Source of the DNA: Halichondria panicea
Lineage: Eukaryota; Porifera; Demospongiae; Suberitida; Halichondriidae
Length of the DNA stretch: 64,000 nucleotides
NCBI RefSeq assembly: GCF_963675165.1
Contig: NC_087388.1
Location: forward strand, 1,342,800-1,406,799
Direction of reading: 5' to 3'
Shown here one piece after another: positions 1-64,000 of this stretch. Positions within the stretch are counted from its first letter, which is position 1; each line of letters begins with the position of its first letter. The position numbers were made by a program, and so were the translations under genes. A model generated the notes under the pieces. It did not search any database, was not told the DNA's origin, and saw nothing but the letters and a program-made list of their open reading frames with translations.

Positions 1-66
1 GGCCTTGCCCTAGCTTTTGCTTTGCATTTGCCATGGCTGTCAAATTCCAGTGGATCAAAGTTTGCA
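1..66 (-). pseudogene. Fragment matching the C-terminal end of the ZNFX1-like pseudogene
   Basis: About 30 bases at 36-66, read on the minus strand, repeat the end of the RZ zinc-finger pseudogene at 35.6 kb and encode the same short peptide ANFDPLEFD. The reading continues as SHGKCKAKA to the window edge instead of stopping. It is probably the exon end of a related gene lying mostly outside the window, cut by the repeat end at 67-113. The match is short, so the assignment is tentative. Confidence 0.35.
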
Positions 67-113
67 ATTAACTGTTTTGGAACCTTCCTTTAAAATTCCT
101 GGATCCGCCACTG
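67..113 (-). repeat. Terminal fragment of the CAGTGGCGGATCC repeat family
   Basis: The stretch ends in CTGGATCCGCCACTG, the reverse complement of the terminus seen at 4018, 8445, 21343 and 53.29 kb. Only one end is recognised here, so this is a solo or truncated copy next to the coding-like fragment at 1-66. Confidence 0.5.
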
Positions 114-477
114 CTCTGTATCACTTCTTCGCTCTTGCAGTGAGGCCGAGGGTCAGAAAGTTGTCAGTGTTCAGTTTAGCAGTCATATTTAATGCAAACA
201 GTCAGCAGTGTTGGGGGTCAGGGGTGAGTACAATTGCACATGTATATATAGAAGTGTACTGCACCACCATTAAGCCTGTTCAGGCTCTTGTAGCTTCAAA
301 ACGGTTGTCACACAAGCAGTGCATTGTTTCCTCTTCTGATATACGCTATATAACACTGGAGCATGATAGAAAGCAAGCACACGCTGTATATCTTCATTTT
401 CAAAACAGGTTACTGGGTTGTCAACGTTTTTCTTGCCTTTTTTTCTTGTCTGTCTAGTCAGCCAGTTCTTAATGTGG
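114..477. other. Non-coding stretch, nothing recognised
   Basis: Open frames here have no recognisable domain and no counterpart elsewhere in the window. No RNA gene or clear repeat end was seen. Confidence 0.5.
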
Positions 478-592
478 CCTGGCTTTCCCTGCAGAAATAG
501 AGCAGTCTGAACATGAGTCAAAATGTGTGCAATTGAAAACACACACAATAGGGCACTGTCAATCCTATGACTGGTTGTACTAATATCTTTAA
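478..592 (-). repeat. Dispersed repeat (copies near 21.73-21.86 kb and 47.52-47.59 kb)
   Basis: The reverse complement shares long blocks with 21733-21858 (from TAGTACAACCAGT to CTCTATTTCTGCAGGGAA) and, in part, with 47524-47590. It is a moderately diverged interspersed repeat of unknown class. Confidence 0.55.
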
Positions 593-1089
593 GATCAATC
601 TACACTACTTGAGTGTACATTTTCGAGGACCTACTCTATGTACCTAATTCTATGCAACCACAACACTTTAGCTGGATTTCCTCCGCAACTGCCATAATAA
701 TCTCCTCACATTATCCAACAATATATACATGACTTGCATCATCAATGTATAGTATACAACTCGATCTGTGCAGAAAATAATTATTATACATACATATACA
801 TGCCTTGGCTTTTTGGAACACAGCATCACCCGTTTTAGATGAATACAGTGAATCAAAATTAAATGACCAGATGTGCGATTGATGAAGCCAATGATGTGTG
901 TGACTTGACAGAACCTAAACATTCGAGTAATGTATGGGCAAGAGTACACTCTTGGTATATATGCGTTAGTCACCCATCCATTTGATTTCATAATCTGAAA
1001 CTTCCTGTTTGAATAAAATCTACTTGTGGTAGTAGTTTATAGTGTCTAACTTGGGGTTGAAGAAGCCTTGAAATTGATATGAAAAATAA
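593..1089. other. Non-coding stretch, nothing recognised
   Basis: AT-rich sequence with no open frame that has a recognisable domain. It shares only short words with 3140-3250, such as GTGTGTGACTTGACAGAAC around 896. Confidence 0.45.
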
Positions 1090-2029
1090 TTATATAGGTC
1101 ACACGCACCAGTCTTCCTGTGAAAAGAAGTGAGAAGCCGCCACATAACGAAAAGTTTCATGCATAGTTACAATCACACGTGTATGCCAGCTAAAATTATG
1201 ATAACTGAACCTCATTCTATGGGTTAGTCAGCACCTTCATTTCTTTGTGACGTATGGAAAAAGAATCCCAAAGTGCTGGCAACATACATAACTGCATATT
1301 GCACTAGATCATTACGTATATTTGCATAACGATGTTATTATATCATTATTATACGATTATATCAGTTCAAGTCAGCAAGCAATGATTTATGTCAGTTGTG
1401 TGCTGGTTTATGTCTGTACGGCTTAATTTTGTATAATTAGAGAACAATTAAGCACGTTTTAAAATAGAATAATAGATGAAATTTATGGGCCTGATTTGAG
1501 CCAAGACAACTTATTCAGGAGTTGCTTGTACTCGAGTCACGGTTTGGCTCTTCATACTACAATCATTCCCAACCACAGCTCGATAGGCTGGTCTGTGTAT
1601 ATACAGTGTTGACAAGCTGGTCGTAATGACTTGATGAAATGACGTTCTCCAAGCGGTGCATTTGTAAATTGTGTGGGTGGATATAGATGCCAAGCGTGAT
1701 ATTTATGTAATCCTTTTGAGCCTTCTGGCCGTCTCTGGTGGGCGGTCTCTGGTGGCATCCTTCCTTCTGCATGCTTTCGCTTTGCTGACTTTTTCATAAA
1801 GGGTGCATTCCCTAAGAACCTCACTTCTGCAGCGTCCTCCAATTCTTGTCACGTTCCGAGGTTTGCTATTGCAAGGTCTGTGACATTTGCATGCATCAGG
1901 CCAAGAAGATGGTCCAGTGTGTGAGCCTGTCTTTAATAACAATGATTTGCAAATTGAAAATGTGGTCGAAACAATTGAGGTACCGGCCGTGGAAGGGGAT
2001 GTCGACAAAGGAGACTTTGTAATTCGGAT

Positions 2030-2245
2030 TGAAGCAGTGAGACGACACCTGATCATAATTAGTAAGCACAGTACTGATAATTATTGATTGCACTATTTAT
2101 AGGGACAACTCTACTCTATTGATAACAGTCGTGCTGAATGGTCATGTACGCATTTAGAAGATGCGTTAATCAAATACTTGCAGCCATCTTATACCGGAGG
2201 ATACAATAGTTCACATGCATACTGCAATGGTCAACAATAGGAGTG
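2030..2245 (+). pseudogene. Decayed ankyrin-repeat gene fragment
   Basis: The stretch from GAAGCAGTGAGAC through GTAAGCACAGT, GATTGCACTA, GCTGAATGGTCATGT, GATGCGTTA and GAGGATACAATAG follows, in the same order, the nucleotide sequence of one ankyrin module in the genes at 23.6 and 54.6 kb. Small insertions and deletions break the frame. It is about two ankyrin repeats long, lacks the GTPase and Death-domain parts, and is missing from the sister block at 6.6-8.4 kb. It is a relic of the same gene family 21 kb upstream of gene A. Confidence 0.7.
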
Positions 2246-2359
2246 CACCGCTGCAAAATTGTAAAATGTGTGCTTTGCTACTATAGTGTTTCAAGTTAGT
2301 GTATGTAGTGCTCTAATGTAATGCTTTTTGGAGCAGATTATAGGAACATACTGCAACTA

Positions 2360-2529
2360 CAGTGGAACCCCTCTATAACGAACATCTTTGGGGAACAATG
2401 TTTTGGCCTTTATACATGCAGAGGTGGCCTTTGTTGAGAGGTTGTTTTGTTCATTTGGGACCTAGGAGCCTGGCCGTTATATAGCAGCTGGCCTTTATTC
2501 GGAGGTGGTCGTTAACAGAGGTTCCACTG
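2360..2529. mobile_element. MITE with CAGTGGAACC termini and TA target duplication
   Basis: The element starts CAGTGGAACCCCTCTATAACG and ends CGTTAACAGAGGTTCCACTG, inverted repeats of about 20 bp with a few mismatches. TA lies on each side (2358-2359 and 2530-2531). Its 170-bp length, TA duplication and lack of coding fit a Tc1/mariner-type MITE. A single similar end occurs near 45.83 kb. Confidence 0.75.
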
Positions 2530-4057
2530 TAATTGATAGTAATCCCTATGCACTCATGACACTTTTGCAGGCACTGCTGGAGTATTTGGCATTAATTTGA
2601 TTTCCTTTGCAACTACCATAACATATTTTATATTGTTTGTCACAATACTTAACATGATTGTACCAAGGACGCCCTTGATTGCACTATACAACTCTTGACA
2701 TTGTAAACTGGTTCTCACTCAACACATGTATATAAATACCTGTCATGGCTTTTTGAAGCCATAGGAGCAGTATCCCCCTCATTTTGGATGAGGAAAACTT
2801 GAAGAGAGATACAGGTACAGCAAATCAGTGTGTGCAATTGATGAAACCATATAGCGTTCCTTCACTTTCATCACAGTATAGGCCTAATTAAACTGCACCA
2901 AGCAAGGAATACTCACTGCCTCTGCATGTTTCTTTGTGGAAATGCTGTCAAATTAATTAGCCAGATTGATGATTTAGGCCCTTTGCTAGATCTAACCAGC
3001 TATCTGTGAAACACGCGCCAATCTAGTCTTCCTGACATGTGAAAAGAAGTGACGAGCTGACACTTAACGAAAAGATTCTTATATAGACACACGTCATGTA
3101 TAGACACACGTACGCCAGCTAAATTGTTATATCAATAATTTTTATGATACTGGAACACTGAATTGTGTGTGACTTGACACATTCATTTTAATTTACCACA
3201 ACTTCCATTTCCTCTGACATTTTAACTTCCTGTTTGACATGTGCAATAAAATCTCTATACTTGATTTGAAGAAGCCTTGAAATTAAACAAGCAACCAAAC
3301 AGACTGCACCAGTTGGCCCATCACAAGACTAGGGACAAAAAGTGGTTTTCTAAGGTAAAAACTCACTTTTGTGAATTCTGATCTGTTATGAATAGCTCTC
3401 TTTTACGTGTTGTTTGTACCACTCTTATGCACAGTACCTAACATAACATAAGTGTCTGCATGCAGAAACCTGCTCCCAGTCCTTTAATTAATAGCTCATC
3501 TTACTAATAATTATAGCTAGTTTAGAATTTGTATTGATTGTATCAATTATAGAGGTTATTCTGCATACGTATAATTATTGGTGTACTATAGGGCTCAGTG
3601 AACCCCGGACCCTGGGCCGTAGGATCCAGTGACTCTTAAGATTTAATTAGTGACCCCCATAAACACTGCATAAATTTTACAAAACACTCAGTGACCGGGG
3701 GTCACTGGATCCTCCAATACTGCATGGGTTTTGAATAAGTTCAAGGAGGCTCTTTTGGTTGCAAATTTCGAGTCATTGCAAACGAATGACACGCAAAGAG
3801 TAAGCGCATGCAATTTCGCTAGAAACGCAGTATATAGGCCTTGTATACCTTCATTCGTAAGGGATTACTCAAACCAGTATGCGAGTAACACAATAGTAAA
3901 TTGTCTTTATATTGTCTGCATGTGTACATGTGTTGCGTGTAGTACAATTGCATTGTGTGCTGCATGTGTGTTGTGTGTAATGGCATTGTATAGCACAGTG
4001 ACTCAGTGGCAGTGACTCAGTGGTAGATCCAGGAAAAATGAAAGAGGGATTCCAAAC

Positions 4058-4429
4058 CAGGGCCGTAGATAGCTTAGGTGTGCAGGGGTGGTAAAATAAA
4101 AGCTGAACATTTTTTTAGTAAAAAAAGGTCAACTTATCCTCTGAGTATCGCAACTTGCTGTGGCACCAACTTAGACCAACTAAAACAAGGTAGCTTGAGC
4201 TAGAAAGGTACTCCTGCTTCCAGAGGCGCAGTGGAGCTCAGAATTTTACCTAAAAAACAGGTCATCACTCGTTCTCAACAGTCAGCATGCGCATCAGATA
4301 GCCCTGCCCACATCTCAATTTCATTACATCATTCTAATCGATAAAAGCATTGTGCATGTGCAGTATTTTGGCAGATCTAGAATGCCAGGGGGGCAACTGC
4401 CCCCCTGCCCCCCGCTGTCTACGGCCCTA
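4058..4429. mobile_element. Nested element with AGGGCCGTAGA termini and 5-bp target duplication
   Basis: Inverted ends are CAGGGCCGTAGATAGC and GCTGTCTACGGCCCTA. CAAAC is duplicated on each side (4053-4057 and 4430-4434). The related copy at 8463-8485 shows the uninterrupted target TTCCAAACTAACGA, which confirms the borders. The element is 372 bp with no coding. Its ends and 5-bp duplication match the elements at 11632 and 36289. Confidence 0.85.
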
Positions 4430-5145
4430 CAAACTAACGAGCGCACAGTGCGGATAATTTTGGGGTTACGCCCACTTCCGGTCACACGTTGTGCAGTAAG
4501 ATTAAGGAAAATCCCATTCTCAGCCTGGGAAAGTCCCATAATAGACTTGCGTAGAGCTAACTAGCTGCCACGAACAGTCAACTAGCTAGCCTATAGGCTA
4601 ACCATTGACTTTGAACACTCCTTTGGCAGTTGATACATCAAAACAACAGGTACAGGTTACAATGAAAGCACCGCAGGTGCTGATGCCTCGGTGGAGATGC
4701 CAAAGCTACATAACATAAAGCTTTTATACACGTTACGTGATGAACATTATTTTTATCATGCAAACTAAGAGTGGGTAATGATCTACCATGATTGTTGTTA
4801 AAAACGATCGATAAAAAGTTCAAGTCTAAAATTAATGGATGCCATCAGCAGAGCCTTGCAGCTCTATTCTCACTCTTGCAGCTACCAATAGGATACAATA
4901 GCTAGTGTTCTAGTGCAGAGCAAATTAGTAAGTAGAGTAGCAACACTCGGTAAACAAGTTTGGCTGCGTGCTCTTCTGAAAAGGTCTGAAAAAGCTACAA
5001 TGGCATTCCAAGTAAGCAAAACTAGGCATAACTCGAGAACGAAGCTTTATTTTGCAAATCCACGAATGAAAACATTACTAGAAGCCTATAGAAACTCTTA
5101 CTTGCACTTCATTGATCCTTGAGCATCTGTAGCAGTCTACACACA

Positions 5146-5178
5146 CATGCAGACACACACACACACACACAAACACAC
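5146..5178. repeat. (CA)n microsatellite
   Basis: Imperfect CA dinucleotide run directly before the left arm of the inverted repeat at 5182. Confidence 0.8.
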
Positions 5179-5181
5179 TAC

Positions 5182-5411
5182 CGTATACCTCGCTTGCGCA
5201 TGCGCACCGAGGCATAATCATTGATACAACAGCTACAAATCATACAATAGCTACAAAAACTGATAGAAAGCTAGCTGGTAGCTGTACTAAAGCCATAATA
5301 GCTAGCCTGGCTGAAAGGGGGGATCCGCGGCACCCTGAGATCTCCCCCTGGATCCGCCACTGAGTGTTACCTAATTATGCCTCGGTGCATGTGCGCAAGC
5401 GAGGTATACGA
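5182..5411. repeat. Inverted repeat with arms of about 38 bp
   Basis: The left arm runs CGTATACCTCGCTTGCGCAT through CACCGAGGCATAAT. The right arm (5374-5411) is its reverse complement apart from one or two bases. The right arm lies outside the CAGTGGCGGATCC element that ends at 5362, so the two structures overlap. The order of insertion cannot be settled here. Confidence 0.6.
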
Positions 5412-5414
5412 TAG

Positions 5415-5453
5415 TGTATTTGTGTGCGTGCGTGTGTGTGTGTGTGTGTGTGC
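5415..5453. repeat. (GT)n microsatellite
   Basis: GT dinucleotide run, with two GC interruptions near its start, adjoining the right arm of the inverted repeat. Confidence 0.9.
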
Positions 5454-5502
5454 TGTTTAATAAGTGTCAACTGATCACCATACTCACAAATCCTATAATA
5501 TA

Positions 5503-5684
5503 CACTTTCAATTTATGCCATCAGTGTCATGCAATAATAATCAGTCCCACTTTCAATTTATGCCATCAGTGTCATGCAATAATACATCAGTCCCACTTTC
5601 AATTTATGCCATCAGTGTCATGCAATAATACATCAGTCCCACTTTCAATTTATGCCATCAGTGTCATGCAATAATACATCATTA
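5503..5684. repeat. 46-bp tandem repeat, four copies
   Basis: Units begin at 5503, 5548, 5594 and 5640 with CACTTTCAATTTATGCCATC. The first is 45 bp because it lacks one base. Units are otherwise nearly identical, so the array is young. The open frame across it is a by-product of the repeat. Confidence 0.92.
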
Positions 5685-5689
5685 TGTCA

Positions 5690-6589
5690 GTATCAATTTT
5701 TTTACCTTTACTATAGTAATTCTACTTATAAAGGTGCTATAATTATTATAGTGTTTATTTAGTGATGTTATATACTTGTGCTTGGCTCGGTATTGACGGA
5801 GGCCCGAGGGTTGCAGGCCTGAGCAAACACCACTACCATAGCCAATATTATCCAATGTGCGCACAAGTGAAGCTGTGTAACAAACTGATTTGTTGCATCT
5901 CCGAGTCACATCACTCCTTTTATAGGACACCTAGTGGACAAATGCTTGTGGTGTGTTGCGCATGTACTGGATGTCATGAAATACTTAACGCTGACCACAG
6001 TTAAATTTAACCATGTATTACTATATAAAAGTGATGTTTTCAGGTATGCATGGGGTAGGTGGGTGGTCTTTATGTGTAACTTCAGCCTTACTGTGCATGC
6101 CAATATAAACTGGTGGAGTGTTTAATATTGTTGGCATAAATATAGTCTTCTTACATTTCTTGCTGAAATTAGCGTGGGAAGTATGCTTTGCGCACAGAGA
6201 CCAGTCACTTTAGGCATAGCTAGCAGGTTCCTACCTGAAAACTGTGCTTTATATATACGGTTCAAATGCAAAGAACACTCATCCTCGTTTAGATGAGGAC
6301 ATCTTGGAGAGATGCAGCAAATCAGTCGATCATCAATGGAAAAACCTTGAAACAGTTGTGACTTGATTGTGTATGACATCCAACAAGCTATACAAGAGTG
6401 TACCTTCACTTACTACAGTACACCAACACTTGCACTGCCATGCATACAGTAACCAACAGAAATTAACACTCATGTATGCAAGTTCCTCATTACCCTTTTG
6501 TTTAGTATCATGAATGCTGTCAAACTGATGAACCAGATTCAGTTAGCTAGGCCCTTCCCTTTAAGCTTATCATTGCACATCTATATATA
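5690..6589. other. Non-coding stretch
   Basis: Several short open frames on both strands, none with a recognisable domain. A segment near 6280-6330 (GAGGACATCTTGGAGAGATG) resembles 2780-2830 and 43118-43150, so it is old repeat. Nothing else was seen. Confidence 0.4.
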
Positions 6590-8444
6590 CATGTAGGTCC
6601 AGTCTTCCTGTGAAAAAACGTGAGAAGCCGCCACATAACGAAATGCTTCATGCATAATTACAATCACACGTGTATATGAGAGCTATAAAATTATAATTTT
6701 TATGGGTTAGTCAGCATTTTCTTTTTTCGTGGCGTATATATGGAAAAAGAATCCTAGCTGAAGTGCTCGCAACATACTGCATGTTGCACTATACAGTCAT
6801 TATAGTGTAATCGTGGTCGAGGTATACAGACAATTTGATAGTTTAATAGTATTTTCATGACAAAAAATTTAAATATTATATCAGTTCAAGTCAGCAAGCA
6901 ATCATAATTATGTTTTGTGTCAGGTGTGCTGGTTTATGTCTACGTCTTAATTTTATAATTATTATGTCACATTTTTGGGGAGAATAATAGGCACATTTTT
7001 CAAGAATAGAATAATGGATGAAATTTATGGGCCTAATTTGAGCCATGACAACGTGTTCAGGAGTTGCTTGTACTCGAGTCATGGTTTGGGTCTTCATACA
7101 ACAATTCCAACCACAGCTGGATAGGCTGGTCTGTGTATAATTATGGTGTTGACAAGCTGGTCGTAATGATTTGATGAAACGACGTTCTCCAAGCGGTGCA
7201 TTTGTAAATTGTGTGAGTGGATAGATAAAGAATGATATTATATAATCCTTTTGAGCCTTCTGGCCGTCTCTGGTGGGCGGTCTCTGGTGGCATCCTTCCG
7301 TCTGCATGCTTTCGCTTTGCTGACTTTCTCGTAAAGGGTGCATTCCCTATAAGAACCTCACTTCTGCAGCGTCCTCCAATTCTTGTCGTTTTCGGAGGTT
7401 TGCCATCGCTAGGTCTGTGACATTTGCATGCATCAGGCCAAGAAGATCTAGTGTGAGATTGCGAGCTTGTTTTTAACTTGCAAATCGAAAATGTGGTCGA
7501 AATGATTGAGGTACCGTGGAAGAGGATGTTGACAAAGAAGACTTTGTAATTCCGATTGAAGCTGTGCATGAGATGTATAATTATGATACTGGAACACTGA
7601 ATTGTGTGTGACTTGACAGAACCTAAACATTCACAACTTCTATTTCCTCTGACACTTTAACTTCCTGTTTGACATGTGCAATAAAATCTACTATAAAGTC
7701 TACTTAGAAAGACAAGATTTTATTGAAAGCAAACAAGTAACTAAGCAGACTGCACCAGTTGGCCCATCACAGGACAAGACAAAAGTGTTTATCTAAGGTA
7801 ACTCACTTCAGTGAGACCTATAATATGAATAGATCTAGCTCTCTTTTATGTGTTGTTTGTACCACTATATACAGTATATACCTAACATAAGTGTCTGCAT
7901 GCAGAAACCTGCTCCCAGTCCTTTAATTAATAGCTCATGTTACTAGCTTCTAATTATAGTGTTTAGAATTTGATCTAGTATATATAGGTTACTCTGCATA
8001 CCGTGTATAGGGCTCAGTGAACCCCGGACCCTGGGCCTTAGGATCCAACGACTCTTAAGATTAAATTAGTGACCCCCATAAACACTGCAAGCGCATAAAT
8101 TTTACAAAACACTGAGTCTTAGGTTTCAGTGACCCCCGATCCTCTGATACTGCATTGGTTTTGAATTTCAAAGAGGCTCTTTTGGTTGAAAATTTCGATA
8201 TTATTATATAGATTGCAAACGAATGACATGCAAAGAGTAAGCGCATGCAATTTCGCAATATTTATAAATGCAGTATATAGGGCTGTACAGTGTCATTCAC
8301 AAGGGATTACCCAAACCGGTATGCAGTAACACAATAGTAAATTGTCTTTATATTGTCTACATGTGTACATGTGTTGCGTGTAGTACAATTGCATTGTGTG
8401 CTGCATGTGTGTTGTGTGTAATGGCATTGTATAGCACAGTGACT
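6590..8444. repeat. Short copy of the degenerate duplicated block
   Basis: Partner of 1090-4015, lacking its central 1.1 kb (the MITE and the ankyrin relic). The junction at about 7575 joins TGAAGC to the ATGATACTGGAACACTGAAT segment, which in the long copy sits at 3145. It ends where the CAGTGGCGGATCC element begins at 8445, as in the long copy. Confidence 0.7.
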
Positions 8445-8640
8445 CAGTGGCGGATCCAGAAAGGGGGTTCCAAACTAACGAATGCGCAGTGCGAGTAGTG
8501 AAAGTCGAGTTACGCCCACTTCCGGCCGCACATTGTGCAGTAAGACTAGGAAAAAATCCCCATTCTCAGCCAGGGGAAGTCCCATAATAGACTTCCGTAT
8601 ATAGAGCTAGCTAGCTCCCACGAACAGTCAACTAACTAGC
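8445..8640. repeat. Truncated CAGTGGCGGATCC-family copy
   Basis: Starts CAGTGGCGGATCCAG and follows the 4018 copy through the GGTTCCAAACTAACGA and CCACGAACAGTCAACT segments, without the nested 372-bp insert. The right end was not found. A different repeat end (CAGGGGTGGATCCAGG) begins at about 8642. Confidence 0.65.
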
Positions 8641-8755
8641 CCAGGGGTGGATCCAGGGGTATGGAATAGGGGGCTCACCCCCCCCCCTTCCTCTTAAAAA
8701 CCTTCATTTATCAGCTACTTAGCTAGCTAGCTATTAACTCACTCACTGCATGCAC

Positions 8756-8817
8756 TAGCCTCGATTCCAGGCCGCGAAGAGAAAGGCCTTTTTCTTCGCG
8801 GCCTGGAATCGAGGCTA
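8756..8817. repeat. 62-bp near-perfect palindrome
   Basis: Arms of 31 bases, from TAGCCTCGATTCCAGGCC to its exact reverse complement, meet at AAAGG/CCTTT with one mismatch (G against T at 8781/8792, a wobble pair in RNA). Shorter relatives with TCGATCCCAGGCCGC-type arms lie at about 22.52 and 47.06 kb. It could form a cruciform or an RNA hairpin. It is most likely a minimal foldback element. Confidence 0.9.
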
Positions 8818-9632
8818 TGCATGTACTGGATCACGATGTAGCTAGGTGACATTATCATAACCACACCCAGTTCAATACTGAGCATGACTGAGAAATAGAT
8901 CCAGGCTATCACCTCAGAACTAGAATAGCTACACTGTAAGAGCACTGAAAAACAATTGACCTTTTTTAGCCGGAAAAATATTTTGTGATTTTTCCCCCCT
9001 TATCTGCAGTTCTGCTGCTAAACATCAACTTTCATCTCATACTTGAGGCCATTTGGGACACAGTACACAGCCTTAGCTAAGTCATAGGTACTATAGGAAC
9101 ACAAGCATGAAAAAGCGCTTTGTGGTGTAGCCTCTAGCTACTACACGACAATCGAGTTTCTTCGCTTCCAATCAGGAGGCATGTGATTCAGTGATGGGGG
9201 TTAGCTCTGAGATGTTTATATGTATTGGATACAATAAGTTTCCCGGGCTTTTGCGTCAGTTATAAAGAGATAAAGGATGGTCCCAGAGCCACTACGTATA
9301 CACTTTATTGGAAATATCACGTAAATCACTTCCGTTTCCAATCCCTCTCTACTCTTTCTATGCTCCCATGCAGTCACTGAAATATTAGCACCCGAACCCT
9401 GGATCGTAAGATCCATGCAGTGACCCTTTGGATTTAGTGACCCCCTATATAAACACTGCAGTTTAGAATTGTTATTATGAGCTTTACAACACTATTAAAA
9501 ACTAAGTGTAATATCGCCCGGGTCTGACCTTAAATATCAAATTGTAACACTAGTTCATACTGCTATATATGGACGATATCTTTGTACAAAAAAACTACAA
9601 AGCACTATACGGTACATGTTTAACATAATTAT
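8818..9632. other. Non-coding stretch up to the LINE insertion
   Basis: No credible coding. Around 9328-9360 there is one end of the AGAGGGATTGG repeat family, and around 9388-9470 a third diverged copy of the CAGTGACCC/GGATCC segment also seen at 3590-3720 and 8008-8155. Confidence 0.45.
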
Positions 9633-9755
9633 TATGGCCTCAATTTTTTTTTTTTTTTTTTTAGAATACTGATAAATATACTTTTTTTTGACAGTTAGAA
9701 AATAAACATGTACGTATTAAGAGTTCTAAAGATTTTGTGAGACTTTGGGTATAGT

Positions 9756-11626
9756 CTATTCACACTCGAACCGTGTCTCCGCTTGGATCAGGTCCATTGG
9801 AGACTGGCGAATGTCTCTTCTGCGGGTGGAATGAGAACCACGAACACAACGTATGGCTGATCTTGCCAATGAAAAGGCCAGACTGCATCTCATCCAGCCT
9901 ACCACCTGACTGTAGCTTTTGTTTCTTTTCGTGGCTAGGTCTCCAGCCAGTCTCTTCACTACAACTGAGGCCTCCTTGCCCATGCCTCCACATGCCGAAG
10001 AAACTAGAGGTGTGAACGAGCCATGCTCAATTTCATTTATCCTTTCTCCGTATTCTCTTTTTTTCTCTCTCTCCATTTTCTGAAAAAGCGACTTGAGGGG
10101 TTTGGACCTATAGCTTCTCGCGTGGGGGTAGAATCTTGTGTCAAAAAATGCGTTTCTGCATGCCTTGGGTCCAAAAGCAGCCTCTCACTCTGATGTCTGC
10201 TCTGGTATCAGGGTCTGTGTTGGCTGTTCGATAGCGGAGGGACTCGCCTGTCAAAGGTTGTAACTTGGGCTCAGTCTCAACGTCGTTATGTATTTCCTTC
10301 ATGCAGGATGCTAGGAAGTTTGTTGTGTCGTCATGGCGCATGTGTATGAAGCCAGATAATTTGCAGATCTGGGAATGGTCTACCGTATAACTTTCACCAC
10401 ATGGGCAAGTTGTTGGTAGATTTTCCAGTGGCCAACAATAGCGAAGGTTGATGTGGTCATGAAAATCTGCTTTGGCATCAAAGAAAAATCCGTGCTCTGC
10501 AACAGGTATTGTATTAAGTGTGCTTGAGCCCCCTTTCTCACGTGCTAGGGCCATAGCACGTTGTTGGGATTCTGGTAGGCGTCTCTGTAGATCATCTGCC
10601 TTTATTTTGTACAATACGTCGTGACGTTTCCGCATGGCCATCTTTTGATTGAGGTCCTGGTCAATGCTCGTCATGACATCTGTCCCGTTGTCAGTAATCA
10701 GCTGGGTGAGTTTTGCTGTGCATTCAATTGAGTCAGCGTGTTTGCTCCTTGAATCCTTAACAGGATCGTTGAACGACATACCTCCCAGCCGTGTAGGCAG
10801 TGTCATCAGCTCCAGCTCTGTGTCATTTCGTTCATGTTTCACTATTTTTGGTATTAGTTTGTGATCAATAGCGTCCTTCAGTGGTTGCATGTGGTCCCCC
10901 GCGGTAGGCATGGTTCTTTGAATAAATGTCCATCGATGCTGTAGTCCAAACACGAAACCAGTGTATGCAGCATGGGGTTGGGTGGAGGCAATGTCAGCAA
11001 GCCGAGACACCTGTTCCCAAGCGGTAACTTTTTCCTAAGTATGTGGCAACAAATGCTGGGGACCCAATCGCTGCACCCAGGTGACGCTGTCCTGACTTAT
11101 TTGCTAAATCTTCTCCATCCTCAGACATCTGGATGCCTGTGCCTTCGAATTCTTTAACTGCTGCTGCTCGGCATTCTGGTTTCAGTACGAGGAACGTTTT
11201 TGATGGTTTTGGGAAGTACCCATATGCGGGTCCTTGTTGCAGTGGATGTCCCAGTAGTTGCGTAAAATCTTCAGGTTCCCCCCAGCTGCGGCGTCATCGG
11301 CATACCATATTTGAACTGCACTGGGAGAATCATCCGTGGATAGCACACTCCTGCATTTGTCTATTAAAGGTACAGTGCTTAGTGCATACATCGCCATGGA
11401 CGGGGACATCCCTGGGTAGTACCTTCTTCTGAGGACAGTTCCATTCCTCCTGAGACAAATAGTCTGGACGGCGACCGGTAGAAATTTAAGAGGACTGTTG
11501 CCAGAGGTGGGCATGTGTATCGGATGTTAAGGAGGGCCACTGCACGATTCAGACGATTAAATGCATTATCTGCGTCAACCAACAAAACTGCGTCTGTGCC
11601 TGCTGAAGTGAATACCTTTCTCAATG
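9756..11626 (-). pseudogene. LINE-like reverse transcriptase, C-terminal part, frameshifted
   Basis: On the minus strand the order is RT motif A ([14 protein letters not shown]), the TTQG motif, the catalytic motif IWYADDAAAGG, a thumb/connection region, a zinc-finger-like CPCGESYTVDH..C segment ending in RHDD, and a basic C-terminal tail. At least three single-base frameshifts break it: near 11400 just after TTQG, near 11200-11240, and near 10155 where one extra A separates the 10141-11010 frame from the 9756-10076 frame. The catalytic YADD survives. It resembles reverse-transcriptase proteins common in sponge and cnidarian genomes; I cannot place the clade. It continues from 18386-19176 across the insertion. 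Confidence 0.82.
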
Positions 11627-12151
11627 CATGTCAGGGGCGTAGCCAGACTTTTGAGACAGGGGTTTCTGCAGAAAAATCAGCGGCGCAATAGCGCCGCGAA
11701 ATTTTTGTGGCCACGCCCACTTCCAGTACCACACCCTCTTGATTGGGGCACACCTACTGTTATTGACTATCTATTGTTCATGACTTTTTTACATGTTTGT
11801 GAGAAGCTAGCTAGCTATAGACGTAACATACTAGGCATGCAGGTGCCAATTGTGTATTGCTAGTCTAGCTGAGCAACAATTAAATGTCATTTACCTGAGA
11901 GGTTTCATGTGGCTGAGATTGTTCTAAACTTGTACACTTCCTGAATAAAGTTGTGCTTAGAGCTGAGTCTGAGAATACTGGAGCATTCAGGATTGATACT
12001 AGATCTAGAACTTAAGTCTTGGTCTTCTTTGTTTGAGGTAGCTAGCTAGCTGAGACTAACTAGCTGAGACAAAGCCAAAGTGAAACGCTTCACGGTGCTG
12101 CTCTGATTATTGATTTGCAGCCACGTGTGAAAAGATGGGCAGGGCTGCATG

Positions 12152-12287
12152 AATGGAATTTAATCGGAAGGATTAAATGTGGTTAACAGGTGACGTACAG
12201 ATACCAATTGCAACCAACACGGGCATGCGCAAGGAACACGTGGTCAGGCAGTCAGTGCAAGAACAAACGAATTAGAAAACTTCTCTT
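12152..12287 (+). repeat. Ngaro-like element, split repeat A1
   Basis: 136 bp, starting AATGGAATTTAATCGGAAGG and identical by eye to A2 at 17562-17697. It is the 5' terminus of the element and lies just upstream of the gag frame. Confidence 0.95.
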
Positions 12288-12349
12288 GATCTATCATATA
12301 ATTCTCAAGATTTCTCTTGCTGATCTATCCGGTAATTCTCTATACGAAG

Positions 12350-13555
12350 ATGACCACTACCTCTTCGAGCACATCCTCAACTGGAACACCGCCGATCAGT
12401 TCCACCAACCCGACGACAACTCCGACAACTCTCAACCCGATGACAACTCCGACAACTCTCAACACCATGATTGCCAATTCTGTCCAGGCAGCCCTCGGCG
12501 CGGTGTTACCAACGATCATCAACGCAATGGACCAGCGGATTCAGGCAGCAGTCCAACAACACCGCCCCTCATCAGTCTCACCATCAGTCTCACCACCAGT
12601 CCCACCATCAGTCCCCTCATCGATCCCAACCATCTCTGCTTCCGGCTCGGGTACCCCACGGAGTCCCACCTCAGGCCCGGTTGTCAGCACCGGAACGGCA
12701 GGTATGTCAAGTACCTCACTAGCACATGTTCCCCTCGTATCCACTAGGGCCCCCCGTACTCAAACCCGCATGAGCCTCCCCACATTACCGACGATACCAA
12801 GCATTATTCCGTTACTTCAACCAGAAGTCCCATATACGGTCAATGTAGGCCAGAATGCCATCCCCATTCCCGACAAACTATCTAAAAAATCGGAAAAAGG
12901 GGAATTTATCGAACTAGCTGAGTTCCTACCCGACTCGTTTGGGGGTACTTCAAACGATACGGGTGAGAAACCCAGAAAAAAGCGCAGGGTTGCCAACATA
13001 CTACAGTGGGTGGAATGTTTTAACGCATACGTCTCAGTTGTCACGCAACGCGACCCCACACGCATGCAGGACCTTTTAGCATATTCCTCACTAATCGTCC
13101 ACACGGCCCGGAAATACGCTGGAGATGGGTGGATTCAATACGATAGAAACTTCAGAAAAGCAGCTGCAGCTAACCCAGCCATGAAGTGGGGCGAGATTCA
13201 TCAAACATTTTATGCTATGGCTTTTTTAAATGCAAAAACCAAAGAACATTGTTCTTTATGCTTTAGCTTAGACCACGCAACGACGGAATGCGACGACTAC
13301 GAACCTCCCAAAACACCTACTAACTACCACAAACGATCTATTGCGGCTGTCAACTCAGCAGAGATTTGCCGCAATTGGAACTTTGGCACATGCCCACGCC
13401 TCCCAAACTGTCCATACCAACACTCGTGTATTAGCTGTCATGGGCCTCACAAACAACCGGTATGTCCGCGGAAGAAGAGGAGGAGCTATGCAGGACAGAA
13501 CTACCAAGGACAGAACTACCAAGGACCAAGCTATCAAGCACCAACAATGAACTAG
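12350..13555 (+). CDS. gag: Gag-like protein of the Ngaro-like element
   Basis: About 401 aa from the ATG at 12350; an in-frame ATG at 12317 would add 11 residues. The N-terminal 150 residues are Thr/Ser/Pro-rich and probably disordered. The middle region (about 175-305) is a globular, capsid-like segment containing a basic patch KPRKKRR. Near residue 310 a zinc knuckle reads CSLCFSLDHATTEC (CX2CX4HX4C). Then come a CCCH finger (CX7CX5CX3H, from CRNWNFGTC) and a third cysteine/histidine cluster (CISCHGPH..C), before a tail of NYQG/SYQA repeats. Retroelement Gag binds and packages element RNA. The frame is intact. The capsid reading is inference; the zinc motifs are seen directly. Confidence 0.8.
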   Translation: MTTTSSSTSSTGTPPISSTNPTTTPTTLNPMTTPTTLNTMIANSVQAALGAVLPTIINAMDQRIQAAVQQHRPSSVSPSVSPPVPPSVPSSIPTISASGSGTPRSPTSGPVVSTGTAGMSSTSLAHVPLVSTRAPRTQTRMSLPTLPTIPSIIPLLQPEVPYTVNVGQNAIPIPDKLSKKSEKGEFIELAEFLPDSFGGTSNDTGEKPRKKRRVANILQWVECFNAYVSVVTQRDPTRMQDLLAYSSLIVHTARKYAGDGWIQYDRNFRKAAAANPAMKWGEIHQTFYAMAFLNAKTKEHCSLCFSLDHATTECDDYEPPKTPTNYHKRSIAAVNSAEICRNWNFGTCPRLPNCPYQHSCISCHGPHKQPVCPRKKRRSYAGQNYQGQNYQGPSYQAPTMN

Positions 13556-13779
13556 AACCATAGTCAATAATTATATATTTTGATTGGGTTTTTTCAGGTA
13601 TTTATCAGTGTTATGCATTTATCACCGTTACGCCCCATCGGGGTATCCTTTTTTCTCCCATTATATATCCACGGCATGTGATCAACTCATTGTTATGTAT
13701 TTCCTCTCATTACTATTGCTTCAACGTTATAATATTGGCAGTGACACTCAATTAATACGAGGAAATAAACGCTGCTGTC

Positions 13780-14387
13780 ACCAGGCATGCCCCTGGTCAA
13801 CGCACAAGGCACGTCCTTGGCTATGTAAATACTAAATCATACACCAGGCATGCCCCTGGTCGGCATCCGATCCGACGTTAAGTAGGTCAGTACAAAGACC
13901 CACCAGGCATGCCCCTGGTCAACGCACAAGGCAGGCTAAGTAAATAATAAATCATACACCAGGCATGCCCCTGGTCGGCATCCGATCCTACGCTAAGTAG
14001 GTCAGTACAAGCACACACCAGGCATGCCCCTGGTCATATCAATTAAGGCACCAGGCATGCCCCTGGTCAAACACACATCAGGCATGCCCCTGATCACGTC
14101 TCACATTGATTACACAGTACACTCAGGGCATGGCCAATCCCGCCCATTCTAGGACAGCTTCCCATATCTATCACACACCAGGCATGCCCCTGGTCAACCC
14201 ACTTAAGTATTAGACATGGTACACACTAGGCATCTGGTCATCGGCATCACACGCCAGGCAGGCCTTTGCTAATTAGGTCCTGAGAAGGTACCGTTCACAC
14301 ACTAGTGAGCCCCCAGTCATTTCTCGGGAATCACGTATAGGTACACCTCAGACACATATCGAATACACACCAGGCATGCCCCTGGCT
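13780..14387. repeat. Array of short palindromes between gag and RT
   Basis: The 18-base palindrome ACCAGGCATGCCCCTGGT (6-bp stem, loop CATGCC) occurs at about 13780, 13843, 13902, 13958, 14017, 14050, 14177 and, with a changed last base, 14369. A variant at 14077 reads ATCAGG..CCTGAT, with both arms changed so pairing is kept. Spacers are 9 to about 80 bases and partly shared: 13780-13901 and 13902-14016 form a tandem pair of about 120 bp. Degenerate units lie around 14225-14260. It occupies the non-coding gap between the gag stop and the RT frame. Confidence 0.9.
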
Positions 14388-14401
14388 GGCCAAAAAACTA
14401 A

Positions 14402-16261
14402 CCTCCATTCCCCACAGATCCACACCCGGTGGACCTAGACGACATTCGGCAGCAATTCCCTGAACCGGCACACTTACCCAATTTCTTCACCACCGCACCC
14501 AATGCACACGTCCCGATGTTCACGGGGACAACTCTCACAGTGATACACAACGGGGTTTATCCATATACTGACGATCTACGGACAATGGAGTCTTACCGGC
14601 ACAATCGAACAGCTGTCACACAACAAACCCAATCACATTCCCCACTGTGTGTGACAGCGTGGACTAAGGAGCTGCAATCTCATCCAGACATAGAGTTTAA
14701 GGAATACTTGACTCACGGTATGCGATATGGATTCAGAATCGGTTTCGACCCCTCACAACCGTTACGAACTACTCGCACCAACATGCCCTCCGCTAGACTA
14801 CATCCAAACGTCGTACAAGAATACCTTGACCACGAATGTCACGAGGGTCGTGTGATAGGCCCCTTGGCTATCTCCGATCATCCAGAGGTACACGTCAGCC
14901 GTTTTGGGGTCATCCCCAAGAAGCATCAACCCAACAAATGGCGCCTCATTCTCGATCTATCTCACCCAGACCGCGATAGTATCAACGACGGCATCGACAA
15001 ACAACTCTGCTCCATGAAGTACGCTTCCATTGACGACGCTGCTCGTATCGTGCATGCACTAGGCCGAGGCAGCCTCATGGCCAAGATTGATATAGCACAT
15101 GCATACAGAATAGTGCCCATCAGTCCATTGGACCACCATCTCTTGGGGATGGCGTGTGGCGACTCCCTTTTCATAGACACGGCTCTACCTTTTGGGCTTA
15201 GATCAGCACCAAAAATATTCTGTGCCATTGCCGACACTCTCGAATGGATTCTCTTCAACAAAGGCGTATCCACATGTTTGCACTACATCAATGATTTTTT
15301 CACTGCAGGACAGGCAGGCTCGGGAGACTGTCAACAAAACCTGGGGTCAATCATTGCCACTTGTGATCAGCTGGGTATCCCTCTGGCAAAACACAAAGTT
15401 GAGGGCCCAGTTACAGTTATGACCTTTCTGGGCATCGAAATTGACACTGATCACATGCTTCTACGACTGCCAACAGACAAACTCGACCGCTTACAGGCAC
15501 TTGTGACAAGCTGGATTTCAAGAAAAGCAGCCACAAAAAGGGAGATGCTGTCACTCATAGGGCAACTCAGTCACGCATGCAAGGTAGTGATTCCGGGCAG
15601 ATCCTTTTTACGCCAGCTGATTGACCTAGCATCATCCCGTCACCAACTGGACCACTGGATACGTCTTAACGAGTCGTTCAGGGCAGATCTGTACTGGTGG
15701 CACCTCTTCCTGAGGAGGTGGAACGGAACATCGTTAATTTCTACACATGCAACTTCGGCGAACACGATAGTCCTGGTGTCCGACGCCTCAGGCACATGGG
15801 GATGCGGGGCCTTCTACAGCAGATCGTGGCTACAATGCCGGTGGACACACTCGTGGGCAGACATTAATATTGCAGCAAAAGAGTTCGTTCCAATTCTATT
15901 AGGCCTAGGAACATGGGGTCACAAATGGACTGGCTCACATATTATTCTCAGATGCGACAACATGGCGGTAGTATCTATTATCAACAACAAAAAATGTTCA
16001 GACAAACTGCTCGCCCATCTGTTACGCTGCTGCCATTATCTATGTGCACAATTTGACATCACTGTCACGGCTCAGCACATACAGGGAAAACTAAACACAG
16101 CGGCAGACGCCCTTTCAAGAAATAAGGTACAATTATTTCATCTCTCCGTTCCACAGGCAGACGAGCAGCCGTCGTTAGCCCCACAGAGCTTGCAGGAATG
16201 GGTAATGAACTCAACCCCCGACTGGCTATCCCCTTGTTGGAGACACAAGCTGCAGAATTAA
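14402..16261 (+). CDS. pol: Reverse transcriptase-RNase H of the Ngaro-like element
   Basis: The open frame follows a stop at 14399-14401 and has no ATG near its start; the first start-like codon is GTG at 14429, used here for residue numbers. A polypyrimidine tract and AG at 14405-14417 would serve as a 3' splice site, so the protein may be made from a spliced RNA. RT motifs: FGVIPKK and RLILDLS, motif A KIDIAHAYR (Asp221), LPFGLRSAP, and motif C HYINDF at 286-289, where the usual YxDD has Asn288 for the first Asp. RNase H follows with VSDASG, AAKEF, RCDN and ADALSR, as in DIRS-type elements. The end overlaps the recombinase frame by 64 bases. Asn288 probably abolishes polymerase activity. 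Confidence 0.88.
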   Translation, partial: PPFPTDPHPVDLDDIRQQFPEPAHLPNFFTTAPNAHVPMFTGTTLTVIHNGVYPYTDDLRTMESYRHNRTAVTQQTQSHSPLCVTAWTKELQSHPDIEFKEYLTHGMRYGFRIGFDPSQPLRTTRTNMPSARLHPNVVQEYLDHECHEGRVIGPLAISDHPEVHVSRFGVIPKKHQPNKWRLILDLSHPDRDSINDGIDKQLCSMKYASIDDAARIVHALGRGSLMAKIDIAHAYRIVPISPLDHHLLGMACGDSLFIDTALPFGLRSAPKIFCAIADTLEWILFNKGVSTCLHYINDFFTAGQAGSGDCQQNLGSIIATCDQLGIPLAKHKVEGPVTVMTFLGIEIDTDHMLLRLPTDKLDRLQALVTSWISRKAATKREMLSLIGQLSHACKVVIPGRSFLRQLIDLASSRHQLDHWIRLNESFRADLYWWHLFLRRWNGTSLISTHATSANTIVLVSDASGTWGCGAFYSRSWLQCRWTHSWADINIAAKEFVPILLGLGTWGHKWTGSHIILRCDNMAVVSIINNKKCSDKLLAHLLRCCHYLCAQFDITVTAQHIQGKLNTAADALSRNKVQLFHLSVPQADEQPSLAPQSLQEWVMNSTPDWLSPCWRHKLQN

Positions 16262-17163
16262 TGCACCACGGGATTGCTGCCAACACACAAAAATTATACA
16301 CATCAGCTCAAAAAATATATTTATCATTTTGTCAACGGCTGTCTTTCGTCCCCCTCCCAGCAACCGAAGACACTTTAATTTTATTTGTGACCGAACTGGC
16401 ACAGTCTAGAGCGCATTCTACTATACGGTCCTACTTATCGGGAGTTCGACACTTACACATTATTCACGGGCACAAGAACCCACTACAAGATTCCCCACGT
16501 CTGCACTTAGTTTGCAAAGGCATTCAACGTATCAAACCAAAATCAAGTCAGCCAAGACTGCCGGTCACCCCTCTCATTCTCCGACTCCTAAAACAACAAC
16601 TGCAACCTTTAGATGACTTCGACAACGCAATGATATGGGCAGCAGCCTGCGCGGCTTTCTTTGGGTTTTTGAGATCAGCCGAGTTCTGCTCCTCAGCCCT
16701 CCTCCTATCAGACGTGGCAATCGACAACCGGGAACATCCCACGACGATATCACTGTTCATCAAATGCTCCAAAACAGATCAGTTCCACCAAGGTACGAAT
16801 ATTTATCTTTCAAAAACTGACACCGACCTCTGCCCAGTAACAGCAATCAAAAAGTATTTAACTTTGCGTCAGCAGCCAGATGGCCCGCTGTTTATCTCAC
16901 AGCAAGGCGTCCCCCTTACCAGAGAGGTATTCATCACAAAGGTTCAAGGGGCGCTAAGCCGAGCCGGAGTGAACCCAGACTTCTACAAAAGTCACTCCTT
17001 TCGAATCGGCGCAGCAACGACAGCAGCGGCTCAGGGCATCAGCGATTCCATCATTAAAACACTGGGTCGATGGTCCAGTGACGCCTTTCAAGCTTACATC
17101 AAGATACCGAGACAAGATTTTGCAGAGATCACGAAATCGCTCGTGACTGGTCGGAACACTTAA
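16198..17163 (+). CDS. Tyrosine recombinase of the Ngaro-like element
   Basis: 321 aa from the ATG at 16198, which overlaps the RT-RNase H frame in a different frame. The N-terminal part (about 15-105) fits a SAM-like core-binding domain (TQKLYTSAQKIYLSFC.. TIRSYLSGVRHLH). The catalytic domain carries GFLRSAEF (Arg159), HSFR (His266, Arg269), GRW (Trp292) and the nucleophile in QAYI (Tyr300), the R-HxxR-W-Y set of phage-integrase-like enzymes. In this order of elements the enzyme inserts a circular cDNA without target duplication. The frame is intact and of normal length. All catalytic residues I can identify are present, in contrast to the altered RT. Confidence 0.92.
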   Translation: MGNELNPRLAIPLLETQAAELMHHGIAANTQKLYTSAQKIYLSFCQRLSFVPLPATEDTLILFVTELAQSRAHSTIRSYLSGVRHLHIIHGHKNPLQDSPRLHLVCKGIQRIKPKSSQPRLPVTPLILRLLKQQLQPLDDFDNAMIWAAACAAFFGFLRSAEFCSSALLLSDVAIDNREHPTTISLFIKCSKTDQFHQGTNIYLSKTDTDLCPVTAIKKYLTLRQQPDGPLFISQQGVPLTREVFITKVQGALSRAGVNPDFYKSHSFRIGAATTAAAQGISDSIIKTLGRWSSDAFQAYIKIPRQDFAEITKSLVTGRNT

Positions 17164-17342
17164 AAGGTTTAGTCAAACTACTTGGGTATGGTTAACGTTC
17201 TACCTTACTTATTTTACTTACTTACTTTAATTGTTTGGAGAAAAAAAAAAAAAACTTATCTCTGCGAGCTAATTTTACTTAATACATTTGGCACCAACCT
17301 TCCCTCCAAACAATAATTATCTCATAACTTTAAATAGAGCGA
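17164..17342. other. 3' untranslated spacer of the Ngaro-like element
   Basis: AT-rich gap between the recombinase stop and repeat B1, containing a 14-base A run at 17241-17254 and short TTAC repeats around 17205-17230. No coding. Confidence 0.6.
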
Positions 17343-17561
17343 GAGAAAACGCAGATAGCTAGTAATCTACCCGTGTCATAACTAAGGGTAGAAATACATT
17401 CCGTATGTTTGCTTTCGGGGTTAACAATATCCGGGGATCAAAGCCTCAGAAGAGGCCTACGCTAACGCATAGCCCTTGCATGGTTGGCATGTTCTAAAGT
17501 TAAAGGTGGCATGTTCTAAAGTATTCTCTCGATGTTATTACATGATAGGTGCACCATGTTA
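17343..17561 (+). repeat. Ngaro-like element, split repeat B1
   Basis: 219 bp starting GAGAAAACGCAGATAGCTAG and ending GCACCATGTTA, identical by eye to B2 at 18076-18294. It directly abuts A2. Confidence 0.95.
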
Positions 17562-17697
17562 AATGGAATTTAATCGGAAGGATTAAATGTGGTTAACAGG
17601 TGACGTACAGATACCAATTGCAACCAACACGGGCATGCGCAAGGAACACGTGGTCAGGCAGTCAGTGCAAGAACAAACGAATTAGAAAACTTCTCTT
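17562..17697 (+). repeat. Ngaro-like element, split repeat A2
   Basis: 136-bp copy of A1, immediately after B1. The B1-A2 junction is internal to the element. Confidence 0.95.
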
Positions 17698-18075
17698 CCC
17701 TCCTCCCTCCCTGACTCATAGTCATAGTGATCATAGTGTTGTTGTTTCGTTTTTATTCTCCGGCTAGAGCCAGTGGATAGTATAGAGTTTCATGGCTTGT
17801 TTGGCTAATTGTCCAGGTAGGGTAGAGGTAATGGGGTTTTGATTCATGTAAGGGTCGATTTATGTACGTTAATTTTTCTTTTATTTTCTTTTTCTCCGCC
17901 TGCGGGCGTGATATGCAAGGGCTTATAGTTCCTCCAGTCGAACCTTCCTCGGCAGGGGAGAGCAGGTCCTCTCCCCAGGTCACGGAGCAAGTCCTCCGTT
18001 ACACATTTTTATACAGTTCCACCGATACCACCTCCCACACGGATGTGATCCCACCCCCGGACGGGTCCACGCATC

Positions 18076-18294
18076 GAGAAAACGCAGATAGCTAGTAATC
18101 TACCCGTGTCATAACTAAGGGTAGAAATACATTCCGTATGTTTGCTTTCGGGGTTAACAATATCCGGGGATCAAAGCCTCAGAAGAGGCCTACGCTAACG
18201 CATAGCCCTTGCATGGTTGGCATGTTCTAAAGTTAAAGGTGGCATGTTCTAAAGTATTCTCTCGATGTTATTACATGATAGGTGCACCATGTTA
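18076..18294 (+). repeat. Ngaro-like element, split repeat B2 (3' terminus)
   Basis: 219-bp copy of B1. It ends at GCACCATGTTA, after which the sequence of the host CAGGGGCGTAG element resumes. Confidence 0.95.
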
Positions 18295-18385
18295 ATTTCA
18301 ATTATAGGGAGCCCTGCCCAATTTTCTCAGCAGCTCCTGGGGGGGGTTTCTGGGCAACCAGGAAACAATGGTAGCTACGCCCCTG

Positions 18386-19176
18386 CATGTATAGCAGCTT
18401 CACAACCAGACAGGTGGCCTGCACATACTTGCGTAGATCCTGCAGCTTTGGTAATATCTCTCTTGAGCACAGACACCAGGGACTTGCCAATAATATGTTT
18501 CAAAACTTCCCCTATTCCCACTGGTCGTACTCCAGGGTTCTTCGAAATGGGGATCAAACTATTGTTTAGAAGTGGGCTAAGCCCGACTGGGTCCACTTCC
18601 TGTAATGCTATGTGCCTTGCCACTTCCGCCACCACATCACATAAATCTTTTGATGCTGACTTAAAAGATACCATCATACGTCTCCATATATAAGCATCTC
18701 CCATGGAGGGACCAGCGGCACCGTGGGTTGCTAGTGCAGTCTTTCTTACAACCTCACCAGTTAGACTTTCGAATAAGATGGGGTTAACAATGAGTGCATC
18801 TCCTTGTATCAAGGCCTCTGGGTTTGCAGGTTTTGCTTTGGGGTGTTTTCTTTTTAGTTCAGTTCTTACTTCTGGTGTAAGTTCAAGTAGTCCACCCTTG
18901 CCATATTCAGTGATGAGGGAGATGGCTGAATGGACCTCTCCTTTCCGGATGAGAGTGGCAAACCGCCTATTTAGCTTCTTTTCTGTTATTCCTCGCTGTC
19001 TATCTAGCTCAGGTAATCTGGATTGAATGGTACGGGCCTCCTCTAGCAGCTCATTGATGTTACCCGCCTTCCACAAAGAAAGACGTCGTGCAAGGTGTTC
19101 ACAGAACTCCTTGGTTCCTGCTTTGGCATGTGGTTTTTGTAACAATAGGCCTGGCATGACCATGATAGCTTGCATA
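18386..19176 (-). pseudogene. LINE-like reverse transcriptase, N-terminal part
   Basis: Minus-strand frame of about 260 aa, uninterrupted, running into the insertion site at 18386 and continuing in the same frame at 11626. It contains the palm/fingers lead-in NPGVRPVGIGEVLKHIIGK and CAGHLSGCEAAIHA, typical of the region just before RT motif A. The first codons at 19177-19187 lie in the target duplication, so the start codon belongs to flanking DNA and the natural N-terminus is missing. The frame here is intact although the C-terminal half is broken. Confidence 0.82.
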
Positions 19177-19186
19177 TATGGCCTCA

Positions 19187-19267
19187 ATTGGATTTACACG
19201 CGAGAGTAATTAATTTGATAAACCACGCGCGAAGCTGAGTTGGTTTATCTGATTACTGAAATCCAAT
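19187..19267. repeat. 81-bp hairpin at the LINE integration site
   Basis: ATTGGATTT (19187-19195) pairs with AAATCCAAT (19259-19267), and inside it AGTAAT..GATAAACCA pairs with TGGTTTATC..ATTACT. The LINE target duplication overlaps its left edge. Confidence 0.7.
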
Positions 19268-20245
19268 ATACCACGACAGGCCATTTTAACCGGCTTGTAC
19301 GTATACTAGAGCTATTTCCTGTCATTCCTCATTAATGACTATTTGACGTCACTGTTGCTAAGCCAAATTTTGAAGTCTATATTTAATAAAGACTGCAACA
19401 AAAATTACCCGTTAGTGAGAAAAACAAGATTTGAAGAAGCTTTGAATTATCAAGCAGACTGTACCAGTTGACCTTACTGGACTAGACAAAAAGCGGTTTT
19501 CTAAAGTAAAAACTTAGTTGTATCACAGAAATTTATATCTTGCTATCCTCTTTGTTCTATATCCACTCTTATGCATAGTAGATCTACCTAACATAACCTT
19601 TAGCTCAACTTAGCTTTCTGATCAGTTTAGATTTCATTTACCCTTAAGATTTAGGGCCCCCCCCCCCATATATATACACTGCAAAGAATTATGAGCGTGG
19701 TTCATTTGGCTCTTATTCCGAGGTCTATAATTATAATGAAATTGCGTCGTTAATTTAATCGAGGACATTATTTAATAACGTACGCATAATATTTTCGGAG
19801 CATTGATTGTGCAAATGCATTATTTTATGCTCGTGTGTATCATTTACCTGCATGTTTATCTAGCTATAAAGATACCTGATAAGGAGTATCCTACTCCGCC
19901 CATACACATACCGCATTCCAAACTATTATCTGTTGATGTAGTTGTTGTACAAACTGTCAAGTAGGAAACGTATGGAGTCCCATATCAAAATCCTTTTCTT
20001 AATGAATATAAGCTCCGTTTACACGACACCTAATCCGGGTCGAATCCGGATTGAATCTGCATGGGTCAGATTTTTCTGAGTAGTGGGCATAGCTGTGTGT
20101 GTTTGTATGTATAGAGTGTTACAGCTGCTCAGTGATAAATGAAGTGCAAGTAAGATTTCTATAGGCTTCTAACGTTTGCAATTAGTGTATTTGCATTATA
20201 CCGTAAATTAATGAATTTACAGCGCCAGACAAATTAATCAGTTTC
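19268..20245. other. Non-coding stretch
   Basis: 19390-19515 is a diverged copy of the block that also lies at 3240-3365, 7660-7800, 43.54-43.75 and 47.12-47.33 kb (see findings). Elsewhere nothing was recognised; open frames are short and featureless. Confidence 0.45.
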
Positions 20246-20793
20246 ACCATAGATAGAAGAGTAAGAGGGATTGGTAACGGAAGCAGTTCACGTGATCATT
20301 TTACATTGAACCTGCAGTAAAACCTCGAAAACTATCCGCGTTATGCCCTATAAACGAGGCTATTTTCCGGGTAACTCGCTCAAAATAAGAAAGTTGTGTT
20401 TTCTCGAGACATAATCTTTTCAGCAATTTATAACATGCCCAGTCTGTGAGCCATGTGTTGTACTTGCTAATGACTTACCACACCCGTAAAAAAGGACATT
20501 TTCCAGTAAAGTTTTAGGCGAACAGCTGCTATTTATAGGCTAAAACATGTAAGCGTGCTGGTTATAACTGCTAAAATAGGTATAGACTTTTAAATATGAG
20601 TGAGTTGCACAGACTGAGCATAATTATATGCTTGTGGTATATTATGCACTGTGTATAGAAATAGACCATCAGCTCCGGACCACGCCCATCTACAGCTTTA
20701 GTTTCTTGACACAGCCTCGATTAAACCGCGGGTAAGCGGATGTTACACGAGGGTACTTCCGTTACCAATCCCTCTTCCTCTTCTATCTATGGT
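20246..20793. mobile_element. MITE with AGAGGGATTGG-type inverted ends
   Basis: Left end CCATAGATAGAAGAGTAAGA then GGGATTGGTAACGGAAG; the right end is its reverse complement with few mismatches. About 548 bp and non-coding. The same family occurs at 49.93-50.86 kb in opposite orientation, sharing internal sequence such as AACTATCCGCG and GCGTGCTGG, and at 53.34-54.02 kb. Confidence 0.75.
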
Positions 20794-21342
20794 TCCACTT
20801 TTCAGTGGCGCATCTTTTTGAACCCCAGCTGGCGCCTGGCTTATTACAGTTATTATAGTATAGACATTTTAGAGAAAATGGGCGTGGTCTAGCTCAGTCA
20901 CTTGCTAGCTGTACGTTGAGAGCTTACTCATGAACAACATTCATGGACTGTAGCGATAGGTCAGACAACTGTTCAGTATAGTGTGATGATGGCTTGATGT
21001 CTCAAACCTTTACATGTATGTTTGCACAAAGTTTCTATTCAACTTATGAGTTAGCCTTGCACTATATAAAGTGCTAGCTGTTTGTTAGCTACTCAGAAAA
21101 GAGCTCGAATTTTTAAGTTGACAAAATTAAACTTTTACATTGTAGATCTACACAGTCGTACTTCTATCATTGAAGACCATGACATTCATCAAGTGGGCCA
21201 TCAGATATAGACTTCTGTTTCCACTCTTCTATAATAAATGTGTGTGTTTCAAACAACAAAATAATATAAGTAATCGTGGTCGATCATTACCCACTCTTTG
21301 AGTTTGCATGAGCAAAATTAAATGCAAAAATGTTCATCATTA
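20794..21342. other. Non-coding stretch
   Basis: 21255-21342 matches the reverse complement of about 4738-4810 (ATCATTACCCACTCTT). It also has similarity to 45.5 and 49.66 kb (CAAAGTTTCTATTC..GAGTTAGCCTTGCACTA). It is old interspersed repeat without coding. Confidence 0.45.
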
Positions 21343-21718
21343 CAGTGGCAGATCTAGAGGGGGTGCTTTTGGTTCAATTGAGAAAGAAGTGAGTGGGAGG
21401 CTCAAGCAACTAATTAGCAAGTTGTTCCTTTCTTACTAGCTTTCACATGCACATCTCACTAACTTTTAGTCCTTGTTAGTCCTGCGAAGCTTTGTCTGTG
21501 CAGTTTCAGTGACTATGAAGGCTAAAAACTCTCCAGCGTAGTGCATGCAGATTGCTTATGAAAAGTGATGACCTTTTTTTTGAACAAATTCGGTGTTGTG
21601 TTAATGCGCATGCTCACTGTTTCGAAGAAGTGACGACCTTTTTTTAGGTAAAATAACAGTCCTTGACCCGCTCAGAGCCCTGGAACCCCCCCTTTCAAGA
21701 ATCCTAGATCCGCCACTG
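21343..21718. mobile_element. CAGTGGCGGATC-family element with 5-bp target duplication
   Basis: Left end CAGTGGCAGATCTAG, right end CTAGATCCGCCACTG, 376 bp, no coding. CATTA is duplicated at 21338-21342 and 21719-21723. This is the cleanest copy of the family in the window. Confidence 0.85.
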
Positions 21719-22011
21719 CATTATAATGTGTGTATAAGAGCTTTTAGTACAACCAGTAGGTTGTACATAGGATTGACAGTGCAGTTGTGTGTGTTTTCAA
21801 TTATTGCACAAATTTTTACTCGTGTTTAGACTGCTCTATTTCTGCAGGGAAGGGCCACAGCAAGAAACTGAGTTGATAGATAGCTTAGTTAGCCTTTTAT
21901 CTGTCTAAATGTGTGAAATTATAGTCAATGAATATTCTCATGCATTACTATTGATATTTGAAAAATTGCACTATTTTCATATTTCACCGCGTTTTGTCTG
22001 ACTGACTAAGT

Positions 22012-22043
22012 AAGTTAGTAAGTAAGTAAGTAAGTAAGTAAGT
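22012..22043. repeat. (GTAA)n microsatellite
   Basis: Run of GTAA units with one variant unit, within otherwise featureless sequence. Confidence 0.9.
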
Positions 22044-22680
22044 AACTTTCTTGGAAAGCATTTCCTCCTTGTACAGACATGTTCAGAAGATTCTAGATAC
22101 AGCCTCTAGTCGACTAGAACCCAGACCATGGGTGTTTTTCTCAGAATTGCGTCCGCAACGCACATGGCAACTTATGAGGTGGGCGTGGCTTTGACATCGA
22201 TAAACAAAACCTCCTTTCTTCAGCTCAGCTCTCCATTCTCTCACTTCAGGTATGCTATTTATGCTAGACGTATGCACTGACTGGATCTACCATAGGCCTC
22301 CATGCTTTTGCACTTGGAAGTACATCTACAGTATATACATGGCTGCCATTATTTTTATCATAGATAATGACTGAATAAAATACTGAATAATGTTTATTCC
22401 AGTCCTGTCTTCTCTTCTTGAACTTCTCTTGCTTCTTGATGTTCCTCATAGGTATTTCACTTTCATTATTGAGAAAAGAAGGCCGGTGAAGGAGGCTAAC
22501 TCCTCAATTCCCTGAGTGAAGTGCGGCCTGGGATCGAGACTATTGAGGAGTATAATATACTTTTGTCCAACGACCACTTATATATTATCTTCAACAAGAT
22601 TACAGGACGATGACAAATTAATCAATGTCACATTAATTTTATCTTATCATTAATGTACTACTGTATGAAAAAAGAAAGGG
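22044..22680. other. Non-coding stretch
   Basis: Contains a TCGATCCCAGGCCGC-type arm (22521-22545), related to the palindrome at 8756, and no credible coding. CTTCAGGTATGC near 22245 resembles a 5' splice site, but no exon can be assigned. Confidence 0.4.
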
Positions 22681-23241
22681 AATCAAAACTAAAAAACATT
22701 TGCAATGTGAACGTTGCTAGGATTTCCAGGAAAAGAAAAGCGCGAAACAGCGAAGAAACAAGAAATTCGGCGAGTGCATAACTCCAATCCGTTACAACGT
22801 CATGAACATGTACAGTCGAGTGGCCTACTGTTGATAAGGAATTTTAAAATCGAAATACAGGTTGCAGGGTACTAATAACACAGTCATTGGTCTTTATCTG
22901 CTGGTCATGAATAACTTGGAATACTTCCACCCATGCACACATCCAACACTTGCGTGTTTGCTCAACACTGTAAGGGAGTCATAAACACATAACTATAGCC
23001 TGCAAAAAATGCACATAATTAACATCACTATAATTATTACTTGCAATGTAAAAGGATTGGCCAGGAAAAGTACCAAAAAAAAAATAATTATTATAACTTA
23101 TTGAAACAGTACATGTGAATGACGTTGTAACGGATTGGAGTTATGCACTCGCCGAATTTCTTATTTCTTCGCTTTTTCGCGCTTTTCTTTTCCTGGCAAT
23201 CCTAGCAACGTTCACATTGCAAATGTTTTTTAGTTTTGATT
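22681..23241. mobile_element. 561-bp foldback element
   Basis: The left arm (22681-22805, starting AATCAAAACTAAAAAACAT) is the reverse complement of the right arm (about 23110-23241) over about 120 bp with few mismatches, including the segment around AAAAGCGCGAAACAGCGAAG. The 300-bp middle is AT-rich and non-coding. The segment after it (23250-23310, CACCGAGGCATCAGCACC) is an inverted copy of 4655-4715. It lies 390 bp upstream of gene A. Confidence 0.85.
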
Positions 23242-23632
23242 AGCTTTATGTTATGTAGCTTTTGGTATCTCCACCGAGGCATCAGCACCCGCGGTGCTTT
23301 CATTTTTCTAGCTGTAAGGTTGTGTCAAATTAACGGAAGTTAGCTTTTGTCCAAGGTGCCCAGTACATGCAGACAAGACATCAGCTAGAATTGATCCTAG
23401 ATTAGGTTTTGACTGGGAGCGATTTGGCCCATTCAAGTTGTCACTGGTTAGTAGACTCGTCCCACATATTGGTGTGTGCAATTTGTAAGAATCAATATAT
23501 TCGTGAATTGCATGAACATTTTATAAAATTAATGATGCAGTGCGACTTACTCCATATAGAGATCAGTATAAAAGAATTGAATCATGTGATTTTTCTGTAA
23601 ATTAAATTCTGTCACAATGCGTAGTTCCATAA

Positions 23633-26600
23633 ATGGCTGATGACAGCCAATCAAGTGATACTCTCCTGCACACTGCTGCAAGCTGTGGGGACTTAGATGA
23701 GGTCAGAGAGCTGTTGATAACAAAGCAATATGAAGTGGACGTCAGAAACTCACACAACCAAACATCTCTTCATCTCGCATGTGCTAATGGTCATCTCGAT
23801 ACGGTTTGGACACTAGCCAATGACTTTGGTGCTGACATAGGAGCTATTGATAATGGTGGTAATACACCATTGCTCTTTGCTGCTAAGAACAAACATGTGC
23901 AAATAATTATCATGTTGATCCTATTATCACTGTGTGGTAAACACCTCTCCAACGGAGACTACGTGTCCTGTTCCTATAGCCGTAGTGAGATGGATTCTCA
24001 TCATGTTAAAATCTTTGAGGATGTCCTCTTTGACGTTTATAATGATTCTGAAACTGTGAAGAAAACTATGCATCTGATAAGCAAATTCTTTGTTCAATTT
24101 AAGGATTATAATGATGATGGCTTTATTACATTGTTTGTAGCTGCATCACTCGGTCTCAAAGACTTTATTAATCGTTTAGTTACTGATAATGAAGCGGACC
24201 TGAATATTAGGGGTTTCAATGGCTTGTCTATTCTCCACTGTGCCTGCTTTGGAGGACATGTACTGCTCGTGGAAAATCTTATTTCAAAACATCATATGCA
24301 CTATTCTGTGAAAGATAACAATGGGAAGTCAATTTTGATGTACGCAGCATTCAAGGGGGCTCCCTATTCATGCAATGGTGGTCACGTAGAACTGATTGAT
24401 AAACTGGTGATGAAATATGGCCTCGATCCTGCAGATGGAGATGAAAATGATAACACACCTCTACATATTGCAGCCAATAATGGACATGTTGAAGCAGTGA
24501 GACATCTGATCAGTAAGCACAGTGCTGACATTGATATCACCAATAAACAAAACAAAACTCCATTGATGCTAGCTGCGCTGAATGGTCATGTGAATGTTTT
24601 GGATGCGTTAGTCAAAGAATTCAACAGCAGTTGTCATGTCCGAGGTTACAATAGCCGCACTCTCCTTCACTATGCATGTCATGGTGGCCATATAGAACTG
24701 ATAGACAAACTAGTGTTGGAATATGACCTCGATCCTGCAGAACGAGATAGTAACAATAAGACACCTTTACATATTGCAGCAATGTTCGGACATGTTGAAA
24801 CAGTGAGACACCTGATCAGTAAGCATAGCGCTGATGTTGATTGCACTGATATTAAAAGCAATACACCATTGATGCTGGCTGCACGGAGGGGTCATTCACA
24901 TGTTTTGGATGCGTTAGTCAAAGAATTCAACAGCAGTTGTCATGTCCGAGGTTACAATAGCCGCACTCTCCTTCACTATGCATGCTATGGTGGTCATGTA
25001 GAACTGATAGACAAACTGGTGAAGGAGTATGGCCTCAATGTCGAAGATAGAGATGAAAGAGGAAACACACCTCTACATATTGCAGCCATGTTTGGACATG
25101 TTGAAGCAGTGAGACACCTGATCAGTAAACACAGTGCTGATATTGATTGCACTAATAACGAAAACAACACTCCATTGATGCTAGCTGCACGGAGGGATCA
25201 TACGCATGTTTTGGATGCGTTAGTTAAAGAATTAAAAAGCAATCACCATTTTCTTCACTTTGCATGCAAGCGTGGCCATATAAAACTAATAGATCAACTA
25301 GTGGGGAAATGTGGCCTCAATATCAGAGATAGAGATAATGATGAAAACACACCTCTACATATTGCAGCAAAAGCAGGCCATGTTGAAGCAGTGAGACACC
25401 TGATCAACAAGCACAGTGCTGATATTGATTGCATTGATAATCGAAACAATACACCGTTGATGCTAGCTGCATTGGGTGGTCATGTGCATGTTTTGGATGC
25501 ATTAATTAAAGAATTTAAGAGCAGTTATCTTGTCCGAGGATATAATGGTCGCACTCTCCTTCACTTTGCATGCTACGATGGTCATATACAACTGATAGAC
25601 AAAATGGTGATGGAATATAGCCTTGATCCTGCAGATAGAGATAATGATGGAAACACACCTCTACATATTGCAGCCATGTTTGGACATGTTGAAACAGTGA
25701 TCCACCTGATCAGTAAGTACAATGCTAATATTTATTGCACTAATAATGAGAACAATACTCCATTGGTACTAGCTACACTGAGCGGCAATAGGCAAGTTTT
25801 GGATGCGTTAGTCAAAGAATTAAAAAGTAGTCATCATTTCCTTCACTTTGCGTGTGAGCGTGGCCATATAAAACTGATAAACGAACTTCTGAAATGCGGC
25901 CTCAATATCAGTGATAGAGATAATGATGAAAACACACCTCTGCATATTGCAGCAAAAGCAGGCCATGTTGAAGCAGTGAGACACCTCATCAGCAAGCACA
26001 GTGCTGATATTGATAGCATTGATAATCGAAACAATACACCGTTGATGCTAGCTGCATTGGGTGGTCATGTGCATGTTTTGGATGCGTTAATTAAAGAATT
26101 CAAGAGCAGTTATCTTGTTCGAGGATATAATGATTCAACTCTTCTTCATCAAGCATGCTACGATGGTCATACAGAACTGATAGACAAACTGCTGGAATAT
26201 GGTCTTGATCCTGCAGATAGAGATAACAGTGGAAACACACCTCTACACATAGCAGCCATGTTCGGACATGTTGAAGCAGTGAGACACCTGATCAGTAAGG
26301 ACAGGTCTGATATTGATTGCACCAATAATGAGAACAATACACCATTGATGCTAGCTGTACTGGGGGGTCATACACATGTTTTTGACGCGTTAGTCAAAAA
26401 ATTCGAAGGCAGTCGTCATCATGTCCGAGGTTACACTCTCCTTCACTCTGCGTGTGAGCATGGCCATGTAGAACTAATAGACGGACTGGTGAAATGGGGC
26501 CTCAATCCTGCAGATGGAGATAATGATGGAAACACACCTCTGCATATTGCAGCAAAGGCAGGACATGTTGAAGCAGTGAGACACCTGATTAATAATTACA

Positions 26601-29600
26601 AAGCTAAAATCGATTGCAAAAATAATCAGAACGATACACCATTGATGATAGCTGCACTCACAGGGAATACGCATGTTTTGGATGTGTTAATCAACGAATT
26701 CAATAGTAGTTGTCATGTCCTCGGATACAATGGTCATACTCTCCTTCACTATGCATGCTATGGTGGCCATATAAAACTGATAGACAAACTGGTAGTGAAA
26801 TATGGCCTCAATCCAAAAGATAGAACTGTTAATGGTACTCTCCTTCATTATGTATGCCATGTTGGCCATATAAAAGTAATACAAAAACTGGTGGTGGAAT
26901 ATGGCCTCGATCCCGCAGATAGAAATATTAATGGAAACACACCTCTACATATTGCAGCCATGTCCGGACACGTTGAAGCAGTTAAACTCCTGATCAGTGA
27001 GCATAGCGCTGATGTTGATTGCACTAATATTGAGGATGATACTCCATTGATGCTGGCTGCACTGAGGGGTCATACGCATGTGTTGGAAACGTTAGTCAAA
27101 GAATACAAAGGCAGTTGTCATCATGTCCGAGGTTATACTCTCCTTCACTCTGCGTGCGAGCGTGGCCATATAAAACTGATAGACAAACTGGTGGTAAACT
27201 ATAGCTTTGATCTCAGTGATAGAGATAATGATGGAAACACACCTCTGCATATTGCAGCAAAGGCAGGACATGTTAAAGCAGTGAGATACATGATTAATAA
27301 TTACAGCCTTGTTATCGATTGCATAAATAGTAAGAATAATACACCATTGATGCTGGCTTGCACTGACTGGTAAGACACATGTTGTGGATGAGTTAGTCAA
27401 AGAAATTGAAAGCAGTTGTAATGTCCGAGGATACAATAATCGCACTCTCCTTCATCAAGCATGCCATGGTGGCCATATAGAACTGGTAGACAAACTGGTT
27501 AAGGAATATGGCCTTGATCCTGCAGATAGAGATAATGATGGAAACACACCTCTACATATTGCAGCCATGAAAGGACATATTAACACCGTGCAACACCTGA
27601 TCAGTGAGCACAGTGCTGATATTGATTGCACTAATAATAGCAACCAAACTCCATTCGAGATAGCTATGCTCAACAATCATATGTGTGTTTTGGATGCGTT
27701 AGTCGAAAAATTTAACGAAAGTCATCATGTCCGAGGTTATACTGTCCTTCACTATGCATGTGATCGTGGCCTTAAAACACTATTAGACAAACTGGTGATG
27801 GAATATCACCTCCTCAAGCTCACAGATAGAGATGATGATGGAAATACACCTCTACATATTGCAGCCATGAAAGGACATGTTGAAACAGTGAGACACTTGA
27901 TTATTCAACACAAAGTTGAAACCAATATCACTAACAATGTTAACTCTACCCCATTGTGTTTAGCTGCTCAAGATGGTCATGAGATTGTGATACATGCCCT
28001 AACTAAAGAGTTTAATTGCAGCCCACATGTTAGAGGCTACAATGGTCAAACTCTACTTCATTATGCTTGCCAAAATGGTCATATAGAAACTTTAAACATT
28101 ATAATATCAAAATATAAGTTGGATCCAACAATTAGAGACAACGATGGGAACACACCTCTGCATATTTTATGTCGTACATCGCATACTGAAGAAGAAAAGC
28201 TGAGAACAATTCTTTTCCAGTACTGGACAGTGTTTCAAGTTAATAATGATGGCAACACACCTCTTCACACAGCAACTCGATATGGGCAAGTTCATTGTGC
28301 ACGCTTACTATTGCAGAAATGCAATGCTCCCCTTTTTGTGCGAAATAAAGTCGGTAATACCGCCCTTGATTTAGCTAAAGCTCAGAGAAGCCAAGAAATT
28401 GTTACAATTTTCAAAAGTCATAATCCTGAGATCCAATCAATCTATCGGCAACTAGATAAACTTGCTCAACAAGAGTTTAGTGGTGAAAAAAACTTCACCA
28501 GAATATTTGTTGTAGGTCATCCAGGTGCAGGAAAATCCACGCTTGTTGAAACTATCAAAACAGAAGGTTTGATCAGCTACTTCAGCACATCAACTGTTGC
28601 CCCTCACACTGCAGGCATTGTTCCAAGTACTTATGACAGTAGTGCTTATGGAAGAATGATACTCTATGATTTTGCTGGTGATTCCGAGTACTATTCCTCA
28701 CATGCTGCAATTATGGAGTCAATCAACACATCAAAAGGAAGCAATATATATTTGATACTTTGTGATTTGAGTAAAGGCGAAGAAGCTGCTGTCACTAAAT
28801 ACAGCTACTGGCTTTCATTTCTATCATACAATATTAAGCAATTCTCAAACACTATTATCTTACCAGTGGGAAGCCATGCTGATGTAATCAACAAAAGGTC
28901 AGTAGAACAAGCGTTACGTGTGCTTGACAGCGTATCCCAAAAGTTCTGTAGCAGCTCCGAGATTGATGATTTACACATAGAACAAAGTGTTGCTCTTGAT
29001 TGTCGTAGACGAGGGGCTGTAGTTAATAACATAAAGGAACTCGCAAAGAAATTCTCTAATTTAGTATCCCTTTCCCCGGAGACAAGCACACTTCTGGGAT
29101 TGTTGAAGAAAGACTTTGAACATGTTCCGGCTTGCAAAGTGAGCCTCCTTATCTCACACATAGAAGATACTGGAATTCCCCTTCCACTAAATTCTTCATC
29201 ACTATACACTCTCATAAGAGAGTTACATGATTTGGGTCTGCTAATGGTGATAGAGAGAGAAGGGGACTCCATTGAGAACCATACAATCATTCTCAAGATA
29301 TCAACCCTCACATCGGATGTACACAATAAACTGTTTTCAACGTCTGCTAAAGCAGACCTCACCAAACATATTGATCAACTCAAGCTCAGCGTAGGCATTG
29401 TTCCAGAATCACTACTGGAGAGAGTACTGCCAGAGTATATTACAAAAGAATGTCTACTTAAGCTGCAGTACTGTCAAGAAATCGAGAATTTGTACGTGGA
29501 AGAGGACCACACTCTTTCTCAACTCACTTCTGAGACACTACCAGCAGAGGGTTCCACTCAAGAGAAATCTCATCTATTTTTCCCCGCTCTTTGTGATCTC

Positions 29601-30912
29601 AAACTTGAGGAAATTCAATGGCCTAAATCCGAAGGTAATAAAGTTACTTTGGGATGGTATGCTAAATGTGATGGTGACAGATTTGATTTCTTCCCAACAC
29701 GATTTCTTCATGTGCTTATTGTTCACCTTTCTCACAACTTTGCACTGAAGCAAGGCCTGCCCACAAGACACAGACTTTCCACTACAGCTTCAGATCCTTT
29801 GATGGCTGATGTATATGCTGCCAATCCTAGCTGTCATGTCTGGTCGACTGGTCTACATTGGCTTATGAAGAATGGAGTGGAGGTATTTGTCGATATACCT
29901 AAAGACGCTGATAGTAAAGAACTGATTGTACTAGCAAGGAGTGACGTCCGAAATCAAGCCAAGTGTTCTGAAACTCTGCATCAAGTTATTCAAAAGGTAG
30001 TCAAAGCAAAAATGGAGTTTTGTGCTGGTATAGTGCCAACTGTTTACCTTCTTGATCCGAACGACCTCAAGGATGAACCTTTTACGAATGCTTTGAGTTC
30101 ATCTAAATATGCTCTTAGTGATATCGAAGAAGCACTAGCAGAAGGCACTGAGGAAGTTGCCGATAAAGACAGACATTGTTTCTCCACTCCAATCAAAGAA
30201 TGGATCAGCCCAACAAGATGGGCCATATCTTACTGGAGTAAGTTTCACACACACATTATACCCACGTATTTCATTTATTATTGTACTACAGATTTGTTTT
30301 TTCCAATGGATACCTTCTTGGTTCATTCTGCTTTGCAAGAAGTAAGTAGTGCTCAATGGAAACTGCTAGGAATGAGTCTTCCGATCACCTGGAACAAATT
30401 AGATGACATTGAGAATAATGACTCATCATACCCTGGTGACATTGCTAAGAAAGAAGAAGTAATTCGACTGTGGATGTCTCAAGAACCCACCTGGATAGTG
30501 TTGGTAGACGCTCTCAGTCAATCTGCATATGGATGGTCACAGAATTCAAGTCAAATCTCACAAGAGCACAGTAAGTACCTCACAATCATTATAGCTATAA
30601 TGCTCCGCTTATTCATGCGTGCATTATATAGATGTGCCTCTACAAAAGAAAAGTTTAGAAAAAGATTCATCTCTTCATCCCGACGAGGACTTTCTCCAAT
30701 CATTTGCTGCCATCATTGGCTCTCGTTGGCAGTGTCTTGCTTTCCCCCTCTCCCTCACTTCTAAAGACATTGTGAGCATCAAGGGAGAGACAAGAGGAGC
30801 AGAGCCGACCAGACAAGCACTCGTTATGCTGCAGAAATGGGCAGCCAGGGAGACGGCAACTTATGGTCAGTTGAGAGAGAGACTCCGTACACTCTCAGTA
30901 TTTCATATCTGA
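23633..30912 (+). CDS. Gene A: ankyrin array, Roc-like GTPase, COR-like region and tandem Death domains; one-base frameshift
   Basis: Exons 23633-30237, 30292-30570 and 30632-30912; introns of 54 and 61 bp with GTAAGT/AG borders. The summed exon length is one base over a multiple of three. The excess is at 27356-27360 (GGCTTGCACTG where sister modules have GCTGCACTG), which ends the first frame at 27373. Ignoring it gives 2387 aa. Residues 1-1590 hold about 38 ankyrin repeats in groups of three. P-loop GHPGAGKS near 1626, DFAG, then VGSHAD (Roco-type G4). A winged-helix-like COR segment (LIRELHDLGLL) follows. Exon 2 encodes Death domain 1 and exon 3 Death domain 2. The start was chosen by alignment with gene B. 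Roco proteins with ankyrin and Death domains (DAPK1) act in cytoplasmic death and stress signalling. It is either a recent pseudogene or carries a sequence error. Confidence 0.85.
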
Positions 30913-31169
30913 GAAAATTTATAGTATCATGCATCACAGCACAAATTTTATGTGTAGCTACGTTAATGCACCTGCTGCATGTAACTGTTTTATCACTTTA
31001 TTGTGTCAATGAACTTCAGAACTCATGCTTCACCATATAATTTTCTTACTATTGCACTTTTAATCTACATTTTCCTACACTGCCTTGCTAATATTAAACA
31101 TCTTCGCATCTTTTTGTTAGCCTTTTATCAATTCATTAGTTAATTAATGCTTCCCCCAAGTAATTTTTG
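30913..31169. other. 3' flank of gene A, conserved with gene B
   Basis: Almost identical to 60070-60330 behind gene B. Probably 3' UTR and the start of the duplicated tail. No clear AATAAA signal was noted. Confidence 0.5.
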
Positions 31170-34100
31170 TACTTTTCAGCTAGAGTTTTAGTGTTGAACA
31201 AAATGTCTGTAACAACTCCAAGATTGATGATTTAAACGAGGAGCTGTGGATGACATAAAGAACTACTATAAGAATAATCATCCTCCATCAGACTTTCCCT
31301 CTCTCCTGGGATTTTTGAAAAAAGACTTTGAATACATTCCAGCTTGCAAAGTAAGCCTCCTTATCTCTCACATAGAAGATACTGAAATTCGGCTCACACC
31401 CTAAGACAGTTACTCGCATCAAATGTACAAAGTCTGCTAAAGCGGACGTCACCAATTACATCGATCAACTCCAGCTCAGCGTAGGCATATACAGAATCGT
31501 TATACTGCATGGAAAAGTACTAACAGAGTATACCACAAGCTGCAGTATACTGCCATGAAATTGAGAATTTGTACGTGGAGGACCACAGTCTTTCTCAACT
31601 CACTTCAGAACCAGTACCAACTGAGAGTTCCACTAAAGAGAAATCTCGCCTGAAATTCCGCTCACACCCTAAGAGAGTTACTCATATCAGATGTACCCAT
31701 AATCGTATGTTTTCAAATATTGTCAAAGTCTGCTAAATTACATCGATTAACTCAGGCTCAGTGTGGTCAAGATTTCCTAGAGCGACGTCTGCAGATACAA
31801 GTGTTTAAGTTAGGGCTAGCCAAGAGCATCCATTATGCACGCATGCTCATCAGGCAAAGGCACATCAGGTAAGTCAGTCTGGTATGTGTTTGTGCCATGT
31901 ATTAATTATTACAGAATCGCTTGCTGGAAAAAAACTACCAGAATACACTACAAGTTGCAGTACTGCTGAGAATTTGTATGTGGAAGAGGACCATGCACAG
32001 TTCTTCTCAACTCACTTCAGAACCAGTACTAACTGTGAGTGCCACTATAAAGAGAAATCTCGTCTGCTTTTTTTGATCTCTGGGTCAAAGGTGACAAAAT
32101 TATCCAGGATTTTATGCTAAATGTGATGTTGGCAGATTTGACTATTTCCTAATAATTTCTTTATCTCATTTCTCTCACAGCTTTTCATGAAAACAAAGCT
32201 TGCCAACAAGCCGCAGTTCTCTATAATAACTGAATCTTCTTCTTCTTTGATTGCAGAGGTCCAATTAGTACTATACTTGGTATGCAGGCTTATGAATGGA
32301 GTGGATGTATTCGTTGATATGCCTAAAGACACTGATAGGCTAATAGTGAGAAGTGGCAATAAAACATAAAATGTGCTAACACTCTGCATCTATCTAGTTA
32401 TTCAAAAACGAACAGAATATTATGGAAACAAAATTGATTTCTGTACTGCCTTCTGTTTACCTTCTTGATCCAAGCTATCTCAAGGATGAAACTTTTACGG
32501 AGGCTTTATAGAAATGGACCTAAATATGCTCTAAGAGATATTGATAAATCATTAGCAGAAGGAACTAAGTGACTCATGGAAAGAAAGTCATTACTTCTCT
32601 ATTCTGATGAAAGATTGGGTCATCCCAAAAGATGGACTACTGGAGTAAGTTTCAAGCACGCGCTCACATGCACACACCACCTGTAAATGTTTTATTTGTT
32701 GATATATAAAATTATACCCTTAAAGATACAACTCCTAATGATGCGCAGGCACTGATAACGTTACCGATAAAGACAGAAAATGCTCCACCGCAGTCTCCAA
32801 CTAAAAATTGGATCAGCTCAGGTGATATTCTACTGGAGTAAGCAGCATTCAAATGCACCATCTAATTTGTCCATGAGCTTAATTTTTTCATTGTACAGAT
32901 TTGTTGGTTCCGAGGGATGAGTCCCTGATTGACTCTGCTTTAAACTGCTTTGGAGAATATTTCAATCCATTGGAATAACGAAGCATCCTTCCCTGGTGAT
33001 AATTATTTCCAGACCGTCCGATTTTCCCCAGAGACAAACTCTCTTCTGGGATTGTTGAAAACAACTTTGACTACATTCCAGCTTGTAAAGGAAGCCTCCT
33101 TATCTCTCACATAGAAGATACTGATATTCCGCTCACACCCTAAGAGAGTTACTTGCATCAGATGTACCTATAATCATATATTGTCAAAGTCTGCTAAAGC
33201 GGATGTCACCAATTACATCGATCAACTCAAGCTCAGCGTAGTCATAAATTATTACAGAATCGCTGCTGCATGGAAAAAGTACTACCAGAATAATTATACC
33301 ACAAGCTGCAGTACTGCCACGAATTTGACAATTTGTACGTGGAAGAGAACCACAGTCTCAACTCACTTCAGAACCAGTACCAACTAAGAGTGCCACTAAA
33401 GAGAAATCTCGTCTGCTTTTTTATCTCTGGGTCAAAGGTGACAAGATTACCCAGGATTTTATGCTAAATGTGATGTTGACAGATTTGACTATTTCCTAAC
33501 GATTTCTTACTTTTCATGAAAACTAAACTTCCCAACAGTTGCAAGCAGATAACTTCTCATTTTCTGATTCTTCTACTGCTAATAATTATTTGATTCCAGA
33601 GATCCAATTATGCTGCCAATCCTCGCTGTCATGTGTGGTCAACTGGTCTACATTGGCTTATGAAGAACGGAGTGGAGGTATTTGTCGATATGCCTATAGA
33701 CGCTGATAGTGATAGCGAGAAGTGGCAACAAAAATTTATTTCTGTACTGGTATAGATATTGCCTTCTGTTTACCTTCTTGATCCGAGCAGAAATGCACCT
33801 AAATATACTCTAAGAGTATTAATAAAGCATTGAAAGAACTAAGCAAGTCATGGGTAAAGACAATGCTTCTCTATACTCCGATGAAAGATTGGGTCATCCC
33901 AAAAGATAGACTACATCTTACTGGAGTAAGTTTCAAGCACGCACTCACATGCTCACATGCACACACCACCTGTAAATGTTTTATTTGTTGTTTCCAATAT
34001 AGATATATATAGATCTACCCAGATACAACTCCTAATGATGCGCAGGCACTGAAAATGCCTCACTTCAATCAAAGATTGGATCAGCTCAGGTGACATTCTA

Positions 34101-34830
34101 CTGGAGTAAGCAGCATTCAAACCCAACATTTAATTTATGAGCTTAATTATTTCCTTGTACACATTTGTTTTTCCGATGGATGAGTCCCTGATTGACTCTG
34201 CTTTGAACTGCTTACAGGGATGAATACCCATGCATTGGAATAACTATTTAAAATGAAACATCATGATATTGCCAAATAGTATAATTCGACTGGAAAGTCT
34301 CAAGAACCCACCTGGAAAATATTAGTAGAGGTTCTCGCAGTCAACCCACAGGATTGTCAACAAAACAAGTCAAATCTCACACGAGCACAGTAAGTACACT
34401 ACCGTATAGCGGGTATATTTCGCGGGTATATTTTAAGGGTATAAACTTTCGCGGAATGACTGTTAGAAAGGTTTTGGTGGAATAGCAGTCGTTTAGTGGG
34501 TATATTTAGTTAGCCACGAACATTTATATACCCTCGAAATATACCCGCTATATAATAATACGTTATTATAATTATAGCTATATTCATTCATTCTATTGTA
34601 GACGTGCTTCTACACAGGAAAAGCATTATTGAAAGCAATCATCTGCATGTCCGTCCTGACAATTCCAATCATTTTCTGCCATCATTGGCTCTTGATGGCA
34701 GTGTCTTACTTCTCCCTTCTCCCTCACTTCTGAAGACATTGTGAGCATCAAAAGAGAGAGGAGAGACAAGAGGAGCAGAGCTGACCAGACAAGCACTCGT
34801 CATGCTGCATGGTCATGCACTTTTCATGTT
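31170..34830 (+). pseudogene. Two decayed copies of the 3' half of the ankyrin-Roco-Death gene
   Basis: Copy 1 (about 31170-33000) and copy 2 (about 33000-34830) each follow the gene A exon order from the late GTPase/COR region (GGGATTTTTGAAAAAAGACT; AAGCCTCCTTATCTC) through the segment ending ACTGGAGTAAG and the first Death-domain exon. Copy 2 also retains a second Death-domain exon remnant at 34600-34810. Stops, frameshifts and deletions are frequent. No ankyrin or P-loop part is present. In copy 1 the stretch at about 31385-31520 appears twice in diverged form (again at 31650). The same arrangement follows gene B. Confidence 0.85.
34400..34562. mobile_element. MITE with TAGCGGGTATATTTCG inverted ends
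   Basis: Ends TAGCGGGTATATTTCG and CGAAATATACCCGCTATA, interior non-coding. It sits in the intron position of the decayed copy 2, between the two Death-domain remnants. The paralogous tail carries it at the same place (63.65-63.82 kb), so it entered before the segmental duplication. Confidence 0.8.
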
Positions 34831-35590
34831 CCATATCTGTACCACATTATGTTAGATTTAGCTGCACGCATTCAATTGCACTTACATACTGTAGATATAG
34901 CTGTTCAATCCAACACATGTTTGTGTCGCTGAACTTTCAGAACTCATGCCTTGCCACTTAAGCAAAAATTACTTTTACACTTCCAATCGTTACTTTTTCT
35001 ACTGTGTATATGCAACATCTTACGTCCTTCAAAATTAGCATATTTTTGTTACTACTGTACAGTTATTCTAATGTTGTCAACTCTGACCTGAATGAAATGA
35101 ATTTTTGCACTTAGTTCTATATCTTCAATGGCCGGGTGTGCATGCAATGTCATGACTTAATTATGTATACTGTAAAAACTACATTATTACTCAATACACA
35201 GTACAGTAGTTTCGTATAGTTATACAGTATCCTGTTTGTCACAACCATTAGCTATTGACAGTGTGTACTTGTACGAAACTGTACCAGTGCAGTACCTATA
35301 AAATAAGCAGTCCTATCGGGAATGGAAACCAGACACCATCTTATCCATGCATAATTATATATAATTCCTGATTATACAGTAACTGTTGCTGATCATGAAC
35401 ATTATACAGAAATTAACTTGATATTGAATTTGTATTTAATTATGTATACTTTTCCAGTTAAATTAATGTCATGCAAGAGTTCAATAATTCAGTGACTATC
35501 ATTACAATAAATGTGTATCATAAAAACTCGATACAAAACTATTAGTAAAAGCAAGAGTTCATTAACCAAAAAAGTTAAGGGAAATTCAGC
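34831..35590. other. Non-coding stretch
   Basis: AT-rich, only very short open frames and no recognised repeat ends. Nothing functional is seen. Confidence 0.45.
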
Positions 35591-35591
35591 C

Positions 35592-36003
35592 TAAACTACA
35601 GTCTGTCAAATTCCAGTGGATCAAAGTTTGCAAGGTTAGCTGCTTCTGACCATACAGCAAGTCTTGAGCTGTCCATTTCCGGTGCATGCATGCACATTGC
35701 CGGCTGCTAGGGCATGACTCATTCCTCCAATTTCGACTTTACATTCGGGACACTTGGCCCTTTGCATCGCTCCCCCACACCCGCCAATTGCATAGGTGTG
35801 GCCATTGGGGCACTTGTACCAATGGCCTTTCGGGAGGCCAATAGCCTGACTATCTCAAGTCTTTCTGTTTCGGACAGTCCGGTTGCTGGGATATTAGCAG
35901 CTTCATCAGCAGTCATGGGTCGCAGCTCACAATTTAGCTGCTTGTATATCAGCTTCATTTTTTTACTTTCGTCTTGCCATAATGACAGACCAATCACCAT
36001 CGT
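35592..36003 (-). pseudogene. C-terminal fragment of a ZNFX1/RNF213-like protein with RZ-type zinc finger
   Basis: On the minus strand the conserved HWYKCPNGHTYAIGGCGGA segment and the following KCPEC give CX3HX6CX8CX2C, the RZ-type zinc-finger pattern known at the C-termini of ZNFX1 and RNF213. Upstream is a stretch rich in acidic and basic residues with TADEAANIPATGLSETERL. Two lesions are visible: a one-base loss near 35860, just before the finger, and a four-base duplication-like insertion (GCATGCATGC) near 35685. The reading ends in NFDPLEFDRL and a stop near 35600. A pogo-like element lies 55 bp beyond its 5' side, and the rest of the gene was not found past it. The related proteins act in RNA-linked innate immunity in animals; this copy cannot encode a full protein. 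Confidence 0.78.
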
Positions 36004-36057
36004 TTTTTTCCTGCCCCTTTTCCAACTGCCATTCCTCCTCTTATAGAGCCTTGTATA

Positions 36058-37023
36058 GAGTAATCAATCGAATATCGGGCGGCACCTATTTCCGGACACG
36101 GCCACGCCTAACTAGAGAACAGCTGTGATCATTTATTGCCAGCAGTACATAGCAGGGGCCCCTACTAACCTGGACACAAAATTTCGAGTCGTATCATTAG
36201 TCGTAGTAGAAGCAAGAGCTCTTGAAACGCAAAATACGGACATACGCATGATCATCCAATCTGTTGTATTCTCGTTTAGCCACTGCAGCAGGGGCGTAGG
36301 GAGGGGGAGGGCTTTGGGGGCTGGAGCCCCCCCCTTTCTCTGCAAAAACTACACTAAGAGCCCCACCTTCTCTGATGAGTCTTTAGCCTGGGAATTACTG
36401 GTATAGATTAGTGGCAGACAAACAGCATGTCCAAGAGCTAGCTATACTATACTAGTAACTTTGATTCTTTAGTGCAACTAAGCTAGCTAGCTACGGCTAG
36501 CTAGCTAGCTTTAGCAGTATTATTAATTGAAGCAAGGTGTGGCTATTTCTTGCACATGCGCAATGAGTCATTAATTAGGGGGTGTGGCTTCCGGTCACCG
36601 GAATTTTCGGCGCTCGGCGCCAAGTAGTTTCTGGCGCGAACAGCTCAGCCCCCCCTTCCTCAAATTCCTGCCTACGCCCCTGTGCAGAGACCTCTTGTAA
36701 AGAGCAAACAGAACGATAAGTATACCTAAAGAAAGATAGACTACTGTGCTATACAAACAGCATCTAAACAAAACTCTTGGTGCTATACAAATTACACAGT
36801 TCAAGTAATCGTTGTAGTGAAGGTTAAAGTGCGGACATCTTCTCTTCCATTGCTGCCTCCCTGATCACACTACCTCAGCAGATCAATTTCAAACACGTGG
36901 ATGGATTAAAGTTAGCTGATGAACATGTGCATGTGAAGGGCTCTGTACTGGACCTTTAGCTTGCTTTGAAATTTGTGAGTTACACTTACTTGGTTGTAAT
37001 GTTTTTGTACACAGTGTGTAGAC
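36058..37023. repeat. Left terminal inverted repeat of the pogo-like transposon
   Basis: Pairs with 42436-42997 over about 560 bp with very few differences. It is interrupted at 36289-36687 by a younger element plus its target duplication. Confidence 0.9.
36289..36682. mobile_element. CAGGGGCGTAGG-ended element inside the left arm, 5-bp target duplication
   Basis: Ends CAGGGGCGTAGG and CCTACGCCCCTG, 394 bp, no coding. TGCAG is duplicated at 36284-36288 and 36683-36687. The right arm of the host transposon (about 42761-42779, CTCTGCAGTGGCTAAACG) is the intact, uninterrupted version of the same site, which proves both the insertion and its 5-bp duplication. Confidence 0.95.
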
Positions 37024-37141
37024 TCTACCAATCATACCAAACATCACATGACTAATGAAAAACACATGACTAATGAAAAATTATAAAACTAATGAACAGT
37101 TATATAACACAATACTGCAAATGATTCACAAAAAAATAGAT

Positions 37142-37281
37142 CTAACAGCATTCAAAACGGATTTCTTTGGCATTTTCTATAACAATTCCCACACATTCAC
37201 AGTGATACCATTGCCCACAATTGTCACACTTCACCCAATCACCACTATCAGCATTAGTGCACCTACGGCTGATGCACAGAC
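37142..37281 (-). CDS. Last exon of the pogo-like transposase gene: PHD-like zinc finger
   Basis: After a 3' splice site (TTTCTTGTGTAG) the minus strand encodes about 46 residues ending in a stop: CISRRC, then WVKCDNCGQWYHCEC, then ECC. The C..CX2CX4HX2C spacing is that of a PHD-type finger, and pogo-type transposases of other animals are known to end in a similar CX2C..W.H..C segment. Some cysteine spacings (CX4C at the start, adjacent CC at the end) depart from the classic pattern. It is the 3'-most coding part seen in the element, about 150 bp inside the left arm. Confidence 0.65.
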
Positions 37282-37438
37282 CTACACAAGAAACATTAAC
37301 TTTAATGACAATGGGTGCATACAAGTGTGAAGGGAATACCTTGACTGCTCACAACACCAGTTTTAGTAACCTTCTGCGAGACTGAAATATGGAGCAATAT
37401 CAAGTTTCTAATATATACGTTACTTTCTCACAACTTAC

Positions 37439-39660
37439 TAGTCTTCCTTGGACGCCCAACATTGTGCTTGTTGATAGCCCCAGACTCTGAGAGAAAATGA
37501 TTTGTATAACTGTAGAGCTCAATGTCATGAGTGTGTGTGTGTGTAATACCTCGAGTGTTCATAGGACAAAGTGGAGAAACCCTCCGCAGCACTAATTTTA
37601 AGAAAACAAATATAAAGGTGTATACATGTAAAACTTATAAGTAAGTGTGTACTACTATTCTAAATTAACTGTAGCTTACCAGTTCTCGTTGCATGACCAG
37701 CAGTACTACAGTGTGTAACTGACACAGGCTCTGCAAAGATCATAAATTTACATTATGTACAATAACCAGACAGTAAGCACATGACGTGAGGCTAGGTGCA
37801 GACAGTGTGGTGCATATTTACCTCCATTATTGAGACAAAAATGGAACAGTGTATACAACTTACTGGTTTACCTTCAACTTCCTGTGATCTTGACCCACTA
37901 TTCTCAGCTCCTAAATAAATTAATTAGACGTTAATTTTCAAAGCCACAATGTCTGCATGTATTTTTTAAACACCTTGACTATTCCCGGTTACTGTAACGG
38001 GTGGAGTAACCTTCCGGGAGACTAAAGAGAAGCAAAATGAAAAGTTATAAGTTTGTCCCCTCACAGCATATTTATACAACATACCCGTTTTCTTCGGGCG
38101 GCCAACAGGGCCTTTCTTGCTGTCTGGACCTTGACTGATGAGCCTGCCATTTTTCTTCGCAGTAGCTGACACAGGCTCTGTGACAATTAACGCATTTATA
38201 ATTAACTACTACATGTCTGTAGGTTGGATCATGCTACACCAAGTAGCGATCATGAACCATTTAGTGCCTAATGATGGTATAATATACCTTCAACTTCCTG
38301 TGATCCAGTATTCTCAGCTCCTAAATAAATAAACGAGACACCTTAATAATTATTTCCAAAGCCACAATGTCTGCATGTATTTTTAAACACCTTGACTGTT
38401 CACAGTTGCTGTAACAGGTAGAGTAACCTTCCGGGAGACTAAAAAGAAGCAAAATGAAAGTTTATAAGTTTGTCCCACAGGCTTACAGCATAATTATACA
38501 ACATACCAGTTTTCCTTGGGCACCTAACAGGGCGTTTCTTGCTGTCTGGACCTTGACTGATGAGACTGCCATTTTTCTTCGCAGCAGCTGACACGGGCTC
38601 TGTGACAATTATAAAACATGAAGGTCACCTACATGTATGCATTTAATTGGATCGCACAGTGTAATAATAACGTTAACTATTGGATCGTAATAATAACGCA
38701 ACCATTGGATCGTAATAATAACGCAACCATTGGATTGTAATAATAACGTATAAACTATTGTATCATAATAAAGTTATTAATATGCAAATAGTTATTATTA
38801 TGATCCAGTAAAGGTTACTATTATGATCCAATAGTTAACATTATTATTACACTGTACGATCCATATACACGTACATGTAGCTAGTACATGTGATCATGCT
38901 ATACAAGTACATGTAGCGATTATGTACCATTAAATTTTAGTGCCTAATGGTTACATGTAAGTACAAATCAAATGTACATATACCCTCAACTCTTGACCCA
39001 CTATTCTCAGCTCCTAAATAAATTAATTAGACGTTAATTTTCAAAGCCACAACGTCTGCATGTATTTTTTAAACACCTTGACTATTTACAGTTATTTTAA
39101 TGGGTGAAGTAACCTTCTGGGAGACTACGCAAAAATGAAATTTATAAGTTTGTCCCCTCACAGTAAAATTATACAAAACATACTGTACCAGTTTTCCGTG
39201 GGCGCCCAAGAGGGGGAAGCTTCTTGTTGGACACAGACTCTGTACTGTTCACAGGACCAGGTGGTGAAACTTTCTGCGAGACTAAAATGGCGCAAAATGA
39301 ACTTTCCAAAAACTACCCAATAATTTACCAGTTTTCCTTGAACTCCTAAGAGTATATTTACAGCTCTTTACTGATAACGGATCTGTGTGAATCATGTTGG
39401 CTTATCATGTATGCAACTGTACCTGTATATGGTACATGTATGCACACTCATTCACATATTCATGTGTGAGATATACCTTGACTGTTCCCAGGAACAGGTG
39501 GAGTAACTTCCTGTGAGCCTGAAATAAAAAAGTTTCTAATAAACATACTGTATAAATTAATTATGTAACTTTGTACAATTATAGTACAGCAAACATTTAC
39601 ATTGTAGCTCACCAGCTCTCGGCAGACAACTGCCAGTAGTATCAGGCACAGACTCTGTTT
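37439..39660 (-). CDS. Series of small AT-hook exons of the pogo-like transposase gene
   Basis: Minus-strand mini-exons with GT/AG borders, all multiples of three bases and in the same phase. AT-hook cores are VGRPRKT (37439-37486, 48 bp), VGRPKKT (38085-38177, 93 bp), the degenerate VRCPRKT (38507-38599, 93 bp) and LGRPRKT (39189-39239, 51 bp). Between them lie 48-bp exons (37974-38021, S.KVTPPVTVTGNSQ) and exons encoding GAENSGSRSQEVE-like peptides (about 37873-37912, 38292-38322, 39000). The three exon types repeat as a unit, with further diverged members near 39330, 39480 and 39610. AT-hooks bind the minor groove of AT-rich DNA. Which exons are actually joined cannot be told from sequence alone. 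Confidence 0.65.
38646..38876. repeat. Inverted repeat with internal 25-bp tandem units, within an intron
   Basis: Outer arms GGATCGCACAGTGTAATAAT and ATTATTACACTGTACGATCC pair. Inside, units of about 25 bp ending CATTGGATCGTAATAATAAC recur three to four times on the left arm only. It lies between two AT-hook exon units. Confidence 0.75.
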
Positions 39661-40165
39661 CACGATCTGAACAAAGCAGCATGTTATTATAGGGTACACA
39701 ACTGTATTACAGAGTGAAAATCAAACACACTGTATCATGAGTACATATTATATTCTTTACCTGGTCCAATAGATTCATCTCCTGAATAGCACCAACTATC
39801 AAAAAGGGCATCCACAATAGGATCACAATAATCATCTACAGTAATAAAAAAAACCAGTCATTATTGTGTTCGCAAATCCAATACAGCACATATAATATGT
39901 ACATGTACCTGGTCCGAACGATCTTCTACCTTCTGAATCATCAGCATCTTCAAAAGCAGGAAACAAATATTACGTAAAGTGTATAATGAAGTGTATTGTA
40001 CATGTAAGTACCTGGTTGAGGAGACACTTCTAAATCCGACTCACGCTCGTCAGTTTGTTTGTTACAGGTACCACCAGCTACATGTATGAAACAAAAATGT
40101 GTGTACAGTACGTGTACACTCTAGAGAACGAATGTAACGTTCCACATGTAACACACAAAACCCAC

Positions 40166-40294
40166 CTTGTGGATGATACATTTCAAGCCATAGTTTATAC
40201 CTTCCCTTTGGTGCAAGATCATAGCCTTCAAGCAGCCTCGTTTCAAAACGGTCCCACTCGTTGTCGGTGAAGACAACATCACTCTCAGGAACAG
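40166..40294 (-). CDS. Second coding exon of the pogo-like transposase gene
   Basis: 129 bp bounded by a 3' splice site (TTATGCAG) and a 5' splice site (GTGGGT), in phase with the main exon, which ends at 40354. It encodes VPESDVVFTDNEWDRFETR, then LLEGYDL and RYKLWLEMYHP. The EGYDL..RY..WL...HP pattern is a conserved C-terminal segment of pogo-type transposases. The frame is intact. Confidence 0.75.
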
Positions 40295-40353
40295 CTGCAT
40301 AAATAATTATAAGCTATAATTATACGACCAAACATAACAGTACTTTGACTCAC

Positions 40354-42034
40354 AGTTAGTCGATTCTTTGGGCAACCTTGCGGGTGTGAGAGTTTGCTTC
40401 TGTTTCTGTTTCTTTGCTTCTTGCTTCTGAAGTCTCTTCTGCTGAGCTTGTTTCTTCTTAAGTTCCTTCTCAAGCTTCATTTGTTCCTTTTGGTTAATAA
40501 TCTTCAGATTTTCAGAACTTGTTAGCACCCGTCCACTGCCAACTGGCTTAGCTTGTTGGGTGTGCAACTCAGGCACCGTCACTGCAGAAAGACATTTCGT
40601 AACAGCAGTCTGTCGTAGAACACAGCTGTTTTTAGCAGGACTCTTAGCAGGGGAGTCACCATCAGAAGAGTCTGTTTCTTCAACACTTGCATCATGTAGA
40701 TGTATAGATCTTGATGGACTGCAGTTGTAGAGTGGTATGAAATTAAGGCCTGTTTCCTGTGCCAAGCTTGAAACCTGATCCTTAAAATCAGCAACAGGTA
40801 GCCTAATTGCCTCTCGATTAAAAGGGACTATGCCTGTGCATCGAAATCCACTTATGGCATTAGCTGGGGTCATTGATGCAAACCATGCTTTGTTGAACAG
40901 CCGAGAAAACTCGTATCGGGTCACCATTTTTCCACCACTTTGTGCCATATAACTATGACATTCCTTCCTCCAGGCACGCTTCAGTGGCCCAAAACAGCCC
41001 TTATCAAGGGGTTGTGTTAAATGCGTTGTATTCGGCGGGAGACAGAAGAGTATTACCTGCTCCGAAGCTGCAAGTCTCACAGTACTCGGCTGGTAATGGG
41101 TAGAATGGCCATCCATTATTAACAACACAGGACGCACTGGAGATGCATTAGGCAAAAATTGGCACTTAAACCAGTCTTCAAACAACACACTATCAATCCA
41201 TCCATTTTTTGATGTTCCATACCTAGTTCCTGGTACTTCTCCATAAGTCCAAGCTGTTTTAATGTTCATTCTGTCAAATATAATCATAGGAGGAATGATT
41301 TGACCTGTTGCACTGACAGCTGAAACACATGTAAGCTGTGCTTTATTTCCGGTTGAGATTTTTATTGGGTGTTTTACACCTCTGACAGTGATGATTTTTG
41401 GAGGTGCAGGGTCGAGGGGCATGCCTGTTTCGTCCATGTTGTAGATTTGGGATGGGCAATCGAGTAAATCATTCTCTGTCAGCGTCTGCTCCAACAAGTC
41501 ATAATAGCAAGAAATTACTTGGGGAGAACTTGCTACAGCCCTTGAGTATGATAATGGCTCTGCAGCACGTACAGCTAGTTCACCATGCCTCTTCTTAAAC
41601 GAGGTCCACCACCCATCAGTGACTACGGCAGTTCGAAGTCCTTTTGTTTGAACAATGTTACGAACCAGTGCCAAAACTTCCTGTTTGGATTTTACATAGC
41701 CCATTGATGCACAACCACAGAGAAAACTAACAAGTTCATTCTCTTCCTCATCAGTGAGGAGCTTTGGTGGGCCACTTCTCGCCCCAAACTTAACTCGTCC
41801 ACTGACGCGATCCTGAAGAGTTGACTTAGGTACTCCATATGCCTCGGCAGCATCTCGTACTGAGAGCCCATCTTCAATATGTGCTAAGTATGCTTTATAG
41901 AGGGTACTTTCAGTCCATGACTTGTAAGAGGTTGGTCGTTTCGCAACTGTGGGTATATAAGACGATCGCGGTGGCGAGAGAGTAAAAGTTCTTCGTGCGA
42001 CAAACACACGGTCATTCAAGCTGAGCTGAGCCAT
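40354..42034 (-). CDS. pogo-like DDE transposase, main exon
   Basis: About 560 residues from the ATG at 42034; the frame extends upstream, but this Met begins a typical N-terminus. Residues 40-110 contain a psq/CENP-B-like helix-turn-helix (SVRDAAEAYGVPKSTLQDRV) that would bind the terminal repeats. A CENP-B-type second DNA-binding domain follows (VVTDGWWTSFKKRHGELAVR). The DDE_1 catalytic domain shows YNMDETG, LLIMDGHSTH and TQPLDKGCFGPLK, with Asp at each catalytic position. The C-terminal 100 residues include Lys/Gln/Glu-rich coiled coil. The exon ends at a GTGAGT 5' splice site; reading on into the intron gives the longer open frame ending at 40307. No frameshift or internal stop is seen, so the exon may still be functional. 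Confidence 0.88.
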
Positions 42035-42360
42035 CAAACAACTGCAAACAACAAAAATATGCATATTAAAAACCAAAGGAATACTTTGTATCCTGTGCCT
42101 TATACCCACAACAGCAGGTTCTTGCAATTAGCCTACCACAGGTAAAGTGGCTGGGCATGAGACTATGTACGTTTAAATGTATGTGCAGAATAGCTAGCAC
42201 TATATTTCTATTCAAGGGGCATACTTTTACACACGTGCCTGGCCTTAGGTGTGCTGGCATGCCAATCACATGCCCCTTTACAGGCTAAACTACACATATG
42301 GCCTATTACAAAGCTCTAGGCTTGAATTTGAAATTATATTCTCCGTTCCAATGCCTAAGA

Positions 42361-42420
42361 GCTCTGGTAGCTCAGTAGTAAGAGCATCTGACTATTATTC
42401 AGAAAGTCTCAGGTTCATGT
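42361..42420 (+). tRNA. tRNA-like fragment, 3' part lost
   Basis: TGGTAGCTCAGT matches the A box, with a D stem GCTC/GAGC, an anticodon stem TCTGA/TCAGA and a loop CTATTAT (anticodon ATT, Asn-like). The sequence then reaches CAGGTTCATG, a degraded B box, with no pairing T stem or 3' acceptor strand. It lies 15 bp from the inner edge of the right terminal repeat. It is most likely a tRNA-derived fragment or SINE remnant, not a working tRNA. Confidence 0.45.
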
Positions 42421-42435
42421 AACAGTTTAATCATA

Positions 42436-42997
42436 CACACTGTGTACAAAAACATTACAACCAAGTAAGTGTAACTCACAAATTTCAAAGCAAGCTAAAG
42501 GTCCAGTACAGAGCCCTTCACATGCACACGTTCATCAGCTAACTTTAATCCATCCACGTGTTTGAAATTGATCTGCTGAGGTAGTGTGATCAGGGAGGCA
42601 GCAATGGAAGAGAAGATGTCCGCACTTTAACCTTCACTACAACGATTACTTGAACTGTGTAATTTGTATAGCACCAAGAGTTTTGTTTAGATGCTGTTTG
42701 TATAGCACAGTAGTCTATCTTTCTTTAGGTATACTTATCGTTCTGTTTGCTCTTTACAAGAGGTCTCTGCAGTGGCTAAACGAGAATACAACAGATTGGA
42801 TGATCATGCGTATGTCCGTATTTTGCGTTTCAAGAGCTCTTGCTTCTACTACGACTAATGATACGACTCGAAATTTTGTGTCCAGGTTAGTAGGGGCCCC
42901 TGCTATGTACTGCTGGCAATAAATGATCACAGCTGTTCTCTAGTTAGGCGTGGCCGTGTCCGGAAATAGGTGCCGCCCGATATTCGATTGATTACTC
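42436..42997. repeat. Right terminal inverted repeat of the pogo-like transposon
   Basis: Uninterrupted arm of about 562 bp, inverted relative to 36058-37023. The open frame inside it (42650-42922) also occurs in the left arm, so it is a repeat by-product, not a gene. Confidence 0.9.
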
Positions 42998-42999
42998 TA

Positions 43000-43535
43000 C
43001 AAGACTTCGTTCCCTTCCACTAGTTAATCTCCTTGTATCATCTGGACTTCAGTGTCTTATCCACACGTATATAATACATGCATATAGCTAGCTATAAGAG
43101 CAGCATTATGCACCCTCGTTTTGGATGAAAGCATCTTGGAGAGATAGTACAGCCAATCAGATGACATAACTATCATGTTTCGTCGATGAAACCAACTTGA
43201 AACAGCTGTGGCAATGTGTGTATTGTTAGTACATTAACAAGATAGCAAGAATACCTTCTCTTTCTTTATGTATGGAACAACCACTGCACACAGACACATG
43301 TAGCACAGCACAGCCTACATAATAATACAGAATCAAGTTCCTAGTATATAATTAATGGATCTAACCATGCAGCAATCTGCTAAACCGCACCAATTAGTTT
43401 AGACCAAGTCTATACCAGTGAATTCCAAGTGAGATAGCTACTGACTCGTAAAGAACATTTTCATCATGTTTTTTCATACAATAGTTATTATGCTGGCACC
43501 CCAGCAAAAGCAAAACCATTCATTGCAGTTTTATC
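43000..43535. other. Non-coding stretch
   Basis: No coding. Around 43100-43200 it resembles 2760-2870 and 6270-6360 (GAAAGCATCTTGGAGAGATA-type segment). Confidence 0.4.
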
Positions 43536-45560
43536 ACTCCATTTCCTGTTGTATTTCCCTTTACATTTTCAACATCCTGTTTGACTTGGTTTTGCACGAG
43601 CCCCTCCCACTCTAGTTAGATCTGACTTTAGAAAAACAAGCTTTGAACGTTTTACAAGCCTTGAACAAGCAAGCAAACAAACTGCAAGATTACACTAGAC
43701 TAAAGTTTGACCAGTTGTAAGGACTAGAGAAAGAGTGGTGCAAGGTAAACCCTTATTACAGCTTAATTAATACCTCTTCTAGATCTATCTATGATTAGTA
43801 GTCTACATTGTCAACAGTTTTCAACAAATTGTTTTATGATCATGATAATAGCTCTCATTTTAAGTATAAAACCTGCCACTTATCTTTGGCCAGAATTACG
43901 TCTGTTTGAGTGTAAAACATGTACACCCCTGGTAAAACTTCTTATATTAATACTTAAATTGTAGATCTATAACTTAGTCTAAGAATAAGTGTGGCAATAC
44001 AGTTCTATACTAGGCAAGTGAATAACATGTAAAACTATAAGATATGAGAACACAGATAAACGAATGAGAGGGATGTAGCAACGCCCAGCACTAAGCTTTC
44101 GTTGGATAAAGGCTAGTTGCCTTTAATGAGCAAAAGGGGCGTGTGCACTCTAAAATGGATCAAGATTTCAATACATAGTCTATAGAGTTGCTTATGCAGA
44201 GTGATAAAGAATTGAGCTACAAAGAGGATGCTGTTTCCAGGTCTTTCTTTTTGATAACCAATGACGAGAAAATATACTTGCGTTCCACTTTCTATAACCT
44301 GCAGTGTCCGGCTTGGAGCACGTTACCATAAGTAAGAGCAGCTAGGAGAGGTATATATGGAACCTTTTTGTAGACTTCTGACAAACGTTCTATGATAGAT
44401 ACCCATGCAGTAGTGTTGCGTGGGTGTATGTGTGCATGCTGCAGGATTAATCTTGTACGCTCTGGCTTCCTACAAGAAAACTATAAGCAGCCGATATCAG
44501 AAGCATGCACGATGCCGTGTGTATATATACGTTTTTGAGTGAGACTGGCCTCAAACCAGAGGGTGTGACGTCACACACTGCACTAATTGCCTAGCATCAC
44601 GTGAGGCATTGTCTATCCCTCTCTTTCAAGAATAAGCAATAATATATTTTTGTACTTAGTTCCTTGGTTTACAGACATCTCGTCGCACAAAATAGTTGAT
44701 TACATTACATTGTCACTGTCTAGTGTCTAACATATACCATTTCTTGTACGTAGGCTGCATACAATGTCATGTGTTTGTTTATCAAGTTGATACTAATTAA
44801 CCCTGTGTATGACATCATACATTATTTTTCATGCATGTGCACGGCCTGTACAATGGTATTCATTTCAATGAAATTCATTTTGCAGCCCATAATTATTGAG
44901 TAAGTCGTCAGGGATAAGAATTAGAATGCACAAACAAAAATTTGATATTCATAGGCACACACTAACAGGTGGATATAATGGCATGGGACGTACTGTAAAC
45001 TAGCGAAAACTTAGATGAGCCATAATTATTATGGCATACTACTATAAAATCTCGCTAACAGACATCAAAGGGGGGGAAAGACGTCTGTAGAATGGTCGCT
45101 TTTCATGGCCCATTTTGGAATGTTGTCGCACCAATCAGATTGCCAGATTTTATAATGAAACATTCTGGGTATGGTTTTATGTAGAAAAGAAGTGTTCGCT
45201 ATAGCAGCTAGAAGCTACACAAAAATGATTATTAAGCTGCTGCTAATACTGTACTTCTCTACTTAAACCGTTTTTTCTAGCATATTTAATACCTCGAGGC
45301 GTAGCCGCACGGGGGATACGTAAAGCTGGCTGTGCGTGGCCCAACGGTACAATGTAACGACAAATAACAGCTTCTATGGGCTTCTAGCCACATTCTTATG
45401 GATTTTAATTAGTGGAGGATTTGCAAAATAAAGTTAGTTTGACTCACCGTGAAGGCAGTTGCATTGCATTCTCTTCAGAATCTTTTATGCATCATCTGTG
45501 GGCATACTCAATTTATGTGTTAGCCTTGCACTAAAGCGTTATAGCTGTTTGATCATTGAC
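43536..45560. repeat. Duplicated non-coding block, copy 1 (partner 47120-49700)
   Basis: Shared segments occur in the same order: CCATTTCCTGTT..; GCACGAGCCCCTCCCACTC; GTGCAAGGTAAA; CAAACCAGAGGGTGTGAC; CACGTGAGGC.TTGTCTATCC; TATTCATTTCAATGAAATTC; and the GGCGTAGCCGCACGGGGGAT segment. Insertions of up to several hundred bases separate the copies. No coding frame is conserved between them. Confidence 0.75.
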
Positions 45561-46600
45561 AGGAAATACAAAATGACTAAAACTTCTACATTCCTTGAAG
45601 ATCATTAAGCTCCTCATCAAGAGCGTAACCAGGATTTTTCGAAAGAGGGGACAAAAAGTGATCGCTTATCAGCCGTGCAGCGCCATAATTTTGAACGGAA
45701 GCCACACCTCTTAATAATAACGTCATAATTAAGTTCTCTACCTAGTTCGGTGTGGCTTGATGTTCTAGAAGGAGCTTTTAAATTAACGCTAAATTGTGTC
45801 TGGGCACAAATAAAACGCATGAATCTCGTATACAGTGGAACCTCCATAAACGGACACCATTGGGGAACAGCCTTTTTTCATAATTATGAGAAATGATACC
45901 ACAGTATACAAATGTGCAAAATCTCACGAATAAAAATCACACACTTAGCGGGCTATGTCATGTGTGATCAGGAAAACCAAATTAAATAGTTACAAGCTAA
46001 AAGTCCTATAACTATGATCAGTTTCTGGCTCATGGGAATATTAAGTGATCATGAGAACACTTCTTATCAGTCATTGTTTCCCCAACCAATTTTTGTACTA
46101 GATCTAGCTATATAAAACTATATATAATATAGTTTTCCTATGTCATGACCGTGTAGCAATTACGGAAATTCCTTAACATAATGGTCGCAACCATTTGCCG
46201 CAGTCTTGTTTCCTGAGGATGTCTGGTTTCAGTTGGGAAGGGGAAACCATGCATGCAAATACCTCTCAACCATGCTGCTAATTATAATAATTCATGGCTG
46301 AATATTACGTTTATACTGTTATCACTAAAACTTGACGTACATGCATTGATCGCAAATGCGTGTATTTAACGCTCAAACATGGTCCTATTTTTTATACTGC
46401 ATGTATACATAAAAATTATATTATAATTATAATTACATTATAATGTTCGAAGGCCGGGTCATTTTGCATGCATACATCTAGGAACATACAACCTATACAC
46501 TTGTTTAATACATACTATTGGTACCTATATAATTATGCACTCGACAGGCTCAGCACACCTTTGTTGGAGTTGTTGGTGTTTCCTCGCAACCATGCATATA
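45561..46600. other. Non-coding stretch with repeat ends
   Basis: A GCGTAACCAGGATTTTTCGA segment at 45625 looks like one end of a CAGGGGCGTAACC-type element. At about 45834 TACAGTGGAACCTCC is one end of the MITE family at 2360. No second ends and no coding were found. Confidence 0.45.
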
Positions 46601-46609
46601 GCTTCTCAC

Positions 46610-46930
46610 CAGAGGAGGCTGGAACCACTTGACCTTGCAGACTACTTTTAGTGTCTGTAAGCTTTTCAGGGGGGGGGGTCAACTTTTATTTCCGTCCGAG
46701 ATACAAGTCTCAAGGCCAGCTGTGCGTTGACCTCGAGAACGAGCCACCGATGGTATCGAAGCTTACACAAGAGCACTGTATCTCTACTTTTGAGCAAAAT
46801 TGGCGAAAATAAAAGTTGACCCCTCCCTGCAAAATACCGTTTTAAGATCACATACACTAAAAACTACTGCAAGAGGAAATCCAATTAGTGACCTTAATTA
46901 GCTACGGTCAAGTGGTTCCAGCCTCCTCTG
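46610..46930. mobile_element. hAT-like MITE with 24-bp inverted ends
   Basis: Ends CAGAGGAGGCTGGAACCACT.. and its exact reverse complement (24-25 bp). GCTTCTCAC is repeated at 46601-46609 and 46932-46940, with one extra T before the right copy. 321 bp, non-coding. An inner inverted pair (GTCAACTTTTATTT / AAAATAAAAGTTGAC) makes it foldback-like. CAG ends and a duplication of about 8 bp suggest the hAT group. Confidence 0.8.
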
Positions 46931-47052
46931 TGCTTCTCACTATTTATTTCTGTAATGGGAAGAGTAGAGTGTTAGCTTTGCAGGGACCTGCATGGAAAAT
47001 ACTGAAACATGAACATGCATGTCATTGACATTGCACAGATGCACAGATGAAT

Positions 47053-47114
47053 GTAGCCTCGAATCTATCCCTCGGTTCCAGGCCGCTTCACAAGAAGTCT
47101 GGGATCGAGGCTAA
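47053..47114. repeat. Hairpin related to the 8756 palindrome
   Basis: TAGCCTCGA at the left and TCGAGGCTA at the right, with CCAGGCCGCTTC and GAAGTCTGGGATC between; pairing is imperfect. Same family as 8756-8817. Confidence 0.6.
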
Positions 47115-47119
47115 GATAA

Positions 47120-49700
47120 ATGCATCCATTTCCTGTTCTATTTCCGTTTACATTTCAACATCCTGGTTTTGCACGAGCCTCTCCCACTCCAGTTAGATTT
47201 ACTTGTATGTACTCGGAAAACAAGCTTTTGAACAAGCAGCAAACAATCAAGCAAACAAACTGCAAGATTACAAATTACACTGGACTAAAGTTTGGCCCAT
47301 CGTAAGGACTAGAGAAAAAGTGGTGCAAGGTAAATCCTTATTGCAGCTTAATTAATACAACAGTTTCAATATAAATTGTTTTATGATCATAGCTCTCATT
47401 AAAAGGCTCACCTTTGGCCAGACACAAGCTTCTCTGTTTGAGTGTAAAACATGTACATCCCTGGCAAAATTTTTTACTAATGCTTCTATAATTAATTAGT
47501 CTAAGAGAATATTAAAGTGTGGCAATTAGTACAACCAGTAGGTTGTACATAGGATTGACAGTGCAGTTGTGCGTGTTTGCACACATTTTGATAGTGCTAT
47601 AGGCAAATAAGTACATGTAAAACTAAAATATAAGAACACAGATAACGATGAGAGGGATAGCAAAAAGTTTCCGTTGGATAAAGGCTATATAGTTGCGTTT
47701 AATGAGCAAAAAGGGGCGTGTGCACTAAAATATGGATTATGGTCTATTTTAAAGCTGCTTATATATAATATTCAGAGTAAGTGATCTCTAAAGGGGGTGT
47801 CAGTGTACTCACTGCATGGTCTGTTTTCAGGTCCTTCTTTTCGATAACACAATTGATAGAGAAAGATACTTGCATTCCACTTTCTACCTTATAATTATAA
47901 CCTGTGTCTTGGAGCACTTTATACAATATACAGTAAGAGCAGGAGAGGTATATGGAAACTTTTGTAGACTTTTGACAAACGTAGATACCCAGTAGTGTTG
48001 CGTGGGCATGATGCAGGATTGCTCTTGTTACGCTCCAGTCGTCTACAAGAAAACTATAAAAGCAGATAATTATCGGAATAAGGGAAGCATGCAGTATGTA
48101 CGTTCTTGAGCGTAACTAGCCTCAAACCAGAGGGTGTGACATCACACACTGCATTTGCCTAGCATCACGTGAGGCGTTGTCTATCCCTCTCTTTCATAAG
48201 AATAAGTGTGATAATTCAATAATAATATATTTTTGTGCTTAGTTATCGAGGCACATGGGCGGGTATATAGTAGTCGGTTGGTTTGTCTGTCTGTCTGTTT
48301 GTGATTTCTGAGCCTGCTCACCTGAATGCCATAGCACTGCGTTTACAGCATGGTTAGCCTTCACACAACAAGTTATTAGTTTTAATAATGACATATTTTG
48401 CTTCGTTGTCGAATAAAAGCGAGCAAAAGCTTGAACTTACACGTTGGCCATAATTATTATAGAACTCTCTATAATTATATGCCCGGCTTTAATTCGAGGC
48501 ACTGATTTTACAGCCACGTGGATACAAATTATTTGTTTTCATGGGAAGAGACTCCATGCAGTCTTCTTTGCTGGCTATACTGCATGTGAGCCTATACTCC
48601 GGTCCCCACTGTATGTCAGCCTGGTGTCTTACTTTTAACACTCCGGGCCTGCTCTGCTGTGATCCAAATAACGTACGGTCCAGGACTCCCAGAGTGCATG
48701 TCAGGTGCTATAATATTTTAGCTGCTGACTCTGATGTGATCCTATAGTCCTATAGCTATAGTGTATGTCTGACCATGCACCACTATACGTCTGTTTTCAA
48801 GGCCTTGTCATACAGTTCAAATATAGAGTAGGTAGTTTGCCGCTCATGTTCATGTACGTATACCGTAACATTACATGCTTGGTTATGAGACGTAAAACAG
48901 CCGAGGGTTAGCACTTCAGTGCTCTAGTATATTAGCTTTGGGTTACAAACATCTCGTTGCACAAAATAGCATAGCTAGTATACACGTAGGCTGCATACAT
49001 TGTCCTGTGTTTGTTTATCAAGTTGATACCTGTGTATGACATCACATGTGCACAACCTATATAATGATATTCATTTCAATGAAATTCATTTGCAGCCCAT
49101 AATTATAGAGTAAGTCGTCAGGAATCAAGAATTATTGAGGGATAAGAATTAGAAATACAATTGCAATGCACAAACAAAATGATATCGATAGGCATAGTTA
49201 TAGGTATGTTAACTAGCGAAAACTTGGATGAGCCATAATTGGCTGAGTACAAGCTAATCTCAGAGCTCTGTAATCACAATAATTATAAGCAGCTAGAATA
49301 ACACATTATTAAGCTGCTGCTATTCTTTATGGTATTGCTGCCATAAAACTATAGGTTATAAGGAGCTCCAACCACAATCAAGAGCTAGCTGTAAAGTTAA
49401 TTATGCCTCGATACGAAACCGCACGAGGGATACGGTAAAGCTGACTGTGTGTGTGTGTGTGTGTGTGTGTATTCCAGCTGTAACTGCTCCATGGCTGCAA
49501 TGCGACGAACACTAACAGCTTCTATAGAGTTCCAGCCACGTTCTCTTGGATTTTGATTTGTGGATTTGCAAACTAAAGCTTTGTTCTCCAGTTATGGCTA
49601 ATTTTGAATGCATGCTGTTGCAATCTCTTCAAAATCTTACGTAGCATCATCTGTTCGCACAAAGTTTCTATTCGAGTTAGCCTTGCACTAAAGCGCTATA
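47120..49700. repeat. Duplicated non-coding block, copy 2
   Basis: Partner of 43536-45560. It also carries an extra segment around 48250-48950 that is absent from copy 1 (TCTGTCTGTCTGT run near 48282), and a (GT)n run at 49446-49472 where copy 1 has GCTGTGCGTGG. No conserved coding. Confidence 0.75.
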
Positions 49701-49932
49701 TCTCTTTGTTAGCTACAAAAGTCTGAAAAGAGCTGTAATGCTGTGCTGCTATAGCCATTGCGAACTTTAACCTATTACAGATGCAGGGGCGGACTCAGGA
49801 ATCTTGATGGGGAAAGCTAATTATTATACTAAAAAAATCATCTGCTTTTCAAGCCTATAGCTAGCTACTTTGCAACAAATCACGATGTTTTTCCTGCATG
49901 ACTCATCAATAATAATTGTTCATGCTCAGTTA

Positions 49933-50859
49933 AACCATAAATTGAAGAGCTAGAGGGATTGGAAACGGCTGGTACCCTCGAGTAACATCCGCGCTACGCT
50001 GCGATTTAATTGAGGCTCACAACAATACCAATATACTGCAAGTAACTGTGCTCAGTCCGTGCAACTCACTTATATTTCAAGGTATATACCTATTGTAGTC
50101 GTCATAACCAGCACGCTTACACGTTACAGTTCCACTAGCTCCAAAACAGCCTTGGAAATAGATTAATGTCAAACTAAAGGGCTGAGGAGAACCACCCAAT
50201 AATTATAAAACCATATAAACCAACAATTTGGGCCTGGAACAATGGCTGTTAAAGCCACCACCCGAACAGAAGGAGTGCCCTGGCTGAGGACAGCGCCCAC
50301 CCCCCCGAGCGGGTCCCTATAAATTATTGAAACCCCTTAACCGAGCTGGCTGTCCCCCAGCCCGAGCTCGTGGTGTGAAACTAGGGAGGCCAACCCCAAG
50401 CAGGCGAAAGGGGGAGGGCGGAGGGAAAGAAACGGCTACTGGAGATCGCTTCTCTATCAAGGTAACTGATACTGCACGTGGATGGCAACCCTACTGCGCA
50501 TGCGCAGTCAATTACCTGATGCAACCACACCCAAGAACCTCAGCCCTTCTGCTGCCATTAATCATTGTTTAGTGCACTCCCAAAACACACTATGTCTCTT
50601 TTTACTGGGTGTGGTCAGTCATTAGCAAGTACTACACGTAGCTTGTGGACTAAGCATGTTATAAAATGCTGAAAGAGATGATGTCTTGAAGAAACACAAT
50701 TTTATCATTTTGAGGGAATTACCCGGAAACAATTTTGCTTAATAGCCTCGTTCATAGGGCGTAGCGCGGATAGTTTTCGAGGCTCCACTGCAGATTCAAT
50801 GTAAAAGCATGGCGTGCACCACTCCATTTCCAATCTCTCTAACTCTTCAATCTATGGTT
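49933..50859. mobile_element. AGAGGGATTGG-family MITE carrying an internal GC-rich insert
   Basis: Inverted ends AACCATAAATTGAAGAG and CTCTTCAATCTATGGTT. Internal sequence is an inverted relative of 20246-20793. Where that copy has about 75 bp between GCGTGCTGG and CACACCC, this one has about 480 bp (50.13-50.61 kb) including a markedly GC-rich stretch (50260-50440). The open frame there (50327-50572) shows no domain. Confidence 0.65.
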
Positions 50860-51470
50860 ATAAACTGGGTGTGGCCATGACAATGTAATATGGTGCATGT
50901 ATGCAGTGAGTTAATAGCTAGCTCTACATTCTATCCTTCAGACTTGTCATCAAGGCCAGGAGGGTGCTCAAGCCTCCAAAGCTCCCACTGGATCCTTCAC
51001 TGACGGATACACCCTTTTTCTGCGCATGTGCTGCAGCATTCAAAGATGCGTAACTACAACGGCTGAATTTCGGTAGCCCTACAGAATAGTAATTTAAATA
51101 CTTGGAAGGTTATCAAAACATGCATCGCACATTACTCAACTGCTGTTAATAACAGAGTCCACTAGTAAATACTATAATTATGCCGGGTGTATATACGGGC
51201 TTCCGTAAAAATTATTAGATTTCTGATAATAAAATATAATGTGGGCCAGTAGCTATAAGTGATCCTGAGTCCTGAGTTAGTCGTGAAGCTTGTCACAGAC
51301 CTGCTTTGGTTATCCCAGACGTTTCTGGTTTTATCCATGCATCCATTCATGCAATCGTCCCCATGAATCACTTTATGCAATCAAGCTGTTTGAAGTTTGT
51401 TTACTAATCTAACTTTAGAGGGATAATTATATACAGTACCTTTAGTCTGGTATAAACGCAATTTGGTACG
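50860..51470. other. Non-coding stretch
   Basis: No domain-bearing frames and no clear element ends. A short segment near 50935-51000 (GGAGGGTGCTCAAGCCTCC..GGATCCTTCACTG) looks like a decayed repeat terminus. Confidence 0.4.
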
Positions 51471-51474
51471 TGTT

Positions 51475-52111
51475 AGTACATAAATGTAAATATTTTGAGA
51501 TTGGAACATTTCTAAGAAAATATGATGATACCATTGTGTTGGTGAACAAATTATCTAAAACATATCCAAAAATATTTCCATGGCAACCAAAGGTGGTGGG
51601 TATGTGGTGGTTTATAAAACACCAACATTTTTCTATAGTGGACAATCGCTTAGCGATGGAAAGACCAATTGTTTTCGGCTAAGGTATGGAACTTTGGCAC
51701 AACATTCCTGAATAGTTTAGCTAACATATGCATGGTTACGTATAGCTTACATAAGTACACGTACTGATTAATACTCAATTATGGGATATTTTAGGTGCCT
51801 TTTCGCTTAGCGATGGAACTCAAGCAAATTTGTCGGCTAAGGTCTAATTGTTTTTGCACATTAATTGTTGATAAATTTTCTATCTTTTGATACAAAAAAG
51901 TTGTCCAGAAACACTTCAGTTCCGGAGATATTTCATGTTACACATATATTTTACGATCACCCCCATTTTTACCTAAAATGATTTCCCACTACAACAACTT
52001 TTGGGGAAATATTTTCAAATAAGGTTGTAGCTTATTTATTCACCTACACAATGGTATCAGCACAATTTCTTAGAAATGTTCCAATCTTGAGATACATTTA
52101 AGTACAACTAC
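51475..52111. mobile_element. Foldback element with arms of about 70-80 bp
   Basis: The left arm contains GATTGGAACATTTCTAAGAA and ATACCATTGTGTTGGTGAA. The right arm (about 52035-52111) is its reverse complement with scattered mismatches. About 637 bp. The 70-residue frame at 51470-51682 has no recognised domain. CGCTTAGCGATGGAA occurs twice inside (51647 and 51808). Confidence 0.7.
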
Positions 52112-52630
52112 TCACTCTGTGGTTAAATTTACTCTCAAAGCTGAAGGCACTGTAGCATTAGTTACTAGTAGCCCAGAATCCAGCAATCTGATTGGTCAGT
52201 ACAGGGTTTATATTTCCCATATTAACCTGTAAATTCTCATATAAACCTTTAATTTTCATGTTTACAACAACCGTTTATTATTTTGTGTTTTTCAAACATG
52301 TTTTTTGTAGATTGTATTATAAAGAAGTAACTGTTCTGTTTTTGGTAATGACATAAAATTATAATGTTCAGTCGCTGTTACTACGTTGGTTGTTGGATGT
52401 AGGCATAGAGAGATTGATGGTAACGTTGCAGGTACTAAAGTTAAAGTTTGGAGGCATAAATTAACAGCAGTTGGTTTGTGAATTCTGTTGCACTGCCATC
52501 TGTGAGTGATCAGTGTGTGCCAGTATGTTAATTGCATGGCTTTACATTGAGGATGTCTGAAACTGACTGCTTTTGACACTCGAAGTTCTCTTGTAGCTGC
52601 AAACTCCTTCCAAGCTTCGGTGTCCAGTTG
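52112..52630. other. Stretch with an uncharacterised minus-strand frame
   Basis: A minus-strand frame at 52292-52579 (95 aa, Met/His/Cys-rich) lies downstream of the Crypton-like fragment but shows no recognisable motif. It may be decayed continuation of that gene. Confidence 0.3.
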
Positions 52631-52639
52631 TTTCCATTA

Positions 52640-53110
52640 TCATTTGTTCGTCCACTCCAGCGTTGTAGAGTCTAGTAGCAGCAGTTGCACGGATTTCAGG
52701 TCACTCAATAGTGTAATAACATCCCCATGGCACTTTAATCGGTACTCACACCAGTCATTCCATAGCTTGAAGCAGTACTTTGTATCTGAAGTTGTGCTAT
52801 TAGGAATAGCACTCTTCTTCAATTTTTCCATCTCATTTTTTGTTAATTGAGGTGCAAATGCACGCACTTGCTTGGAGGTAGAGGCACTGCTTGAAGAAAG
52901 CTTCATTCACTTTGAGTTAGGTAGAGAAGATTGTGCAGGTTCTGTTGGCTCGTCCAGCTCCTCCTCCTTTCTTTGTTCTGTAGAAAGAGTAGCCAGCTCC
53001 GCCTCCAAATTTATGTTGTAGAGGGCGGAGTCTATGGGCTCGGTCATTATTATGCCGAGTACTTCTTCAGAAAAGAGCTTGTCTAGGCCTAGGTCTTTGT
53101 CCGCGTCCAT
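52640..53110 (-). pseudogene. Crypton/DUF3504-type N-terminal fragment, one in-frame stop
   Basis: From a Met at 53110 the minus strand encodes an acidic leader (DADKDLGLDKLFSEEVLG..), a TGA at 52907-52909, and then in the same frame LTKNEMEKLKKSAIPNSTT, DTKYCFKLWNDWCEYR. The segment 'E..L....IP.ST..DTKYC..LW..W...R' is the helical lead-in seen in Crypton-derived proteins (ZMYM, QRICH1, KCTD1-like DUF3504 proteins). The recombinase-like domain itself was not found before the frame ends at 52640. A single stop and truncation suggest a recent pseudogene or part of a spliced gene. The Met at 53143 is an alternative start. Confidence 0.6.
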
Positions 53111-53153
53111 TCTTTCGGTTAGTTTTTGAAATGAACCTAACAACTAAACTCGT

Positions 53154-53284
53154 TAGATACTGTTTAGTCGGTATCTATGGGAATTATAAGCCCACAGGCA
53201 CTCGTAGTACCCTCGCTTTGCTCGGGATACTACAGCAGGCCTTTGGGCTTATAATTCCCATAGATACCTCCTAAACAGTATCTA
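53154..53284. repeat. 131-bp hairpin upstream of the Crypton-like fragment
   Basis: Arms of about 40 bp, from TAGATACTGTTTAG and GGTATCTATGGGAATTATAA on the left to their reverse complement on the right, with two or three mismatches. The inner sequence forms a second stem (GTAGTA.CCCTCG / CGGG.ATACTAC). It is a minimal foldback element 44 bp upstream of the likely start codon at 53110. Confidence 0.88.
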
Positions 53285-53292
53285 TAACTATT

Positions 53293-54233
53293 ATGTGGCG
53301 GATCCAGTAAAAATGAAAGGGGGGTTCCAAACTAAGAGCTAGCCAGAGATAAAGTAAGGAAAGGGATTGGGAACGGTCAAAAAAATGTGACTATCCGTGA
53401 TGCGCTACGTCATTGACTTTTTTCATCCTTTGTAGCCTCCATTTATATCAAAATCAAGAATTTATGCAGCCTAGTTGATCAACAGAGACACAACAAAACA
53501 AGATATGTAGGTAAAACATCATAGGCTTACAGCAGTGCTTCTTAAAAGGGGCACAAACTAATATAACACTTTCTCGTGTTTTACAGCCTCCATTTTAGTT
53601 ATAAATGTAAAAACATACAAAAGAGATTTAACCAAGAAAATGTATGCAGGCCAGTTCGTCAACATAGACACAAATAAGCAGGATCTGTAGAAAAACATCA
53701 TTTGGCTACGGCAGTGCTTCTTAAAAGGGGGCACAGACCAATAATAAGTTTTCAAGCTCTAGAGCACCACAGTCAATTCTTCCACGCTTGGACTTCACTT
53801 TAAATAAAGCACAGGACACGTGTAGCCTTACTATACGCAATTCTAAAGTCTCATGAGACTAATAACTAACTAAAAGTAATATTACTTCATTCCGCGGGCG
53901 TTGTGCCGGGAAATAATGCGCATCAAGGATGGTTGAGAGGAAATCAATATGAAATCAATGTGAAATGATCACGTGAGTTACTCCCGTTGCCAATCCCTCT
54001 ATTACTCTATCTCTGAGCTAGCTAGCTGCCACGAACAGTCAACTAGCTAGCCTAGGCTAACCTGAACACTCTTTTGGCAGTTGATACATCAAAACAACAG
54101 GTACAATCATTGAATCAAATTACAATAGCTACAAAAACTGATAAATAGCTAGCTGGTGTCATTAAGCCTTCTAAAGTTAACTTTAAAAGGGGGTCAAGGG
54201 ACCCCATGGACCCTCCTCTGGATCCGCCACTGT
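53293..54233. mobile_element. CAGTGGCGGATCC-family element carrying a nested MITE
   Basis: The left end reads GTGGCGGATCCAG with its first bases altered; the right end is CTGGATCCGCCACTG. The internal GCTGCCACGAACAGTCAACT, TTGGCAGTTGATACATC and AGCTACAAAAACTGATA segments match the 4018 copy. Confidence 0.75.
53344..54015. mobile_element. AGAGGGATTGG-family MITE nested in the preceding element
   Basis: Ends CAGAGATAAAGTAAGGAAAG and the reverse-complement-like CTCTATTACTCTATCTCTG. AGCTAGC is repeated at 53337-53343 and 54016-54022, although the AGCT-rich target makes the exact duplication length uncertain. Inside, two similar blocks of about 200 bp (53400-53560 and 53560-53750, GTGCTTCTTAAAAGGGGCAC) form a tandem pair. 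Confidence 0.75.
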
Positions 54234-54631
54234 ATAGTTCAAATAGTAATCAATTGTCCAAAATCGATTCGTAGACAATTGATTTCGACAGATCACTCAC
54301 GTACGTAATATTCAAAAATCTGAAGATTGTTGTCAAAAATCGATTTCATATCTGATACACACAAGTTACGTTCTCTAAATTTTGCAAACGGGTAGTTTCC
54401 TTAGTAACAGCAAATCCTCCTCAGGAGAAACAGAAAGCTGTGTCTGTAATGATCAATCCTGATTTTGTTGTCCGATTTTGCAAGATCATGTTCAGACAGA
54501 GCAACTTAGTATAGTTGTTACGCCGTTTGCGACAATTCACTAACACAATTCAATCGTATATAATTTTGTAAAAGCTACTCTAGTATAACTCTTTCATTAA
54601 TTTTATTAATCAGTGCCGTATAGTTGCGGAA
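54234..54631. other. 5' flank of gene B
   Basis: AT-rich, no recognised promoter element. Only the last 15-20 bases before the ATG resemble the flank of gene A, so the segmental duplication does not extend upstream of the start codon. Confidence 0.5.
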
Positions 54632-57600
54632 ATGACTGATGACAGCCAGTCATGTAATACTCCCCTGCACACTGCTGCAAGCCGTGGGGACTCAGATGAG
54701 GTCAGAGAGCTGTTGAAAACAAAGCAATATGAAGTCAACGTCAGAAACTCACACAACCAAACATCTCTTCATCTTGCATGTGCTAATGGTCATCTCGATA
54801 CGGTTTGGACACTAGCCAATGACTTTGGTGCTGACATAGGAGCTATTGATAATGATGGAAATACACCATTGCTTTTTGCTGCTAAGAACAAACATGTGCA
54901 AATAATTATAATGTTGCTTCTATTATCAATGTGTGGTAGACACCTCTTCAACGGAGACTACTTGTCCTATTACTTTAGCCGTAGTCAAATGGATTCTCAT
55001 CACGTTAAAGTCTTTGAGGATGTCCTCTTCGAGTATTACAATGATTCTGAAGCAGTGGAGAAAACAATGCATCTGATAAGTAAATTCTTTGTTGATTATA
55101 TTCAATTCAAGGATTATAAAGATGATGGCTTTATTGCATTGTTTGTAGCTGCATCACTCGGTCTCAAAGACTTGATTAATCGACTAGTTACACAGAATAA
55201 AGTAGACCTGAATATTAAGGGATTCCATGGCTTGTCTGTTCTCCACGGTGCCTGTTTTGGAGGACACATCCTGCTCATGGAAAATCTTATTTCAGAACAT
55301 CTTACGGACCTTTCTGTTAAGGATACACAAGGGAACTCAGTTTTGCATTACGCAGCTTTAAAGGGGACTCCCTATGCATGCGATGGTGGTCATATAGAAC
55401 TGATAGACAAATTAGTGCTTGAACATGGCCTCAATCCCGCAGATAAAAATAATGATGGTAACACACCTCTACATGTTGCAGCCGTTAAAGGACATGTTGA
55501 AACAGTGAGACACCTGATTAGCAAGCACAGTGCTGATGTTGATTGCACTAATAATCAGAACAGTACTCCATTGATGCAAGCTGCGCTGAATGGTTGTGTG
55601 CATGTTTTGGATATGCTAATCAAAGAATTCAACAGCAGTTGTCATGTCCGAGATGACGATGGTTGTACTCTCCTTCACTATGCATGCGGTGGTGGTCATA
55701 TAGAACTGATAGACAAATTAGTGCTTGAATATGGCCTCAATCCCGCAGATAAAGATAATGATGGTAACACACCTCTACATTTTGCAGTCATTGAAGGACA
55801 TGTTGAAACAGTGAGACACCTGATTAGCAAGCACAGTGCTGATGTTGATTGCACTAACAACTACAACACTACTCCATTGATGTTAGCTGCGCTGAATGGT
55901 CGTGTGCATGTTTTGGATATGCTAATCAAAGAATTCAACAACAGTTGTCATGTTCGAGGTTGCAATGGTTATACTCTCCTTCACTGTGCATGCGATGGTG
56001 GTCATATAGAACTGATAGACAAATTAGTGCTTGAATATGGCCTCGATCTCGCAGATAAAGATAATGATGGTAACACACCTCTACATTTTGCAGCCATTAA
56101 AGGACATGTTGAAACAGTGAGACACCTGATTAGCAAGCACAGTGCTGATATTGATTGCACTGACAACTACAACAATACACCATTGATGCTAGCTGTGTGG
56201 ACTGGTCGTGTGCATGTTTTGGATATGCTAATCAAAGAATTCAACAGCAGTTGTCATGTCCGAGGTGACAATGGTTATACTCTCCTTCACTATGCATGCG
56301 GTGGTGGTCATATAGAACTGATAGACAAATTAGTGCTTGAATATGGACTCAATCCCGCAGATAAAGATAATGATGGTAACACACCTCTACATGTTGCAGC
56401 CATTGCAGGACGTGTTGAAACAGTGAGACACCTGATTAGCAAGCACAGTGCTGATGTTGATTGCACTAATAATCAGAACAATACACCATTGATGGGTGCT
56501 GCGCGGAAGGGTCGTGTGCATGTTTTGGATATGCTAATCAAAGAATTCAACAGCAGTTGTCATGTCCAAGATGACGATGGTTATACTCTCCTTCACTGTG
56601 CATGCGATGGTGGTCATATAGAACTGATAGACAAATTAGTGCTTGAATATGGCCTCAATCCCGCAGATAAAGATAATGATGGTAACACACCTCTACATAT
56701 TGCAGCCTCCATTAAAGGACATGTTGAAACAGTGAGACACCTGATTAGCAAGCACAGTGCTGATGTTGATTGCACTAATAATCAGAACAGTACTCCATTG
56801 ATGCGAGCTGCGCTGAATGGTTGTGTGCATGTTTTGGATATGCTAATCAAAGAATTCAACAGCAGTTGTCATGTCCGAGGTTACAATGGTTATACTCTCC
56901 TTCACTATGCATGCGATGGTGGTCATATAGAACTGATAGACAAATTAGTGCTTGAATATGGCCTCGATCTCGCAGATAAAGATAATGACGGTAACACACC
57001 TCTACATGTTGCAGCCATTAAAGGACATGTTGAAACAGTAAGACTTTTGATTACTCAACACAAAATTGATATTAATATCACTAATAATGTTTACTCTACC
57101 CCATTGTGTTTAGCAGCTGAAGGTGGTCATGAGATCGTGATTCATGCCTTTAGTAAAGAGTTTAAATGCAGCCCACATAACAGAGGCTACAATGGTCAAA
57201 CTCTGCTTCACTATGCTTTCCAAAATGGTCACGTAGAACTATTGTATAAACTGGTAGCTCAATATAAGGTGGATCCAACAATTAGAGACAATGATGGGAA
57301 CACACCTCTACATCTTTTGTGTCCTACACCGCATACTGAAGACATGCTAAGAACAATCCTTTGCAAGTACCAGTACTGGACAGTGTTTCAAGTTAATAAT
57401 AAAGGTAACACCCCTCTTCACACAGCAACTCTATATGGGCAAGCTCATTGTGCACGTTTACTATTGCAGAAGTATGAAGCTCCACTTTTTGTGCGAAATA
57501 CAGATGGGAAGACAGCCCTTGATTTAGCTAAACTTCAGAGAAAACAAGAAATTGTTACAATTTATGAAAATCATACTTCCAAACTCCAGTTAACCTATGA

Positions 57601-60069
57601 GCAACTAGACGAACTTGCTAAACAAGAGTTTACTGGTGAAAAGAACCTCACCAGAATATTTGTTGTAGGGCATCCAGGTGCAGGGAAATCCACGCTTGTT
57701 GAGACTATCAAAAAGGAAGGTTTCTTCAGCTACTTCAGCACATCAACTGTTGCACCTCACACTGCAGGCATTATTCCAAGTACTTATGACAGTAGTTATT
57801 ATGGAAGAATGATACTCTATGATTTTGCTGGTGATTCCGAGTACTACTCCTCACATGCTGCAATTATGGAGTCAATCAACACATCAAAAGGAAGTAATAT
57901 ATATTTGATAGTTTGTGATTTGAGTAAAGGCGAAGAAGCTGCTGCCACTAAATACAGCTACTGGCTTTCATTTCTATCATACAATATTAAGCAATTCTCA
58001 AACATGATTATCCTACCAGTGGGAAGCCACGCTGATGTAATCAACAAAACATCAGTTGAACAAGTGTTACGTGTTCTTGACAGCGTATCCCAAAAGTTCT
58101 GTAGCAGCTCTAAGATTGATGGCTTTCAAATTGAACAAAGTGTTTCTCTTGATTCTCGTAAACGAGGGACTGTAGTAAATGACATAAAAGAACTCACTAA
58201 GAAATTTTCCAATTTGGTATCCCTTTCCCCAGAGACAAGCACACTCTTGGGATTGTTGAAGAAAGACTTTGAACATGTTCCAGCTTGCAAAGTAAGCCTC
58301 CTTATCTCTCACATAGAAGATACTGGAATTCCACTGCCACTAAATTCTTCATCACTATACACTCTCATAAGAGAGTTGCATGATTTGGGTCTGCTAATGA
58401 TGATAGAGAGAGAAGGGGACTCCATTGAGAACCATATAATAATTCTCAAGATATCAACATTCACATCAAATGTACACAAAAAACTCTTTTCAGAGTCTGC
58501 TAAAGCTGACCTCACAGAGCACATTGATCAACTCAAGTTTAGCGTAGGTATAATTCCAGAATCACTACTGGAGAGAGTACTACCAGAGTACATCACAAAA
58601 GAAAGTCTACTGCAGTTGCAGTACTGTCACGAAATTGAAAATTTGTACGTAGAAGAGGACCACACTCTTTCTCAACTCACTTCAGAACCTGTACCAACAG
58701 ATAGTGCCACTAAAGAGAAATCTCATTTATTTTTCCCTGCTCTGTGTGATCTCAAGCTTGACGACATTCAATGGCCTAAATCCGAAGGTGATAAGATTAC
58801 TTTGGGATGGTATGCTAAATGTGATGGTGACAGATTCGACTTCTTTCCAACACGATTTCTTCATGTGCTTATCGTTCACCTCTCTCACAACTTTGCACTA
58901 AAACAAATCCTGCCCACAAGACACAGACTCTCCACTACAGCTTTGATTGCTGAGGTACATGCTGCCAATCCTAGCTGTCATGTCTGGTCGACTGGTCTGC
59001 ATTGGCTTATGAAGAATGGAGTGGAAGTGTTCGTCGATATGCCTAAAGAAGCTGATAGTAAAGAACTGGTTGTACTAGCAAGGAGTGACGTCCGAAATCA
59101 AGCCAAGTGTTCTGAAACTCTGCATCAAGTTATTCAAAAGGTAGTGGAAGCAAAAATGGAGTTCTGTGCTAGTATAGTGCCTACTGTTTACCTTCTTGAT
59201 CCGAGCAACCTCAAAGATGAACCTTTTACGAATGCTTTGAGTTCATCTAAATACGCTCTTAGTGATATCGAAGAAGCACTAGCAGAAGGCACTGAGGAAG
59301 TTGCCGATAAAGACAGGCAATGCTTCTGCACTCCGATCAAAGAATGGATTAGCCCAACAAGATGGGCCATATCTTACTGGAGTAAGTTTCACACACACAT
59401 ATACACGCGTAATTAATTAATTTGTTTGTTATTGTACTACAGATCTGTTTTTTCCAATGAATACCTTCTTGGTTCATTCTGCTTTGCAAGAAGTAAAGGA
59501 TGCTCAATGGAAACTGCTAGGAATGAGTCTTCCGATCCCCTGGAACAAATTAGCTGACATTGAGAATAATGACTCATCATACCCTGGTGACATTGCTAAG
59601 AAAGAAGAAGTAATTCGACTGTGGATGTCTCAAGAACCCACCTGGATAGTGTTGGTAGACGCTCTCAGTCAATCTGCATATGAATGGTCACAGGATTCAA
59701 GTCAAATCTCACAAGAGCACAGTAAGTACCTCACAATCATTAGCTATATTATTTGCTTATTCATGCGTGCATTATATAATAATTATAGATGTGCCTCTAC
59801 AAAAGAAAATTTTAGAAAAAGATTCATCTCTTCGTCCCGACGAGGACTTTCTCCAATCATTTGCTGCCATCATTGGCTCTCGTTGGCAGTGTCTTGCTTT
59901 CCCCCTCTCCCTCACTTCTAAAGACATTGTGAGCATCAAGGGAGAGACAAGAGGAGCAGAGCCGACCAGACAAGCACTCGTCATGCTGCAGAAATGGGCA
60001 GCCAGGGAGACGGCAACTTATGGTCAGTTGAGAGAGAGACTCCGTACACTCTCAGTATTTCATATCTGA
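54632..60069 (+). CDS. Gene B: ankyrin array, Roc-like GTPase, COR-like region and tandem Death domains (intact)
   Basis: Exons 54632-59381, 59443-59721 and 59789-60069 total 5310 bases, 1769 aa. Introns of 61 and 67 bp have GTAAGT/AG borders, both phase 1. Residues 1-250 hold diverged ankyrin repeats; about 250-830 is six nearly identical units of three repeats (GHIELIDKLVLEYGL, DGNTPLH.AA, NNTPLM.AA); then older repeats to about 985. The GTPase starts with GHPGAGKS near 1013, DFAG near 1063 and VGSHAD near 1128. A COR-like segment follows (VPACKVSLLISHIEDTG, LIRELHDLGLLM), then a domain with DFFPTRFLHVLIVHLSHNF. Exon 2 (93 codons) encodes Death domain 1 (QWKLLGMSLPI..LWMSQEPTW); exon 3 encodes Death domain 2 (RWQCLAFPLSL..LQKWAARETATY). 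The architecture resembles DAPK1 without the kinase. No signal peptide or membrane segment is seen, so it is probably cytoplasmic. Confidence 0.9.
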
Positions 60070-60330
60070 GAAAATTTATAGTATCATGCATCACAGCACA
60101 AATTTTATGTGTAGCTACGTTAATGCACCTCCTGCATGTAACTGTTTTATCACTTTATTGTGTCAATGAACTTCAGAACTCATGCTTCACCATAATATTA
60201 TAATTTTCTTACTATTGCACTTTTAATCTACATTTTCCTACACTGCCTTGCTAATATTAAACATCTTCGCATCTTTTTGTTAGCCTTTTATCAATTCATT
60301 AGTTAATTAATGCTTCCCCCAAGTAATTTT
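60070..60330. other. 3' flank of gene B, conserved with gene A
   Basis: Nearly identical to 30913-31169. Part of the duplicated segment. Confidence 0.6.
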
Positions 60331-63300
60331 TGTACTTTTCAGCTAGAGTTTTAGTGTTGAACAAAATGTCTGTAACAACTCCAAGATTGATGATTTAAAC
60401 GAGGAGCTGTGGATGACATAAAGAACTACTATAAGAATAATCATCGTCTATCAGACTTTCCCTCTCTCCTGGGATTTTTGAAAAAAGACTTTGAACACGT
60501 TCCAGCTTGCAAAGTAAGCCTCGATCCTTATCTCTCACATAGAAGATACTGAAATTTGGCTCACACCCTAAGACAGTTACTCGCATCAGATGTACAAAGT
60601 CTGCTAAAGCGGACGTCACCAATTACATCAATCAACTCCAGCTCAGCGTAGGCATATACAAAATCGTTATACTGCATGGAAAAGTACTAACAGAATATAC
60701 CACAAGCTGCAGTATACTGCCATGAAATTGAGAATTTGTATGTGGAGGACCACAGTCTTTCTCAACTCACTTCAGAACCAGTACCAACTGAGAGTTCCAC
60801 TAAAGAGAAATCTCGCCTGAAATTCTGCTCACACCAGTTACTCATATCAGATGTACCCATAATCGTATGTTTTCAAATATTGTCAAAGTCTGCTAAATTA
60901 CATCGATCAACTCAGGCTCAGCGTGGTCAAGATTTCCTAAAGCGACGTCTGCAGATACAAGTGTTTAAGTTAGAGCTAGCCAAGAGTATCCATTATACAC
61001 GCGTGCTCATCAGGCAAAGGTACATCAGGTAAGTCAGTCTGGTATGTGTGTGTGCCATGTAGTGTACTGACTGCAGGGTGAGGTCAATATTACAGAATCG
61101 CTTGCTGGAAAAAAACTACCAGAATACACCACAAGTTGCAGTACTGCTGAGAATTTGTACGTGGAAGAGGACCACAGTTCTTCTCAACTCACTTCAGAAC
61201 CAGTACTAACTGTGAGTGCCACTATAAAGAGAAATCTCGTCTGCTTTTTTTGATCTCTGGGTCAAAGGTGACAAAATTATCCAGGATTTTATACTAAATG
61301 TGATGTTGGCAGATTTGACTATTTCCTAATAATTTCATTTCTCTCACAGCTTTTCATGAAAATAAAGCTTGCCAACAAGCCGCAGTTCTCTATAATAACT
61401 GATCCTTCTTCTTCTTTGATTGCAGAGGTCCAATTATATGCTGCCAATCCTCGCTGTCATGTCTGGTCTACATGTACTATACTTGGTATGTAGGCTTATG
61501 AATGGAGTGGATGTATTCGTTGATATGCCTAAAGACGCTGATAGGCTAATAGTGAGAAGTGGCAATAAAACATAAAATGTGCTAACACTCTGCATCTATC
61601 TAGTTATTCAAAAACGAAACAGAATATTATGGAAACAAAATTGATTTCTGTACTGCCTTCTGTTTACCTTCTTGATCCAAGCTATCTCAAGGAGGAAACT
61701 TTTACGAAGGCTATATAGAAATGGACCTAAATATGCTCTAAGAGATATTGATAAAGCATTAGTAGAAGGAACTAAGCAAGTCATGGAAAGAAGGTCATTA
61801 CTTCTCTATTCTGATGAAAGATTGGGTCATCCCAAAAGATGGACTACTGGAGTAAGTTTCAAGCACACATGCACACGCCACCTGTAAATGTTTTATTTGT
61901 AATCAATGTTTTATTTGTTGTTTCCAATAGTCAAGATATACCCACAACTCCTAATGTTGCGCAGGTACTGAAAATGCCCCACTTCAATCAAAGATTGGAT
62001 CAGCTCAGGTGATATTCTACTGGAGTAAGCAGCATTCAAATACACCATCTAATTTGTCCATGAGCTTAATTTTTTCATTGTACAGATTTGTTGGTTCCGA
62101 TGGATGAGTCCCTGATTGACTCTGCTTTAAACTGCTTTGGAGAATATTTCAATCCATTGGAATAACGAAGCATCCTTCCCTGGTGATAATTATTTCCAAG
62201 ATAATTTGACCGTTGGATTTTCCCCAGAGACAAATTCTCTTCTGGGATTGTTGAAAACAACTTTGACTACATTCCAGCTTGTAAAGTAAGCCTCCTTATC
62301 TCTCACATAGAAGATACTGATATTCTGCTCACACCCTAAGAGAGTTACTCGCATCAGATGTACCTATAATCATAATATTATATTGTCAAAGTCTGCTAAA
62401 GCGGATGTCACCAATTACATCGATCAACTCAAGCTCAGCGTAGTCATAAATTATTACAGAATCGCTGCTGCATGGAAAAAGTACTACCAGAATAATTATA
62501 CCACAAGCTGCAGTACTGCCACGAATTTGACAATTTGTACGTGGAAGAGAACCACAGTCTCAACTCACTTCAGAACCAGTACCAACTAAGGGTGCCACTA
62601 AAGAAAAATCTCGTCTGCTTTTTTATCTCTGGGTCAAAGGTGACAAGAATACCCAGAATTTTATGCTAAATGTGATGTTGACAGATTTGACTATTTCCTA
62701 ACGATTTCTTAATCTCATTTCTCTCACAGCTTTTCATGAAAACTAAACTTCCCAACAATTGCAAGCGGATAACTTCTCATTTTCTGATTCTTCTACTGCT
62801 AATAGTTATTTGATTCCAGAGGTCCAATTATGCTGCCAATCCTCGCTGTCATGTGTGGTCGACTGGTCTACATTGGCTTATGAAGAACGGAGTGGAGGTA
62901 TTTGTCGATATGCCTATAGACGCTGATAGTGATAGCGAGAAGTGGCAACAAAATATAACACTCTACAACTAGTTGTGGAAACAAAATTTATTTCTGTACT
63001 GGTATAGATATTGCCTTTTGTTTACCTTCTTAATCCGAGCAGAAATGCACCTAAATATACTCAAAAGTATTGATGAAGCACTGAAAGAACTAAGCAAGTC
63101 ATGGGTAAAGACAATGCTTCTCTATACTCGGATGAAAAATTGGGTCATCCCAAAAGATGGACTATATCTTACTGGAGTAAGTTTCAAGCATGCACTCACA
63201 TGCTCACATGCGCACACCACCTGTAAATGTTTTATTTGTTGTTTCCAATATAGATAAGATCTACCCAGATACAACTCCTAATGATGCGCAGGCACTGAAA

Positions 63301-64000
63301 ATGCCTCACTTCAATCAAAGATTGGATCAGCTCAGGTGACATTCTACTGGAGTAAGCATCATTCAAACCCAACATTTAATTTATGAGCTTAATTATTTCC
63401 TTGTACACATTTGTTTTTCCGATGAATGAGTCCCTGATTGACTCTGCTTTGAACTGCTTACAAGGATGAATACTCATGCATTGGAATAACTACTTAAAAC
63501 AAAACATCCTGATTTTGCCAAATAGTATAATTCAACTGGAAAGTCTCAAGAACACACCTGGAAAATATTAGTAGAGGTTCTCGCAGTCAACCCACAGGAT
63601 TGTCAACAAAACAATTCAAATCTCACACGAGCACAGTAAGTACACTACCGTATAGCGGGTATATTTTGCGGGTATATTTTGAGGGTATAAACTTTCGCGG
63701 AATGACTGTTAGAAAGGTTTTGGTGGAATAGCAGTCTTTTAGTGGGTATATTTAGTTAACGAAAACCACAAACATTTATATACCCTCGAAATATACCCGC
63801 TATATAATAATACGGTATATAAGTTATTATATAGCTATATTCATTCATTCTATTGTAGACGTGCTTCTACACAGGAAAAGCATTATTGAAAGCAATTATC
63901 TGCATGTCCGTCCTGACGATTCCAATCATTTGCTGCCCTCATTGGCTCTCGATGGCAGTGTCTTACTTCTCCCTTCTCCCTCACTTCTGAAGACATTGTG
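60331..64000 (+). pseudogene. Two decayed copies of the gene's 3' half behind gene B, running off the window
   Basis: Co-linear with 31170-34760 behind gene A, with small differences: for example an extra segment at 61055-61090, about 120 bp missing in copy 1, and a retained CATGTCTGGTC at 61457 that is lost in the other tail. The order is the same: late GTPase/COR pieces, first Death-domain remnant, then a second round, the MITE, and the start of the second Death-domain remnant at the window edge. Frames are broken throughout. Confidence 0.85.
63648..63823. mobile_element. MITE with TAGCGGGTATATTT inverted ends, paralogous to 34400
   Basis: Same element at the same relative place as in the other tail, slightly longer (extra AACGAAAACCAC). 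It shows that the insertion predates the segmental duplication. Confidence 0.8.

Follow-up and report, generated by a model that had tools for sequence, protein, structure and literature searches.

The window, which comprises the whole 64,000-nucleotide stretch of Halichondria panicea DNA analyzed here, holds two genes, each of which links an ankyrin array to a Roc GTPase domain and a COR-position region and ends in two Death-domain exons (Table 1). The corresponding open reading frames span positions 23633-27373, 27351-30764, 54584-59416 and 59421-59921. Gene B is intact and encodes 1769 amino acids in three exons. Exon 1 of gene A, as assembled, is not one reading frame because of one extra base around 27358-27359, which may reflect a frameshift or an assembly error. 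Either is simpler than a small intron at the break, a candidate that we rejected, since dropping one base restores the repeat register. The description of very large ankyrin-Roco-Death genes given in an earlier note on this DNA is largely right but understated; gene A is interrupted and the COR component is weak in both. Ankyrin matches are massive, the Ank_2 profile hitting each of the three large window ORFs (E 3.5e-68 to 4.2e-209), and the 25-40 repeats estimated in that note are corrected by an HMM built in this analysis to 30+8 in gene A and 22 in gene B.

Table 1. Coordinates of the two genes and adjoining features in the window
Feature	Position	Strand	Remarks
Gene A exon 1, first part	23633..27373	+	start MADDSQSS..., ~30 repeats, most of the ankyrin array; open frame stops just past the frameshift
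Gene A frame loss	27358..27359	+	repeat register shifted by one additional base
Gene A exon 1, second part	27351..30237	+	final 8 ankyrin repeats, Roc-like GTPase, COR-position region; donor GTAAGT at end
Gene A Roc-like GTPase domain	28500..28883	+	Pfam Roc (PF08477) 22.5 bits, whole ORF; under cut-off
Gene A exon 2	30292..30570	+	Death domain 1; phase 1-1 exon
Gene A exon 3	30632..30912	+	Death domain 2; C-terminal end SVFHI-stop
Decayed COR-like and Death-2 fragments 3' of gene A	31234..34819	+	many stops
Gene B exon 1	54632..59381	+	start MTDDSQSC..., 22-repeat ankyrin array, Roc-like GTPase, COR-position region
Gene B tandem units	55372..57044	+	306 bp = three repeats, 102 aa; 5.5 copies, 92% matches
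Gene B Roc-like GTPase domain	57653..58036	+	PF08477 25.9 bits whole ORF, 27.8 bits Roc-COR part alone; cut-off 27 bits
Gene B COR-position region	58226..59263	+	COR-B recognisable solely in distant relatives
Gene B exon 2	59443..59721	+	Death domain 1; phase 1-1 exon
Gene B exon 3	59789..60069	+	Death domain 2; C-terminal end SVFHI-stop
Decayed COR-like and Death-2 fragments 3' of gene B	60397..64000	+	many stops

The GTPase is identified as Roc, in agreement with the earlier note: the Pfam score passes the cut-off when the Roc-COR part of gene B is searched alone, and a profile of family members and relatives retrieves LRRK2 Roc chains as its top PDB matches (E 1.4e-9). Alignment of the family Roc to the LRRK-type Roc of the same genome with hhalign gives a probability of 97%. 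All 37 scanned sequences have a DFAG/DLAG motif and a SHAD-type G4, and 36 have the GxxxxGK[ST] P-loop; the predicted domain thus carries the G1, G3 and G4 motifs by which Roco proteins are recognized. Apart from a trace NB-ARC match over the P-loop of gene B (12.5 bits), where Roc is the best NTPase family, profile searches of the window proteins found neither the NACHT nor the NB-ARC NTPase that characterizes NLR and STAND receptors. The two separate Death domains are likewise borne out, as predicted members of the Death fold (PF00531). At 31.8 and 30.9 bits, Death domain 2 of both genes exceeds the curated cut-off of 22.6 bits; Death domain 1 scores below it in the window genes (14.1-18.1 bits), but PF00531 recognizes it at E<=0.1 in eight of nine copies (best E 2.3e-5) and the nine-copy profile has the FADD Death domain as its top PDB match (E 1.2e-4). 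No kinase profile matched the window ORFs, in agreement with the earlier note, which calls the genes kinase-less, and exon 1, presumably the first coding exon, opens on a start codon that leads into the ankyrin repeats. NCBIfam profiles added nothing useful.

COR is the one component for which the profile search proposed in the earlier note found no match in the window proteins. COR-B is matched weakly, and by relatives only: in 3 of 10 members including relatives (best E 2.6e-5), while four relatives score 15.1-22.7 bits, below the cut-off of 27. In hhalign, the COR-position region aligns with what follows Roc in another Roc gene, L052, at a probability of 99.7%, but shows no match to the genome's own LRRK-type COR (0.5%). 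The alignment of this region alone retrieved nothing credible from the PDB, the best match being an unrelated enzyme (E 0.28). A second Roc family with ORFs of ~750 aa, 24-30% identical, served purely as a homology bridge. COR homology is thus weakly suggested, through the relatives. Structure models predicted from two-row alignments of the window proteins were too poor for use (mean pLDDT 30 for Roc-COR and 45 for Death domain 1); the low-confidence model of Death domain 1 is all-helical, which carries no weight as evidence.

Genes A and B are not the paralogous pair that they had been taken for, but two members of a tandemly expanded family. The genome, represented by one assembly and marked by its silicatein genes as that of a demosponge, contains at least 32 near-full-length Roc-COR copies with 80-100% identity, a count based on scoring 72 of 267 candidates. 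Thirty of these copies lie within 1.04 Mb of a single contig (C12:1.039-2.079 Mb), 28 of them on the same strand. Full gene models were obtained for 16 of the 32 copies and encode 1576-4723 aa with 16-101 ankyrin repeats, with first exons open for up to 4555 aa; one model (C6:4.39 Mb) reaches the end of the analyzed stretch, with its stop codon out of view. The remaining 16, gene A included, have no full model within the stretches examined. The set of relatives analyzed leaves out a fourth C2/C11 relative (C2:3384770) and fragmentary copies.

Repeat number thus varies sixfold among the full models, and the arrays change as three-repeat units are duplicated in blocks, in recent events. Among 415 complete units, 310 have a nearest neighbor at <10% divergence, located in the same array for 182 units and in another gene for 128. 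Most of the same-array neighbors (153/182) are one to six complete units apart, and near-identical units are also present in different genes. Near-identical repeats combined with repeat-number variation among paralogues are the features of arrays with high internal conservation.

Amino-acid change in these arrays appears concentrated on the likely binding face, which we take to consist of positions 2, 3, 5, 13, 14 and 33 of each repeat, as in DARPin libraries. These six positions were not fitted to the data, though the residue table had been inspected beforehand. Along a minimum spanning tree with 127 edges of <=3% divergence, pN/pS at the binding positions is 1.88 with kappa 1 (p 0.002) and 2.54 with kappa 2.5 (p 4e-6), compared with 0.93 and 1.14 at other positions and 0.55 and 0.71 at positions 17-30. 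Codon models of the two largest unit groups yield omega of 4.1 (2dlnL 44.8, p 2e-11) and 6.0 (p 1.7e-4) at the binding positions and of 1.0 and 0.57 at positions 17-30; in one group, omega is above 1 at the other positions as well (1.81, p 1e-4). All these values treat edges and units as independent, and recombination between units violates the single-tree assumption. A test over all unit pairs gave larger ratios than the spanning-tree and codon-model versions, which we prefer because the former counts related pairs many times. Similarly, a 'front' set of positions (3, 5, 10, 13, 14) scored higher but was chosen post hoc, and is left outside the claim.

The signal depends on the divergence considered: once edges of up to 10% are included, the binding positions drop to 1.06 at kappa 1 (p 0.28) and to 1.43 at kappa 2.5. 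Only 1 in 10,000 random six-position sets (20,000 drawn) equals the binding positions in amino-acid change, and approximately 4% reach their pooled pN/pS. Two of six single genes lack the pattern (binding positions versus the rest: 1.25 vs 1.66 in g1192, 0.75 vs 0.57 in the C6 gene), and for no gene of the six is pN/pS by itself higher than in 95% of random sets. Positive selection on the likely binding face, a hallmark of repeat receptors with high internal conservation, is found, but the disjoint-pair test gives only 1.08 against 0.64 elsewhere, with a bootstrap range (0.87-1.44) that spans 1. The remainder of the same genes is constrained: at <=3% and kappa 1, with 8-12 edges each, pN/pS is 0.30 in Roc, 0.26 in the COR-like region, 0.52 in Death domain 1 and 0.26 in Death domain 2, and at <=10% the values are 0.29, 0.31, 0.52 and 0.33, with 0.47 in the N-terminal 200 aa.

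We consider it probable that the family encodes cytosolic recognition receptors, with a fast-diversifying array, a Roc switch and a Death-domain output. The recognition part would be the long N-terminal ankyrin superhelix, remodelled through duplication or loss of three-repeat blocks and exchange between genes, with diversifying selection presumably acting on its concave, likely binding face. The Roc GTPase and the COR-position region could function as a GTP switch or mediate dimerisation, and the pair of Death domains at the C-terminus, one of them FADD-like and the other classical, would signal by nucleating a Death-domain assembly. The sensor proposed in the earlier note, whose binding surface would be altered as repeats are gained and lost, agrees with the sixfold repeat range, the block duplication and the focus of change on the likely binding face; that the surface binds ligands, in an immune or self/non-self role, is what we infer from these patterns.

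The amplification could instead be mostly decayed, with many copies derived from recent segmental duplication and most of them functionless. The frameshift of gene A, the copies without a full model and the decayed COR and Death fragments adjoining both window genes would fit such a history, which we nevertheless regard as very unlikely: 16 full models with long open first exons, and pN/pS of 0.26-0.52 in the Roc, COR-like and Death parts, indicate that many copies are under constraint. If the proteins were giant cytosolic scaffolds or DAPK1-like housekeeping regulators of cell death, array length would be incidental, drifting by unequal crossing-over. Selection is not needed for tandem DNA repeats to lengthen or shorten, and DAPK1 likewise joins Roc-COR and a Death domain (PMC6337361). 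However, omega of 4-6 confined to the binding face, together with purifying selection on the rest, is unlike neutral turnover, and the window ORFs show no match to a kinase profile. At least 32 copies would also be unusual for a housekeeping gene, and we find this explanation improbable.

We hold it similarly unlikely that the same receptor architecture is directed at kin or allogeneic self, in graft or fusion compatibility, rather than at microbes. Variable arrays in a tandem cluster are what a polymorphic compatibility locus might well look like, and the closest functional parallel, the fungal repeat NLRs, is tied to non-self recognition (PMC4986451). On the other hand, no signal peptide is visible by eye at the N-terminus (MADDSQSC...), so direct cell-surface contact is unlikely.

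Sponges host dense microbial partners and reject foreign tissue, and cytosolic recognition receptors in H. panicea would bear on how sponges recognize others inside cells. Since the family is clustered and its recognition surface can be read from sequence, this question becomes directly testable. More tentatively, the family might constitute a repertoire of giant receptors inside the cell that varies from individual to individual, with superhelices of up to ~100 repeats block-reshuffled within and between ~30 tandem genes and read out by Roc and twin Death domains. Such a repertoire would parallel, in an animal, the heterokaryon-incompatibility receptors of fungi: evolved on a Roc chassis, it would serve to discriminate microbes, or self from non-self, with no need of LRRs, immunoglobulins or NACHT. 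A receptor family of this kind would show that animals, too, came to the repeat-shuffling strategy of fungal NLRs and brown-algal ROCOs, here with Roc and Death domains as the chassis.

Fungal repeat NLRs have a cell-death output. The fungal ANK, TPR and WD40 NLRs (Podospora anserina) combine near-identical repeats, repeat-number variation and an NTPase module with a link to non-self recognition, and positive selection acts at concave ankyrin positions (PMC4986451); the same fungal survey detected highly conserved repeats in only 0.8% of the metazoan ankyrin, TPR and WD40 repeat sequences that it covered. The sponge family resembles them in its near-identical arrays, number variation, selection at concave ankyrin positions and NTPase module. 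The fungal proteins, however, possess a NACHT or NB-ARC NTPase, C-terminal repeats and fungal effectors, whereas the animal family has a Roc GTPase, N-terminal repeats in a three-repeat unit, up to ~100 of them, and two Death domains. Brown-algal LRR-ROC-COR (ROCO) candidate immune receptors share the Roc-family switch and a shuffling repeat array whose concave face is under diversifying selection (PMC11378527), but have one LRR per exon, alternative splicing and a simple LRR-ROCO plan. The sponge genes carry ankyrin repeats in a single giant exon, and two Death domains.

In DAPK1, ankyrin repeats precede Roc, and the window genes similarly place ankyrin repeats and a C-terminal Death domain around Roc, as the DAPK1 group does; the N-terminal calmodulin-dependent kinase domain of that group was not found in the window ORFs. 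Metazoan DAPK1 has Roc-COR followed by a Death domain, with a kinase ahead of Roc-COR, one Death domain and a single human gene (PMC6337361), while the sponge family has two Death domains and at least 32 copies. Known sponge expansions, namely the NLRs of Dysidea and Amphimedon and the TRADD-N/Death proteins of Amphimedon, are large families with Death-like domains, some with ankyrins (PMC12909245, PMC8195603), built on NACHT-LRR or TRADD-N rather than Roc. The main text of the Dysidea paper (PMC12909245) contains neither 'ankyrin' nor 'Roco', and a literature search with few subscription papers in reach found no ankyrin-Roc-Death expansion described for sponges. LRRK2, the best PDB match of the family GTPase domain, differs by its kinase and WD40 domains, which were not found in the sponge family, and the COR-position region has no detectable match in LRRK-type genes; the G4 motif of LRRK2 is THLD, in place of SHAD.

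The two ankyrin-Roc-Death genes of the window (C12:1342800-1406799 of the 131-Mb genome), gene A and gene B, were described in the earlier note as a paralogous pair. Counting relatives in this genome, as that note had proposed, revises the description: they are two of at least 32 near-full-length copies, 80-100% identical to the gene B Roc-COR region, with 30 copies on contig C12 and 2 on C6. The C12 copies form a cluster within 1.039-2.079 Mb, 28 of the 30 on the plus strand. The genome-wide search with the Roc-COR region returned at least 77 matches, and these counts are lower bounds, since scoring covered 72 of the 267 candidates from the first look. The matches include more distant copies on C2 and C11 (42-62% identity) and a separate family of approximately 750-aa ORFs on C3, C5, C7 and C12 (26-30%).

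Besides genes A and B, the sequences fetched were the remaining 30 near-full-length copies, three C2/C11 relatives and two members of the distant family, followed later by six more distant ones. Among the first 35 plus genes A and B, Death domain 1 is present in 31 of 37 sequences and Death domain 2 in 30, within the stretch fetched. Of the 32 copies, 16 gave full models of 1576-4723 aa, holding a median of 43.5 ankyrin repeats (range 16-101). One such model, C6:4393150-4403100, extends to the end of the fetched stretch and its stop lies outside the view. The remaining 16, gene A included, are truncated, frameshifted, interrupted by stops, or missing an exon or start in the fetched stretch. 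Genome-wide, scoring of the best 150 out of 503 candidates gave at least 148 Death-domain matches, many of them at C12:1.04-2.08 Mb. Two distant relatives, L036 (C11) and L038 (C2), are 72-80% identical to gene B in Death 2, 41-56% in Roc-COR and 37-41% in Death 1; the high Death 2 identity may reflect strong constraint, or else loci may have exchanged their last exon. The approximately 750-aa ORFs L039, L040 and L042-L047 (C3, C5, C7, C12) carry Roc and the same post-Roc region as the family, and seven of these eight show ankyrin-repeat matches.

The ankyrin arrays are built of units of approximately 102 aa, each comprising three 34-residue repeats. From 515 unit matches we analyzed 415 nearly complete units from 34 ORFs. 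The nearest neighbor differs by less than 10% for 310 units, and lies in the same array in 182 cases and in another gene in 128. Same-array neighbors are mostly spaced 1-6 places apart (153 of 182, counting complete units only), which indicates recent block duplication; in the gene at C12:1565550, units 8-13 repeat units 2-7 at 0-1% divergence. Arrays therefore lengthen through recent block duplication, and near-identical units are also shared by different genes. These duplications, and the range of repeat number among the full models, support the suggestion of a binding surface that would change by repeat gain and loss.

Replacement changes concentrate at six positions of each repeat (2, 3, 5, 13, 14 and 33), the likely binding positions, which are those varied in libraries of designed ankyrin repeat proteins (DARPins). 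No fitting to the data went into this set, although the table of unit residues had been seen before its first use. Residue entropy is 2.21 bits at these positions (17 columns) versus 1.18 at others (83 columns), with Mann-Whitney p 1e-6. Because variability is common at surface positions in general, we give more weight to rates. Along minimum-spanning-tree edges of up to 3% divergence (127 edges; kappa 1), pN/pS is 1.88 at the six positions (p 0.002), 0.93 elsewhere and 0.55 at positions 17-30; with kappa 2.5 the values are 2.54 (p 4e-6), 1.14 and 0.71. At kappa 1 the six positions give 1.43 versus 0.66 elsewhere for edges up to 6% (194), and 1.06 (p 0.28) versus 0.54 up to 10% (239). These p-values take edges as independent, and recombination between units lies outside the model. 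In codon models of the two largest groups of near-identical units, omega at the six positions is 4.1 (p 2e-11) in 105 units from 11 genes, including gene B (positions 17-30, 1.0; others together, 1.81, p 1e-4), and 6.0 (p 1.7e-4) in 54 units from three genes (0.57 and 0.73). Position 13 stands out: on edges of at most 6% divergence it has 144 replacement versus 16 silent changes. Control domains of the same genes give, at up to 3% and kappa 1, 0.30 for Roc (10 edges), 0.26 for the COR-like region (10), 0.52 for Death 1 (12) and 0.26 for Death 2 (8); at up to 10% the values are 0.29, 0.31, 0.52 and 0.33, with 0.47 for the first 200 residues. With kappa 2.5 no control exceeds 0.72. Restriction to full-model genes (282 units) yields 2.16 versus 0.85 elsewhere.

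Several results weaken the pattern. Greedy disjoint pairs (132) give 1.08 (0.87-1.44) at the six positions versus 0.64 elsewhere, and 4% of random six-position sets reach the observed pN/pS, though as much amino-acid change as observed occurs in only 0.01% of them. Among six single genes the pattern is absent in two, g1192 (1.25 versus 1.66) and the C6 gene (0.75 versus 0.57); pN/pS beats 95% of random sets in none of the six, and the amount of amino-acid change does so in all six. As a side observation on the 415 units (34 ORFs), 59 of 262 changed codons at the six positions differ by two or three bases in the disjoint pairs, versus 64 of 628 elsewhere. Silent change among the units is likewise higher at these positions. 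Repeated hits, codon exchange and targeted mutation could each produce these multi-base changes and the raised silent change, and the data do not separate them.

The two window genes share one plan. As assembled, gene A loses its exon 1 frame near 27358 through one extra base. It aligns with gene B at 89% over 8.1 kb, an alignment that takes in decayed pieces of COR and Death sequence lying downstream of both genes. The predicted spliced product of gene B has 1769 aa. Exon 2 is symmetric (phase 1-1), as is the Death-1 exon of gene A (30292-30570), so skipping it would be predicted to keep the frame and leave a one-Death form.

Features of the window
Feature	Position	Strand	Details
Gene A	23633-30912	+	sequence model
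Gene B	54632-60069	+	sequence model
Gene B exon 1	54632-59381	+	uninterrupted; start MTDDSQSC; ankyrin array, Roc-like GTPase, COR-position region
Gene B intron 1	between 59381 and 59443	+	61 bp; starts GTAAGT, phase 1
Gene B exon 2	59443-59721	+	Death domain 1
Gene B intron 2	between 59721 and 59789	+	67 bp; starts GTAAGT, phase 1
Gene B exon 3	59789-60069	+	Death domain 2; last residues SVFHI, then stop
Two ORFs	14402-17160	+	reverse transcriptase, further RT-like (RVT_3) domain, tyrosine recombinase (profile matches)
606-aa ORF	40307-42127	-	HTH_psq, DDE_1 (profile matches)
Tandem repeat	5503-5681		46 bp; 3.9 copies, 99% matches (tandem-repeat scan)

The domain-profile check proposed in the earlier note upholds its ankyrin-Roc-COR-double-Death reading in part. 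Ankyrin matches are overwhelming in the ORFs of both genes. For Roc, the full ORF of gene B scores 25.9 bits, and the part scanned alone passes the cut-off of 27 (27.8); gene A stays below it (22.5). The top PDB match of the region, ahead of all else, is LRRK2 Roc (8.6e-7 as a single sequence, 1.4e-9 as a profile). Death 2 exceeds its cut-off in both genes, and its family profile finds weak PDB matches only, headed by the RIPK1 Death domain (0.027). Death 1 falls below the cut-off, but its profile retrieves the FADD and then the RIPK1 Death domains. COR is weakly supported: COR-B matches occur only in distant relatives, each below the cut-off when scanned as a single protein. The genome's LRRK-type genes pass COR-A and COR-B, yet the COR-position region does not align with them. 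By eye, the order of its conserved stretches (FFPxRFLHVL, CxVWxxGxxW, a helix near the end) gives the impression of the COR-B order in those genes.

The N-terminus appears by eye to be devoid of a signal peptide, so the protein would be cytosolic, displaying a long ankyrin groove. Ligand binding would probably alter the nucleotide state or dimerization of Roc, and the twin Death domains would then seed a Death-domain assembly; of this scheme, the sequences establish the anatomy and the selection pattern alone. DAPK1, a protein with ankyrin repeats, offers one comparison. It is described in PMC6337361 as having a kinase in front of Roc-COR and one Death domain, whereas the sponge family has two. 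Fungal NLRs carrying ankyrin arrays of high internal conservation (PMC4986451) resemble the sponge family in combining repeat-number variation with selected positions, concave ones in the fungal arrays. Brown-algal LRR-ROCOs (PMC11378527) are built on a Roc-COR chassis, with shuffled repeats and selection at concave sites, but their repeats are LRRs, whereas the sponge family joins ankyrin repeats to Roc and a COR-position region. The ankyrin-Roc-double-Death combination as a large tandem animal family was not found in the literature searched.

Other features of the genome and window were also recorded. Silicatein is known as a demosponge enzyme, and the pattern for its active site (CGASYAF type) has four genome matches, three CGASYAF and one CGSSYAF, against none for the reversed control. 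The coding stretch adjoining one match, which reads GDCGASYAFSAMGALEG, finds silicatein alpha in the PDB at 6.7e-14, the next protein being cathepsin S (8.6e-7). These matches bear out the sponge origin taken for granted in the earlier note. GC-richer ORFs preceding 14402 (12187-13555) gave no strong match. The two ORFs that follow combine domains as in DIRS-type retroelements, and the 606-aa ORF is a pogo/Tigger-type transposase.
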